From Channallabes apus (Eukaryota; Chordata; Actinopteri; Siluriformes; Clariidae), in the NCBI GenBank assembly GCA_030522415.1, contig CM060121.1, positions 25,816,412 to 25,880,411 of the forward strand: DNA of 64,000 bases. Direction: 5' to 3'. The notes under the pieces are model-generated. The model did no database searches and had not been told where the DNA came from. It was given only the letters and a program-made list of their open reading frames with translations. This document shows positions 1-64,000 of this stretch, in pieces. The translations under genes were made by a program, and so were the position numbers. Each line of letters opens with the position of its first letter. Within the stretch, counting starts at the first letter, position 1.

Positions 1-464
1 GAAAGAAGTCTTGTTGACATGACTCAACTTCAAGTCTCCGATGACTCCCAATCAACTTACAGACATGAATACTTCACCTTGATGACTGAGAATCTTTAGA
101 GACATACTGTACCATGTAGATTATTTAGTCATAAAATTAGGTACCTTGTGTAATTAAGTTTTTAAGGGATGGTTACAAGGTTTACAGTGAAGTTCATTTG
201 TTCATATCAATTTGTGATTAAAGAATGTGTATGTAAGCATCGTTAACAGGAAGGGTGATGAACATGAGTGGCAAAGGCTTTGGTCATTTAATTTCCAATT
301 TTGGTCATTTAATTGTACTGATAATCTAAATTTCCTCCACATTTATAACAGATCCCTGACACTTGCAAATCATATAAGATATTCCAGAAATCAGTTGTTA
401 GAGTGAGCAGCCAAGAGAGGAAGAGAGCGAGAGCGAGCTCATACTGATTCATCTCCCCTCATAC
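1..464. other. No gene recognised
   Basis: AT-rich sequence with no convincing reading frame and no repeat family that I recognise. One TACTGTA heptamer lies at 105-111. The right edge is the target site of the hAT element that starts at 465. Confidence 0.5.
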
Positions 465-1163
465 CAGTGCTTCTCAATTATTTTCTGTTATGCCCCCCCT
501 AGGAAGAAGAAAACATCTCGCACCCCCCGCGCGACTATAAATAGTATAATTTGTCTATAAAATTGTTATAACTACACCTCTGCATAACACTGTATCCTTA
601 AGAACGTATAAGAGAATAAAAAAGAAATATGGACCAACTTACAACAAAGAATAGCTTTATTAACTGTAACAGAAAAAATTTAAAGTGCATCTGAAATAAA
701 AAAAAAAATTATAAATCCTTAATTAAACTATAAACATTATTTGACTGACCATGTCAAACCATATGATACTGAAAAAAATACATAAAATCAATAAATAATA
801 ATGCATTCAAACTGATCACCAACATTAACTCAGGAGCACAATATTTAAAAAAAAAAAACTTTAACCTGCAAAACAAAAATATATAAAATAATTTGAGCTG
901 ATTTTTTTTTTATCAGAGATTAAGTCTGGATTAATGGCTACATTATGGATACAATGGCCTACACCACCGAGCGAATGCTCCCTGCATGCTCTCTGCGAAT
1001 GAGAGCGCCACTGCCCCCTAATGTAGTGGAGTGGTATTGCACTTTATTCTAGAACAGTAAAAAAATCAAAATAGAAAAAAGCATGTTCCCCGAGGTGAAT
1101 CTGAGCCTCACACCCCCCCCCCCCCCTCCCCGGGGGGCGCCCCCCACTATTTGAGAAACACTG
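465..1163. mobile_element. hAT-type MITE with 8-bp target duplication
   Basis: A 699-bp non-autonomous element. The left end reads cagtgcttctcaat and the right end atttgagaaacactg, an imperfect terminal inverted repeat, followed inward by C-rich and G-rich tracts (poly-C near 1111-1125). The flanking octamers cctcatac (457-464) and ccttatgc (1164-1171) match at 6 of 8 positions and differ only by transitions, as expected for an aged 8-bp hAT duplication. There is no transposase frame; the interior is A/T-rich. It would need a hAT transposase supplied in trans. Confidence 0.8.
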
Positions 1164-1397
1164 CCTTATGCAAAGTGAACTTCTCACTTTTCTTCTCAGC
1201 TCCGTAAAACTAATAGGAGTTTTTGACCGCTGCGTTTCCCATTACCCTCAGTGGGGTTAATATTTGTAAAAGACATGTTAAGATGAGATCAATGTTGGTT
1301 TAAGATTTAATAGTACACAAAAACAACCCCATGATGTGAACGATGCTAATGAGAGGAAGACTTAGGAAGGTCACAGGAAAGGCTGCTCAGGTATTTC

Positions 1398-2602
1398 CAG
1401 AGGTGGAAAGAGTAATACAATTTTGTACTCAAGTACAAGTACTGTTACTTCAGTGAAATTTTACTCAAGTACAAGTAAAGTTACCATTATAAAAATCTAC
1501 TCAAGTAAAAGTAAAAAGTAGCTCATTAAAAAAGTTACTCAGAGTAAAAGTTACCGAGTTACTTTTTTATTTTTATTTTTTTAACAGCGGGGTGGGATGA
1601 GGCATTCTAGCGTAGTTCAAAAAAGATGAGCAGATATAAATCTCAAACTAGTTGTTTTCACCTGAAGGAACACCTTTGCATAATAAAGCTGTTGTCTTTG
1701 ATGTGCTTGAAAATCAAAGTGGTCACTTAAATATGGTGTTACGTCCCAGTCTAGGGCCATACAGTAAAAGAATGGTTCAGAGTTCTATTTTAAACTGTAT
1801 GGAAATGGTGGTATATGGCAGAAAGAACTAGATCCAATCATTAACTGATGAAATAATGAGGTTTGTATACACACACACACACATACACACCCACACACAC
1901 ACACACACACCAGGAGGAGGATCAGATTCAGGATGGACCCAGGCCAAAATTATAAACAAAATGGTATTTATATTTAGTAGCTAGATTACCTGCAAAAAAA
2001 AAAGTAAATAAAAACACAAACAAAAATACAGGTACCTTCCCGGACTCCCTAAACCAAAAACAATGAAATTATCTACAAATATATACAAAGACCAACCAAA
2101 CCAAAGGGGCAAAGCAATAATCAAAGTCAATTGGAGGCAAAAAGTCAAAACCGGAATACACAACCAAATGTCAAAACGGCAAAATCACAACCATCTTTCC
2201 CGCGTCTCTCTCCGGTTTATATATGGTGGCGCTAGTCGATGACGTCACTCTCAATGCGGAAGCGAGTGTGTGGAAGGTCAGGTAGCTGCCGATGTGGGGA
2301 CAATCAGAAAACCTGGAGTAGAGTCTGGAGCGGCGCGCGACCAGGACATGATACACACACGCGTCACAACGGAGCATTTACACAAAGCATAATATTTTTA
2401 TTATTTTATCATTTTCATTCATTTATTTTTTACTCGGTAGCGAATATGATTTAAAATGTAGCGAATTACAATACTTCAAACAAAACGTACTTAAGTAAAA
2501 GTAAAATTACAGATTTTTAAAACTATAAAAAGTAGAAATACACAAAAAAACTACTCAATTACAGTAACGCGAGTAAATGTAATTCGTTACTTTCCACCTC
2601 TG
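1398..2602. mobile_element. hAT-type MITE with perfect 8-bp target duplication
   Basis: A 1205-bp non-autonomous element bounded by cagaggtggaaag and its inverted copy ctttccacctctg. The octamer ggtatttc is perfectly duplicated at 1390-1397 and 2603-2610, diagnostic of hAT insertion. Both ends carry subterminal repeats of the type gtactcaagtac/acttaagtaaaag, a likely transposase-binding region. The interior holds a (CA)n tract (about 1868-1911) and short open frames of no recognisable protein. The perfect duplication makes it younger than the element at 465. Confidence 0.9.
1868..1911. repeat. (CA)n microsatellite
   Basis: Interrupted CA dinucleotide array inside the hAT MITE. Confidence 0.9.
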
Positions 2603-2610
2603 GGTATTTC

Positions 2611-3293
2611 AGACTTCTTTTCAGCAGAAAGCCAAAGCCTTACAGAAAATGTAACAAAAGCTGAAGTATTTTACATTGTCATTCTAGAACACAACCTGCT
2701 ATTCCAGGTGCGTAAGCACCGAGGCAGCTATTCAGGATAATGGTAACATATTTCTCATGGGTGGAAGTGAGGTGTAAAGGGTGGTTATGGTATTACTGGT
2801 GAGTTTTTGCCTGAACCAGAGAATCAGACGCGAGAATTAGATTTCTCAGGTTTTTCAATAATTTCCATGCATGTATGCTAGAGATGGATAGATAAAAGGT
2901 TTTACTAAAAAAAAAAGGGGGGAAAAAAGCCTTTTAACTGTTTAGAGCAGAAAACACATACTGTACAGGACAAATGAACTTGTACTAGTTCATTTTGGAG
3001 AAAATAAAACTTCAAAAACCAAAACTGTGAACTGCAAATGTTCGTTCCGTTGTGTGTATGAACTGAACTTTGAGCTACCTCTTGTGAATTGTAAACTTAC
3101 AGTGCACATCACTGGCCACACACGTCAAGTTTAAATCTGTTTATGACAACAGAGACACATTTTAAGCAACAAACAGATACTGCTACTGGCTATCTGTACA
3201 TCACTAATTTCAATATTAACAGGTTAAATGTTTCACATTTTGTGTACTACAACACTGCCCTACGCTATTCTGCTCTGTCCACCACTCTTCATA
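2611..3293. other. No gene recognised
   Basis: Unique-looking AT-rich DNA between the hAT MITE and a Tc1 relic. It contains a TACTGTA heptamer at 2959-2965 but no coding frame or repeat ends that I recognise. Confidence 0.45.
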
Positions 3294-4607
3294 CAGTGGA
3301 GAAAATATTTCTTTGATCCCCTGTAGATTTTGTAAGTTTGCCCACTTACAAAGAAATGAAGGATCTATAGTGACAGTGACAGAATAAAAAAATATATTTT
3401 CTTAATATTGTATGAATGTTATAAATTGAGTTGCATTTCACTGAGTAAAATAAGTATTTGATCCCTGCCAACCAACAATAATTCTGTCTCCAATAGACTG
3501 GTTCTGTGCTCATGTGGTGAAAAGATTAACTTAAAAAGGTGCTCCTAACAACTTATCGTGTATAAAAGACACAATCCACACCAAAGGTGTCAGGAACAAG
3601 ATTTTAGACCGGCACAAGGCTGTAATGGGTTACAAGATCATGAACTAGAAGCGTGGTGAGACGAAGACAACTGTTGAAGTAAATTTTCACAAAAGTGAGA
3701 AAAGTGAGGGACCAGCCCAGAACTTCACAGGAAGAACTTGCGAATGATCTCAAGGCAGTTGCAACTACAGTCACCAAACAAACCTGTCAGAACTGTCGAA
3801 ACGAGCAGGCGGAGAGATGGATTCAGGTGCAGCGAGAGTTCGAAGGCGTGTAATCTGTCAGCGAGGGCGTCGAGCCAAAACGAACGTGAAGCAGAGCCGT
3901 AGTCGAGAAATGAAAGTAACCGTTAAATCCGAGTGCCGTGATAATCCAAAGCGTGAGACCAGAGACAAAAACGAGAAACGAAGCGAGGTCGGTAACGTGA
4001 AAAAATCATGAACTGAAATGCGAGGAGTGTGAGGAGAGATGAGAAAAGCATGGGAAAACAAGCCAGCGTGGTGAAGCGCATGACAGTGTGAGCGAGGAAA
4101 TGTCAATGTCCAAAAAAGAAGGAAGCGGTTCTTGATCAGCGCGGCGCACTGAGAGCGTGACAAAACCTTTGCGAACACAATACGCTGCCATACAGTAGAT
4201 TGAAATCCTGCATCCTCCACCTCAGGAAGGCACATGACCTGTACTGTACATGCCTGTTTAAAATTTGCCAATGAAAAAAGCTCAAGAAGAAGCACATTAA
4301 GGTCATAATGTGGCCTAGCCAGTCTCTAGACCTAAATCCTATAGAAAATGTATGAAGGGAGCTGAAACTTCGAGATGACAAGTGACAAGCAAGAAACCTT
4401 ATGGATTTAAAAAAGATCTGTAAAGGAATCCCTCCTGAGATGTGTGTAAACCTGGTAACTAATTACAAGAAAAGTCTTAACTCTATGCTTGCCAACACAG
4501 GTTTCTACCAAGTCATGTTTTGCTTGGGGATCAAACATTCATTTATTTATTTGAAAATGGGCAAACTTACAAAAACTATTGTGAATCAAATATTATTTCC
4601 CCTTCTT
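3294..4607 (+). mobile_element. Decayed Tc1-like element
   Basis: TA precedes a cagtggagaaaa end. The following tract, with tttgatcccctg and gtaagtttgcccac, is the long inverted repeat of a common fish Tc1 family; a degenerate counterpart (atgggcaaacttacaaa) lies near 4555-4575. Transposase traces are visible on the plus strand: the N-terminal part around 3590-3780 and a C-terminal part around 4265-4500, including a tggcctagccagtctctaga block that encodes the conserved [14 protein letters not shown] motif. The catalytic core is missing, and an unrelated block occupies 3785-4190. No function remains. Confidence 0.7.
3785..4190. other. Unidentified A/G-rich block inside the Tc1 relic
   Basis: About 400 bp with a base composition unlike either flank: CpG-containing and purine-rich on the plus strand. 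It replaces the middle of the Tc1 transposase. A 145-codon minus-strand frame (4295-3858) and a 64-codon plus-strand frame (3817-4011) overlap it, but neither resembles a family I know. It ends at a TACAGTA heptamer (4191-4197). It may be a fragment of an LTR element; no ends were found. Confidence 0.4.
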
Positions 4608-5068
4608 TAGTGGTGATGAGGTTTTTGGTAATGCACTTTTCTTTGTACCGACCTGATGACAAACGTGGCAGAGTCGATTTGTTTTCCACAGCTGCTGTTG
4701 GTTAAGACACCTCCATTGCCAACTACAGCACAAGAATCCCAAGGTGCTGTTTTAAAGGGGTTTGTCTACACACATGCAAATACAATATAAAGAGAATTAG
4801 CAGTTGTATTAACAAATTGTACCTCATTTATCAAAATGAATATGGCCAGATTTATGTGTAAATGTCCATGCATGAGTGTGCGAATGTATGAGATTGCAAA
4901 TAAAAACAATCCTACTCTTTTGTTGAACTGCATGCAATTTTATGCATAAAAAGACTTATTTAAAGATCTATTGTCTTTGAATTTTATACTTTGCAATAAA
5001 GTACTGCATATTTATATAAATATTACTCTATACAAATACAATTTCACTTCAGGATTAATAAAGTACTC
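4608..5068. other. No gene recognised
   Basis: AT-rich spacer between the Tc1 relic and the tetranucleotide array. No supported feature seen. Confidence 0.4.
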
Positions 5069-5077
5069 TATCTACAG

Positions 5078-5143
<66 letters not shown>
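5069..5143. repeat. (TCTA)n microsatellite carrying a 5-bp insertion
   Basis: About 17 tetranucleotide units. The second unit is followed by an extra CAGTA, giving TACAGTA at 5073-5079, after which the array resumes in register. This is the expected product of a Tc1-type excision at one TA of the array. Confidence 0.9.
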
Positions 5144-5618
5144 CATCTACTGAGTTTGAATCACTTGCACACTAATAAAAAATATTATAATGGCTGTATG
5201 GCAATAATACATATGTTAAAGACATTGGAAAGCTGGTATGTATTTATTTATTTAAAACTAGAATTAAATAGAAAGTTAAAAATCAAACATTTACACACAA
5301 CTTTACTCAAAGATCGGTAAACGAGGCTCATTTTGACAATTAATCATATATTTTTTTCTGTGGGCATATTTCTACTATATAGTACCTTGGGAAATACTTT
5401 AAACAAGCTTGGTGTCACCAACTTTTTATTTTTACTTGCATCATAGGAAATAATTGATCCCTCAGGTGAGTTGTCCTGCGTAACCAGTGCATTGGAAATG
5501 GCATTGCAACTTTTGCCTAGCAATGACCTGGGAACAAAAAAAACTACTTTAAATAGTTTGTATGTACAGTACAGTATGTATGAATCAGCACACCAAATAT
5601 TAATCAAATGTTTTGCTA
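5144..5618. other. No gene recognised
   Basis: AT-rich DNA with a 102-codon minus-strand frame (5652-5344) that resembles no family I know. Two overlapping TACAGTA heptamers lie at 5565-5571 and 5570-5576. Confidence 0.4.
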
Positions 5619-6036
5619 TTTGTGTATGGGGCTGCATACAGTAGCTGATCAAAGAGACAATGTTGACCCCTGTCCACAGTTAAAAGTGTTCAGTACACAA
5701 TGGGAATGTGTGCAACAAAACTGGACCAATTGAAGAAGGTGGCCTCATCTGATGAATTATTTTCTCTATTACATCATGTTGATGGTTAAGTGCATGTGTC
5801 CTGCTTATCTATGAGGAACAAGAAAGTCAGTAGAGGCATGTGATGCTTTGGGCAATGAATGGTTTGAGTAACACAACAAGGAGTCCAAAGTGATGAGCCA
5901 GTTCGAGAATATGTGGGGTACTGGCGGCTTGTGCCAAAGGTCTAGTGGAGTCCATGCCTAGAGGAGTCATGGCTTTTTGTCAGCAAAAGCAGGAACTACT
6001 CAATATTAGGGAGTGGCAAGTTATGGCTGATCTGTG
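5619..6036 (+). mobile_element. Degenerate Tc1-like fragment, transposase core and right end
   Basis: A plus-strand relic of a Tc1 family whose other pieces in this window lie at 9890-10037 and 63539-63813. Recognisable blocks encode the region around the first catalytic Asp (gaagaaggtggcctcatctg), an MLWAM-like stretch near 5850, and the C-terminus ending at an Ile-to-stop just before the right inverted repeat (ttatggctgatctgtgta). Many frameshifts. A TACAGTA at 5637-5643 interrupts the gggctgca block where the family normally has plain TA (family form from memory). Confidence 0.65.
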
Positions 6037-6355
6037 TATACTTTCAGTAATTTTTTCGCCCTGTTTATTAGACATTAGCACATAAGATTTTCATTATCAT
6101 CCTCCTCGAAGACCTGGTTAAAGAGCGACTGATGTGCTGTTAACTGTACTGTGATGTGAGTGTTTGTGACCTGTAGGTATTAATGTTCCATTCCTGTTTG
6201 ATCCATTTGGAGGAATAATTTGTTAACATATAGTTAATACTGGCAATGTCCCTGGAAAACAAAGCAGCACATGCATAATAAGAAAGCTGTGACAGGTACA
6301 CAAAGCCTTTGAATAATTCAATCTAAAAGTCAAATACAGAACTGACCTACATATA
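6037..6355. other. No gene recognised
   Basis: Spacer between two Tc1 copies; nothing supported beyond the TA target dinucleotide at 6354-6355. Confidence 0.4.
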
Positions 6356-7975
6356 CAGTGGTGTGAAAAACTATTTGCCCCCTTCCTGATTTCTTATTCT
6401 TTTCCATGTTTGTCACACTTAAATGTTTCTGCTCATCAAAAACCGTTAACTATTAGTCAAAGATAACATAATTGAACACAAAATGCAGTTTTTAAATGAA
6501 GGTTTACGTTATTAAGGGAGAAAAAAAACTCCAAATCTACATGGCCCTGTGTGAAAAAGTGATTGCCCCCCTTGTTAAAAAATAACTTAACTGTGGTTTA
6601 TCACACCTGAGTTCAATTTCTGTAGTCACCCCCAGGCCTGATTACTGCCACACCTGTTTCAATCAAGAAATCACTTAAATAGGAGCTACCTGACACAGAG
6701 AAGTAGACCAAAAGCACCTCAAAAGCTAGACATCATGCCAAGATCCAAAGAAATTCAGGAACAAATGAGAACAAAAGTAATTGAGATCTATCAGTCTGGT
6801 AAAGGTTATAAAGCCATTTCTAAAGCTTTGGGACTCCAGCGAACCACAGTGAGAGCCATTATCCACAAATGGCAAAAACATGGAACAGTGGTGAACCTTC
6901 CCAGGAGTGGCCGGCCGACCAAAATTACCCCAAGAGCGCAGAGACGACTCATCCGAGAGGCCACAAAAGACCCCAGGACAACATCTAAAGAACTGCAGGC
7001 CTCACTTGCCTCAATTAAAGTCAGTGTTCACGACTCCACCATAAGAAAGAGACTGGGCAAAAACGGCCTGCATGGCAGATTTCCAAGGCACAAACCACTT
7101 TTAAGCAAAAAGAACATTAAGGCTCGTCTCAATTTTGCTAAAAAACATCTCAATGATTGCCAAGACTTTTGGGAAAATACCTTGTGGACCGACGAGACAA
7201 AAGTTGAACTTTTTGGAAGGTGCGTGTCCCGTTACATCTGGCGTAAAAGTAACACAGCATTTCAGAAAAAGAACATCATACCAACAGTAAAATATGGTGG
7301 TGGTAGTGTGATGGTCTGGGGTTGTTTTGCTGCTTCAGGACCTGGAAGGCTTGCTGTGATAGATGGAACCATGAACTCTACTGTCTACCAAAAAATCCTG
7401 AAGGAGAATGTCCGGCCATCTGTTCGTCAACTCAAGCTGAAGCGATCTTGGGTGCTGCAGCAGGACAATGACCCAAAACACACCAGCAAATCCACCTCTG
7501 AATGGCTGAAGAAAAACAAAATGAAGACTTTGGAGTGGCCTAGTCAAAGTCCTGACCTGAATCCTATTGAGATGTTGTGGCATGACCTTAACAAGGCGGT
7601 TCATGCTAGAAAACCCTCAAATAAAGCTTAATTACAACAATTCTGCAAAGATGAGTGGGCCAAAATTCCTCCAGAGCGCTGTAAAAGACTCTTTGCAAGT
7701 TATCGCAAACGCTTGATTGCAGTTATTGCTGCTAAGGGCGGCCCAACCAGTTATTAGGTTCAGGGGGCAATTACTTTTTCACGCAGGGCCATGTAGGTTT
7801 GGATTTTTTTTCTCCCTAAATAATAAAACCCCTCATTTAAAAACTGCATTTTGTGTTTACTTGTGTTATCTTTGACTAATAGTTAAATGTGTTTGATGAT
7901 CAGAAACATTTTGTTTGACAAACATGCAAAAAAATAAGAAATCAGGAGGGGGGCAAATAGTTTTTCACACCACTG
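6356..7975 (+). mobile_element. Structurally complete Tc1-like transposon (copy 1)
   Basis: A 1620-bp element flanked by TA (6354-6355 and 7976-7977). The ends are exact inverted repeats starting cagtggtgtgaaaaac. A longer inverted repeat of roughly 200 bp (with internal mismatches) follows on each side, as in IR/DR-type fish Tc1 elements. A second copy of identical length is at 36446-38065. The single transposase frame has one nonsense codon (see the separate entry). Confidence 0.95.
6735..7757 (+). pseudogene. Tc1-type DD34E transposase with one premature stop
   Basis: Cut-and-paste transposase acting on its own inverted repeats in the nucleus. The frame opens with ATG at 6735; 298 codons are read before TAA at 7629-7631, and the same frame then continues to TAG at 7755-7757 (340 codons in total). 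Residues 1-110 are a paired-like double helix-turn-helix DNA-binding region with a GRP AT-hook-like motif near 59-61. The catalytic triad is visible as D153 (LWTDETK), D244 (QQDNDPKH) and E279 (NPIEMLW), with 34 residues between the last two. The stop replaces a Glu codon that is intact in the copy at 36.8 kb. All three catalytic residues precede it, so loss of activity is likely but not certain. Confidence 0.93.
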
Positions 7976-8239
7976 TATTTTCCCTGTAAGATTTTTACAT
8001 TGAAATACTAATGTTTGAAAATCAGAAATGTTTTAATGCTCACTTAATAATGAAGTCATGAATTGAGACTATATAACAAATAGGGTTGTTCCGATTCCGA
8101 TACTGGTATCGGAAATGCTGCCGATACCACAAAAAAAGCTGGCATCGGAATCGGCGAGTATTTGAGTCCACGTACCGATCCGATACCATTTTCCTAAACA
8201 TAACCTATTTATGCCCTCTAGCTTAGCTTACTTACAGAG

Positions 8240-8753
8240 TGTCACGGCGTGCGCCTGTGATGGGCATGCGCCCAAATTGATATTGCCCCTCGCTCACTAG
8301 TTAGGCGGCCTCTCCCCCCTTTAGGTATGTGAAGTAGCAAGGCCGCAGAATCAGGCAACGGCCCATGAGCTATCGGCGCTATAAAACACAGCGGGGAGTG
8401 TAGCTCGGGGTCTGACTGTTGGGAAGCTGGACTTTGTGACGCGGTGGATTTTATGAGAGAGAGTGGCACAAGAGCAGGGCGATGTGATGCGCCCCAGGGA
8501 CTTTAAAAAGGAGGGGCGCCTTTGATCTCCGCGAGAGGAGCGCGTGAACGAGCTGCGCGAGCTCCCGCGGCACCTTCACTTCCGCGTAGAGCCCGCCTTC
8601 GCATCCCTGCCGCCGAAGGGGAAAAGACCGCAGAGAGCCTTTAACCCTTTCCTTACCCATTTTTCTAAATAAATGACCCGTTTTCCTGTAAGACCTCGCC
8701 TCGTGTCCGTGTTTCATGGTGTCGCCCGTGCACTTAGGGTCGAACCCATTACA
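8240..8753 (+). mobile_element. Probable solo LTR inside the hAT MITE
   Basis: A 514-bp GC-rich block that begins TGTCACGG and ends CATTACA (TG...CA), flanked by cagag (8235-8239) and caggg (8754-8758), a 5-bp duplication with one mismatch. It has a TATA-like tataaaac near 8380 and an AATAAA near 8669, in the order expected of U3-R-U5 on the plus strand. No internal retroelement sequence adjoins it, so recombination between two LTRs is the simplest origin. The family is not identified. Confidence 0.6.
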
Positions 8754-8787
8754 CAGGGCTAGTAGTATTTTACTTAAAAAAAAAAAA

Positions 8788-8790
8788 AAG

Positions 8791-8873
<83 letters not shown>

Positions 8874-8964
8874 TTTTTTATTATTATTATGAATATATAT
8901 ATATATATATATATATTTATTTATTATATATATATATATGTATATATATGTATATATATATTTA

Positions 8965-9020
<56 letters not shown>

Positions 9021-9050
9021 TATGTGTGTGTATATAAAATTATAAAATAT

Positions 9051-9109
<59 letters not shown>
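8788..9109. repeat. (TA)n array with interspersed TTTATT
   Basis: About 320 bp of nearly pure alternating TA, followed by a short (CA)n at 9110-9127. Likely to form cruciform or slipped structures and to be polymorphic. Confidence 0.95.
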
Positions 9110-9128
<19 letters not shown>

Positions 9129-9246
9129 GTACAGATACACACCCAGGTATCGGATCGGTACTCTGTATTGGCCGATACCCTGAGCCCAAGTATCGGAATC
9201 GGTATCGGGAGGGAAAAAATGGTATCGGAACATCTCTAATAACAAA

Positions 9247-9889
9247 GTTTGTATAAAAACCACAATAAGCATGGTACTATATATGACCATAATAATAGCT
9301 TCTTTGAATGTTTAATATAACTTTCAGAGCTTCTGTATAATATCAGTTGGAGTATTGTGTTTATGAATGGTGTGGAATTCGTACTTGCTTTTTCCAGTTA
9401 GTTTAATGGTGTGTTGAACACTGATATCTGCATCCCTGTGAGAAGAAATACAGAGAATCACCTGAAGGGATGCAAAACTATCGACAAACTACAGTACATA
9501 CTGTAGATCTTTTATTTAAAGTAAATTAATACTATAAAACCACATATGTCAACAGTATTGGTTTTAATAACATTCTATATTTATTTGTTATTTGTTTTAA
9601 GTTTATGTTCATGTTTAAGAAGAAATTCATGTCTTTCTGACTAACTGGTGTACAAAAATGAAGTTGTGACTAATAACCCTAAATCTGTGTTGCTTTCCAT
9701 AAATTACAAAACATGTTTTACTGTCCAGACACAGATTTAGGAAATGAGAAAGTGGTAGATTTATGAAACAATGAGATTTTTTAATGTAGTGAAACAATAA
9801 AAGTCATTAATGGTTTCTTAAAAGTACCTAGACAATTGAATAAACTTTGATTATCTTGTTACAATGCTAATTATGAAAGGGCAGGGTTT
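9247..9889. other. No gene recognised
   Basis: AT-rich DNA without a supported gene. It contains TACAGTA (9490-9496) and TACTGTA (9499-9505) only two bases apart. Confidence 0.4.
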
Positions 9890-10037
9890 ATTAGACATCA
9901 AATAGACATTAAGAAGCAGGGGGAAAATGGACAAGTGTAAAGATCTGAGCAGCTTAAAAAAAGGAAAAATTGTGCTGGCTAGACAACTGGGTCAGAGCAT
10001 CTCTAAACCTGCAGGTCTAATGGATTGTTCCCAGTGG
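9890..10037 (+). mobile_element. Tc1 transposase N-terminal fragment
   Basis: A short plus-strand stretch starting at an ATG near 9919 encodes the first helix-turn-helix of a Tc1 transposase (motif KCKDLS...[14 protein letters not shown]). It belongs to the family at 5619 and 63539. The rest of the element is absent. Confidence 0.6.
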
Positions 10038-11639
10038 ATTAAGAAAGTAAAAACAGTAATCAGTAATCGTCATTGAAACATCAATCATGTATTCCACTCC
10101 TTCATGACTCATGAATTAAAACTGGCACATGTAGAGTACTGTGGAAAAGTCATAGTCTTTGTAGAGCAAGGATGTCTACAGAAACGTTTCTACATTTACA
10201 AAATAATAATTTATTACACAGTAATACAGTAACACACCATTACTAAGGAAAAACTAACCCTAAAGCAAGATCAGACACTCACCTGAAATAAATGTAGTGC
10301 CAAAGCAGCACACTGCAACAGGACATGGCAAAGAGAATATACAACAGCCTCCTGACAAGAGATCGCATTTTTAAAATTTTTATACTCTATTACCTTCTCT
10401 AGCTTGCTATTCTCAACCCACTGCTGTGTATGCTTATACATAGATATATAAGCTCACACTATCCAAGTCCCAGTCTGTAGTCTTTTTCTACATTATTTTT
10501 TTTAACCCACCCCCTTTTTTGGTTTGTGTTAAATGTCTGGGTCTGCCTTATCTGAAACTTCTCTGCTTCTGTCTTTCCCTCCCTCCCTCCCTCCCTCCCT
10601 CTCTTACTCCCTCTCTCCCACTCTTACTCCCTCCTCCCTCCCTTGCACTCACATTTACTACTTTTTATTGTACTGTTCATATTATTAGGTTTTATGTTTA
10701 GTATTAAGTTTAAAATGGAGTTCAAAGTTTAAAAAATATTTTATTAATATTTTTTTTTCTGAAATAAAGTAGTGTAGATCATTAGACATTCCTTTACATT
10801 AATAAGGTGCACCATAAAGGTTCACACACCAATCCAGTTAATCAGGATCTACATTCCAAAGGCTCTTCAGAACTGTAACAATAACGTCCTGAAGCTGATG
10901 TTTATCGAACATAGTAAATGGGTCATATTTCAATTGTAAGTTGCATTGCATTTCTTTTGTCTGTATGCTCATTACAATGGAGAGATATCAGGGGTAAACC
11001 AAGAAACACCCTGTGGCAACAGACTCAAAAGGAAAGCAATTCTCTCCTAGTTTAAATGGATTATACTCTGTCTCTCCTCCAAACCGACATGATGTACTGT
11101 AATGTCAAGCTTTACCAGAAGTGGCTTGAGACTACAGATTTTGTTGGGGGAAGAATGACATTATTAATAAAATGGCCTCAAACAAAATTAACTTCAGAGA
11201 TCATCAAAAGTTGTATTCTATATATAGGCTACTATCTAGATACATTTTAGAGTGACCAATAATAAACAGGTGAGAATCAACAGCATACAGTACAGTCAAC
11301 AATAATTGATCCATTATGCAAGATACACTTTTTAGTCATTTTTAGACATTCAAATGTCAAATGTGGGACCTTTAAGTTGTTCCTTTGTTGTTTGATGTGT
11401 CATTAACAGGGTTAACAGGTTTCAGCAAAAACTCAAAAATCACTTCACTTGTTGAGACATTCAGTAGACAGTTCTAGATTATTTACCACTTTAATCTGGT
11501 AGTTAAATAAGGCAACATTAGGACCTGATTATTTTTATAAAATTTGTATTACTTCTCCTAGTATCATTTTGATCAAATATGCCATTTTTAGAGATTTTTA
11601 GTGTTTTTGCTTGATTATCAGTGGCTCTCTTGGGAGACA
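10038..11639. other. No gene recognised
   Basis: AT-rich DNA with a CCCT-rich microsatellite (about 10575-10646). Short frames at 10519 and 11056 show no family resemblance. TAC(A/T)GTA heptamers occur near 10225, 11095 and 11285. Confidence 0.4.
10575..10646. repeat. (CCCT)n-rich microsatellite
   Basis: Imperfect CCCT/CTCC array. Confidence 0.85.
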
Positions 11640-12325
11640 GTAAAACAGATATGGAAATAAATTTGAATAAAATGAAAACTTTCAAATCACACAAGCTAAT
11701 ATATGTATTTTATTTACAATTGAACATACGTAGAGAACATGTTTAAACTGAGAAATTTTACACTTTTATCCACTAATTTTAAATTTGATGCCAGCTACAG
11801 GTTTCAAAAAAGTTGGGACCAGAGCAACAAATGGGTAAAAAAAAATTAGAAAAAGATCCAGCTGGGAAAACATATAGCATCAGGGCTGTAAAATGATTAG
11901 CTACAAAAGTGATGTCTTACAGAGGCAGAGTATCTCAGAAGTAAAGATCTCCAGCGGCTCTGCAATTTGTGAAAGTTTGCATAAAAAGATTGTGAAATAA
12001 TGTTCCCCCAACATCAAAATAGAAAAGGCTTTGCAAATGTCATCATCTACAGTGCATAACATTATCAAACGATTAAGAGAAACTGGAGAAACCCCTGTGG
12101 GTAAGGGATAAGGCCAAAGACCTTTGTTGGATGCCCGTGGTACAGTATGTGGGTGCATATGGCCATACAGTATCGGCAGCTTGCATGTTTTGGAAGGCAC
12201 TTTGAATTCTGTAAGGTATATAAAGGTTTTAGACGATGTCTTTTTGGCCATTGTTGCAGTACAGTTACTAAAGTACTGCACAGTCACTACACTTGGACAC
12301 AAAACAAAAACAATCCTTTAGGTGG
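11640..12325 (+). mobile_element. Internally deleted Tc1/mariner element
   Basis: The left part (11640-11830) carries the long inverted repeat of a fish Tc1 family, recognisable by ttcaaatcacacaagc and caaaaaagttgggacc. At 11900-12140 the N-terminal helix-turn-helix of its transposase can be read (motif STVHNIIKRLRETGE). A deletion then joins the LLDARG block directly to the VWGCI...GSLHVLEG block (12145-12240). Two TACAGTA heptamers (12141-12147, 12166-12172) sit where the family normally has plain TA (family form from memory). No catalytic core remains. Confidence 0.65.
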
Positions 12326-12698
12326 TCACAATTCTAAATAAACAGTACATGTGCGTACGGATGTTGACTATACGAGTAACGCATGCACACTGAGACTGAG
12401 CATGGGAGACGATTACCCACAATCCCACAGTGCAAAAGTAAGAAGAACCATTGACTCCACTGATAATGATCACATGACACTCGGCAGACAAAGAGCATGC
12501 ATACTACAGTACTCGTATATAAAGACCTCCATTGTAATGTGCATACAGACTGAATACTAGATAAAGCATTATAGAAGATGAGTGAGCAAGTGAGTAAACA
12601 CAATTAGATATGTTGTTAAATAATAAATTAAAATGTAAAAAAGACATGAGGAGGCACATCAATATGTCAAAGGTAATCCCTAAATAAATCCAAAAACA
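12326..12698. other. Fragment related to the TIR element at 43.9-46.5 kb
   Basis: The stretch near 12400-12520 (gggagacgattacccacaat, then catgacactcggc) resembles the right part of the element ending at 46512 (gagatgattacctacaat, then gtgacatcggtg). No gene is seen. A TACAGTA lies near 12507. Confidence 0.4.
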
Positions 12699-12711
12699 TG
12701 GACTATCCATC

Positions 12712-15309
12712 CATCCATCCATCTTCTTCCGCTTATCCGAGGTCGGGTCGCGGGGGCAGCAGCTTCAGCAGGGATGCCCAGACTTCCCTCTCCCTGGCCA
12801 CTTCTTCCAGCTCTTCCGGGGGGATCCCAAGGCGTTCCCAGGCCAGCCGAGAGACATAGTCCCTCCAGCGTGTCCTGGGTCTTCCCCGGGGTCTCTTTCC
12901 GGTGGGGCGTGTCCGGAACACCTCACAAGGGAGGCGTCCAGGGGGCATCCTAAATAGATGCCCAAGCCACCTCATCTGGCTCCTCTCGATGCGGAGGAGC
13001 AGCGGCTCTACTCTGAGCCCCTCCCGGATGACTGAGCTTCTCACCCTATCTCTAAGGGAGAGCCCAGACACCCTGCGGAGGAAACCCATTTCGGCCGCTT
13101 GTATTCGCGATCTTGTTCTTTCGGTCACTACCCACAGCTCATGACCATAGGTGAGGGTAGGAACGTAGATCGACCGGTAAATTGAGAGCTTTGCCTTTTG
13201 ACTCAGCTCCTTCTTCACCACGACGGACCGATACAGAGCCCGCATCACTGCAGACGCTGACCCGATCTGCCTGTCAATCTCCCGCTCCATTTTACCCTCA
13301 CTCGTGAACAAGATCCCGAGATACTTAAACTCCTCCACTTGGGGCAGGATCTCACTCCCAACCCTGAGAGGGCACTCCACCCTTTTCCGGCTGAGGACCA
13401 TGGCCTCAGATTTGGAGGTGCTGATTCTCATCCCAGCCGCTTCACACTCGGCTGCGAACCTATCCAGTGAGAGCTGTAGGTCACAGGGTGATGAGGCCAA
13501 CAGAACAACGTCATCTGCAAAAAGCAGTGACCCAATCCTGAGCCCACCAAACTGTACCCCCTCAACGCCCTGGCTGCGCCTAGAAATCCTGTCCATAAAA
13601 ATTATGAACAGGATCGGTGACAAAGGGCAGCCCTGTCGGAGTCCTACTCTCACCGGAAACAGGTCAGACTTACTACCGGCAATGCGGACCAAGCTCCGAC
13701 ACCGGTTGTACAGGGACCGGACAGCCCTTAACAGGGAATCCGATATCCCATACTCCCGGAGTACCCCCCACAGGACTCCCCGAGGGACACGGTCGAATGC
13801 CTTCTCCAAGTCCACAAAGCACATGTAGACTGGTTGGGCGAACTCCCATGCCCCCTCCAGGACCCTGCTAAGGGTGAAGAGCTGGTCCACTGTTCCGCGA
13901 CCCGGACGAAAACCACACTGCTCCTCCTGAATCCGAGGTTCGACTATCCGACGGACCCTCCTTTCCAGGACCCCTGAATAGACTTTCCCGGGGAGGCTGA
14001 GAAGTGTGATCCCTCTGTAGTTGGAACACACTCTCCGGTCCCCCTTCTTGAAGAGGGGGACCACCACCCCGGTTTGCCAGTCCAGAGGCACTGTCCCCGA
14101 TGTCCATGCAATGTTGCAGAGACGTGTCAACCATGACAGCCCTACAACATCCAGAGCCTTGAGGAACTCAGGGCGGATCTCATCCACCCCCGGGGCGCCG
14201 CCACCACGGAGCTTTTTGACCACCTCGGCGACCTCGGCCCCAGAGATGAAAGAGTCCACCTCTACGTCCCCAGACTCTGCTTCCTCATCGGAAGGCATGT
14301 TGGTGGAATTAAGGAGGTCTTCGAAGTACTCTCCCCACCGACCCACAACGTCCCGAGTCGAGGTCAGCAGCGCACCATCCCCACTATACACTGTGTTGAC
14401 CATGCACTGCTTTCCCCTCCTGAGACGCCGGATGGTGGACCAGAATCTCTTCGAAGCCGTCTGGAAGTCATTCTCCATGGCCTCCCCAAACTCCTCCCAC
14501 GCCCGGGTTTTTGCCTCAGCAACCACCGAAGCCGCGTTCCGCTTGGCCTGCCGGTACCTATCAGCTGCCTCCGGAGTGCCACCAGCCAAAAAGGCCCGGT
14601 AAGACTCCTTCTTCAGCTTGATGGCATCCCTTACCGCCGGTGTCCACCAACGGGTTCTTGGGTTGCCACCGCGACAGGCACCGACCACCTTACGGCCACA
14701 GCTCCGGTCGGCTGCCTCAACAATGGAGGCGCGGAACATAGTCCATTCGGACTCAATGTCCCCCACCTCCCCCAGGACGTGGTTGAAGCTTTGCCGGAGG
14801 TGGGAGTTGAAGCTCGTCCTGACAGGGGACTCTGCCAGACGTTCCCAGCAGACCCTCACAATACGTTTGGGTCTACCAGGCCTGACCGGCATCCTACCCT
14901 GCCAACGGAGCCAACTCACCACCAGGTGGTGATCAGTTGACAACTCCGCCCCTCTCTTCACCCGAGTGTCCAAGACATGTGGCCGCAAGTCCGACGACAC
15001 GACCACAAAGTCGATCATCGAACTGCGGCCTAGGGTGTCCTGGTGCCAGGTGCACATATGGACACCCTTATGCCTGAACATGGTGTTCGTTATGGACAAT
15101 CCGTGACGAGCACAGAAGTCCAATAACAAAACACCGCTCTGGTTCAGATCGGGGGGGCCGTTCATCCCAATCACGCCCTTCCAGATCTCACTGTCATTGC
15201 CCACGTGAGCATTGAAGTCCCCCAACAGAACGATGGAGTCCCCAGGAGGGACGCCCTCTAGCGCCCCCTCTAGAGACCCCAAAAAGGGCGGGTACTCCAA
15301 ACTGCTGCT
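12712..15309 (-). mobile_element. 5'-truncated RTE-clade LINE, nearly intact
   Basis: A non-LTR retrotransposon read from 15309 down to a (GATG)n tail, seen as (ATCC)n on the plus strand at about 12703-12722. The 13-bp sequence tggactatccatc is duplicated perfectly at 12699-12711 and 15310-15322. The 5' end is lost within the endonuclease domain. The GATG tail and [12 protein letters not shown]-terminus fit the RTE group that includes fish Rex3. No frameshift is present and no footprint heptamer lies within it, consistent with recent insertion. Confidence 0.9.
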
Positions 15310-15321
15310 TGGACTATCCAT
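12733..15321 (-). CDS. RTE-type endonuclease/reverse transcriptase, N-terminally truncated
   Basis: An open frame of 862 codons. It cleaves target DNA and reverse transcribes the LINE RNA at the nick (target-primed reverse transcription). The C-terminal part of an AP-like endonuclease is present: GDFN at residues 34-37 and TDHH at 129-132; the N-terminal part with the ETRW-type motif is missing. The reverse transcriptase shows FVDLEKAFD (502-510), RQGCPLSP (562-569) and the active-site FADD (601-604). The C-terminus has the [11 protein letters not shown] basic patch. The ATG used here (15319-15321) lies in the target-site duplication, so it is host-derived and not the native start. Without a full endonuclease it should be immobile, though the RT domain looks intact. 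Confidence 0.9.
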
Positions 15322-15322
15322 C

Positions 15323-16186
15323 TTTCTACATTTTTCTGCTTTCCCTATATCCCGATATTTTTATATTCTCCTGTGTAAATGTTATTCTTTTATATGTTCT
15401 GGTCACATTCTGATGCATTCTCTGTGCTTATAGAAAGAGTATATTGTAGGTGGTAAATATGTGATGTCCTTGTATTAAAGCTCTGCCACAAGTTGTTAAT
15501 GAACAGACAAAAATAAGGGAACAACAAATGTTTGTATGCCAGAGAACTTGTGATAAATTACTGCACAAAACGTCTGAGGGCAAGAGGATTGTCAGACACA
15601 TTTGTATTGGTTTATTTGTCACACTTTAAACTTTGAATTGGCTCCAGTTTTTGCTATTTGCCAATTTATTTTTTCTTTTCTTCCTTTCTTCATTTGAAAA
15701 AGATGATTCACACCTATATATTTAAGTGGTAGTTTCCCAAGCCTTCAAAGATCCTGAGTAAACGGATGTGCTGGGTTACTACCATCTTTCAAGTCAAGTC
15801 ATATTTCTTGTGAATCGGCTAATAATGCCCAGACAGGGTATTACAATGCATTGAAATGTCTTTGTGATTGGTATGGGTTAAACAGAAGTACATACAGTAC
15901 ACAACACATGAGAATCTTTGTCACATGCAATTTCTACAAATGTTTTAGTCATGTCAGGTACTGTATGTCAGTGTGAATGCTGGTTAAAGTCAGTCTTGTG
16001 CCAATAATTCCTCTATTCGGGTTTCATTATTTGTTTGCCTATGTATTTTTGTGACAGTCTTTCAATTGGGTGCACAAATTGAATCTTTTATGAGCATGCT
16101 TTAATTGTTGGTGTTTGTAGTGTATAAAAGTTAGACACCTCAAGCTGGTCAGCTTGATTACAGACATTTTAAGCTCATTTAATTAC
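15323..16186. other. No gene recognised
   Basis: AT-rich DNA with no supported gene. TAC(A/T)GTA heptamers occur near 15895 and 15960. Confidence 0.4.
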
Positions 16187-16398
16187 CAGTGGTGTCAAAA
16201 GTATTCACATTCATTACTTGAGTAGAAGTATAGATACTAGGGTTTAAAAATACTTCTTTAGAAGTTGAAGTATCAACTCAAGCTTTTTACTCAAGTAAAA
16301 GTGTAAAAGTACTGGTTTCAAAACTACTTAAAGTATAAAAGTAAAAGTAACATGAGGGGGGGAAAAGCATTAAGGATAAAAGCTTAGGCTGTGCCACA
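16187..16398 (+). mobile_element. Left-end fragment of a hAT MITE
   Basis: It starts cagtggtgtcaaaagtattc and runs through the same subterminal sequence as the complete copies at 44990 and 52981, up to gcttaggctgtgccac. It then stops abruptly against a Tc1 fragment. The right end is missing. Confidence 0.85.
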
Positions 16399-17420
16399 GA
16401 CTACATCCCGCGGAGCACTGTTCAAGCGATCATTCAGAAATGGAAGGAGTATGGCACAACTGTAAACCTACCAAGACAAGGCCATCCACCTAAACTCACC
16501 GGCCGAACAAGGAGAGCGCTGATCAGAAATGCAGCCAAGAGGCCCATGGAGACTCTGGACGAGCTGCAGATATCTACAGCTCAGGTGGAGGAATCTGTCC
16601 ATAGGACAACTATTAGTCGTGCACTGCACAAAGTTGGCTTTTATGGAAGAGTGGCAAGAAGAAAGCCCTTGTTAACAGAAAAAAATTAGTTTGCAGTTTG
16701 CCACAAGCCATGTGGGGGACACAGCAAACATGTGGGAGAAGGTGCTCTGGTCAGATGAGACCAAAATGGAACTTTTTGGCCAAAATGCAAAACGCTATGT
16801 GTGGCGGAAAACTAACACTGCACATCACTCTGAACACACCATCCCCACTGTCAAATATGGTGGTGGCAGCATCATGCTCTGGGGGTGCTTCTCTTCAGCA
16901 GGGACAGGGAAGCTGGTCAGAATTGATGGGAAGATGGATGGAGCCAAATACAGAGCAATCTTGGAAGAAAACCTCTTGGAGTCTGCAAAAGACTTGAGAC
17001 TGGGGCAGAGGTTCACCTTCCAGCAGGACAACGACCCTAAACATAAAGCCAGGGCAACAATGGAATGGTTTAAAACAAAACATATCCATGTGTTAGAATG
17101 GCCCAGTCAAAGTCCAGATCTAAATCCAATCAGGAATCTGTGGCAAGATCTGACAACTGCTGTTCACAAACGCTGTCCATCTAATCTGACTGAGCTGGAG
17201 CTGTTTTGCAAAAAAGAATGGGCAAGGATTTCAGTCTCTAGATGTGCAAAGCTGGTAGAGACATACCCAAAAAAGACTGGCAGCTGTAATTGCAGCAAAA
17301 TGTGGTTCTACAAAGTATTGACTCAGGGGGGCTGAATAATTACGCACATCCCACTTTTCAGTTATTTATTTGTAAAAAAACTTTTGGAATCATGTATGAT
17401 TTTCGTTCCACTTTTACCAA
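16399..17420 (+). mobile_element. 5'-truncated Tc1-like element
   Basis: Both ends are lost. The left junction abuts the hAT fragment; the right side passes from typical Tc1 3' sequence (ggaatcatgtatgattttcg) into unrelated DNA around 17420. Confidence 0.8.
16405..17335 (+). pseudogene. Tc1 transposase relic with a frameshift and an altered catalytic Glu
   Basis: The first part (16405-16688) reads in one frame through the second helix-turn-helix (GTTVNLPRQGHPPKL...) and ends at TAG; the second part (16691-17335) is in another frame. The first catalytic Asp (LWSDETK) and second Asp (QQDNDPKH) are present. The third acidic position, normally NPIENLW, reads NPIRNLW, so the catalytic Glu is Arg. 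With the frameshift, the truncated N-terminus and the missing Glu the gene is dead. Confidence 0.88.
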
Positions 17421-17690
17421 CGATTACCAAAAGAAAAACCGTTCACGTGACACTCGGCGTCAAAACAAGGAGTAATTTCTAAAATAATAATAATAATAAT
17501 AACAATAATAATAATAATTAACATATACAGTACAGTGCAAATATACAGTAAAATGTAGGGAAAACACACTTTACATGGTTTAGAAAGAAGGCAAAAATTA
17601 ATTTCCAGCAACAAATGAAGTGTTAACAGATGAACAAACAAAACATAACTGCAGTGCTTTGGCAGCATCATGTACTAAAATATATCCATC
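17421..17690. other. Short mixed repeat region
   Basis: A stretch at 17424-17475 resembles the right part of the element ending at 46512 (cgattacc... gacactcggcgtcaaaacaa). It is followed by an (ATA)n run (about 17485-17517) and two TACAGTA heptamers near 17527 and 17546. Confidence 0.4.
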
Positions 17691-18084
17691 CACCTTTGTA
17701 GAAAGTGTGCCACATAGACTATAGAAGCTTTAAACCTGTCTGATGAAACTTAGGAAGACAAGGCCAAGAATAGAACAGAAACAAACTGATTGTAGTTGCT
17801 ATTGAATAAATGATAAGGCGAGGACATCTGGGGCCTCATGTACAAAGACTTGCATTGAATTCATACTAAAACATTGTGTACGGACAAAGCTGTAAATGTG
17901 AGTACGCACTAAAAAAATCTGATGTATGAAACACTGTGTACGCGGAATCCCACGCATATTCTCTTTGTACATCCGAATTAACGTGAAATTGAGCGCACGT
18001 GCACGAGCGCAAAACCCCTCCCTGCCTCCTCCCCCGTATAAATATGGTAATGACTCCAGTTTGGCAAAACCAAATGAAAAAGCA

Positions 18085-18195
18085 ATGGCAAAAGCAAGCA
18101 AGAAGAGAAACTTCACAGAATGTGAATTGGAGGTGCTCCTATCGGAGGTAGACCGGAGAAAAACTGTTATTTGCAAGTTTGTCCTCTGGAATTAA
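18085..18195 (+). pseudogene. Truncated Myb/SANT-like Harbinger accessory protein
   Basis: From an ATG at 18085 the frame encodes 36 residues, beginning MAKASKKRNFTECELEVLL, then stops. This matches the start of the Myb/SANT-like trihelix protein that Harbinger elements encode alongside the transposase for nuclear import and end binding. The remaining helices are missing. The call rests on the KKRNF(T)xxExEVL signature. Confidence 0.6.
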
Positions 18196-18250
18196 TAACA
18201 AAAAAAAAACTTAGCTGGAATAATATCTTTAAATACATCACTTACCAAGA

Positions 18251-19238
18251 AGCCACCCATCGCGCACCCTGCCACCTTGGAGCCTCATCCCAGCCATGCT
18301 GTTTTTGAGGATGAATTATTGCCACAATATTTGTCAGGCGCATTTGAGCATGGCCGGTTCTAGACCAGACCATATGGGGGGGGGGGGTGGCGGGGTGCGC
18401 TCGGTCAGATCATGCAATGGGGGGGAGGGGGGGTGCGCGCGGTCAGATCATGCAATGGGGGGTTTGCGCGTGCTGCAGCCTGTGAAATCTAATACCGTAT
18501 TGTGTAGTGTCCCTTTTTAGGCGGATGTTTCCGCTAACGTAGATCATTTTATCAACTTGTTATGAATTCATTTTGTGAGTATATTAACATGTGCTTTCTC
18601 AACATTTCACATTTTTTATTTGAGGGGGAAAGACATTTATTTGAGGGGCGCTGCCCCCTCTTGCCCCCCGTAGAACCGGTCCTGTTTGAGCATCACATAT
18701 TACTTGCACATTTATTGAATGGAAATGTTTCCGATTCACGTATGCAAATTCGTCTTCAGATGGCACCTTTATAGCAATGTGCGTGCAGTCGATGGCTCCG
18801 ATTACATTAGGAAAACCGGCGATCGCTGCAAATTGCGCTTTAATGTTTGGCTGGTCAACTGCATGGTATGGAAACCTTATATACCTGCTAGACATGAGGG
18901 TGATCCCGTCCCATACAGCTGGCATTGCACGGCTCAAAGACGACTGGCTTAAGCCTGAGCGGTCTGCCAGTTCCCTTTGGAAAGAACCAGTTGCCAGGAA
19001 ACCAAGCGTTGTCAGCACCTGTAAGGGAACGGGTAATGCGTGGCTCCTCGCTTCTCTCTTTCCAAATTCGGACCCAACTCAGCACAGAGCTCCAAGAGGA
19101 TAGCTCTTGGAAATCTGAAATGGCTAATAAGCCAGTCATCATCATGGGCCAGAAATCACTGTGATCCCTAAAAATGTGTTCCCTTCGGATTCGGCCATTG
19201 ACAATGTCCTCTAATAAGGCCAACACTGCCATTGCCAT
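18251..19238 (-). pseudogene. HARBI1-like Harbinger transposase, broken
   Basis: A DDE nuclease related to the domesticated vertebrate HARBI1. It begins at an ATG near 19238 (MAMAVLALLEDIV...), shifts frame near 19105, and continues in the frame 19018-18599. A helix-turn-helix region (LADRSGLSQSSLSRAM) precedes the first catalytic block GAIDCTHI and the NRKHFHSINVQVICDAQ block. There a MITE interrupts it (18350-18683). Beyond the MITE the frame resumes briefly (MRLTNIVA) and then runs into unrelated sequence and a stop near 18250. The second Asp and the Glu regions are deleted, so it cannot be active. Confidence 0.85.
18350..18683. mobile_element. Small hAT-type MITE nested in the Harbinger transposase
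   Basis: The ends atggccggttcta and tagaaccggtcct are inverted repeats of the fish AGGRCCGGTTCTA type. The flanking octamers atttgagc (18342-18349) and gtttgagc (18684-18691) match at 7 of 8 positions. It is 334 bp with G-rich tracts and no coding. It splits the transposase between DAQ and MRL, so it arrived after the Harbinger element. Confidence 0.75.
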
Positions 19239-19850
19239 AGACTAAGGGTTGTATACATTTGCAAATGCAATTATATGTTCTAAATCACATAATTGGTAGA
19301 AAAATATTGTGTCAATTAACCCATTTTATCAATTATAAATGAATAGCAATGTTTTTCACATGTGTTGGTGCGATATTTTGTAGTATGCAATTTAACATAA
19401 TTGCTTCTAGGAGTCGCCAACGGAAATAAAACAAACGCACAAAAGAAATACATGTACGCCAGACAGGAAGTTGGCGTGGAAGAACGCACATTCTCACGTT
19501 AATTTCACAGTTAGTAAATCCGACCGTGAGCGTGAAAACTGGCGTAAGCAAAGTTTTTGTGCATACGCAGCGTTGATACATGAGGCCCCAGGTCTGGGTC
19601 AGATAAAGAGTCTGGAGTTTGAATGTAGGAACTTCATGTACAGTACGATGCTTTGATTATGTTAGCAGAGTTGTTTGTGTATAAAATTGGATGGCTGAGA
19701 GAAAGACATTACCTTTCTTCATTCTGCAAATGTTTGCGGTTTGAGACTGGTCCTTCTGCAGAAGTTTAAATAAAATCTTTGTTACTTTGCTCTTACGCAG
19801 TGTATGAATTGATTGTCTTTATAATGTTTCCACCACAATACTTGGTGTTG

Positions 19851-20913
19851 TCTGCAGCATGATGCATGCCTGAGGAAGATATTGGAGAATCTCGAGAATC
19901 CCGCGGTCGGTACTGGTTTTGCCAGTTTACGAAAACCTGGCCCTGCAGTGGACGCGCTCAGTGTAAGAACCTCCGGAGGTAAATCAAGTCAGGGTGCAAG
20001 GTGCACAGGGTCAAGGGTGCAACAGTCAAGGGTACTGACTTCACTTTGAAGTAGTGACACGCGTAAATTGAAAAATAAAAATCATGGGTATCTCTCCCAT
20101 GTGTTAAGACAGATCCTGACCTGGGTGGCTGCAACCGCCTCAAAGATGTCCACAACCTACTGCTCCAGACTGCCCTCAAACCCATATACTGTACAGCTCT
20201 GCAGTGCATGCTGAAACACCAGTGCTGACCACACCTGTGTCATTGTATATCACAGAAACAGAAGAAACAGAAGCCAGACAATCGACTCAGCAGTGAGCCC
20301 CTGAAGGATGAGGAACAGCTCAACTCTGAAAAATGCTCATGGTCGCACTGGCGGGGTCAGATGGACAGAAAAACCCTTGTGTACAGACCATGGAGCTGGA
20401 GAACTGGAGGAGGTCAAGAAATAGCTGTCAGACCCAAGACAGACTGGAGGACATACATTGGGGACACTTAGGAATTTAGGAACTTCACATGAACCTAGAG
20501 GACTGCTCATGTCTAAACTGGGAACTGACTTTTACAAAACTCAGACAACTGGTCTGAAGTCAAGTACATGATGTGAAATCCTGTCTGTCATAATCAACAT
20601 AATCAGGAGTATGTGATGTGGATCACAATGTTAATTGCAATCTGACAGATGCCTTCCCAGTGAGAATGGACATGACAAACATATTTGCTTTAGTTGAGGA
20701 AGCGCACACAATGGGAGAATGGGAGAAAAAGAACAGAGGGAGGGGACTGGATTGAGGTGATGGGACCTGAAGGGGAGGGTGAGTAAAAAATAATTTTCCT
20801 ACTAAGACTTCTTAGTCTTAGTCTAAAAAAACTTCTTAGACTTCTGATCGCAATGAATAAAAGATTGCTATCTTTTTCAATGCTCCTTTTGTGATTAATA
20901 AAGCATTTTTTTT
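19851..20913. other. No gene recognised
   Basis: No family recognised. An 83-codon minus frame (20209-19958) is unremarkable. One TACTGTA near 20188. Confidence 0.4.
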
Positions 20914-21086
20914 ATCTTAGAAACATCCACTGTAGGTACATACTGTACACTCACCTAAAGGATTATTATAGTTCTATCCCCCACAAGTTGGTCCAGATCA
21001 CCTTGACCAAGCACTATGTTCCACATCAAATTGGAGATCTGATTTTGGATTATTACAACCATTTCAGGATGCGAGTCTCTGCAGGA
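20914..21086 (+). repeat. 173-bp direct repeat, copy 1
   Basis: It spans host flank, the Tc1 left end and the first HERO-like codons. Copy 2 (22197-22364, 168 bp) matches closely. The 5-bp length difference is the extra CTGTA in TACTGTA at 20941-20947, where copy 2 has plain TA (22224-22225). Confidence 0.9.
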
Positions 21087-23198
21087 GGTGTGACATCAGA
21101 GTGGCACAGGGGAATAATCACAGGGAGGTGGGAATAATCACAGGTTGTACCATCTCTGTGATCCTGTTTGCAGTGGCTATGAATATGATTGTCAAATCGG
21201 CAGAGCCTGAGTGTCAGGGGCCCCAAAGTAGAGGAGGGGTCCGACAACCGCCGATCAGAGCATTTATGGATGACTTGACAGTCACCACACAAGCGGTGCC
21301 AGGAGGCAGGTGGATACTCCAAGGGCTGGAAATGCTCATTCGATGGGCTCGGATGGAGTTTAAACCAGCTAAGTCCCATTCGCTAGTGCTTAAGAAGGGC
21401 AAGTTTACGGACAGGTTTCATTTCAGTATAGGAGGGATAAAGATATCATCATTGTCAGAACAGCCGGTGAAAAGCCTGGGCAAGGCTTTTGATAGCAGCC
21501 TCAGAGACTTCACATCAGTCCAGTTAACCTGCCAGGAACTGGACAGCTGGTTAAGAGCAACAGACCGTTATGGCCTCCCTGGCAAGTTTAAAGCGTGGAT
21601 TTACCAACATGGTATACTGCTAAGAATACTCTGGCCGTTACTTGTGTATGAGGTTCCAATTTCTACGGTGGAGACCTTGCAAAGAAAGGTCAGCAGTTGC
21701 CTCAGGAGATGGTTATAGTTGCCTAGGAGTCTCAGTAACATTGCCCTATGGAAACACCACAGTGCTCCGGTTGCCTCTGAAATCCTTAAAATAGGAGTCT
21801 AAAGTGGCTCGGGCACCTGAGGTGCTGATGTATAGAGACTCCAATGACTCAAAGGTGGCTCAGGCAGGAGTGTTGATGAGGACAGGGAGGAAATGGAGCG
21901 CTCAAGTCGCTGTGCTGGATGCACAGGCTCATTTGAGGCACAAAGAGCTTGTGGGAGCGGGGCACGAGGCAGACCAGGCTTGGGGATGTTTCCAGCACCT
22001 CCTCGGCATAGAGAGCAGAAGGGGAAGGAGGAATGCAGCCGTATACTATATGAAGAGGTTAGATCTGCTGTGGATGAATGAAGGACTAGCAGACTAGCTG
22101 GAATGGGGCAGCAGGGAGCCTGGACCAGGTGGGAGCAGGCCATGGACCGCAAGGTCACCTGGATGGAGATTTAAAAGATTTAAAAAAAAAATTTTAATCT
22201 TAGAAACATCCCCTGTAGGAACATACACTCACCTAAAGGATTATTATAGTTCTATCCCCCACAAGTTGGTCCAGACCACCTTGACCAAGCACTATGTGCC
22301 ACATCACATTGGAGATCTGATCTTGAATTATTACAACCATTTCAGGATGCGAGTCTCTGCAGGAGCATTCCAGAAGCATTCCTGATTCGGGCAGTGTATG
22401 ACGTCCTGCCTAATCCAGCAAACCTCTGCATGTGGGGAAAACCAGACATACCAACTTGCCATTTGTGCCCAGCTCGTGGAACGGTCAAGCACATTCTGAG
22501 CTCCTGCCCAACAGCGCTCGGCCAGTCACAACCAGGTGCTGAAAGCTATTGCAGACACCATCAGCAAAGAGATCAGTAAAGGCGGCCAAGGGAGCAATAC
22601 CTCTCGCTCAATTTCATTTGTTAGGGCAGGAGAACACCCACAAGCAGGGAGGAAGGCACCAGCAGGGATCCTGGCATCGGCCAATGACTGGAAACTCGCT
22701 GTGGATTTGGAGAAGCAGCCAGAATTCTCTCAGGACGTCGTCAGAACAACTATGAGACCAGATATTACTCTAGTCTCAGAGAGCACAAAGAATATAATCA
22801 TCATGGAGCTGACCGTGCCATGGGAGGATCACTTGGGAGAATCCCACGAAAGAAAGATGACCAAATATGAACAGCTGGTCACAGACTGCCGAACACAGGG
22901 CTGGAAGGCGAGATGCATGCCCATCGAGGTTGGCTACAGAGGTTTTGTGGGGCGTTCTCTCCACAAAGCCTTTACCGCGTTGGGCATTGCAGGAATAACA
23001 TGGAGCAGGGCCATCAAGAACACCACCAATGCAGCCGAGAAAGCTTCGAGATGGCTCTGGATCCATAGAGGAGCACCATGGGGGCAAGCGAGTGCTACCG
23101 GAAGTCACAGTCTGATCAGCCGTGGCTGGGTCACCTGGGAGAGGGTGTCTGATGTTGAAAGACCCGAAACGCCTGAGGACCACAGGTTACATCACTGA
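20970..23198 (+). pseudogene. Reverse transcriptase with restriction-like endonuclease, broken
   Basis: Reads in pieces on the plus strand. An RT segment includes GIITGCTISVILFA and the active-site FMDD (about 21263-21274), followed by thumb sequence to about 22170. After the internal duplication the frame resumes at FLIRAVYDVLPNPAN with a CX2CX7HX4C zinc knuckle (about 22459-22505). Then comes the nuclease with RPDITL (about 22750) and MELTVPWE plus a downstream K..KY, the restriction-like catalytic layout. Frameshifts near 21110, 21715 and 22520, and the inserted duplication, abolish function. Confidence 0.75.
22197..22364 (+). repeat. 168-bp direct repeat, copy 2, inserted in the LINE
   Basis: A copy of 20914-21086 placed between the VTWMEI and FLIRAVYD codons of the LINE. 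Because it carries flanking DNA and the Tc1 end as well as LINE sequence, it arose after the LINE had landed in the Tc1. Confidence 0.88.
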
Positions 23199-23358
23199 TG
23201 ATGTGTTCAGGTGCATCTGAAGATGTTTTTAAGAACTTAGGAACACCTGTTCAGTTTATCATTAATGCAATTATCTAATCAACCAATCACATGGCAGTGG
23301 CTTCAATGCATTTATGGGTGTGGTTCTGGTCAAGACAATCTCCTGAACTCCAAACGTA

Positions 23359-24411
23359 ATGTCAGAATGGGAAAGAAAGGTGACAATTTTAAGCAATTTT
23401 GAGCGTGGCATGGTTGTTGGTGCCAGACAGGCCGGTCTGAGTATTTCACAATCTGCTCAGTTACTGGGATTTTCATGCACAACCATTTCTAGGGTTTACA
23501 AAGAATGGTGTGAAAAGGGAAAAACATCCAGTATGCGGCAGTCGTGAGGGCGAAAATGCTTTGTTGATGCTAGAGGTCAGAGGAGAATGGTCCGACTGAT
23601 TCAAGCTGATAGAAGAGCAACTTTGACTGAAATAACCACTCGTTACAACCGAGGTATGCAGCAAAGCATTTGTGAAGCCACAACACGCACAACCTTGAGG
23701 CGGATGGGCTACAACAGCAGAAGACCCCACCGGGTACCACTCATCTCCCCTACAAATAGGAAAAAGAGGCTACAATTTGCACAAGCTCACCAAAATTGTA
23801 CAGTTGAAGACTGGAAAAATGTTGCCTGGTCTGATGAGTCTCGATTTCTGTTGCGACATTCAAATGGTAGAGTCAGAATTTGGCGTAAACAGAATGAGAA
23901 CATGGATCCATCATGCCTTGTTACTACTGTGCAGGCTGGTGGTGGTGATTTAATGGTGTGAGGGATGTTTTCTTGGCACACTTTAGGCCCCTTAGTGCCA
24001 ATTGGGCATCGTTTAAATGCCACAGGCTACCTGAGCATTGTTTCTGACCATGTCCATCCCTTTATGACCACCATGTACTGATCCTCTGATATCTACTTCC
24101 AGCAGGATAATGCACCATTTCACAAAGCTCGAATCATTTCAAATTGGTTTCTTGAACATGACCATGAGTTCACTGTACTAAAATGGCCCCCACAGTCACC
24201 AGATCTCAACCCAATAGAGCATCTTTGGGATGTGGTGGAACGGGAGCTTTGTGCCCTGGATGTGCATCCCACAAATCTCCATCAACTGCAAGATGCTATC
24301 CTATCAATATGGGCCAACATTTCTAAAGAATGGTTTCAGCACCTTGTTGAAACAATGTCACGTAGAATTAAGGCAGTTCTGAAGGCGAAAGGGGGTCAAA
24401 CACCGTATTAG
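23359..24411 (+). pseudogene. Tc1-type DD34E transposase with three nonsense codons
   Basis: A single 350-codon frame from ATG 23359 to TAG 24409-24411 with no frameshift. In-frame TGA codons interrupt it at 23545-23547, 23959-23961 and 24078-24080. The helix-turn-helix region (LSISQSAQLLGFSCTTISRVY) and the complete triad are present: WSDESRF, QQDNAPFH and NPIEHLW. Damage is by point mutation only, unlike the deletions in the other Tc1 relics here. Confidence 0.9.
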
Positions 24412-24639
24412 TATGGTGTTCCTAATAATCATTTAGGTGAGTGTATATTAAGTATGATCTTGACGTATATCAGCAAAATGCCAACAATTGAATTGCAGCT
24501 CCATGGCAAACAAAATTAATTTTGGTAGATTCTATGCAGGTCATTCAGTCATTAAAGGATGTGAATTTGACAATTTGGCGAAATAGGATGGCAGATTCCT
24601 GAACTCTGTGGACACTTCAGGACATGCAGCTAGGGAAAA

Positions 24640-25919
24640 CTTCACATAGACAAGTGTTTGTAAGGGACTGCCACTAGAGGGCACTGTGGTTGAGTTTGTT
24701 TTGTTTGTAGTTTTGGTTAGAAGACCCAGTTTCCCAGAAGGCACCTCAGTCAGGTGATGTCGAAGTTTCACCTGTACCGAGGTGGCTCGTTAAGATCATT
24801 ATAAAAAGCTGTTAGCTCTGGGGAACTGGGTCGAGCATTAACATTGTCAGGTGGGCTTTAGTTTTGGTTTATTTAGTTCTGTTCTGACTTGTTTATTTAT
24901 TCATTTATACCTGGCTCTGTAAGTTTGTTTTCTGTGTTATTTATTTTCAGTATGTCTTTTGGTTTTTCCCTGTGTATTTGTAGTTTATGTTTAGATGTTT
25001 AATGTGTGTGGAGTTGATGTGGTGTGTTGTCCTGTTGTGTTCCATTGTCTTAGAACAGGTAAGTAGATAGTCTCAGTGTTTCCTAGCCTCCATGTGTCGC
25101 CTAACCCTGGTGTCTCCTCCCTCTGAGTGTCCCCTAGCCTAGCCTTTGAGGGTCCCCTAGCCTAGCCTTTGAGGGTCCCCTAGCCTAGCCCATGAAGGTC
25201 TCTAAGCCTAGCCTTTGAGTGTCCCCTAGCCTAGCCTTTTAGTGTGCCATGGCCTAGCCTTTGGGTGTTCCCTAGAATAGCCTTTGAGCCTCAGAGTCCC
25301 TAGCCCTAGTGCTCCCGTGTCCCGCACCCTTAGTGTTTTATGTTTAAAGATCAGGTAAGTGTAGCTGTGTTCATGTCGGGCTAAGGGCATGCTTAGCTAG
25401 GTGTAGCTGACTGCCAGGGTTAGCTCACTAGCCCTGTTCAGCTAGTAGCCCTGCCTAGCTAACTGCCATGTCCTTAGCCTGTGTCTTGTCTTTAGTCCAG
25501 TCTCTCCCGGTCTCTAGTCTTGTCCTGTCTCCTCCAGTCCTATTGAGTCTAGAGTCCCGTGTCTTATGTGTAGTCCCTGTCTCCAGTCTCAACTCCATGC
25601 CTAAGTGTCTTTGTTTCACAAGTTTATGTTCCCTGTTACTACACAGCGCCCCTGTCTCTAGTGTTGGAGCAAAACCGTGAATTACCCGTGATCTGGAGTA
25701 TAGGGTTCCCGTTCCCCTCGTCATGTCCCTACAGTTCTTTCCCGTGTGTTCCGTCACTGTGTTTGTTGAGCTAACAGAGCCAGAGTTTTGTTTATTTGGT
25801 TTGAGTTTTGATTTGTTTTTCTAATAAGACTTTATTTACCCTTGAACTCTCTGCATTTGTGCCTGCCTTTCATGAGCCCACGGCGGTAACAACAGCCAGC
25901 GTCAGTAAGAACGTGACAG
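24640..25919 (+). mobile_element. Probable LTR (solo) of an LTR retroelement
   Basis: 24725-24850 (cccagaaggcacctcagtca, then cattataaaaag) corresponds to the U3/TATA part of the LTR near 61800-61930 (minus strand). The block ends AACGTGACA at 25919, like the U5 end of that LTR, after an AATAAG signal near 25820. Between lie CT-rich sequence and a minisatellite. The 5' boundary is uncertain and I found no clean target duplication, so it may be a partial LTR. Confidence 0.45.
25123..25310. repeat. Minisatellite, unit about 26 bp
   Basis: Degenerate tandem copies of a unit containing gtcccctagcctagccttt. About seven units with increasing divergence to the right. Confidence 0.8.
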
Positions 25920-26586
25920 TGTTGGGCATTCTCCAGGCGTGAATGATAAATTTGCACTTTTTGCTCTTATTGCTGCCTAGTAAATCTATTGGGGTGAGAT
26001 GTAAATTGGGTTTAAAACTCTTCACCTGTAAGTTCAGTAAATGCTACAATGCTACAATGATAAACATTACAGATTATATGCCAGTAAATATATTACAGTA
26101 CACTGTATGTCACATATCTAATTTTTTTAACATAAGCTCAGATGTGTAGTTAATTCAATTTTCAATTCCATTCCAAATTTTATTTGTATAGTGCTTTTAA
26201 CAATTGACATTGTCACAAATCAGCTTTACACAATCAAAATAATTATGTAGAGTTAATTTAGGTATAAGCAGTGTGCACATGAGAAAGTGGCATGCAAGTG
26301 TCACACTAATGTCCCTTAATTACAATAGGGAGACCCCTAATGTGTTGTTGGTTACAAGTAATAAGGATGAGTAAAGAATAAAAAAAAAAAAAAGAAATAG
26401 GCCTTTGGGTGATGCATGGTATGATTGAGAATTAACATCGTATCTGACATTACATTACAGCTGCAGAGAAACAAATGCTGTTAAATCATGTGGTAAAATA
26501 TTGTAGTGTTTCTCAACGCTAACAGGGATCTTGGAGGAGGGGTGAGCTTACTTGCTCCCCAATGCAAATGGCTGGGGAGTAGTTTA
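25920..26586. other. Spacer with a dispersed-repeat fragment
   Basis: 26155-26245 matches the end of the dispersed repeat seen at 49683 and 59047 (ttttatttgtatagtgcttt, agctttacacaatcaaaa), minus orientation. Otherwise no gene. TACAGTA near 26095. Confidence 0.55.
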
Positions 26587-27357
26587 TTAAACACAGCACA
26601 AGCACTCACACACAAACTTGGCCAACACCATCAACCCAAACACCCTTCTCCCCCATGGTGGACACATAGAGAACCCCCGCAAAGCATGACGGTCATCAGC
26701 CGCCCCCACGCCACACTTCCCCCACCCGAGCTGTGACCGTCCCCAGTCACCATGAGTCTTGAAGGCGGTCGGCGCTGGCGCTGTGAACGCTGGGGACCTT
26801 TTATGGAAAAGAACATTGTCCCGGAGGCGGTCCGGCCTCCGCAGAGTTGATGTCTCGCCGGCGTGCGGCTGGTAAGGCGCCAGACGGTCTCGGTGGAGCA
26901 AAACTCGCGCCCACCCCGCCAACCGCACCCAGTAGATGACATCGGAGAGCTGGGCAATTACCGTACAGGGGCCCACCCAAGGAGACATGAGCTTGGGTGA
27001 CAGCCCTCTCTTCCTTACGGAGGAATACACCCATACCTGCTCTCCAGTAGCAAAGTCTTGCCCCCGGCTGTGAGTGTCCACGCCCACACGCTCCGTAGGT
27101 GCCCCCACCCGAAAGTCATGCAGCGGTGCCCGCAAGCGCTTGGTGGGGCCCTTCTTTGCCGTGTAGACGTCGCATGGGCAGACAGAGCGACCACTGTCCA
27201 GCTTCCGCACAGGCGAAACGACGCCAGGCAAAGCTCCAGGCGAGACAGCAACTCGGCTGCACGCCGGCCTGGAGGGCCGATCAGCGCCAGGGGGTCCGGA
27301 GAGCCACGCAACGGGGATGCCCTGGATCGGTGGTCGGTCCACGTCGCAACCGCTCAC
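26587..27357 (-). pseudogene. Gypsy integrase C-terminal remnant
   Basis: In a 256-codon frame, only the segment around residues 100-165 is family-like: EQVWVYSSVRKRGLSPKLM, then GPCTVI...VIYWVRL and VLLHRDRLAPY. This is the SH3-like C-terminal domain of a Metaviridae integrase, which binds DNA. The sequence before it is frameshifted or deleted pol and the remainder reads into non-coding sequence. No catalytic residues remain. Confidence 0.75.
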
Positions 27358-27842
27358 GCGCTCAACTCACCGGCGGCACCGACGATGCACTCCGTGGCAC
27401 AGCCATCGGGACACAGCGTCGGCGTCAGCGTGCAGGTCCCCCCTCGGCCCGCCACCGGATATGCACCCTGCGCGACCACCGGAGCTAGTTTGACAGCTGC
27501 TAGGGTACGCTGTCCCTCAGGCCTGAAAACGTTGCCACGGTAATATCGAGGTCCCGTGCCTCGCCATCGCCGCGAAACCCCGAAGACTAGTTCTTTGTCT
27601 ACCCGTGACGGGTAGCCCTGTCCCCGGCTAGATTCACCTACCGAGTGCACCCGAGCTGCGGGCGGTCGCTCGGCTCTTTCGCAGTGATGCTCCGCCATTA
27701 TGGGTTCCGCGCGCTGTGCTGCGCATAGCGCCTAGGTGAGGGAAGCTGGTGCTGCTAACCTGATGTGCTCGCCGCGGTGGTCGGAGGCCTCGGAGAAATG
27801 CGCGTGAGGCCTCTTAAGTCCATGGCGAACGCGCCCAGTGGC

Positions 27843-28136
27843 TCAGACCTGCGCCGCTCGCGCACTGCCAGCTCCTCGCACCGCCAGCTCCTCGCACGTT
27901 GCCTCTTTACGGTCACCCGTGCCGAACCGGAGGTGGCGCGACTCTCGGAGCTTTTCCCAGTCCTTCTGCTCATCGGCCCAGAGGTCTTCCAGCGCCCGGA
28001 GCGCATCGGCCGCCAATGAGAGTGCTACCCTTACGGCCATTTCCGCCGGAGACCAGCCTGCGAAGTCGGCGGCTAGCTCCACTTGGGCGAAGAAAGCGTA
28101 GGGTTCGACGGCGCCATTATAGGCGGGAAGGCGCAT
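27843..28136 (-). pseudogene. Gypsy gag N-terminal remnant
   Basis: A 97-codon frame starting MRLPAYNGAVEPYAFFAQVE and including LWADEQKDWEKLRES, the pattern of a capsid-type gag that packages element RNA. It lies at the upstream end of the same minus-strand element as the integrase remnant. The frame is lost at about 27850. The family call is by general similarity. Confidence 0.6.
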
Positions 28137-29110
28137 TTTTAAAATAAGAATTTATGTTTATCATTAATAAAATGTATGGGCTAATGGCAAGTACGATGTA
28201 GGTTTAATTAAAATTTTATAATTTTACAAACTTCTTAGTCATACAAACTTCCTACAGTATCCCCTTCCTACCCGAGTCTTTATCTGAAATAGTTCCAGTG
28301 TTTAATTCTTTATTGAAAGCTGTTATCATTGTACACACCAGCAACTCCTTATTGACCAGCAGAACAAGGTCATAAAGCAAGCCATATCAAAGCTACAATT
28401 CGCACATACAATTCGCACAAGTCAAGTCTTTAGGTCTTTTGGCACAAGATAAACCTTTGGATCCAAGTACAAAAGTAATCCAAAATATTCTTAAACAAAT
28501 TTAAAAAATTGATGCAACAGTAAAAATGTACAAAGTAAAAGTGTTTTTACTGCAGAAAAATTATTTTGATCTAGGCAATCCTCTAGGCCCCAGTGAGCTA
28601 TACACTCATGGGAAGGGTCTACTGGCCCACAGTGCACTTAGTTAAACTCCAGAAGCAAGAATAATCTTTCACTGAATTAAATTTGGCATTATAAACTACT
28701 TCAATATTGGGCATTTCAAATTCTAAAAGGCCTTTTACAGAAACTGTTGATAAAATGAATGGTTGCATGATTTCAGTCTTGCTTCAGAAGTATGAAAAAA
28801 ACAAGATCTGTAGCTCACTTCTCAGGGAAATCAGATCCTGTAGCAGTAGAATCGCCCATGAGTTTATGTGCAGTACCAGCAACTGAGAAGGCAGGTGTAG
28901 AATAAAGATATATAGCGGGTTACAGTAATTTGACATTTCAACTATTTGGCATCTTTTATACAGAAAATCATCACATTTATTTGCAGCAGAGTGGTTAAAG
29001 TAGAATGGTAAATTCAAACATCACTGTAAAAAGATGTACAGTATACTGTAGTTCTGACCTTGTAACTCAAAGGTTGAAAGCAAAGGAGAACACCACTTCT
29101 ACTTTGCCCA
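28137..29110. other. No gene recognised
   Basis: AT-rich DNA with no supported gene. TAC(A/T)GTA heptamers near 28254 and 28924, and a pair at 29037-29043 and 29044-29050. Confidence 0.4.
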
Positions 29111-30098
29111 CTGTTAAACAACTTTGGGGGGGCGGGTGCAATCCAGCGTCTTCTTGTGCCAGTCCCAAGTCTGGATAAATGCAGAGGGTTGTGTCAGGAA
29201 GGGCATTCGATGTAAAACATTTGCCAAATCAAGGATGCAAATCACAAATATCACTTCCATACCAGATCGGTCGTGGCCCGGGTTAACAAAAAAAGGAGAG
29301 GAGGAAGACGTGTTCCAAGGCAGACCAAGAAAAGGAAAGGCAAGAGTTTAGGAGTGATAGTAGGGACTTTGAATGTTGGGACTATGTTGGGAAGGCAAGA
29401 GAAGTGGTTGATATGATGCAGAGAAGGAAGGTGGATATACTGTGCGTCCAGAAGACCAGGTGGAAAGGTAGCAAGGCTAGAAGCTTAGGAGCAGTGTTCA
29501 AATTGTTTTACCATGGTGTGGATAGGAAAAGAAATGGAGTAGGAGTTATTCTGAAAGAGGAGTTTGTAAGGAATGTACTAGAGGTGAAGAAAGTATAAGA
29601 TAGGGTGATGATTTTGAAGCTGGAAATTGAAGGGGTGATGTTCAATGTTTTTAGTGGTTATGCCCCACGGGTAGGATGTCAGTTAGAAGAGAAGGAGAAA
29701 TTCTGGAGTGAGTTAGATGAAGTGATGCAGAGCATCCCCAGAGGTGAGAGAGTGGCAGAAGCACTAAGGTGGACTACACCTTGTGTCGACATTGTAATCT
29801 GAAAGAGTTCAGTGACGGCAAAATGTTGGTAGGGGAGAGTGTAACCAGACAACACAGGATGGTAGTGTGTAAAATGACCGTGATGGTGAGGAAGGTGAAG
29901 AGGACAAAGGCAGAGAAGAGGACAAAGTGGTGGAAGTTGAAAAAGGAAGAATGTTGTACAGTTTTCAGGAAGGAGTTGAGGCAGGCTCTGGGTGGTCAGG
30001 AGGTGCTTCCAGTTGACTGGACAACTACCCACACGGAAAGAACCTATATAAACATATATGTTTTAATATAGGTTTTGATATAGGTTTTTAATATATGT

Positions 30099-30595
30099 GA
30101 CATATATAAAATTGGCCGTTTTCCTATATTATATGTACATATATGTACATATATGCGTGCATATACAGTATGCATGCATATATGTACCTATATAGACATA
30201 TATAAAATTGGCCGTTTTCCTATATTATATGTACATATATGCGTGCATATATGCGTACATATATGTACCTATATAGTAATACAGTATATGTGACATATAT
30301 AAAATTGGCCGTTTTCCTATATTATATGTGCATATATGCGTGCATATATGCGTGCATATATGCGTACATATATGTACCTACAGTATATAGTAATACAGTA
30401 TATGACATATATAAAATTGGCCGTTTTCCTATATTATATGTGCATATATGCGTGCATATATGAACCTATATAGTAATACAGTATATGTGACATATAAAAT
30501 TGCCCATTTTCCTATATTTTATGTACATATATGCACATATATAGGTACATATATGCATGTATATATGTGTGCATATATGCACCTATATGTTTACC
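30099..30595. repeat. Left subterminal tandem array, unit about 85-112 bp
   Basis: Units begin gacatatataaaattggccg at 30099, 30195, 30292 and 30404, with a diverged one at 30489. Each unit is rich in palindromic catatatgcgtgcatatatg words. Unit lengths differ partly by 5-bp CAGTA insertions at TA (for example 30280-30286, 30379-30385). Confidence 0.9.
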
Positions 30596-30719
30596 TAGAT
30601 TAGTCAAAAAAATCCATAGCTGCTAGACAACATAAATAAAAGCCCAAAATGTAGAAATTAAATTTTTTTATTTTTATATTATAACTAGTAAAAGAACAAA
30701 AACATGACAAAAAACTGAA

Positions 30720-30833
30720 CAGGAAGAAAAAAATATATTTTGTGGATCTTCCCAGCTCCGTGAGCTTTGAATTGATAGATGTGCCTATCTGCCTTCGGGG
30801 GGCTGCCGACCACTTCTTCAATGTAGCATCTAG
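30720..30833 (-). pseudogene. Possible 3' exon in the 4-kb transposon
   Basis: Minus strand: a good acceptor (tttttgtcttctctag) precedes a frame reading CYIEEVVGSPPKADRHIYQF, then KAHGAGKIHK. No family match of my own. It could be the C-terminal exon of the element's gene; unproven. Confidence 0.35.
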
Positions 30834-31699
30834 AGAAGACAAAAATAATAAGACAGTATAATAATAATAAATTATTATTTATTAAAACTTCAGACGACAA
30901 CAATTAGTGCCACGAGGTTATTTGCAACACTATATGTTCTACAAAATAGAGGACTACACACCTTACAGCGCAATACCCCAGAAATGTGGCTTTAGAAGAG
31001 GAAAGGTAGGATTAAGAAGTGAGCAAGCGATGAATTAGTATTATAGGTCCCAAGCAGATACAGTAACAATAATGGGTGCCCTACGTTATGCAGTCTCCAT
31101 TGATGGCTAATAAACATTGATACAAGTAGGCTATGGTTAAAGTGGTGAACTTATAATGTTTTTTTTCCCTTCTCAACGCATTATGCATTTACTCACCAAT
31201 AATGGCTACCTTTTTAATTTGGTCCAGTCTCCAATTCGAAGGAGCCCAGCAGCAGATTCCGTACCATGGCAGTAGCAGAGGTGGCAAGGCGGGTTGCTCT
31301 CCACGCTTCTGCCTGGCAAAACACCCCAGAGCCCTTTATAACTTCAATCTGAAAAATAATTTCACATCACAATATTCATTTATTGGGAACTTTTAGAAAC
31401 TTTTCATGTTTCATACTGATTCTCATGTTTAGCTTCCCAATAGTTAATAGGATTTTATGTATAAATGCAGATTAATGATAAAGATACATGCAGGGTAAAA
31501 CTGCAACAGGAACAGTACAAAATAAAAACTGAAAAAAGACGGACATTCAGAGTAAAACAGTGCAAGATAAAAAAAAAACTGTACAAAACATATATGCAGG
31601 GTAAGCATTGGTTGGAGTAATGTCCAAGCAGTGTAGAGAAATATTTCTGTACGACTTCATTGTTTTGTGCTGTGTAGTATAGTATTGTAATAGCTGATC

Positions 31700-31938
31700 A
31701 GAGTGATCAACTCCCCATGTGCTGGTTGTACGCAGTCACAGGAAATGTCTTTGTGGTCCATGTACCTTGTAATTTCACCCTCATCTTCACCGCGTCTACT
31801 GTATAAGCAGAATGGATGGTACAACAGGTAGATACTTCTCGTGTGTCCATCCACTTCACAAATACAAGAGGTCCATCTGAACGGAGCTTGCGTGTCCTGA
31901 TGTGAGGGGCTGGTGAAGGCAAGGGTGATGCAGACACA
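31700..31938 (-). pseudogene. piggyBac-like transposase exon, frameshifted
   Basis: The minus-strand frame after an acceptor-like tttatttgtttttaag reads LVFVKWMDTREVSTCCTIHS, then VKMRVK and AYNQHMGS. This is the piggyBac DDE-domain signature (KWxDxRxVxxxSTxH ... YNxxMGGVDxSD). A small deletion right after AYNQHMGS shifts the frame, and the expected VDHSDQ continuation is found out of frame. The exon belongs to the TA-flanked element, or to a piggyBac copy nested in it. Confidence 0.65.
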
Positions 31939-32816
31939 TTCTTAAAAACAAATAAATAAATAAATGTTAACCTATACTGTTCAGAGTAAATGGATGTGCA
32001 ATTAATATGGATGCACAATATATACAGTACAGAGATGACCAAAAATGTATCCATACTTCAACATGAAAAATATACACCTCTCTTCTGTAGGTCACATGAC
32101 AGCATCAATGATGGTGATAGATAATACTACACACTGCTGCCATAATTCAATTTGAGTTTTAAAAAAGGCCATAGATAACAATTGTGAAAGTGTGTATACA
32201 TTTTTGTGCCCCTCTGTATTTTTGATGGGCAATAGGCTGGGCAAATATCTGTTGATGGACAACAGACCATGTAGTGGATCTCAAACATTTACAACTGAGA
32301 CATTAGCAAACACCATCCATTGGACATTACACACATATTGAACACATTCTAAACAATTACATCTTATCAGGCATTTGTAAATACACGCTAAACAAAAGGG
32401 ATTATATACATTTACACCAAAGAAATATCCATAAGCATCACTTAGCTACATAAGGCTGTATTTTAGCCACCAGGAACTAGCTTGTTTGTGCTAAATAACA
32501 TTACTGATAGCAGTGTTATAAGCTAACCAAAACAGAGCCAAATACATATTAGCAACTATAATCTAAAGCTATCCAAAACAAGGTGAAATACATTAGAACA
32601 TTTATAAACATCTGTAAACTCCATAAGGCATTAGCTTAGCCACCGGGAAATATCATGTTTGTGCTACATGAGGCAGCATATTATACCTAAACTATATAAA
32701 TGGCATTGAAAGCCAACATGTCACACAAGCTGACAAGAGCTAGCTGTAGTGAGGAAAATATTTACTAATATTAGTTTAATATTATCAGAATACGAGTTAT
32801 ATAAGACTTAATAACT

Positions 32817-32998
32817 TACCCAGTGTAGCATGGGTCTATTCTCTGTTCAAAATGCTCCTGTTTGGCGTCGGAGTCACGCAGTCTTCTTCTGAGGTAAATG
32901 TAAACTTTCCAGAACATTCTGAAGAGTTTCCTCGGATGTGTAAGCGCGTGCCATCTTCCAAAACGTGCAGAAAACTCACTGAATCTGAGTGTTTTCAA
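32817..32998 (-). pseudogene. Possible 5' exon in the 4-kb transposon
   Basis: From ATG at 32998 a 60-codon frame (MKTLRFSEFSARFGRWHALT...) ends at ctacactgg followed by gtaagttat, a strong splice-donor context. Basic residues are frequent. No family recognised. It is the likely first exon of the minus-strand gene whose later exon is piggyBac-like. Confidence 0.4.
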
Positions 32999-33260
32999 AC
33001 CTGTCTCTCTGTGTGTGTGTGTGTTGATCAGGCCGGTGTCCGGGGGCGTGGCCTAGTATGTAAATTACCCTGACTGATTTCCGTGTGATTGGCGTGTGGG
33101 CGTGTCCTGCCTCGGGTCATTAGCAGATAAGTGTGACAGAAATTCTGTGCCTCTCCTTGGTTTCATACGGATTACATAAACTGAAAATATTTGTTTTCAA
33201 TGTGACTTGCATCATTTAAAAGTAGACACTTTAAGATATATAGATATATTTCTCATTTCA

Positions 33261-33461
33261 CTGGTGGCTCAGTGGTCCGGGTTCGATTCCAGCCAGTGCC
33301 CACACCCCAGCCACTGGATACAGTGCCGGTCCCAAGCCCGGATAAAATGGGAGGGTTGCGTCAGGAAGGGCATCCGGCGTAAAACCTGTGCCAAGTTGTA
33401 GTGTGGACTGGATATTCCGCTGTGGCGACCCCTTGCCGGGAGCAGCCGAAAGACCAACAAC
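33261..33461 (+). mobile_element. tRNA-derived SINE with an RTE-like body
   Basis: The 13-bp sequence atttctcatttca is duplicated perfectly at 33248-33260 and 33462-33474. The head has an A-box-like tggctcagtgg and B-box-like gggttcgattcc, but a deletion brings them too close together. The body (gtgccggtcccaagcccgga, ggaagggcatccggcgtaaa) resembles the 5' leader of the RTE relic at 29140. It ends gggagcagccgaaag without a long poly-A. Young, given the perfect duplication. Confidence 0.88.
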
Positions 33462-33886
33462 ATTTCTCATTTCAGTTAATTTTAGTGACGTGTTTCAAAA
33501 AGATTTTCACGGAGACTGAGGTTTCATATATGTGCATATATCCTCATATACTGTATGTGGGCAATTAGGATACCAATTTCATGTGTTCGCACATAAGTTT
33601 TTTGCATTTTTTTAAAAGTTAGTTCTTAGTTATTGCCTTGATAATAGACAATATGAGCTAGGCATCATGTATGACAGTTGCCAAAGTGAGATATGAGCTA
33701 AAATGACCAGATCCTGCGAAAGGAGACATATCTTGTATGTACATATAGGGCTTATATGTGGATATAAAGAAGCAATACAGGAGACCTATATGGCCTGTAT
33801 ATGCACATATATGCACCTCAATGTTGCCTATATGTGGCATATATACGCATATATGCAGCATATATATTATCATATATATGCATATA

Positions 33887-34058
33887 TACTGCATATAGGT
33901 TTCATATATGCGTCTATATCCTGATATAGGTGCGGATATATACGCATATATACTGCATATAGGTTTCATATATGCGCCTATATCCTCATATAGGTGTGGA
34001 TATATGCACATATATACTGCATATAGGTTTCATATATGCGCATATATCCTCATATAGG
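33887..34058. repeat. Right subterminal tandem array, unit 64 bp
   Basis: tactgcatataggtttcata starts units at 33887, 33951 and 34015 (exact 64-bp period), with palindromic atatgcgcatat-type words. It mirrors the left array and probably forms the transposase-binding region. Confidence 0.88.
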
Positions 34059-34316
34059 TTCTTTCCATGTGGGTACAGCCAATGTGATCAGGGAGACAGG
34101 TAGGAGGGTAGTTGGTGTATCATCAGGTAAGGGAAAAGTGGACAAGGAGAATTCGTGGTGGAACGAGGAAGTCCAGGAGTGTATACAGGGAAAGAGGCTA
34201 GCTAAGAAGAAGTGGGACACTGAGAAGACTGAAGAGAGTTGACAGGAGTACAGGGAGATGCAGAATAAGGTGAAGGTAGAGGTGGTAAAGGCCAAACAAA
34301 GAGCATATAAGAACTT

Positions 34317-34408
34317 AACCCTCAACTGCTCAGATGTATAATGAGATAAAAATGTAAATTGCTCTGGATAAGAGCGTCTGCCAAATTTATACATAATGTA
34401 AATGTAAA
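34317..34408 (+). mobile_element. 5'-truncated SINE tail in the RTE relic
   Basis: Contains gctctggataagagcgtctg, the 3' core of the SINE family also found (minus strand) at 57861-58073, ending in taaatgtaaac. Flanked by aactt on both sides. Confidence 0.7.
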
Positions 34409-35460
34409 CTTTTATGCTAGGCTGGACAGTAAGGAGGGAGAGGTGGATCTGTACAGGTTGGTGAGGCAGAGAGATAGACATGAGAAGGATGTGCAGCAGG
34501 TTAGAGTGATTAAAGATAGAGATGGAAATGTACTGACAGATGACAGGACGGTGATGGGAAGATGGAAGGAGTACTTTAAAGAGTTGATGAATGAGGAAAT
34601 CGAAAGAGAACAAAGAGTAGAAGAGGTGACTTTTGTGGAACAGGAAGTAGCAAATATTAGTAAAAGTTAGGTGAGAAGGGCGTTAAAGAGGGAAGGCTGT
34701 TGGTCCTGATGACACCTGTGGAGGTATGGAAGTGCTTAGGAGAGGTGGCAGTAGAGCTTCTTACTAGTTTGTTTAACATGATCTTGGAGAGTGAGAGGAT
34801 TCCAGAGGAACTGAGAAGTGTATTGGTGTCGATTTTTAAGAACAAGGGAGATGTGCCGAGCTGTGGCAATTATAGAGGCATAAAGATAATGAGGCAGAAG
34901 TGAGTATTTGTGAGCAGCAATATGGTTTCATGCCTAGAAAGAGTACATCAGATGGAGTATTTGCTTTGAGGACGCTGGTGGAGAAATACTGAGAAGGTAT
35001 TTAAAAGTTGCATTGTGTCTTTGTAGATTTAGAGAAAGCATACGACAGGGTGCCGAGAGAGGAGCTGTGGTGTTGTATGAGGACGTCTGGAGTGGCAGAG
35101 AAGTATGTTAGAGTGGTGCAGGACATGTATGAGAGCTGTAAGACAGTGGTGAGATGTGCTGTAGGTGTGACAGAAGAGTTCAAGGTGGAGGTGGGTCTGC
35201 ATCAAGGACTGGCTCTGAGGCCCTTCTTGTTTGCTATGGTGATGGACAGGATGACAGATGAGGTTAGACAGGACAATGATGTTTGCAGATGACATTGTGC
35301 TTTGTAGTGAGAGCAGGGAACAGCTGGAGGAAAATGTGGAGAGCTGGTGAATAAAGTAAAGTGCTCTGGAAAGTAGAGGAATGAAGGTTAGCCACAGCAA
35401 GACGGAATACATGTGTGAATGAGAGGGACCCAAGAGGAACATAGGACTTTAAGTACTTAG

Positions 35461-36184
35461 GTCAACAAGGGGGAGCAGAGGTCAACAAGGGTGAGCAGTG
35501 AAGTGCTAGTAACCTCTCCTATAAACCCTGACACACCCTCACCTGCATGCAAAGTGCATGGGTCGGAAGAACCAACGAAAGTAACAGGAACAATGCAGAA
35601 CCACAACTCTCCACTCAAATTCATCACAAGAATAAGTACCCTACATTTGAGGCCAACACGTGAGGAAACTGTAAGGAGTCAAAGTATTAGTACCACCGAG
35701 GAACATATGGTGACATGTAAAAGTAGCTGCAACTAGAGTTAAAAGTAAGTGTTATAACTAATGACAGAATAGAAGACTGTTTTAGAGGACAGAGAATATC
35801 AGTGACTGAGATTATTCACACTACAGACATTGAATTAGCTGGACTGGACCCTTGTTTAAAAATGAGAAACCAACACCACCCTAAAGCAATCTAGGTAATT
35901 TTAGAAATTATAATAGTAATTGTATACCCTGACTGTGGCACCTTATTGAGGATTCGGGGAGAAATAATCAGGGTAAAGTCTTTTTAGCACAATTTGAACA
36001 ATTTGAGGAGACAACATGATAAAAAACATAATGCTAATCTCAGGAGATGTGCAGGGAACTGGGGATGTCCTTTATCATTAGACATTGCTGATAATATGAC
36101 AGACATACACAACGGCTCATGTTGGATATACCATCCTCGAGCTGGGTAACAATGCCCCTTAATAATGTCACAACGGCAGAAGCA
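35461..36184. other. No gene recognised
   Basis: An 81-codon plus-strand frame at 35491 has no family resemblance. No repeat ends recognised. Confidence 0.4.
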
Positions 36185-36445
36185 AATTCAAGATTCAAAG
36201 AACTTCATTAATCCCAGAGGGAAATTACTTATTCTTCGTTACAGTTGCTCACAGCTGTTATCAAGTAGAAAAGAAAAGTAATAAATAGCTACAAAAAAAG
36301 AATAAAATAGTCCTAAAATAGTAAGTACCATATTGCACACTAAACTTTAAATGAATACACTAAATATGCCATTTTTATATTATTGCACACTACATACAGG
36401 TATGACCCAAGAGCATTAGTAAATATTGCACAATAATATAATATA

Positions 36446-38065
<1,620 letters not shown>

Positions 38066-38131
38066 TATGTATGTAATATTGTATTATTATATGTCATATT
38101 GTATTACATATTATATTGGGATTCTCTCAGG

Positions 38132-41062
38132 ATGGCGCCGCGGATGGCTGCCTCAGTGTGGAGCTCTCCATTAGTCTTACTGTTTTTGTTAGTTTGTCCT
38201 GTTTTTTGTTTCTCAAACGTAATAACTTATACCAGGGATGAACTGCTGAACGTTCAGCAGGACACATCACACAATTTTCAACCACTTTTTGATTTTTCAA
38301 ACGTTTTACTGAACATTGTAACCGGCGGAGCAGCTGCGCTGTTTAAATGCTTTAAGAAGCGCAGGCGGGGGAAGAGAGCCGGTGCGCTCGTCAAGCTCCG
38401 ACAGCGCGGCTTTAGAACTGCGCTGCCGAGTATACATCTGGCGAATCTCCGCTCTCTACCCAACAAAATGGACGAACTTTTCCTGCTCTCCAGGAAAAAT
38501 AAGGACTTTTCAAACTCTGCCGCGCTGTGTTTCACGGAAACCTGGCTGAATGAAGCCATCCCGGACAACGCGCTACACCTGCCGGGCTTCCAGCTGTTCA
38601 GAGCGGATCGCGACACAGAATCAACGGGGAAATCGCGAGGCGGCGGGACATGCTTTTACATCAACGAAAGTTGGTGTACAAATGTGACACCATTGAAGAA
38701 GATGTGCTGTCCTGATCTAGAGGCATATTTCATCAACTGCAAGCCTTTCTATTCGCCGCGCGAGTTCACCTCGTTCATTCTTGTGAGTGTGTACATCCCT
38801 CCACAAGCGTGTGTGAACGCAGCATTGCAACAGCTGGCTGCTCAGATCACAGACACGGAGCAACAACACCCGGACTCTCTTATAATTATACTTGGGGATT
38901 TTAACAAAGCAAACCTCAAACGTGAACTGCCTAAATACAAACAGCACATCACATGCCCCACCAGAGACAAAAATACTTTGGATCACTGCTACACCACAAT
39001 AAAGGATGCATATCGCTCCGTCCCCAGAGCAGCTTTAGGACTTTCTGACCACTGCCTGGTTCATCTTCTCCCAACCTATAGGCAAAAACTTAAATCTGCT
39101 AAGCCTGTAGTAAGGACAGTAAAGAGATGGACCAGTGAAGCAGAACAGGAATTACAGGCCTGTTTTGACTGCACTGATTGGAGTGTTTTTGAAGCTGCTG
39201 CCACCAATCTGGACGAGCTCACAGATTCTGTAACATCCTACATCAGTTTCTGTGAGGACATGTGCATCCCTACCAGGACACTTTTAACATATAACAATGA
39301 CAAACCATGGTTTACAGCAAAGCTCAGACAGCTTCGTCAGGCCAAAGAGGATGCCTACAGGAGTGGGGACAGGATCTTGTACAACCAGGCCAGGAACACA
39401 CTAACAAGGGCGATCAGAGCAGCTAAGAGGAGCTACTCTAAAAAACTGGAAAACCAGTTTTCGGCAAACGACCCTGCTTCAGTGTGGAAAGGCCTGAAAA
39501 CCATCACTAACTACAAGACGCCATCCCCCAACTCTGTAGGGAATCAACAACTGGTTGATGACCTGAATGAGTTCTATTGTAGATTTGAAACTCCCAGTCT
39601 CACACCACACTCCTGTCCTAACCCTCTTTCTACACCACCATTATCACCTCTGACAACCACCCTCTCTTCCCCCCCTGCACTCCAGGTCTGTGAAAAGGAT
39701 GTTCGCCAGATCTTTCTGAAACAAAAGAGAAGGAAAGCTCCAGGCCCAGACGGCGTGACACCAGCCTGTCTGAAATCCTGTGCTGACCAGCTGGCGCCCA
39801 TTTTCACACAGATCTTCAACAGATCACTGGAACAATGTGAAGTGCCTTTGTGCTTTAAACGTTCCACAATCATCCCCATTCCAAAAAAAACTAAAATCAC
39901 AGGACTTAATGACTACAGACCAGTTGCCCTAACATCTGTGGTCATGAAGTCATTTGAAAGACTGGTGTTGGCCTATCTGAGGGACATCACAGGACCCTTA
40001 CTGGACCCCCTGCAGTTTGCTTATAGAGCAAACAGGTCTGTTGATGATGCAGTTAATATGGGACTGCACTTCATCCTTCAACATCTGGACAAACCAGGGG
40101 CTTATGCAAGGGTCTTGATTATAGACTTTTCATCAGCTTTTAATACGATCATCCCAGCACTGCTTCAGACCAAATTAAACCAGCTCTCTGTTCCTAGCTC
40201 TATCTGTCACTGGATCACCAGCTTTCTGACAGACAGGCAGCAGCTAGTGAAACTGGGAAAATTCATATCCAACAGTCACACCACCAATACTGGAGCCCCT
40301 CAGGGTTGCGTTCTCTCCCCACTGCTCTTCTCCATCTACACCAACGACTGCACCTCCACAGACCCCACTGTCAAGCTCCTGAAATTTGCAGATGACACTA
40401 CAATCATCGGCCTCATCCAGGACGGTGACGAGTCTGCATACAGAAGGGAGGTCAAGCAGTTGGCTGTCTGGTGCAGTCACAACAACCTGGAGCTAAACAC
40501 GCTCAAAACAGTGGAGATGATCGTGGACTTCAGGAGAAACCCACCTGCACTTCCCCCACTCACCATCATGAACAGCACTGTGACGGCAGTGGAGTCATTC
40601 CGGTTCCTGGGCACGACCATCTCTCAGGACCTGAAGTGGGACATTCACATTGACTCCATTGTTAAAAAGGCCCACCAGAGGTTGTATTTCCTTCGCCAGC
40701 TGAAGAAATTCAACCTGCCACAGGAGCTGCTCACACAGTTCTACTCAGCCGTCATTGAATCCGTCCTGTGCACTTCAATAACTGTCTGGTTTGGCTCAGC
40801 TACGAAAGCAGACATCAGTAGACTACAAAGGACGGTTCGGACTGCTGAAAGAATTATTGGCACTCCCCTGCCCACGCTGCAAGAACTGTATATATCCAGA
40901 GTGAAGAAAAGGGCACGGAATATCACTTTGGACCCCTCACACCCAAGCCACCTTCTTTTTGAACTTTTGCCATCGGGTCGACGCTACAGAGCACCGAACA
41001 CCAGGACAGTCAGGCATAAGAACAGTTTTTTCCCCCAGGCAATCTACCTCCTTAACAGATAA
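38132..41062 (+). CDS. L2-type endonuclease/reverse transcriptase, fully open
   Basis: ATG at 38132 (ctcaggATGG context) opens 976 codons with no frameshift or stop. After a hydrophobic N-terminal stretch (residues 11-28), unusual for a LINE, comes an AP-like endonuclease with ETW (136-138), GDFN (255-258) and SDH (305-307). The reverse transcriptase shows KAPGPDGV (535-542), IIDFSSAF with Asp665, APQGCVLSP (722-730) and FADD (752-755). The C-terminus ends [14 protein letters not shown]...[11 protein letters not shown], as in fish L2/Maui-type elements. All motifs expected for target-primed retrotransposition are visible. In-frame codons upstream to 38099 lack an ATG, which supports 38132 as the start. 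Confidence 0.93.
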
Positions 41063-41218
41063 ACATCATTCAAACGGTCAATAAATATATGTGCAATATT
41101 GTGTACAACACCACTGTGCAATATACTGTATAATACCACAGACTTCAGATATTGATGTAACTTATTTAAAAGTATCTCACATCGTACTCCATTTGATGTC
41201 AACCATTTAAAAAAAAAT

Positions 41219-41220
<2 letters not shown>

Positions 41221-41269
<49 letters not shown>
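41221..41269. repeat. 49-nt poly-T tract
   Basis: Uninterrupted T run in the L2 3' UTR, preceded by a short A run; likely length-variable. Confidence 0.95.
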
Positions 41270-41271
<2 letters not shown>

Positions 41272-41499
41272 GTCATGCTGTTTTTGTCTTGTCATTTGTA
41301 TTTTTTGTTCTGGAAGCTCCGTCACTAAAACAAATTCCTTGTACGTGCAAGCGTACTTGGCAATAAAACTCTTTCTGATTCTGATTCTGATTCTGATTCT
41401 GAGATGTGATATTGCAATTATCATATTATTAATACAGGTAGATAATATTGTCCTATTGTGTTACTGTTACTGTCAATGAATATACACATAATGTATGAG

Positions 41500-42149
41500 T
41501 TACAGAGAAGAGTTGTATAATTTTATGGCCGTTGGGAGAAAAAATCTCCTGTGGCACTCTGTGGAACATTTGATGGTAATCAGTCCCTGACTGAAATTGC
41601 TCCTCTGGTTAGTGAAAACACTGTATAGTGGGTGAGAAGGATTGTTCAAAATGGATTGTACTTTGGACACAATCCTCCTCTTCACTACTATATCCACAGA
41701 GTCAAGCTCAATGCCTAGCACAGATCCGGCCTTTTTAATTGCCTTGTCCTGTCTGTTCTGTCAGACACCTTCAGGTTACACCTTCAACAGACCACAGCAT
41801 AAAAAATGACACTCGCCACAACAGTTTCATAAAACATCTGTAAACCTGTCTGATGAAACATAGGAAGACCTGAGCCTTCGAAGAAAGTACAACCATTTCT
41901 GTCCTTTCTTGTAGAGTGCCGTCGTGTTGAGTGACCAGTCAAGTTTGTCATCAAAATGAACTCCCAGATATTTGTATGCAGACAACCACCATGGCCGTCC
42001 GGCAGATATTGGCAAACTGCAAATAAACAGGGAGGCCAAACTCTGCAGTCCCTGGGTATAATTATACCAATTGTGATTATACTTTTGATAGGCCTCTGTT
42101 TAGCTCCTGTATGTATACAAGAACTACTGACAACTACTGACAACAACAT
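41500..42149 (-). pseudogene. Rex1-like reverse transcriptase C-terminal remnant
   Basis: Minus strand, in two frames. YKYLGVHFDDKLDWSLNTTA then QKWLYFLRRLRS is at 41980-41860, and the shifted continuation FYETVVASVIFYAVVC at about 41840-41790. The C-terminal RRIVSKVQSILNNPSHPLY then FFLPTAIKLYNSSL reads at 41680-41500. This order is the thumb and tail of Rex1/L2-type RTs. The active-site domain is absent. Confidence 0.75.
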
Positions 42150-42150
42150 A

Positions 42151-42640
42151 GAGCAAGAACACTGACTTGACTGAGACTAATGGATTACACACAATGGGAA
42201 TGACTGGGAAGACCCGACTCCTGACTAGCCTAAAACACCAGGTGACAATTATTATAATAATGACTTAGATTATCACACAGAGATGAAAGGTCCTATTTAA
42301 ATTCTCAGGAAGTTACAGTATGAGACATGTACAGTAAACATTTTGAGCATGATGCACTTTTTTTTTTATTATGATTTTGTATTTTTGTTGCAGTACAGTA
42401 TGTTTTCTGTGTGCATTAGAGTATTAGTTGAAGCGACAATGTTAGATGAATTTGAATATACAGCATTATTATTTGTAATTAAATTAATTGTAACGATGCA
42501 GGTCTCACGAGGGGCAGAGCCGCGCAAAAATGCTTTGCACCTCCCTGCAGCATGCCTAATGCACGTTCACGCAGATGAGCAGGCACCCTGGTCTTTCTTT
42601 GGGTGTTTTTCACAGTCGGTAGACAAGTCTCTTTAGTGTC
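42151..42640. other. No gene recognised
   Basis: AT-rich DNA; a 97-codon frame at 42343 is unremarkable. TACAGTA heptamers near 42316, 42330 and 42393. Confidence 0.4.
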
Positions 42641-43823
42641 TTGCGTTTTTTAAAACTGTGACCTTAAATGCCTACTTTCTGTAAGCTGTTAAGGTCTTAA
42701 CGACCATTCCACAGGTGTATTAAAAACTCCCAGCCTGGTTCATTACTCAAAACCGCAATCATGGGTAAGACTGCCGACCTGACTGCTGTCCAGAAGGCCA
42801 TCATTGACACCCTCAAGCAAGAGGGTAAGACACAGAAAGAAATTTCTGAACAAATAGGCTGTTCCCAGAGTGCTGTATCAAGGCGCCTTAGTGGGAAGTC
42901 TGTGGGAAGGAAAAAGTGTGGCAGAAAACGCTGCACAACGAGAAGAGGTGACTGGGCTCTGAGGAAGATTGTGGAGAAGGACCGATTCCAGACCTTGGGG
43001 GACCTGCGGAAGCAGTGGACTGAGTCTGGAGTAGAAACACCCAGAGCCACCGTGTACAGGTGTGTGCAGGAAATGGGCTACAGGTTGCAAATTTTGCATG
43101 TCATTCGGAAATCAAGGTGCCAGAGTCTGGAGGAAGACTGGGGAGAGGGAAATGCCAAAATGCCTGAAGTCCAGTGTCAAGTACCCACAGTCAGTGACGG
43201 TCTGGGGTGCCATGTCAGCTGCTGGTGTTGGTCCACTGTGTTTTATCAAGGGCAGGGTCAATGCAGCTACAGTAGCTATCAGGAGATTTTGGAGCACTTC
43301 ATGCTTCCATCTGCTGAAAAGCTTTATGGAGATGAAGATTTCATTTTTCAGCACGACCTGGCACCTGCTCACAGTGCCAAAACCACTGGTACTGTAAATG
43401 GTTTACTGACCATGGTATTACTGTGCTCAATTGGCCTGCCAACTCTCCTGACCTGAACCCCATAGAGAATCTGTGGGATATTGTGAAGAGAAAGTTGAGA
43501 GACACAAGACACAAGAATCTTCAAAAGGATTCCCGATCAAGTATTGAGTGCATAACTGAACATAAATATTTGAAGGTTGACTTTTTTTGTATTCAAAACA
43601 CTTTTCTTTTATTGGTCATATGAAATATGTAAATTTTTTGAGATAGGGATTTTGGGTTTTCATGAGCTGTGTGCCACAATCACCAATATTAAAACAATAA
43701 AAGGCTTGAACTACTTCAGTTGTGTGTAATGAATCTAAAATATATGAAAGTCTAATGTTTACCAGTACATTACAGAAAATAATGAACTTTATCACAATAT
43801 GCAAAAATTTTGAAAAGGACCTG
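42641..43823 (+). mobile_element. Tc1-like element with internal deletions, left end missing
   Basis: The right end (gaaaaggacctg then TA at 43824) is the inverted repeat of a common fish Tc1 family. A matching left terminus is not found, though the usual 5' leader (cagcctggttcattactcaa) is present. Two 5-bp insertions forming TACAGTA and TACTGTA interrupt the coding part. Confidence 0.82.
42761..43545 (+). pseudogene. Tc1 transposase with deleted catalytic Asp region
   Basis: ATG 42761 opens MGKTADLTAVQKAIIDTLKQ and the helix-turn-helix (KEISEQIGCSQSAVSRRLSG). After MGYR (about 43088) roughly 125 bp, including the first catalytic Asp block, is missing. Sequence resumes as KFCMSFGNQGARVWRKTGE in another frame. 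The second Asp block (FQHDLAPAHS) and NPIENLW are present. The C-terminal 130 or so bases are also lost, the junction lying near 43515. The insertions at 43268-43274 and 43390-43396 each shift the frame by 5. Deletion extents are judged from memory of the family. Confidence 0.83.
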
Positions 43824-43932
43824 TATATATAGAATTACAAAAGGGGAAAATTGTAATGGAAAAATCACATTCATGTACAGTGGAACCTCGGATTATGAGC
43901 ATAATTCATTCCGGAAGTGGGCTCGTATTCCA

Positions 43933-44275
43933 TTCATTCATTCATTTTCTATACCGTTTAATCCTGTGTTCAGGGTCGCGGGGGACCTGGAGCCTATCCC
44001 AGGAGACTTCGGGCACTAGGCGGGGTACACCCTGGACAGGGTGCCAATCCATCGCAGGGCACACACATACACACACTCACACACCATGGGCAATTTAGGA
44101 ACGCCAATTAGCCTAACCTGCATATCTTTGGACTGTGGGAGGAAATCCACCAAGCACGGGTAGAACATGCAAACTCCATGCACACAGAGACGGGAATCGA
44201 GCCTGGCCGGGAATCGAACCCAGACCCTGGAGGTGCAAGGCGACAGTGCTAACCACTACACCACCGCGCCACCTT
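43933..44275 (-). mobile_element. tRNA-derived SINE with perfect target duplication
   Basis: The 12-bp gctcgtattcca is duplicated exactly at 43921-43932 and 44276-44287. On the minus strand the head has an A-box-like tggtgtagtggttagc and a B-box-like gggttcgattcc, typical of an RNA polymerase III promoter. The body includes agcctatcccagg (plus), and the tail is (GAAT)n, seen as (ATTC)n at 43933-43945. Confidence 0.9.
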
Positions 44276-44504
44276 GCTCGTATTCCAAAACACTCGTAAA
44301 CCAAATATAATTTTCCCATTAAATAATGGAAACTCAAATTATTCGTTCTACAGCCCAAAACAATAAATTCATAAAAATAATTAACACAGAATATAAAGTA
44401 AAAATAAAACAAATTAACCTGCACTTTACCTTTTTTTAAAAATGTAAAAATAAATCCAGATAAGTGTTTCCGTTTGTGCACACACAGCGCCTGCGTGCAC
44501 AAAC

Positions 44505-44632
44505 GGAAGGTTTGAGGATCGCGACAGAGCAGAGTTTGTGGCAGAGAGTCTGTGTGTTTGTTTGGGAACCTGAGAGGAGGGGGGCTGTAAAGCCGAGAGA
44601 GTATGTGTGTGTGTTGGTGTAAGTGAATGAGT

Positions 44633-44672
<40 letters not shown>

Positions 44673-44750
44673 TCTCTCTCGGCTTTACAGCCCCCTCCTC
44701 TCAGGTTCTCAAACAAACACACACACTTCTTGCCTTACACGGAAACTGCT
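44505..44750. repeat. Fold-back inverted repeat with central (CA)n
   Basis: The left arm (ctgtaaagccgagagagtatg at 44585 and sequence before it) is the inverse of the right arm (catactctctctcggcttta at 44669). Both arms extend over roughly 90 bp, around (CA)n at 44633-44669. The minus-strand frames here are low-complexity. Confidence 0.8.
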
Positions 44751-44989
44751 CTGTCGCTATTCTTTTCAAAAGTAAGGTGCTGGTTAATTTGCTTTTGTTG
44801 TTGTTGTTTTACTTTACAGCAAAAAATGTTTTGCGATGTTCCTTGATAATTTTTAAACGGGTTTAAAAACGGTTTCTCCGTTAATGTGTGTGTGTGTGTG
44901 TAACTCTGCAAGCACTAAGACCCAGCAGGGGAGACGATAATTGTTTATGTGTAAGGCAGAGAATGTGCGTGTGTGTTTGTGTGTGTGTG

Positions 44990-46258
44990 CAGTGGTGTCA
45001 AAAATATTCACATTCATTACTTGAGTAGAAGTATAGATACTAGGGTTTAAGAAGACTTCTTTAGAAGTTGAAGTATCAACTCAAGCTTTTTACTCAAGTA
45101 AAAGTGTAAAAGTACTGGTTTCAAAACTACTTAAAGTATAAAAGTAAAAGTAACGTGAGGGGGAAAAAAAGGATAAATTATTTTATTAAGGATAAAAGCT
45201 TAGGCTGTGCCACGGGCCTATATACTGCACTACAACCTCATAAAAAAATAAATAAATAAAAATGTGTTGTTTTTTTGTTGTATTTTTTAATGCCCATAGT
45301 GATTTGGAATACTGTATATGGCAATTGAAAAAGAATGTATTTTAGTACAATGCAAACACATTAAAGAACCATAAATGTGTACTACTGAGCATTAACATGT
45401 TTTATGGAGAAGAAGATATGATAACTAGTTACCTATAAGTATTTTAATGGTGCAAAAACTCAAACTTCAGAGGCATGTCATCAGTAACCTTTATTGGAAT
45501 GTAAATGTACAGGCTTGTGTGTGTGTGTGTATATATATCATTCCTGTTACCTTCCTGGTGCTGTTACCTTCCTCGCTGGTGATTGGTTGTGACATTTCGC
45601 TCGAATCTTGAGTTTCTATCATGGACAGCTTCGTCTACTTATCACAACCTTATCAACCGAAAATGCTAATTTATTCAAACGTCCTTACTGGAGTGTGTGA
45701 CGTAATGTCATGTGCTGGTGCGATGGATCGTGTACCAACCAATAGGGTGTCAGAATGGTATGTTTATACTTCTCATCTGTAACGTCCTTCGATATAGAAG
45801 AAAATAAAGATCACATAGACAAACGGAGTTGTTAGCAAATGTGCCATCTACTTCTTTTGTTCTCTCATGCGCATGCCCAGTGACAGATTACACACGCTTA
45901 GTTACCTCGTCCTGCTTGACGTGCTTACGTGCTTACGTCAGAGTCAGGATGCTGAACAGAAAACTTGGAACAGAACTACATGCAAACACTACATCATCCA
46001 ACCACAATCAAATTTGCTCCATCCGGATGGCGCGATTTATCCGGATGTTTTTTTTGTTTGTTTGTTTGCTAAAATAAAATAGGAGTAATGAGGCTATTTT
46101 TAAAATGTAAGGAGTAGAAAGTACAAATAATTGCGTGAAAATGTAAGGAGAAGTAAAAAGTTGGCTGAAAAATTATTACTCCAGTAAAGTATAGATACCC
46201 AAAATTTCTACTTAAGTAAGGTAACGAAGTATTTGTACTTTGTTACTTGACACCTCTG
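44990..46258. mobile_element. hAT MITE, long form
   Basis: Ends cagtggtgtcaaaaatattc and gttacttgacacctctg, as in the copy at 52981. The flanks are tgtgtgtg and cgtgtgtg (7 of 8), though in TG-rich DNA, so the duplication is weaker evidence. The interior (about 45240-46080) holds the same modules that are rearranged at 50.2-51.9 kb. No transposase. Confidence 0.85.
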
Positions 46259-46512
46259 CGTGTGTGTGTGTGTATTCACCCAGCAGGGGAGATGATTACC
46301 TACAATTCAGCAGCGCAAGAGAGAGAAAAAACGTTGGCTCAGTTGTGATGACGTGACATCGGTGTCAAAACAAGAAGCGCATGCGTGATACATGATACTT
46401 GTGCCCGTAAACCAAGACAACGCTCGTTTTTCAAGTCAAAATTTATTACAAATCTTTGCTCATCTTGCGGAACACTCATAAACTGCGTTACTCGTAATCT
46501 GAGGTTCCACTG

Positions 46513-46890
46513 TTTTTTGTAGTAAGTGTGCCACGTAGACTATAAAAGCTTTAAACCTGTCTGATGAAAGACAAGGCCAAGAATACTGTAGAACAGAAAC
46601 AAACTGATTGTAGTTGCTGTTGAATAAATGATAAGACAAGGACATCTGGTCTGGGTCAAATAAAGAGTCGTCAGTTTGTATGTAGGAACTATGTGTACGG
46701 GCTTTGATTATGTTAGCAGAGATGTTTGTGCATAAAATGGGATGGCTAAAAGAAAGTCATTATCTTTCTCCATGCTGCAACTGTTTGCTGTACGAGACCA
46801 GTCCTTCTGCAAACGTTTAAATAAATCCTTTGTTACATTGCTCTTACCCAGTGTATGAATTACTTGTCTTTTTAATGTTTGCAGAATTTC
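46513..46890. repeat. Dispersed repeat copy B (Harbinger empty site)
   Basis: Aligns with 17691-17830 joined to 19592-19850. At about 46641 it reads gacatctggtctgggtc, the uninterrupted Harbinger target. At 46584-46590 it has TACTGTA where copy A has TA (17771-17772). At 46696 it has TA where copy A has TACAGTA (19639-19645). Confidence 0.88.
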
Positions 46891-47040
46891 CACCACAACA
46901 GTCGTGTGGTAGATCCACCAGCTGCATTTCTCTGGCAAAAATAAAGAATACTGTATGTAGAAAAAATGGAAGAAAAGTAATGAGTCAAGTGTAGCCAAAT
47001 GTAGCAGTAGCGTTTCTTCTTCACAAATCTACTCAAGTAA
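46891..47040. other. Spacer with a hAT-like end fragment
   Basis: The right edge (ctactcaagtaaaagtaaaa near 47030) resembles hAT subterminal sequence. Nothing else seen; one TACTGTA near 46952. Confidence 0.4.
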
Positions 47041-48790
47041 AAGTAAAAAGTATGTCATGTCTCTTTACACGCCCCCAGAATGTCCTGCCTGCACACCGGT
47101 TTCTTATCCATCACTGATTTCATCCAGCTTATAAGGAGTTGCGGGACACTATCCCTTTGCTGGATTATTATGTGTTGTTTCGCTGCAATTTTCTCGTTCA
47201 TGGTCTTCACATTGCCGATTTAGCTTTTTTTTTCGGATTCTCGCTTCCCCTCTCACCATTTGTATTGGTTGCTTTGCTTGGATTTAACAGCTTTGAACTC
47301 TCATTTTTGTTTCCTCGATTACGGCCCTACTTAATGTTTTATCTCGATGCCCTTGCTGACGGATCTCACGTCTTTTGAAATTACGCTTTTGCCTTCCTGA
47401 CTACGACTCTGTCTCACGTTTTGCTCGACGCTGTCACTGACGGATCTCACTGACTGGAGGGGACCTAACTCCCGTTTCCAGTATGGACCGATCACAGGAA
47501 CCTTGAATATCTACTGTACATACAGTACTGCCAAGAGGCTTACTGCCCGACAGGCCCGGTGGGCACTGTTTTTTTCTAGATTCAACTTCGTCCTGTTCTA
47601 CTGGCCAGGTTCTAAACACACCAAGCCCAGTTCTCCTTTTCCCATGACTACGTGCCATGGAACACAATCCTGCTCTCTCGCTGTCTAATAGTAGCCATGG
47701 AACTAGACATTGAGGCAAAGGTCATGCAGGTGCTGACTCAGGAGCCCGGCCCAATCAATGTTCCCCCGAATCGTCTCGTTCCCATTTGTTTATGCTTGCA
47801 GGTCTTGGAATGGGGCCATGGATCCAGGTTGTCCTGTCACCTGGGCTCCTCCCAAACCCGATTCATCATTGAACAACGTTTCTGGTGGCCCACATTGGGG
47901 AGGGAAGTGTCCAGCTTTGTGGTGGCCTGCGACATCTGCGCTCACTGAAAAAAAGGGGCCACCGGCCCCCTGCTGGCCTCTTCAGACCCTTACCCGTTCC
48001 TCACCGTCCCTGGTCCCATATTTCACTGGATTTCGTAATGGGCCTACCCTCGTTGGACGGGAACACTTATATTATTACCATCGTCAACCGTCGTCTGTTC
48101 ATCTAGTTCCCCTTCCCAAGCTTCCCACCGCCAAGGAGACAGCAGGGCAACTGATTCTTCATGTTTTTCATCTTCATGGTCTCCCCACAGACATCGTCTT
48201 GGATTGAGGCCCACAGTTCAGTGCACACTTCTGGAAGGCCTTTTGTAAGCTCATCACGGCCACTCCTAGTCTGTCTTCTGGGATTCATCCCCAATCCAAC
48301 GGGCAAACTGAACGCAAGAATCAGGAGATGGAAGTCACTCTCCGGTGCATGATCACTTGTGATGCTACCACCTGGAGCATGTTAGTCGAGTATGCCCACA
48401 ACTCCTTGCTATCCGCCTCCACAGGGATTCAAGTGCTGTCTGGGCTACCAGCCACCGCTGTTCCCAACTCAAGAAGAGGAAGTAGAGTTTCTCTTGGCCC
48501 AATATTTCGTCTGCCGCTGCAAACGGACTTGGCTACGAGCAAGACAATCCCTGCTGCAAGCCTCCAGGTTGTACAAGAGACAGGCTGACCGCCACCGCAC
48601 CAAGGCTCCCAGGTACGGTGGAGGGCAGAGAGTCATGCTCGTCACCAGGAAGATCCCTCTTACAAACTCTCACCGCGCTTCATCGGTCACTTCACTGTGT
48701 CCAAAGTAATCAACCCGTGCGCAGTTATACTTCTGCTCCCATCCTCGATGGATGGATCAACCCGACCTTCCACGTTTCACAGCTATGACG
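47041..48790 (+). mobile_element. Degenerate Gypsy-type LTR retrotransposon
   Basis: Pol relic on the plus strand (47520-48785). Pyrimidine-rich sequences on both sides share motifs such as cttttgaaattacgcttttg (47375) and cttttgatatcacgcttctg (48808), which may be LTR remnants. Gag and the RT core are absent. Confidence 0.6.
47520..48785 (+). pseudogene. Gypsy RNase H-integrase pseudogene
   Basis: Frame-shifted pieces in order. RNase H end: [20 protein letters not shown] (47535-47600). Integrase zinc domain: [19 protein letters not shown] then [10 protein letters not shown] and CDICAH (47800-47948). Catalytic core: [17 protein letters not shown] with the first Asp (48015-48065), a stop where DRGPQF is expected (about 48205), then SSGIHPQSNGQTER with the Glu (48275-48315). 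C-terminus: ILDGWINPTFHVSQ (48745-48785). Several indels make it non-functional. It resembles the younger element at 54-59 kb but is a distinct, older copy. Confidence 0.82.
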
Positions 48791-49475
48791 TACGACGTAG
48801 CGCCTCACGGCTTTTGATATCACGCTTCTGCTTTGTCGACCATGCCCCCGCTCTGAGAATCTCGCTGTTTCAGGTTTCTCAGAGGGTCCTTCACTGTTGG
48901 ACACAACAGTGTCCAACACCTCCCACTGTTGCAGAGGAGGTGTTCTCTGGTGGGTTAGTCTTAGTTTTAGCTTTGGCTGACCGAGTATGCCATCACACAC
49001 TTGCCCTGCTGTGAGGGCTCTAATGTCATGGGCTGGCTATCTCCACCTACAGCACCCAGACTTTTCTCTACAGAAAATTTTGCTCTTGCACTCTCTTACA
49101 CTCTCAAAAGTCTGGGTGTGCTCCTATAACGCTAATATTCTTTCCGTCAGAGTGCTCACTAATACACACCTACTGTATCACAAATAAAGTTATCGCTAAT
49201 GGCGGAGGAAGAATGTCCAAACATTCTGCACTTCACACACTGAACAAGCAGAATATTGGCCTTTTTATCTTAAAAGCGGAAGAAGGTGGAAGGTCCAATA
49301 AAATTAAATCGTAAAAAAAAAAAAAAATAGGAATTTAGGAACTTCTACCCATCTTTTATTTTTTTTTCAATCCATCATGACAAATAACAATTACCTGCCT
49401 AGAGATCACATACATGGACATCTTCTAGGAATCTACAGAAAATATTCATGAATATACAAATCCCATAAGTGCGAA
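48791..49475. other. No gene recognised
   Basis: Possible LTR remnant at its left; otherwise unassigned. TACTGTA near 49174. Confidence 0.4.
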
Positions 49476-49690
49476 GCAGTAGGACCTGATGGCGTATCGC
49501 CAAGAGTATTAAAAGCATGTGCTGAGCAGCTAGCAAGTGTGTACACAGACAAACCCCATCTTGCGATGAGCGACTGGTCAACATCTCTTCACTACTTGAT
49601 ACACTGGATACAGTACAGTTTGCTTACTGTCCAAACAGTAACAAATGAAGCCAAAAACAGTTTAAAATGCTGTTTGTAGACTATTCAATT
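49476..49690 (+). pseudogene. L2/Rex1-type reverse transcriptase fragment
   Basis: Plus-strand pieces read AVGPDGVSPRVLKACAEQLA (49480-49540), then LDTLDTVQFAYCPNSNK and MLFVDYS (49605-49685), recognisable as RT motifs of CR1/L2-type LINEs. Intervening sequence is deleted. A TACAGTA near 49609 sits before the QFAY block. It joins directly to the dispersed repeat at 49683. Confidence 0.65.
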
Positions 49691-49960
49691 CGATTTTATT
49701 TGTATAATGTTTTTTACAACTGTCATTGTCACAAAGCAGCTTTACACAATCAAAAGAATTTATGCAAGTTTGTATGAATTGTGATCCCTGATGAGCAAGC
49801 AGAGGGCGATGGCAATGGTGGCAAGGAAAAACTCCCTGAGATGGCACTAGGAAGAAACCTCAACAGGGAACCCATCCTCATTTGGGTGATAAAGGATAGC
49901 CGGGGATTGATCTGCTATACTGTGTGTGTTAGGTGGCTGACAGTTCAATATAACAGTTTA
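49683..49960 (-). repeat. Dispersed repeat, minus orientation
   Basis: Reverse complement of the sequence at 53970-54135 joined to 59047-59165: for example ccctgagatggcactaggaa here and ttcctattaccatctcaggg there. It begins with attcaattcgattttatttg, which reads as a TTGAA-rich 3' end on the minus strand, so it is probably a retroposon. Confidence 0.8.
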
Positions 49961-50217
49961 TGTCTTTAAGTTAAAATGGAGACCAGTTTGTTACTGGAGG
50001 GCCAGGTAGGAAATTGTATGAAATTCCAGTCGTGAACTATCAAGCGACTGTATTTACAAGTCCTCAGAGAACACTGAGTGATAGGATTTCTACTAGAAGC
50101 GGGGTCCCAGGACGAGTGAAATGGGTCCAAAGGGCAGAGCTTGACAAAGAGACAGGGAGATTTTATTTTATTTCAGCATGCCATTAAAAATAAATAAATA
50201 AATAAATCACGCCATCA

Positions 50218-51280
50218 GGGGTCCGTTCTTCCTACGTCGCTAACTCAGTTAGCTGGATTTGATTGTTGTGGATTTGTCCTGATCTTGGATTGTTTCGTTC
50301 TTCGATGCGCTTCTCGCATTTGCTGTCATAGTAACATGTCCGTAAGCTTAAACCTGCTCGGTAGCAGGTTTATTTCATGTAAACAGGATTTAGGTTGCAT
50401 TCATGCCGGGATATGATTGGTTGAAATGGCGAGGTCACATCTGATTGGTTAAAGAGCACGACTGACGCGGATTGACTCACATGGGAAAAGAAAAGTATCT
50501 TGAATATATACACACACATAATCGCTATCAAATATTATATTAGAAAATTCATAGGTTTATTATTATCAATATGATATTACTATTATAATGAAGCCTAGGC
50601 ACGAGACAGCTGTCAAGACCATTAATACAAATGGTCTTGTATCTTGTATCATTGTATAATGTTTATTTTGTAACATTTATTTTTCAGGGGTTTGCCGTGA
50701 ATAAATATGCAAATAAATATTTATATATAATAAACAATATATTTTTTATAATGAAAAATTGGACAAAACTAATTTTATTATAAAATAAATAATATAAAAG
50801 TATACATGTATTTGAAAAAAAGTATTCATATTTCGAATTTTTCATATCTAACATATATATATATTTCATATTGCTTATTTTATTTTATTGTCTCATGTAA
50901 TTTGTAAACCATTAACCTATGAATTTATGTTCTAATATTTTATAGCGATTACTGTATGTGGGGGGGGGGGGGGCAATCCATCGCAGGGGGGCATTTCAGC
51001 GCATAACACGTGTTACAAAAAAAATTGAGCCACTCTTTTGGCATTTCGACAACTAATCGAAGGGGTTGTGATCAGTGTTTCTACTGTCGATGCATATCGC
51101 CTTTTAAACCAACGCACGAATGCGCAATAATCCTAGACAACTCAATCCAGCTATACTAATCATCAACAACAGGTGGCTCGAAGAACCAACTTAGCTGGAT
51201 TGTAATTAGCACGATTATCTCATCTTAGATGCGTCAATTCATCTCGGATGTATCAAGCGACGTATGAAGAACGGACCCCC
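50218..51280. mobile_element. Non-autonomous TIR element, GGGGTCCGTTCTTC ends
   Basis: The ends ggggtccgttcttcctacgt and the inverted acgtatgaagaacggacccc are strong inverted repeats extending inward (agctggatt blocks on both sides). About 1.06 kb, no transposase. It lies within the rearranged hAT interior. Superfamily not certain: Harbinger- or ISL2EU-like ends are possible, and no clear target duplication was seen. A long G run lies near 50960-50973. Confidence 0.7.
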
Positions 51281-51635
51281 GGGTGCAGCGAATTTGATTG
51301 TGGTTGGATGAGAAGTATAAACATACCATTCCGACACCCTATTGGTTACCGATGTTTCATGGAGAAGAAGATATGATAACTAGTTGCCTATAAGTATTTT
51401 AATGGTGCAAAAAGTCAAACTTCAGAGGCATGTCATCGGTAACCTTTATTGGAATGTAAATGTACATCCAAGCTGCAGGAATCTGTGAGGACAACATACA
51501 AGAAAATTAGAAAATTTGAAAATCAGGCCATACAAGTAACAATTACCCTTTATGGTTGTCTACAATAAACATTAGTGCTGTCAGAATGAATGATTAATCA
51601 AAGCGATTCATCAAAAAAAAATTATAGATAGATAG

Positions 51636-51638
<3 letters not shown>

Positions 51639-51702
<64 letters not shown>
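51639..51702. repeat. (GT)n microsatellite
   Basis: About 32 GT units. Confidence 0.95.
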
Positions 51703-51704
<2 letters not shown>

Positions 51705-51948
51705 GTATATATACAGGTTACCGATGACATGCCTCTGAAGTTTGACTTTTTGCACCGTTAAAATACTTATAATCAACTAGTTATCATATCTTCTTCTCCA
51801 TAAAACATGTTAATGCTTAGTAGTACACATATATGGTTCTTTAGTGTATTTGCATTGTACTAAAATGCATTCTTTTTCAATTACCATATACAAGTAACCC
51901 AAATCACTATGGCCGTTAAAAAAAAAAAAAAAAAAACAACAACACATT

Positions 51949-52248
51949 GCTCAGGCGAATGGAGCAAACGAGAGGTAACGGGAACTACAATTCCCATCAG
52001 CCCAGGCGTGGCCGTCATCCTTTGCGGTCGCTACAGATCCAGTAATGCGCATATCCGATTTAAAACCTGCTTACTCCGTAATGATTAATTACTCTTTCCA
52101 TCTCTTTTCCTTCGCCACTTATAGCAGCACCCGCCATTTCCGCATTACTGGATCTGTAGCAACAACAGACCGCAAAGGATGATGGTCACGCCTGGGCTGA
52201 TGGGAATTGTAGTTCCCTCTACCTCCCGTTCGCTCCATTCGCCTGAGC
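51949..52248. repeat. 300-bp palindrome with ZNF143-like motifs in both arms
   Basis: Arms 51949-52049 and 52141-52248 are inverted copies with minor differences, around a 90-bp AT-richer loop. Each arm contains actacaattcccatcagccc (51984-52003 plus; 52194-52213 minus). This matches the ZNF143/THAP11 promoter motif ACTAYRNNNCCCR (established motif, recalled). It may be a MITE; target duplications were not resolved. Confidence 0.8.
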
Positions 52249-52740
52249 AAACTTTTCTCAGAAGACCTATAGTTTTATCGAGTCATTTCGGTTTCTCTCT
52301 GAGAAGAAACGGGAAAGGGGAAAAAAAATCCTGTCTCTGTCTGAATAAGTGAGTGAATGAGGTGAGTGTTCTCAAATACTCATTCAGCACATGGGCCAGC
52401 TGCAATAAGTAGGCTGCTATTTTTTTTTCTGAGTTTTCAAGAATACTAAATTGAAACTTTTTTTTTTTTTTTATATGGTTTAATAATTTTTTGTTAAAAT
52501 TGAAGTTTCTGTTTCAAAGTTTACAGATAGATGGCTAATTTGTATGCCATTGATATGTTCAGTGTTCATGTATACTGTTTAATAAACACTTCTGGCACTT
52601 TTTTCGAGTCTCTTCATTAGTTTTGTTTTTCCTGTAAATGATTCAATAAATACCGCACCGTGCCATTCATACCGAGGTATTCGTACCATGAAGTTTTGAT
52701 ACTGTTACATCCCTAGTATTTAAGGTGTAGTTCAAGCAGA
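52249..52740. other. No gene recognised
   Basis: AT-rich with several T runs; no feature supported. Confidence 0.4.
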
Positions 52741-52980
52741 GACTCCGGCAGGACTAACTGACAGCATAACTAAAAGAGAGAGCCGGAAGGAAACACAGAC
52801 ATGAAGGCTCCCTAAGATGTAAAGCAACTAATCGCTTCACCATCAACAAACCTGAGTGATCAATGAGAGTGGGAAAGACAGCATCTAAACATACCAGTTT
52901 ACCATAATAGTCCATGAGTCCTCCAAATCTGCTTCTTTACCTAAGGCAGGTTTGTTGATGGTGAAGTGATTAGCCGCTAT

Positions 52981-53457
52981 CAGTGGTGTCAAAAGTATTC
53001 ACATTCATTACTTGAGTAGAAGTATAGATACTAGGGTTCAAAAATACTTCTTTAGAAGTTGAAGTATCAACCTAAGCTTTTTACTTAAGTAAAAGTTTAA
53101 AAGTACTGGTTTCAAAACTACTTAAAGTATAAAAGTAAAAGTACCGTGAGGGGCGACAAAAGCATTAAGGTCTCGCGTTCTCAACATGCGACCGGGGGGC
53201 GGGGGCGGGCGTTGTGCGCGTTCTTATCATGCGACCGGGGGAGGGGGGGGGGGATTGCGCGTTCTGATCATAAAAATAGAGTAACGAGGATATTTTTAAA
53301 ATGTAAGGAGTAGAAAGTACAGATAATTGCTTAAAAATTTAATTAGTAGAAGTAAAAAGTCGGCTGAAAAATAATTACTCCAGTAAAGTATAGATACCCA
53401 AAATTTCTACTTAAGTAAGGTAACGAAGTATTTGTACTTCGTTACTTGACACCTCTG
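52981..53457. mobile_element. hAT MITE, short form
   Basis: A 477-bp element with the same termini as 44990-46258 (cagtggtgtcaaaagtattc; gttacttgacacctctg). Flanking octamers gccgctat (52973-52980) and gtcgctat (53458-53465) match at 7 of 8. The centre has two G-rich tracts (53190-53255) in place of the long-form interior. Confidence 0.92.
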
Positions 53458-54143
53458 GTCGCTATACATCTCAGGGAGCCCTTATGTCTGTGTTTATGGC
53501 TCTCCCTTTTAGTTATGCTTTCATAGTTAGTCCTGCCGGAGTCCCTGCTGCACTCTGTACTAAATATACATTCACGTTATACATTGTTTAACTGTGACCA
53601 TACCTAACTGCCATCTCACCTTCTCTTCTGCTCTCTCTTCTCCTCTCTCTTCTCCTCTCTCTCTCTCCCTCTCTCTTTTTCCCTCTACCTGTCTCTCTGT
53701 CGAGCTATACATGTCGCTCCTGAGATGCCAGTGATCCAGACCGCCTCTGCCCTCTGGAGCTGTCTGACTCATCCTAGTGTCCTGCTTCTGTTTGGAGATC
53801 TTGTTGCATGGATGCCCCGTGTGGTCTGCCTGGGATGCGTGTGGTGACTGGGGACGGTTCCACCTGTCCTCGACTGATGCAGACATGAATTCGGTCGCTC
53901 GATAGTCTCCAGGAACGAACAGGACTCGATTTTAACTTTAACACATCTCCTGTTATACTGAACTTGTAGTCTCACACAGTATGATGCAGATCAATCCCTG
54001 CTATCCGTTTTCACCCAAATGAGGATGGGTTCCTAGTTGAGTCTGGTTCCTCTCAAGGTTTCTTCCTATTACCATCTCAGGGAGTTTTACCTTGCCACTG
54101 TCGCCATTGTCCTCGGCTTGCTCATCATGGATGGTCTTATCAT

Positions 54144-54526
54144 TGTCATACACACTCAATCTGCGCCCGGCACTAGGACCCGGAAGTAAGACGGGCGCAA
54201 AACCAGGAAGTATAAAAGAGGTAAACAAACGATGGCTTACCGCTCAGTCATTGAGTTCGGCCCATGTCAGCTCCAGTTGTCGTTTCAGCAAACCGTGAGT
54301 ACTCACATGTTGGTTCCGTTGTCTTTTGCTATTGTGTGTGTATTTTTAGGACGCGGGTTAAATTTGTGTTTTTCCCGTGCTCCGTTTTTGTGAGAGTCCT
54401 TAAACTAAATCGCGTGGTTATCCTGCCTGCTCGCTTCTTTCCGCGTTTGGGTTTATCCTCCACGCTACATTGGGCTAACCGCTAAAGCTATGTCTTCTGG
54501 TCACCTCAGGTTAGTCCATCTTGACA
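54144..54526 (+). repeat. 5' LTR of the chromodomain Gypsy element
   Basis: TGTCATA...TTGACA. A TATA-like tataaaag lies near 54211. It differs from the 3' LTR at 54280 (c/t region) and near 54490 (t/c). A likely promoter and start lie within; no clear polyadenylation signal picked. Confidence 0.95.
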
Positions 54527-54528
54527 GA

Positions 54529-55560
54529 ATGACTGAGCCCTCCGCGATAAACCCAGCGGATTATGCGAGTCTCTGCAACGTTGTAGATCAGCATGCGGCG
54601 TTAATCAATCAGCTAACCGGGGATCTCACTTCCCTCCGCCGCGAGGTCGCTGAGCTCCGGCGGGAGAATACGGATCTCCGCGCAGCTGTTGATGACGTCA
54701 CTGCTTGATCGCACGCCGCCGCATCCCCCCCCCCTCCTTCTGATGTTTTTCTTTCTCTACCAGAGAAGTGGAACGGCACGGACGGGAAGTGCAGCGTATT
54801 TCTGACAGCTCTCGATCTGGTGTTTGAGTTTAATGCCACCAAGTACTCCACCGATCGCCTTCGCATTGCTCTTCTCGTCTCGTTGCTAAAAGGGCAGGCA
54901 GCTGAGGGGGCCACGGCAGTTCTACAGGCGGATACAGACACCGCCCACTCATACAATGAGTTCACCCACCAACTCAAACTCACCTTTGAACATCCAGCGG
55001 GCGAGGTGGAGACCGACACCAGACTTTACCACCTGAGGCAGGGAGGACTGCCCGTGAGCCGCTATACGGCCGAGTTTCGCACTCTCGCCATTCAAACAAC
55101 GTGGGGCGATGCAGCACTCCGGACATCCTACTACGAGGGACTGGCTTCTCGAATCAAGGACGAACTAGCCGGGCGAGAGCTTCCTGCGACCCTAGAGGGC
55201 CTGATCCAACTCACTCTCCGGATCGACCAGCGCCTCCTCTCTCGCCCGAGGCCAGCCCCTCGCACCCTGCCACCTGCACCCAACTTCGCCATCACCACTT
55301 CACGACCCGCACCCGCCTTCACCGTCACCACTCCACGTCCCGCAGACTCCGCCACCTACGCCACCCCAGGACATGTCGGTTCTCCACCTCCTGCCATGGT
55401 TGACACCGGAGCCGGGGAACCCATGCAACTAGGACGCGCCTCCTTAACCGCTGCAGAACGGGAGAGACGCTTCCGTGAAGGGCTCTGCGCCTATTGCGGG
55501 TCAGCCACACATCACAGGGCAACCTGTCCTTTCAGACCGGGAAACGCCCAGGCCCGGTGA
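54529..55560 (+). pseudogene. Gypsy gag with one in-frame TGA
   Basis: Capsid/nucleocapsid precursor that packages element RNA. ATG at 54529 is only two bases after the 5' LTR. The frame reads MTEPSAINPADYASL with a leucine/arginine heptad-like segment (LRREVAELRRENTDLRA). It meets TGA at 54706-54708, then stays open in the same frame to 55558-55560. The capsid-like part is 54820-55250. It is followed by a Pro-rich linker, a PMQLGR motif and a CCHC zinc knuckle CAYCGSATHHRATC (about 55486-55527). A single nonsense change is the only lesion. A DTGA string in the linker is not at a protease position. Confidence 0.88.
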
Positions 55561-58500
55561 GAGGAGAGAGATACTCGCCGGGTCACCTTCGTCTCTCCGC
55601 CATCACCACCAACTCCATCCCCGAGCCGTATCGAGACCTATCAGAAGTTTTCTGCAGGCGACGAGCCACTCATCTTCCTCCTCATCGCCCATACGACCTC
55701 GCCATAGACCTACAACCCGGTACGATCCCCCCCCGCGGCCATCTCTACTCACTCACACCCACCGAGACCCAGGTGATGGAGGAATATGTAAACAACGCCT
55801 TGCGCCAAGGCACCATCAGGCCCTCCTCCTCACCTGCCACCGCGGGGTTCTTCTTCGTGAAGAAGAGAGGCGGTGAACTTCGCCCTTGTGTCGACTATCG
55901 GGGGCTCAACAATCTCACCATCAAAAACCGACATCCTCTGCCTCTTACCAACTCAGCCCTGGACGCCCTCTCTGGCGCCACCGTCTTTACGAAGTTGGAC
56001 CTCCGGAGCGCCTACAACTTGGTGCGCATCAGAGAGGGCGATGAGTGGAAGACGGCGTTCATCACCCCCACCGGACATTATGAAACCCTCGTCATCCCAT
56101 TCGGACTGTGCAATGCCCCCGCCGCATTCCAACACTTCATCAACGACGTCCTTAGGGACATGCTCGGTCGGTGGGCATTCGCTTACCTGGACGATATTCT
56201 CATCTATTCACGCACCATGGAAGAACACACCCAGCACGTCAGGGCGGTTCTAAAGAGATTACTCGCCCACCAACTGTACTGTAAGTTGGAAAAGTGCGCT
56301 TTTCACGAGCGCTCCACCACGTTCCTGGGTTTTGTCATCTCGCCCCAGGGTGTGGCCATGGACCCGCAGAAGCTAGAGGTTGTGTGTCATTGGCCCCTAC
56401 CCAAGACCCTCAAACAGCTTCAACGGTTTCTCGGGTTTGCGAACTTCTATCGTCGCTTTATCCGGGACTACAGTACAGTTGCCGCCCCCCTAACCGCTCT
56501 GACCCGTCCCTCCTCTCTCCCTTTCCACCTCAACCCGGCAGCTGTCTCCGCTTTCCGATCACTGTGTCACCGCTTCACCACCGCACCGATTCTCCACCAC
56601 CCAGATGTCAATAAACCATTCATTGTAGAGGTGGATGCTTCAGATGTGGGCGCTGGAGCTATCCTCTCACAGCAAGGTCCAGACCAAAAACTACACCCAT
56701 GTGGTTTTTTCTCCAGAAAATTTGACTCCACTCAGCAGCGATACGGGGTAGGGGACCGCGAACTGCTGGCCATAAAGTGGGCTCTGGAGGAGTGGCGTCA
56801 CTGGCTCCAGGGCGTCAGTGAGCCATTCATAGTCTGGACGGACCATCAAAATTTAATCACCATCAGAACCATTAAACAGTTAAATCCACGACAGGCGCGG
56901 TGGGCATTATTCTTTGAGAACTATAACTTTCACCTCTCATACCGCCTGGGGTCCAAGAACACCAAAGCGGACGCTCTCTCCCGACAACTAGAGATGGACC
57001 TTCCCCGGGCGGACCCCGCGCCTGTCCTCCCCTCTTCCGAGATCATCGCCCCCCTGCAACTGGACCTGGAAACGAGAGTGCGCCAGGCACGAGGTACAGA
57101 GACCGAACCAGCAGGTGTGCCACCTGGACGACTCTTCGTGCCCGAAGGGATGAGACCAGAGGTTCTCCATTGGGGACACTCCTCCCCAATTTCCGGCCAT
57201 CCAGGCACCCGACGGTCCCTCCAATTCATCCAGCGAGACTTCTGGTGGCCGTCTATGACGAGGGACATCCAAGAGTTCGTTCAGGCATGCCCAGTGTGCG
57301 CCAGGGCAAAGAACACCAACCAACCCTCTCCAGGAGAACTGCAACCACTCCCAGTCCCTCGACGGCCCTGGACGCACATTGCCGTGGACTTCATCACGGG
57401 CCTGCCGGCCTCCGAAGGAAAAGACACCATCCTCACGATCGTGGATCGGTTCTCTAAGACCGTGCACCTGGTGGCTCTCGCCGGACTCCCGTCAGCAAAG
57501 AAAACAGCCGAGCTGATTTTAGAGCACGTAGTCCGTCTGCATGTGTTCCCCAAGGATATCGACAGAGGGCCCCAGTTCACAGCCCGGTTCTGGAAGGCCT
57601 TCTGCCGTCTGATCGACTCCACCTGCAGTCTGTCCTCCGGATACCACCCACAGACTAACGGTCAGACGGAGCGGACCAACCAACAACTGGAGCGCTACCT
57701 GAGTTGTTTCGTAGCGGACCGCCAGCGCTCCTGGGCACGCTATCTCATCTGGGCGGAACTATCACACAACCTCCACATCTCCTCTGCCACCAACCTAAGC
57801 ACATTTGAGGTATGCCACGGTTTCCAACCCTCCGTGTTCAACCACCCAGAGCCGGAGGTTTTACATTTACATTTAGGCATTTGGCAGACGCTCTTATCCA
57901 GAACGACTTACATTTTTATTTTTTATTTATCTCATTACACACCTGAGCAGTTGAGGGTTAAGGGCCTTGCTCAAGGGCCCAACAGTGGCAGCTTGGTGGT
58001 TGTGGGGTTTGAACCTGGGATCTTCCAGACCGTAGTCCAATGCCTTAACCACTGAGCTACCCCTGCACCCCTTGATGTACCGTCAGCCCAACAGTTGGTC
58101 CGCAGATGTCGGCGGCTCTGGATTACGACCAACCAGGCCATCCAATGTGCCAATGCCCGCTACACCCACCAACATCGCCGCCGACATCCTCCAGGACGAC
58201 TATACTACGTAGGTGACAAGGTATGGCTGTCCACAAAAAACCTCCACCTTCACACCGAGTCAAAGAAGCTTTCCCCCAGATTCATAGGACCATACCACAT
58301 CACTCACAGAATTAACCCTGTCACCTACCGGCTCCAGCTGCCTGCGGCGCTCCGGATTCACCCAGTATTTCACCTATCCCAGTTCAAGCCCTTCATCACC
58401 TCACCCATGATTCCACCCACCCCCCCAGCTCCTCCTCCCCGGATCATCGACGGCGGTCCCGCCTACACCGTGCGCCGAATCCTTGACTCGCGCCCTCGGG

Positions 58501-58709
58501 GCAAAGGTACGCAATACCTGGTGGACTGGGAGGGCTATGGCCCCGAGGAGCGATCTTGGATCCCGGCCCGGTTCATTCTCGACCCTCAGCTAATTCGGGA
58601 CTACCGTCACAGGGTATCCTCCATCCCAGGACCGTCAGGAGCCAGTCCTGGACAGGGGGGTACTGTCATACACACTCAATCTGCGCCCGGCACTAGGACC
58701 CGGAAGTAA
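55494..58709 (+). pseudogene. Gypsy pol lacking protease; RT-RNase H-integrase-chromodomain
   Basis: One frame overlapping the gag end and continuing into the 3' LTR. No protease active site is found between the zinc knuckle and RT, so that region is deleted. RT: LDLRSAYNLVRI, VIPFGLCNAPAAFQ and the YLDD active site (about 56184). RNase H: VEVDASDVGAGA (about 56628). Integrase: HHCC zinc domain (57160-57305), Asp in VDFITG (57385), a shortened DIDRGPQF block lacking two residues (57555), and Glu in GQTERTN (57661). The SINE (213 bp including duplication) adds a stop at 58053-58055. The frame resumes at 58074 with the integrase C-terminus and a chromodomain ([10 protein letters not shown]...[17 protein letters not shown], about 58465-58575). 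Confidence 0.9.
57861..58073 (-). mobile_element. tRNA-derived SINE in the integrase gene
   Basis: On the minus strand the head has an A-box-like tagctcagtggttaag and B-box-like ggttcaaacccc. The 3' end (plus tttacatttaggcatttggc) carries the gcagacgctcttatcca core common to fish SINE/LINE tails; a plus-strand tail of the same family is at 34317. tt is repeated at the junctions. It is the only disruption of the pol reading frame by insertion. Confidence 0.88.
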
Positions 58710-59046
58710 GACGGGCGCAAAACCAGGAAGTATAAAAGAGGTAAACAAACGATGGCTTACCGCTCAGTCATTGAGTTCGGCCCATGTCAGCTCCAGTTGT
58801 TGTTTCAGCAAACCGTGAGTACTCACATGTTGGTTCCGTTGTCTTTTGCTATTGTGTGTGTATTTTTAGGACGCGGGTTAAATTTGTGTTTTTCCCGTGC
58901 TCCGTTTTTGTGAGAGTCCTTAAACTAAATCGCGTGGTTATCCTGCCTGCTCGCTTCTTTCCGCGTTTGGGTTTATCCTCCACGCTACATTGGGCTAACC
59001 GCTAAAGCTACGTCTTCTGGTCACCTCAGGTTAGTCCATCTTGACA
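58664..59046 (+). repeat. 3' LTR of the chromodomain Gypsy element
   Basis: Identical in length to the 5' LTR and about 99.5% identical by direct reading (two differences). Pol ends 46 bases inside it. Confidence 0.95.
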
Positions 59047-59165
59047 ATCATTTTGACTTATACACATTCACATTTCATACAAACTTAAGTAATTCTTTTG
59101 ATTGTGTAAAGCTGCTTTGAAACAATGTCAATTGTTAAAAGTGCTACACAAATAAAATTTTATTG

Positions 59166-61625
59166 AAATAAATCATGAACTTCAGAAAGAAAGTCCAGCC
59201 CCTGCTGCCTCTCATCATCAAAGGGATTAAGGTGGATAGAATGAAAAAAAAAACATTTAAGAAAACCAATCTCTATTAGGCTTGCACATTCATGTTATCA
59301 ACAGCAACAAATGTGTTTAGAATACTTTTATCAATACCTGAGTTAGATAGATATCTACAGTACATCAATATCAGTTTATTTGTCGAGTACTTGTACTTTT
59401 ATACCCATCGTACGTTTTTTTCAGCACTTTTTTTTTTACTTATTACTTCTACTTCACTAATAAAACTGAAAGGAAATGGTACTGTACTTCTACTTGTAGT
59501 GGAGTATATCTTAGGCAAGTATTTGTCCTTACTTGAATATTGATTTTGCGTACTTCTGCCTCTGTCAGACAGTGAGGGAGACTTCTTTCATGACCACATC
59601 CTAAGAAAGTCATAGGTTATATCATTAACATACAGTATGAACTTTGTTCTCTGCTACTGTAGGTAAGCATTGTGGAAAAAAAAAGTGGCAGAGGGCAATC
59701 TGTTTATTGTGCATGAAAAGAGCTAAAGTGAGCCCATTATTCGCTACTTTAGATACTTTTCTCCCCTTCCAGTCACTGTCAAAAGAATTGTCCATGATTT
59801 AACTTAATCCTAAACACTTGAAAGATTGAATCAGTACACTGAATGGGCTGAATAAGTTTAGACCTCAAAAGGAGCAACAGCTTATGATTTCAACAAGCAT
59901 AGACCAGAATATGCAAAAATAGAGACAGAGAATGAAAAAAATTATAATTCTAGGAAAACAAGCATGCCTAAACTGATGGTAAAGATGCATAGTGGAGATT
60001 AGGACAGAGACAGTGTGAGAGAGGGTGGGAGGGACAGAGCGAGGGAGAAATGGAGAGTAAAAAGAAACTGAATGAAAGGGGGAGGGAGAGATATATGGAG
60101 ACTTTAGAAAAAAAAAACTTTAGACATGACAGCTAGAATAAAGCTGGATGAGTATTAGGCAAAGAAGACAAAGAATGAAGAAAAGCTAGGTTAACGTACT
60201 GTAGCAGTGTGGGAGTGAGCATACAACGAGAGTGACTGACCATATGTGACAGATATGCGACGTTTTATTGTAAGGCTGATGTCTGTCTTCTTTTTTGCCT
60301 CCTTCAGCAGCTTGCTGATTTGGCAATACATAACTTACAGGTAAGGGCCTGATCTGTGTGTGTATCTGTGTTTTTCCATAGAATTGGTATTTTTTATAAT
60401 ACATGCGACTAACAACAACCAACTTCTACTCTATTTTTTAAAATAAGTGTTTTCATCTTAAAACAAAAAAAAATCAGCTTCATTAAAAATCCTATCCATA
60501 TGGTCCTAAAAATAAACTTTTTAATTTAGGAACTGTTGATTTACTGTCTTAACCATAATTAGATTTTTTTTTTTTCATTTTTAAACTTAAAATTTTTATT
60601 TAAAGCCACCAAATTTCTGTTCACCAAAAAACTGTTAAGTAAATGTGTGTAATCATTCCTAACATGTGATCTACTCTTCATTCATAATAGAGTACTGATC
60701 TGAAAAGATATCATGAATTCTACATGAAATGACCAATATTGTGTACCGCTCAGCCTCAGTCATGGGTTGCAGTTAGTGAACATCTACTTCAGAAATTCAG
60801 TAACTACGTTTTCAGGTATAGGGTGAGGTACTTCCTGGTTTCCTAGAGTCAGGAAACACATTTCCCTGGCTTGTGCAGGGAAGGAAGAGGTGGTGAGGAA
60901 TAGCAATTCACTTTCTTTGAACAAGTGTTTAAGCAATTTTGTAAGAAAAATTAAAAACCAGATAACGTATCACTCTTACTTAAGGGTGAAGAAGATGTAA
61001 CGCAAAATCCAAAAATCATGGCACAATAGTTTTAAACTGTGAACTCCCATTTTTTCAGTGAGCAATTTCATTCAGTAGCATGTCCTAGCTCCCCAATTCT
61101 TTTTTAATTCAGAGTGAGTGAATGTCAGATTCATGTAGTTGGTTAAATAATTTTGTGAAAAGCAATTGTTACGAACAGTAGCTTTATTGCTCTAGTTTTT
61201 GTTCCACATTAAAAAAATTAAAATAAATAACACATTTGTTTAAACTGTGGTATTTATAGTAATTAGTTTTTTGTTTTTTTGGCCATATGGATAACTGGAA
61301 CTATGAAACTATACATATTTGCAGTTACACTAAAATTACACTAGAATCATATCACAGTTACACTAAAATCATATGGAATTTTTTAAAGAGTTAATTTGCA
61401 TATTGTATGGAAAGGACACACACTTCTATATGGAAGAAATTCTCTAAATATCTTTCAAATTCTTGTACAAATTGCCTTAAAGCAAACATGTGAAAAAACC
61501 TGTTTTTCATCATTCCTGTCATGAATCAGATGTGTTTCATTATGTTGATTCTTATTGTGAAACCATTTTGACCAGAACTTCTTGGAAGAAAAGATTTTGT
61601 ATTTCAATGGGACCATAAATAAATG
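59166..61625. other. Mostly unique AT-rich DNA
   Basis: 59370-59570 resembles a degraded hAT right end (gtacttctacttgtagtgga type repeats). GA-rich sequence lies at 59995-60090. A possible exon is at 60308. No other feature; five TAC(A/T)GTA heptamers between 59350 and 60205. Confidence 0.45.
60308..60340 (+). other. Candidate 33-nt host micro-exon
   Basis: A pyrimidine-rich acceptor (cttcttttttgcctccttcag) precedes 33 nt that are followed by a strong donor (CAG|gtaagg). The length is a multiple of three and two of three frames are open (QLADLAIHNLQ in phase 0; SLLIWQYITY in phase 1). No repeat family covers it. Chance matches of this quality occur in introns, so this is only a candidate. 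Confidence 0.3.
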
Positions 61626-62453
61626 TGTCACGTCTGTGCTGTCAGTGAGTGCGTGGCATGAATGCAGAGGCGAGCTGAAGGTTCAATAAAGACTTTTATT
61701 TGACTTGAAATACATACAAAAGTAAATAGGCTTTTTACCAAGCACTTACTAGACTTTACTTTCGTTTAATAAAACAAAAACCAACAACACAAAACTACTA
61801 AGGCAACTAAAGCGAGACGCCTGACTGAACTTCAGTCAGGCTATTTATACAAACTAACTCTAATTATCTTTCCTCGGTTCAGGTGAACTTCTACGTCACC
61901 TGACCGAGGTGCATCTTGGGAACTAGAGTTTATACTTAAAACACAACAAATACAAAACTAAACTAAACAAACCAAACGGGCGTTTTCTTCCGTTCCTTCT
62001 CTTCCGGCCGGTGCGGGGAACCCTGTTACTTCTCGTTGCGTCGCCCCTGAATGGCGTCCGCTGAATGGCGAGCCTGCAGCCCTCCCCGCTTTGCCGTGCT
62101 TCTCTCTTTCTCCGCTCCTCGCTGCTCTCCAGCAAGTCCTCCTGCTCCTCGAGCAAGCTGTACTCCCAGCTCTGATACATCTCAGCCTCGCTGTCCTCCA
62201 GCCAGTCCGCCAGCTCCCCCCCAAAATTCGTCCAGGGGGAAGTCCTCCGCTAAGCCACTGTTTAGGTCTAGCATTCTGTCACGAACTGTGCTGTCGGTGA
62301 GTGCGTGGCATGAATGCAGAGGCGAGCTGACGGTTCAATAATGACTTTTATTTGACTTGAAATACATACAAAAGTAAATAGGCTTTTTCCCAAGCACTTA
62401 CTAGTCTTTACTTTCGTTTAATAAAACAAAAACCAACAACACAAAACTACTAA
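61626..62453 (-). mobile_element. Short LTR element (TRIM-like) with gag start
   Basis: 61626-61801 and 62277-62453 are direct repeats about 176 bp long, near-identical. Read on the minus strand they are the R-U5 end of an LTR finishing CGTGACA, with a TTTATT polyadenylation-like context. The full LTR at the left probably extends to about 61980 (U3 with a TATA-like tataaata near 61850). The right LTR is truncated. The internal region is only about 300 bp. Confidence 0.7.
61923..62274 (-). pseudogene. gag-like start of the short LTR element, frameshifted
   Basis: On the minus strand, ATG at 62274-62272 lies two bases after the LTR end (TGACA-GA-ATG), as in the 54144 element. It reads MLDLNSGLAEDFPLDEFWGG, then shifts at a G run. 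The shifted frame continues ELADWLEDSEAEMYQSWEYS, then LLEEQEDLLESSEERRKREA, an acidic then basic coiled-coil-like stretch, and runs out into the LTR. No zinc knuckle or pol follows. Confidence 0.55.
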
Positions 62454-62818
62454 ACTACTTAATTTTAATTTTTTTTAAACCTATTAAATATATATCAAGA
62501 GAAATGTATGCTTTTTATGTATCTTAAAAATACTTTTTTTACCTTATCTAAAATAAAGCTTTTTTTTCAATGATGGACTTTTCCTGTATATCCAATCATT
62601 CAACAATTTGAAATTTGTGACATTTACCACTACCTGCTGTTTACTTCATATGGTGCATAAGGCAAGAGAAGAACAATTATTGTTAACTTTTAAAGGCATT
62701 GAGGCATCCTGAAAGTTAATTTCTCATTTATATCTCATTTATATATTTATATTATAAGATTCAATGAAAATTATAAAGCATTGGACTAATCCAAATATCT
62801 TCAATATCATTCATTACT
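62454..62818. other. No gene recognised
   Basis: AT-rich; nothing supported. Confidence 0.4.
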
Positions 62819-62960
62819 TGTGGTATTCATGGCTCAGTGGTAGGGTAGGCTCTTTGTCTATCGTGTAGACATCCTACAGTAAGTTTGAACCTTGGCCAAG
62901 GCAACTTGTTAATACTGTAGGAGCAGTTGAAAGAAGCAGTTTCTTTCTGATACTTGCTCT
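62819..62960 (+). mobile_element. tRNA-derived SINE head
   Basis: A-box-like tggctcagtgg and B-box-like agtttgaacct, the spacing enlarged by a TACAGTA (62875-62881) just before the B box. Not a functional tRNA gene: the fold and anticodon arm are not preserved. Confidence 0.55.
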
Positions 62961-63538
62961 TTTATATACAGTAATCATTGATAACTTATCATGTGATAAA
63001 GTCACCCGACATTTATGTCAGCTGATAAAAGTTTCATTGTGCATTTTTTATGATACTTATTCCCTCTGTAATGAGGCATAACTTTTACCCATTATATATT
63101 TACTATTGCTTTGCTTTTTTATTATATATGTATTTTTTTATTAATCTATTATTAATCTTTCCTTCTCTTTCATTCTCCACTACCACCCTACATCCAACCA
63201 CCCACTCACAATCAGTAATGCAGGTCTTCGTGGACCACGGAATATGCACAAATTGGCTAACAGGTAAAAGAGACATCACATGTCTATATTATGTCTGTAT
63301 TATATTCAACTAATAAAGACATCACAAGTAAACTACAGTACAAAAAAGTGCGATAAGTTCTATTACTAAATGACAACTGCAAGCCAAGTCATTATGTGTT
63401 ATGAGCACATAAGGCCTTAAAATATACGGTCCAAAAACAAGCTATTTTTACATACACACTTATAAACATGAATGCTATGGCAATATTAGGCAGCAAGTGA
63501 ACATTTTATCTTGGATGTTGATATGTGGGAAGTAGAAA
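62961..63538. other. AT-rich spacer
   Basis: Contains TACAGTA near 62968 and 63335 and the candidate exon at 63216-63263; otherwise nothing supported. Confidence 0.4.
63216..63263 (+). other. Candidate 48-nt host exon
   Basis: Follows a long pyrimidine/C-rich tract ending acaatcag and ends CAG|gtaaaag. It is less AT-rich than its surroundings. Phase 1 reads NAGLRGPRNMHKLAN; phase 2 reads MQVFVDHGICTNWLT. Could be chance. Confidence 0.25.
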
Positions 63539-63813
63539 AAAATGATAAGTATAAGGATTTGAATGACTTTAACAAGGGTCAAATTGTGTTGGCTAGATAA
63601 CTGTACCAGAGCAACTCCAAAACACAGTCATGCATGTGGGGAGTAAAGAATGGCCTGTGTAGACCAATTCACTGTAGGTTAAATTACTGAAAAGGTTAAT
63701 GCTGGTTCCCATATAAAATGTCAGAACACACAGTGCATTCCTGCTTTGGTGGCAAGGAAGGAAACCTACTCAATATTAGGTGGGTGGTCACGATGTTATG
63801 GTTGATCGACGTG
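63539..63813 (+). mobile_element. Internally deleted Tc1-like fragment
   Basis: The transposase N-terminus (DFNKGQIVLAR-like coding at 63555-63600) and a middle block (gtcagaacacacagtgcat) join directly to the right end (caatattaggtgggtggtca, ttatggttgatcgacgtg, then TA at 63814). Same family as 5619 and 9890. No catalytic part remains. Confidence 0.65.
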
Positions 63814-64000
63814 TACCAGTCAAAAGTGCTTATAAGTACTCATGGCTTTAATATTGCCTTCATTTACAGTCTCATTAGTCAGTAGTTAGTTGGTTCCCCT
63901 AAGAATAAGCTTTTTTGGTAGCTACTTTTTATTTCAATGTCATTGTTTTGATTGTGCCAGTAACTTATGGTTATTAATTATACTATGTTGATTAAATGAT
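63814..64000. other. Nothing recognised
   Basis: AT-rich right margin of the window. Confidence 0.4.

Follow-up and report, generated by a model that had tools for sequence, protein, structure and literature searches.

Excision of the Sleeping Beauty transposon leaves the published footprint TAC(A/T)GTA (PMC3432063), which in the passages available on it arises in cells and tumours from a transposon that had been engineered or remobilised. More than 300,000 copies of the two heptamers TACAGTA and TACTGTA are given for the mouse genome in the available portion of another study (PMC4378557), and the catfish element Tipnon, a nonautonomous Tc1, is credited with 32,000 copies in the excerpt available of a third (PMC4683633). 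The ZB target palindrome is given as ATATATAT in part of a further report (PMC7913693). The chemistry of such footprints is already textbook knowledge. Among the literature matches listed, no title or abstract contained a natural genome-wide count of Tc1 footprints. The C. elegans Tc1-type footprint is TACATGTA, formed with a 2-base stagger; mariner-type footprints read TATCATA/TATGATA or TACCATA, and the SB target palindrome is AYATATRT.

We analysed a 64,000-nucleotide stretch of the Channallabes apus genome (the window) together with samples from elsewhere in the assembly. As far as the accessible text on the Sleeping Beauty footprint goes, the heptamers found here share its letters, its position at TA and both of its orientations, and this genome also contains an SB-like transposase and CAG-ended elements. 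The difference is that the words studied here are natural, presumably inherited, and number near a million per genome. Tipnon, as described in its available excerpt, is alike in being a case of high-copy Tc1-type elements in fish, but its figure is a tally of resident copies, whereas the present count concerns copies that would have departed.

Results

The initial annotation had picked out about 60 heptamers in the window by eye and judged them to exceed chance; we counted 64 (40 TACAGTA and 24 TACTGTA), against 8.6, 11.8 and 14.4 copies of both words expected under Markov models of orders 1, 2 and 3. The expectation rose to 21.0 at order 4 and 45.2 at order 5, where the training material already includes 5- and 6-base fragments of TACAGTA/TACTGTA themselves. 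About 50 of the 64 lie above the order-3 expectation, and the scar status of each site other than those listed individually in Table 1 is unproven. Outside the window, 200 kb of sampled sequence contained 176 heptamers versus 26.7 to 37.1 expected (orders 1-3), 56.5 at order 4 and 117.4 at order 5, and a replicate set of five stretches contained 45 versus 8.3-9.5. The 25 sampled 10-kb stretches without the window held 221 (0.90/kb, bootstrap 0.71-1.13); with the window added, 285 were present versus a simulated mean of 45.2 (20 simulations).

Across the whole 1.16-Gb genome TACAGTA/TACTGTA occurred 979,603 times (0.84/kb), versus 82,780 for TAGACTA, which has identical letter composition and TA ends, and 260,532 for the reversed spelling ATGACAT; the ratio of TACAGTA/TACTGTA to TAGACTA is 11.8:1. 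This corresponds to about 0.8 million copies above background. With a mouse genome of ~2.7 Gb, the mouse count, as it stands in the accessible part of its source, amounts to ~0.11/kb. The 240 heptamer sites in the window and 20 stretches fell into 227 distinct contexts. Six pairs lay no more than 5 bases apart versus 1.7 expected when scars fall on TA sites at random, for which 300 draws gave 7 at most; enrichment of scars on scars is thus mild at most. The 61-120-base distance bin held 36 versus 21.1 expected, at the upper edge of the random range (maximum 36), and clustering in the remaining bins to 1 kb was within that range.

The excess consists of CAGTA or CTGTA inserted at TA. In aligned repeats a TA-only partner was found for 11/40 heptamer sites versus 2/259 other TANNNTA sites (Fisher p = 4e-9; 8/29 versus 0/210 before the five replicate stretches were added). 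Eight of these partners are firm, since the other three (L012, L027, L032) have ragged flanks. In a second empty-site test the figures were 12/32 for heptamers and 10/197 for other TANNNTA sites (p = 2e-6), 9 of the 10 control matches being words of A and T only. The inserts have the form TA, terminal CAG or CTG, TA, with a net gain of 5 bases at the TA target. Among unique 5-base gap sites, CAGTA/CTGTA at TA accounted for 9/56 and the next class for 4; a looser tally gave 14/86 sites, some entered from both strands. Single classes of other gap lengths reached 9 (7-base AAGTCCG), 8 (8-base ACAGGGTG) and 18 (3-base ACC), each possibly a single family indel counted across many copies.

TCTA microsatellites provided a comparison that needs no relative's genome and can be applied to any genome. 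Of 500 places with a 5-base insertion in these arrays, 100 were listed, and the insert was CAGTA/CTGTA at 91 of those; 42 of the 45 TCTA arrays among the matches listed carried such an insert. When the 45 were scored by the first insert type of each, the two versions were equal in frequency (CAGTA 21, CTGTA 21); raw places among the matches listed numbered 67 and 24, respectively, with 36 of the 67 from one amplified array. By-eye counting found 58 gaps of 7 bases in TCTA arrays, 42 of them rows of single-base losses. Reversed TCTA patterns match the same scars and are useless as a control.

Several claims of the initial annotation could be followed at individual sites. Three proposed pairs (46584/17771, 20941/22224 and 30379/30268) aligned as 5-base TA/TACWGTA differences, and the site at 5073 was an exact CAGTA insert at TA of a (TCTA)n array. 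Additional small indels obscured the pairing of 19639 with 46696, but a TA-only partner of 19639 exists elsewhere (Table 1); 30280/30091 was unusable as a pair on alignment. In the pair formed by 50950, further TANNNTA sites also scored as control matches. The CAG-ended elements placed near 6356 and 36446 proved to be complete Tc1 copies whose inverted ends match 22/22; near 43823 the closest exact TACAGT end lies at 43876 and belongs to a second CAG-ended family.

Table 1. Tc1-like features and heptamers in the window; "scar" denotes a putative excision footprint
Feature	Position	Strand	Remark
All 64 heptamers	1..64000	.	
Scar TACAGTA within (TCTA)n microsatellite	5073..5079	.	CAGTA inserted at TA
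Overlapping heptamers TACAGTACAGTA	5565..5576	.	scar-on-scar
Complete Tc1-like element	6354..7977	+	CAG ends (TACAGTGGTGTGAAAAA), SB-like transposase frame
Heptamer pair	9490..9505	.	9 bases apart
Tc1-like transposase relic	16351..17332	+	
Scar TACAGTA	19639..19645	.	TA-only paralogue L019:7536-7644; blurred vs 46696
Scar TACTGTA	20941..20947	.	TA-only paralogue at 22224
Tc1-like transposase relic	23404..24366	.	
Adjacent heptamers TACAGTA TACTGTA	29037..29050	.	
Scar TACAGTA, tandem array of 30379 scar	30164..30170	.	TA-only units
Scar TACAGTA in tandem-repeat unit	30379..30385	.	adjoining unit TA-only
Second complete copy of 6354 Tc1-like family	36444..38067	+	2.0% different
Tc1-like transposase relic	42701..43479	+	scar at 43268
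Scar TACAGTA in Tc1-like transposase relic	43268..43274	.	protein similarity switches frame
End of second CAG-ended family	43876..43911	+	TACAGTGGAACCTCGGATT
Scar TACTGTA	46584..46590	.	TA-only paralogue at 17771
Heptamer TACTGTA in gypsy-like pol relic	47512..47518	.	first of pair
Heptamer TACAGTA in gypsy-like pol relic	47521..47527	.	second of pair
Scar TACTGTA	50950..50956	.	TA-only paralogue L031:7552-7673

The SB-like transposase in the window belongs to PF25787 and matched the Sleeping Beauty structure 5cr4 (E = 1e-70). CAG-ended elements and SB-like transposases are present together in this genome, and the families found are candidate sources only. A search of plasmids gave no match to the 36-base Tc1 end or to the whole Tc1 element. 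An Rfam search found only a UnaL2 LINE tail.

The flanks of the heptamers bear a weak palindromic AYR-TA-YRT signature resembling Tc1/Sleeping Beauty target sites: AYR..YRT was present in 10/227 heptamer contexts versus 16/2466 (p = 2e-5). The paired test of A at -3 with T at +3 gave no significance (p = 0.12). The resemblance is less than beside resident family A; at -1, A occurred in 37% of scars versus 11/12 beside family A ends (p = 2e-4). Beside the six family B ends the preference was not clear, with A at -3 in 3/6 and at -2 in 5/6.

Certain heptamers belong to the native sequence of a repeat or have multiplied along with it. At least one, at 56469, was rejected as a scar in place: a gypsy-like pol ORF reads through it in frame, and a second copy shares it. 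The heptamer at 56277 is likewise common to another copy. On C1, amplified heptamers occur in one array of 25-base period and one TCTA array.

Discussion

Judged from the sequence, most TACAGTA/TACTGTA heptamers are very probably the canonical footprints that Tc1-type (Sleeping Beauty-like) transposons leave on excision. The initial annotation had read them in this way, and the genome-wide excess fits, as do the target-like flanks and the insert at TA that some paralogous and microsatellite copies carry and others lack. It had also proposed two comparisons that could tell against the reading, heptamer counts with a Markov background and CAGTA/CTGTA with other 5-base insertions at TA; in the window's own genome, both left it standing.

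The heptamers could instead be solo or truncated ends of elements beginning CAGTA, and a family starting TACAGTACCAGTC does exist, with 226 exact matches to its 23-base end. This number is negligible beside 979,603 heptamers, although it covers exact matches only; the nine near-exact ends all lie in L001-L008, stretches chosen by that end pattern. The many distinct contexts, with flanks unrelated on both sides, refute element ends as the main cause, and partner copies have TA at the heptamer site, which makes this explanation highly improbable. Equally hard to credit is a functional motif under selection, such as a binding or small-RNA target site. One-mismatch neighbours numbered 1053 (23 of them Tc1 ends) versus a mean of ~957 in 10 simulations, a small excess such as a constrained motif would also give. 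Such a motif, however, would not make paralogues differ by the presence of 5 bases, place inserts within TCTA microsatellites and relic transposons, or give flanks that resemble the targets of a transposon.

Replication slippage, or small-indel repair biased toward CAGTA, has a precedent at one conserved repeat site, where four of seven 5-base insertions were tandem duplications (e.g., GGTTA), one was CAGTA and two were one-letter CAGTA variants. The CAGTA found in TCTA arrays, however, is no copy of adjoining sequence, and other TA-N3-TA words show a modest excess at most (largest z 4.3, versus 26 for TACAGTA/TACTGTA). Neither TACATGTA (18 observed versus 13.8 expected) nor the mariner-type words (TATCATA/TATGATA, 46 versus 38.0; TACCATA, 24 versus 23.2) stood out, and we regard slippage or repair as a very remote prospect.

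For excision footprints, the excision and end-joining steps, a germline origin, recency and the responsible families are what we infer. An element with CAG...CTG ends would enter at TA and duplicate it; the transposase would later excise the element with a 3-base stagger and leave behind one strand's terminal CAG (or CTG); and end joining would then produce TA-CAG-TA or TA-CTG-TA, with 5 bases gained overall. Repeated excision in this lineage would have produced the copies above background. The scars appear to outnumber the Tc1-type elements still resident and are apparently recent, because they are little decayed.

Within the sample there were ~12 scars per recognisable Tc1 transposase locus. 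We lean slightly toward regarding the genome as an odometer of cut-and-paste transposition, with several hundred thousand inherited, little-decayed scars in that ratio to recognisable loci. If this is true, most Tc1 insertions in the lineage have since departed, and the 5-base indels of this vertebrate stem chiefly from germline transposition that is recent or still under way. The suggestion of a major mutational force made from the window alone holds by number of scars and by their share of 5-base indels, both at gap sites and in TCTA arrays. Copy counts of cut-and-paste transposons overlook departed elements; a countable, roughly datable scar gives a minimum for cumulative excisions and lets the transposition rate be estimated from a single assembly. 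The scars also explain a sizeable group of small insertions, which indel models regard as random events.

Every scar is a potential frameshift and a fresh TA target. Pfam gave no match in the two short pieces flanking the scar at 43268; the frame switch there emerged from a BLASTP comparison with the Tc1 protein of the window itself. By-eye reading of three frames indicated that the frame of the gypsy-like pol relic changes across the heptamers at 47512 and 47521.

TACAGTA and TACTGTA are in excess throughout the genome

The genome searched comprised 1,164,683,209 bases in 93 contigs, with the window at G000:C18:25816412-25880411. Exact counting in the window gave 40 TACAGTA and 24 TACTGTA, in agreement with the initial annotation, which had found about 60 by eye. 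The excess that it proposed was also borne out, since Markov models of orders 1 to 3 expect 4-7 of each heptamer there. For both heptamers together the expectation was 21 at order 4 and 45 at order 5, where training includes fragments of the heptamers themselves. The runners-up among TANNNTA words in the window were TAAAATA (21 versus 16.5 at order 3) and TATTATA (21 versus 12.1).

Twenty 10-kb stretches spaced over contigs C1-C4 (195 kb excluding N) contained 176 heptamers, versus 26.7-37.1 (orders 1-3), 56.5 (order 4), and 117 (order 5) expected. Five later replicate stretches (C6, C9, C12, C15, and C18) yielded 45 versus 8.3-9.5, and local densities lay between 3 and 27 per 10 kb. Over 309 kb, 285 heptamers were observed, compared to a mean of 45.2 from an order-3 model whose training data had the heptamers masked out. 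When words from the window and first 20 stretches were ranked by z-score, only simple-sequence words and TCTGTCT lay above or between the two heptamers, and the 240 sites in this sample occupied 227 distinct contexts.

TACAGTA occurs 489,770 times on the forward and 489,833 times on the reverse strand, a total of 979,603. By comparison, ATGACAT, which is TACAGTA spelled backwards, occurs 260,532 times genome-wide, and TAGACTA, with the same letters and TA ends, 82,780 times (TACAGTA to TAGACTA ratio of 11.8). At a background of 0.146/kb, ∼0.17 million heptamers would arise by chance, leaving an excess of ∼0.81 million; extrapolation from the sample gave 0.88 million (0.65-1.15 million). A mouse study records >300,000 of the same two words (PMC4378557). 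For a mouse genome of ∼2.7 Gb, this corresponds to ∼0.11/kb, whereas the present genome has 0.84/kb. Part of the heptamers are copies from local amplification, as in a satellite on C1 (G000:C1:247718-251841) where TACAGTA recurs mostly every 25 bases.

The heptamers are insertions at TA

Our sharpest test of insertion used TCTA microsatellites, in which the array is a built-in reference. The pattern TCTATCTATCTA-N5-TCTATCTATCTA occurs 500 times in the genome; the 100 matches listed, on C1-C4, held CAGTA in 67 cases and CTGTA in 24, and after merging by array 42 of 45 arrays held one of these (21 each). Seven-base gaps in these arrays numbered 58; judged by eye, they include 42 single-base losses and eight CTG or CAG inserts without the second TA, which are perhaps imperfect footprints. 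Seven of those eight came from a single TCTA array (G000:C9:10523856-10524443) with repeated 3-base CTG inserts, where an imperfect footprint was perhaps multiplied along with the array. Another array, G000:C1:56413062-56414967, has at least 36 CAGTA-interrupted units at irregular spacing, apparently a scar amplified together with the microsatellite.

Empty sites were sought by aligning the sampled DNA to itself and requiring a partner with TA at the site and five fewer bases. As the initial annotation had reported for several paralogous pairs, TA-only partners were present, for 11 of the 40 heptamers whose flanks aligned versus 2 of 259 other TANNNTA sites; both control matches belonged to the same TATA run, and three of the 11 cases (in L012, L027, and L032, other pieces of this genome) had ragged flanks. 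A second test with joined flanks was positive at 12 of 32 informative heptamer sites (of 284) and at 10 of 197 controls (of 1462), nine of the latter being words of A and T only. CAGTA/CTGTA was likewise the leading class of 5-base insertions, as had been predicted, with nine of 56 unique gap sites, all in different places, versus four for the next class. Classes of equal size occurred at other gap lengths (7-base AAGTCCG, 9; 8-base ACAGGGTG, 8). One conserved repeat site had seven 5-base insertions: four tandem duplications of GGTTA, one CAGTA, and two one-letter variants of CAGTA.

Within a Tc1 transposase relic, residues 191-246 of the window's own Tc1 protein were matched up to the scar at 43268, beyond which the match resumed in a different frame from residue 249. 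Heptamers at 47512 and 47521 lie at a frame change of a gypsy-like pol relic (three-frame translations, by eye). The heptamer at 56469 is probably native, because a gypsy-like ORF reads through it in frame and a copy in L023, another piece of the genome, has it too. Scar-on-scar words were at most mildly enriched (6 versus 1.7 expected).

Flanks, age, and candidate sources of the scars

Heptamer flanks follow the pattern A-Y-R upstream and Y-R-T downstream. All six positions matched in 10/227 contexts versus 16/2466 controls (p = 2e-5), with -3 A in 101/227 and +3 T in 112/227, each versus 849/2466 (p = 0.003 and 1e-5); the -3 A and +3 T pair alone was not significant (36/227 versus 300/2466, p = 0.12). 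From their sequence, these surroundings look like Tc1 target sites; for the zebrafish Tc1 element ZB, a preference for ATATATAT is described in PMC7913693. Among resident Tc1 families, family A ends had a sharper pattern than the scars (-3 A 10/12, -1 A 11/12), family C ends a partial one (-3 A 7/9, -1 A 6/9), and the six family B ends did not show it clearly (-2 A 5/6). Family A is not the sole source, because only 37% of scars have A at -1 (p = 2e-4).

One-mismatch neighbours of TACAGTA numbered 1053, 23 of them Tc1 ends, versus a mean of ∼957 in 10 simulations. Steady build-up would be expected to make the one-mismatch excess equal the perfect excess of ∼240; the value of ∼73 points to an average divergence close to 4%, a rough and Markov-model-dependent figure. 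The two variants among the three scar-like inserts at the conserved repeat site are a small result in the opposite direction.

The two complete Tc1-like copies in the window differ by 2.0%, and the window's Tc1 transposase matches HTH_SB (PF25787) and the Sleeping Beauty structure 5cr4 (1e-70). Transposase similarity was found at 20 loci in the window and 25 stretches, or ∼12 excess scars per recognisable locus; short nonautonomous copies fall outside this tally, which makes the number of scars per CAG-ended element of any kind lower and uncertain. Two short elements in the window are possible Tc1-like members of that kind, judging from their ends. The CAG word was the only TA-N3-TA word in strong excess; TACATGTA and the mariner-like words tested had none. 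The Sleeping Beauty footprint TAC(A/T)GTA is established (PMC3432063), and the CAG footprint is stated in PMC8151067. Published ZB footprints (PMC7913693) vary from 0 to 3 bases, and the canonical word may therefore undercount excisions. No natural genome-wide footprint count was found among the open-licence literature matches listed, a weak indication that the present one is new.

Elements and reading frames in the window
Feature	Position	Strand	Detail
Complete Tc1-like element, copy 1	6354-7977		CAG ends, 22/22 matching
Complete Tc1-like element, copy 2	36444-38067		CAG ends, 22/22 matching
Short element	32028-32218		191 bases; imperfect CAG-starting inverted ends
Short element	52032-52158		127 bases; imperfect CAG-starting inverted ends
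Reading frame	12733-15360		875 aa
Reading frame	38051-41062		1003 aa
Gypsy-like LTR-element reading frames	54709-58709		283, 858 and 217 aa
UnaL2 LINE 3' element	57871-57924	-	Above Rfam gathering score

By eye, the 875- and 1003-aa frames look like non-LTR reverse transcriptases. The UnaL2 element lies inside the span of a gypsy-like reading frame, and L023 holds part of a copy related to that gypsy-like element. Together with the SB-like Tc1 elements, this LINE tail suggests a fish genome. Longer palindromic words between TAs were also in excess in the window and stretches L009-L028 (TACTTAAGTA, 12 versus 0.4 expected; TATGTACATA, 12 versus 0.8), possibly from a single repeat family.
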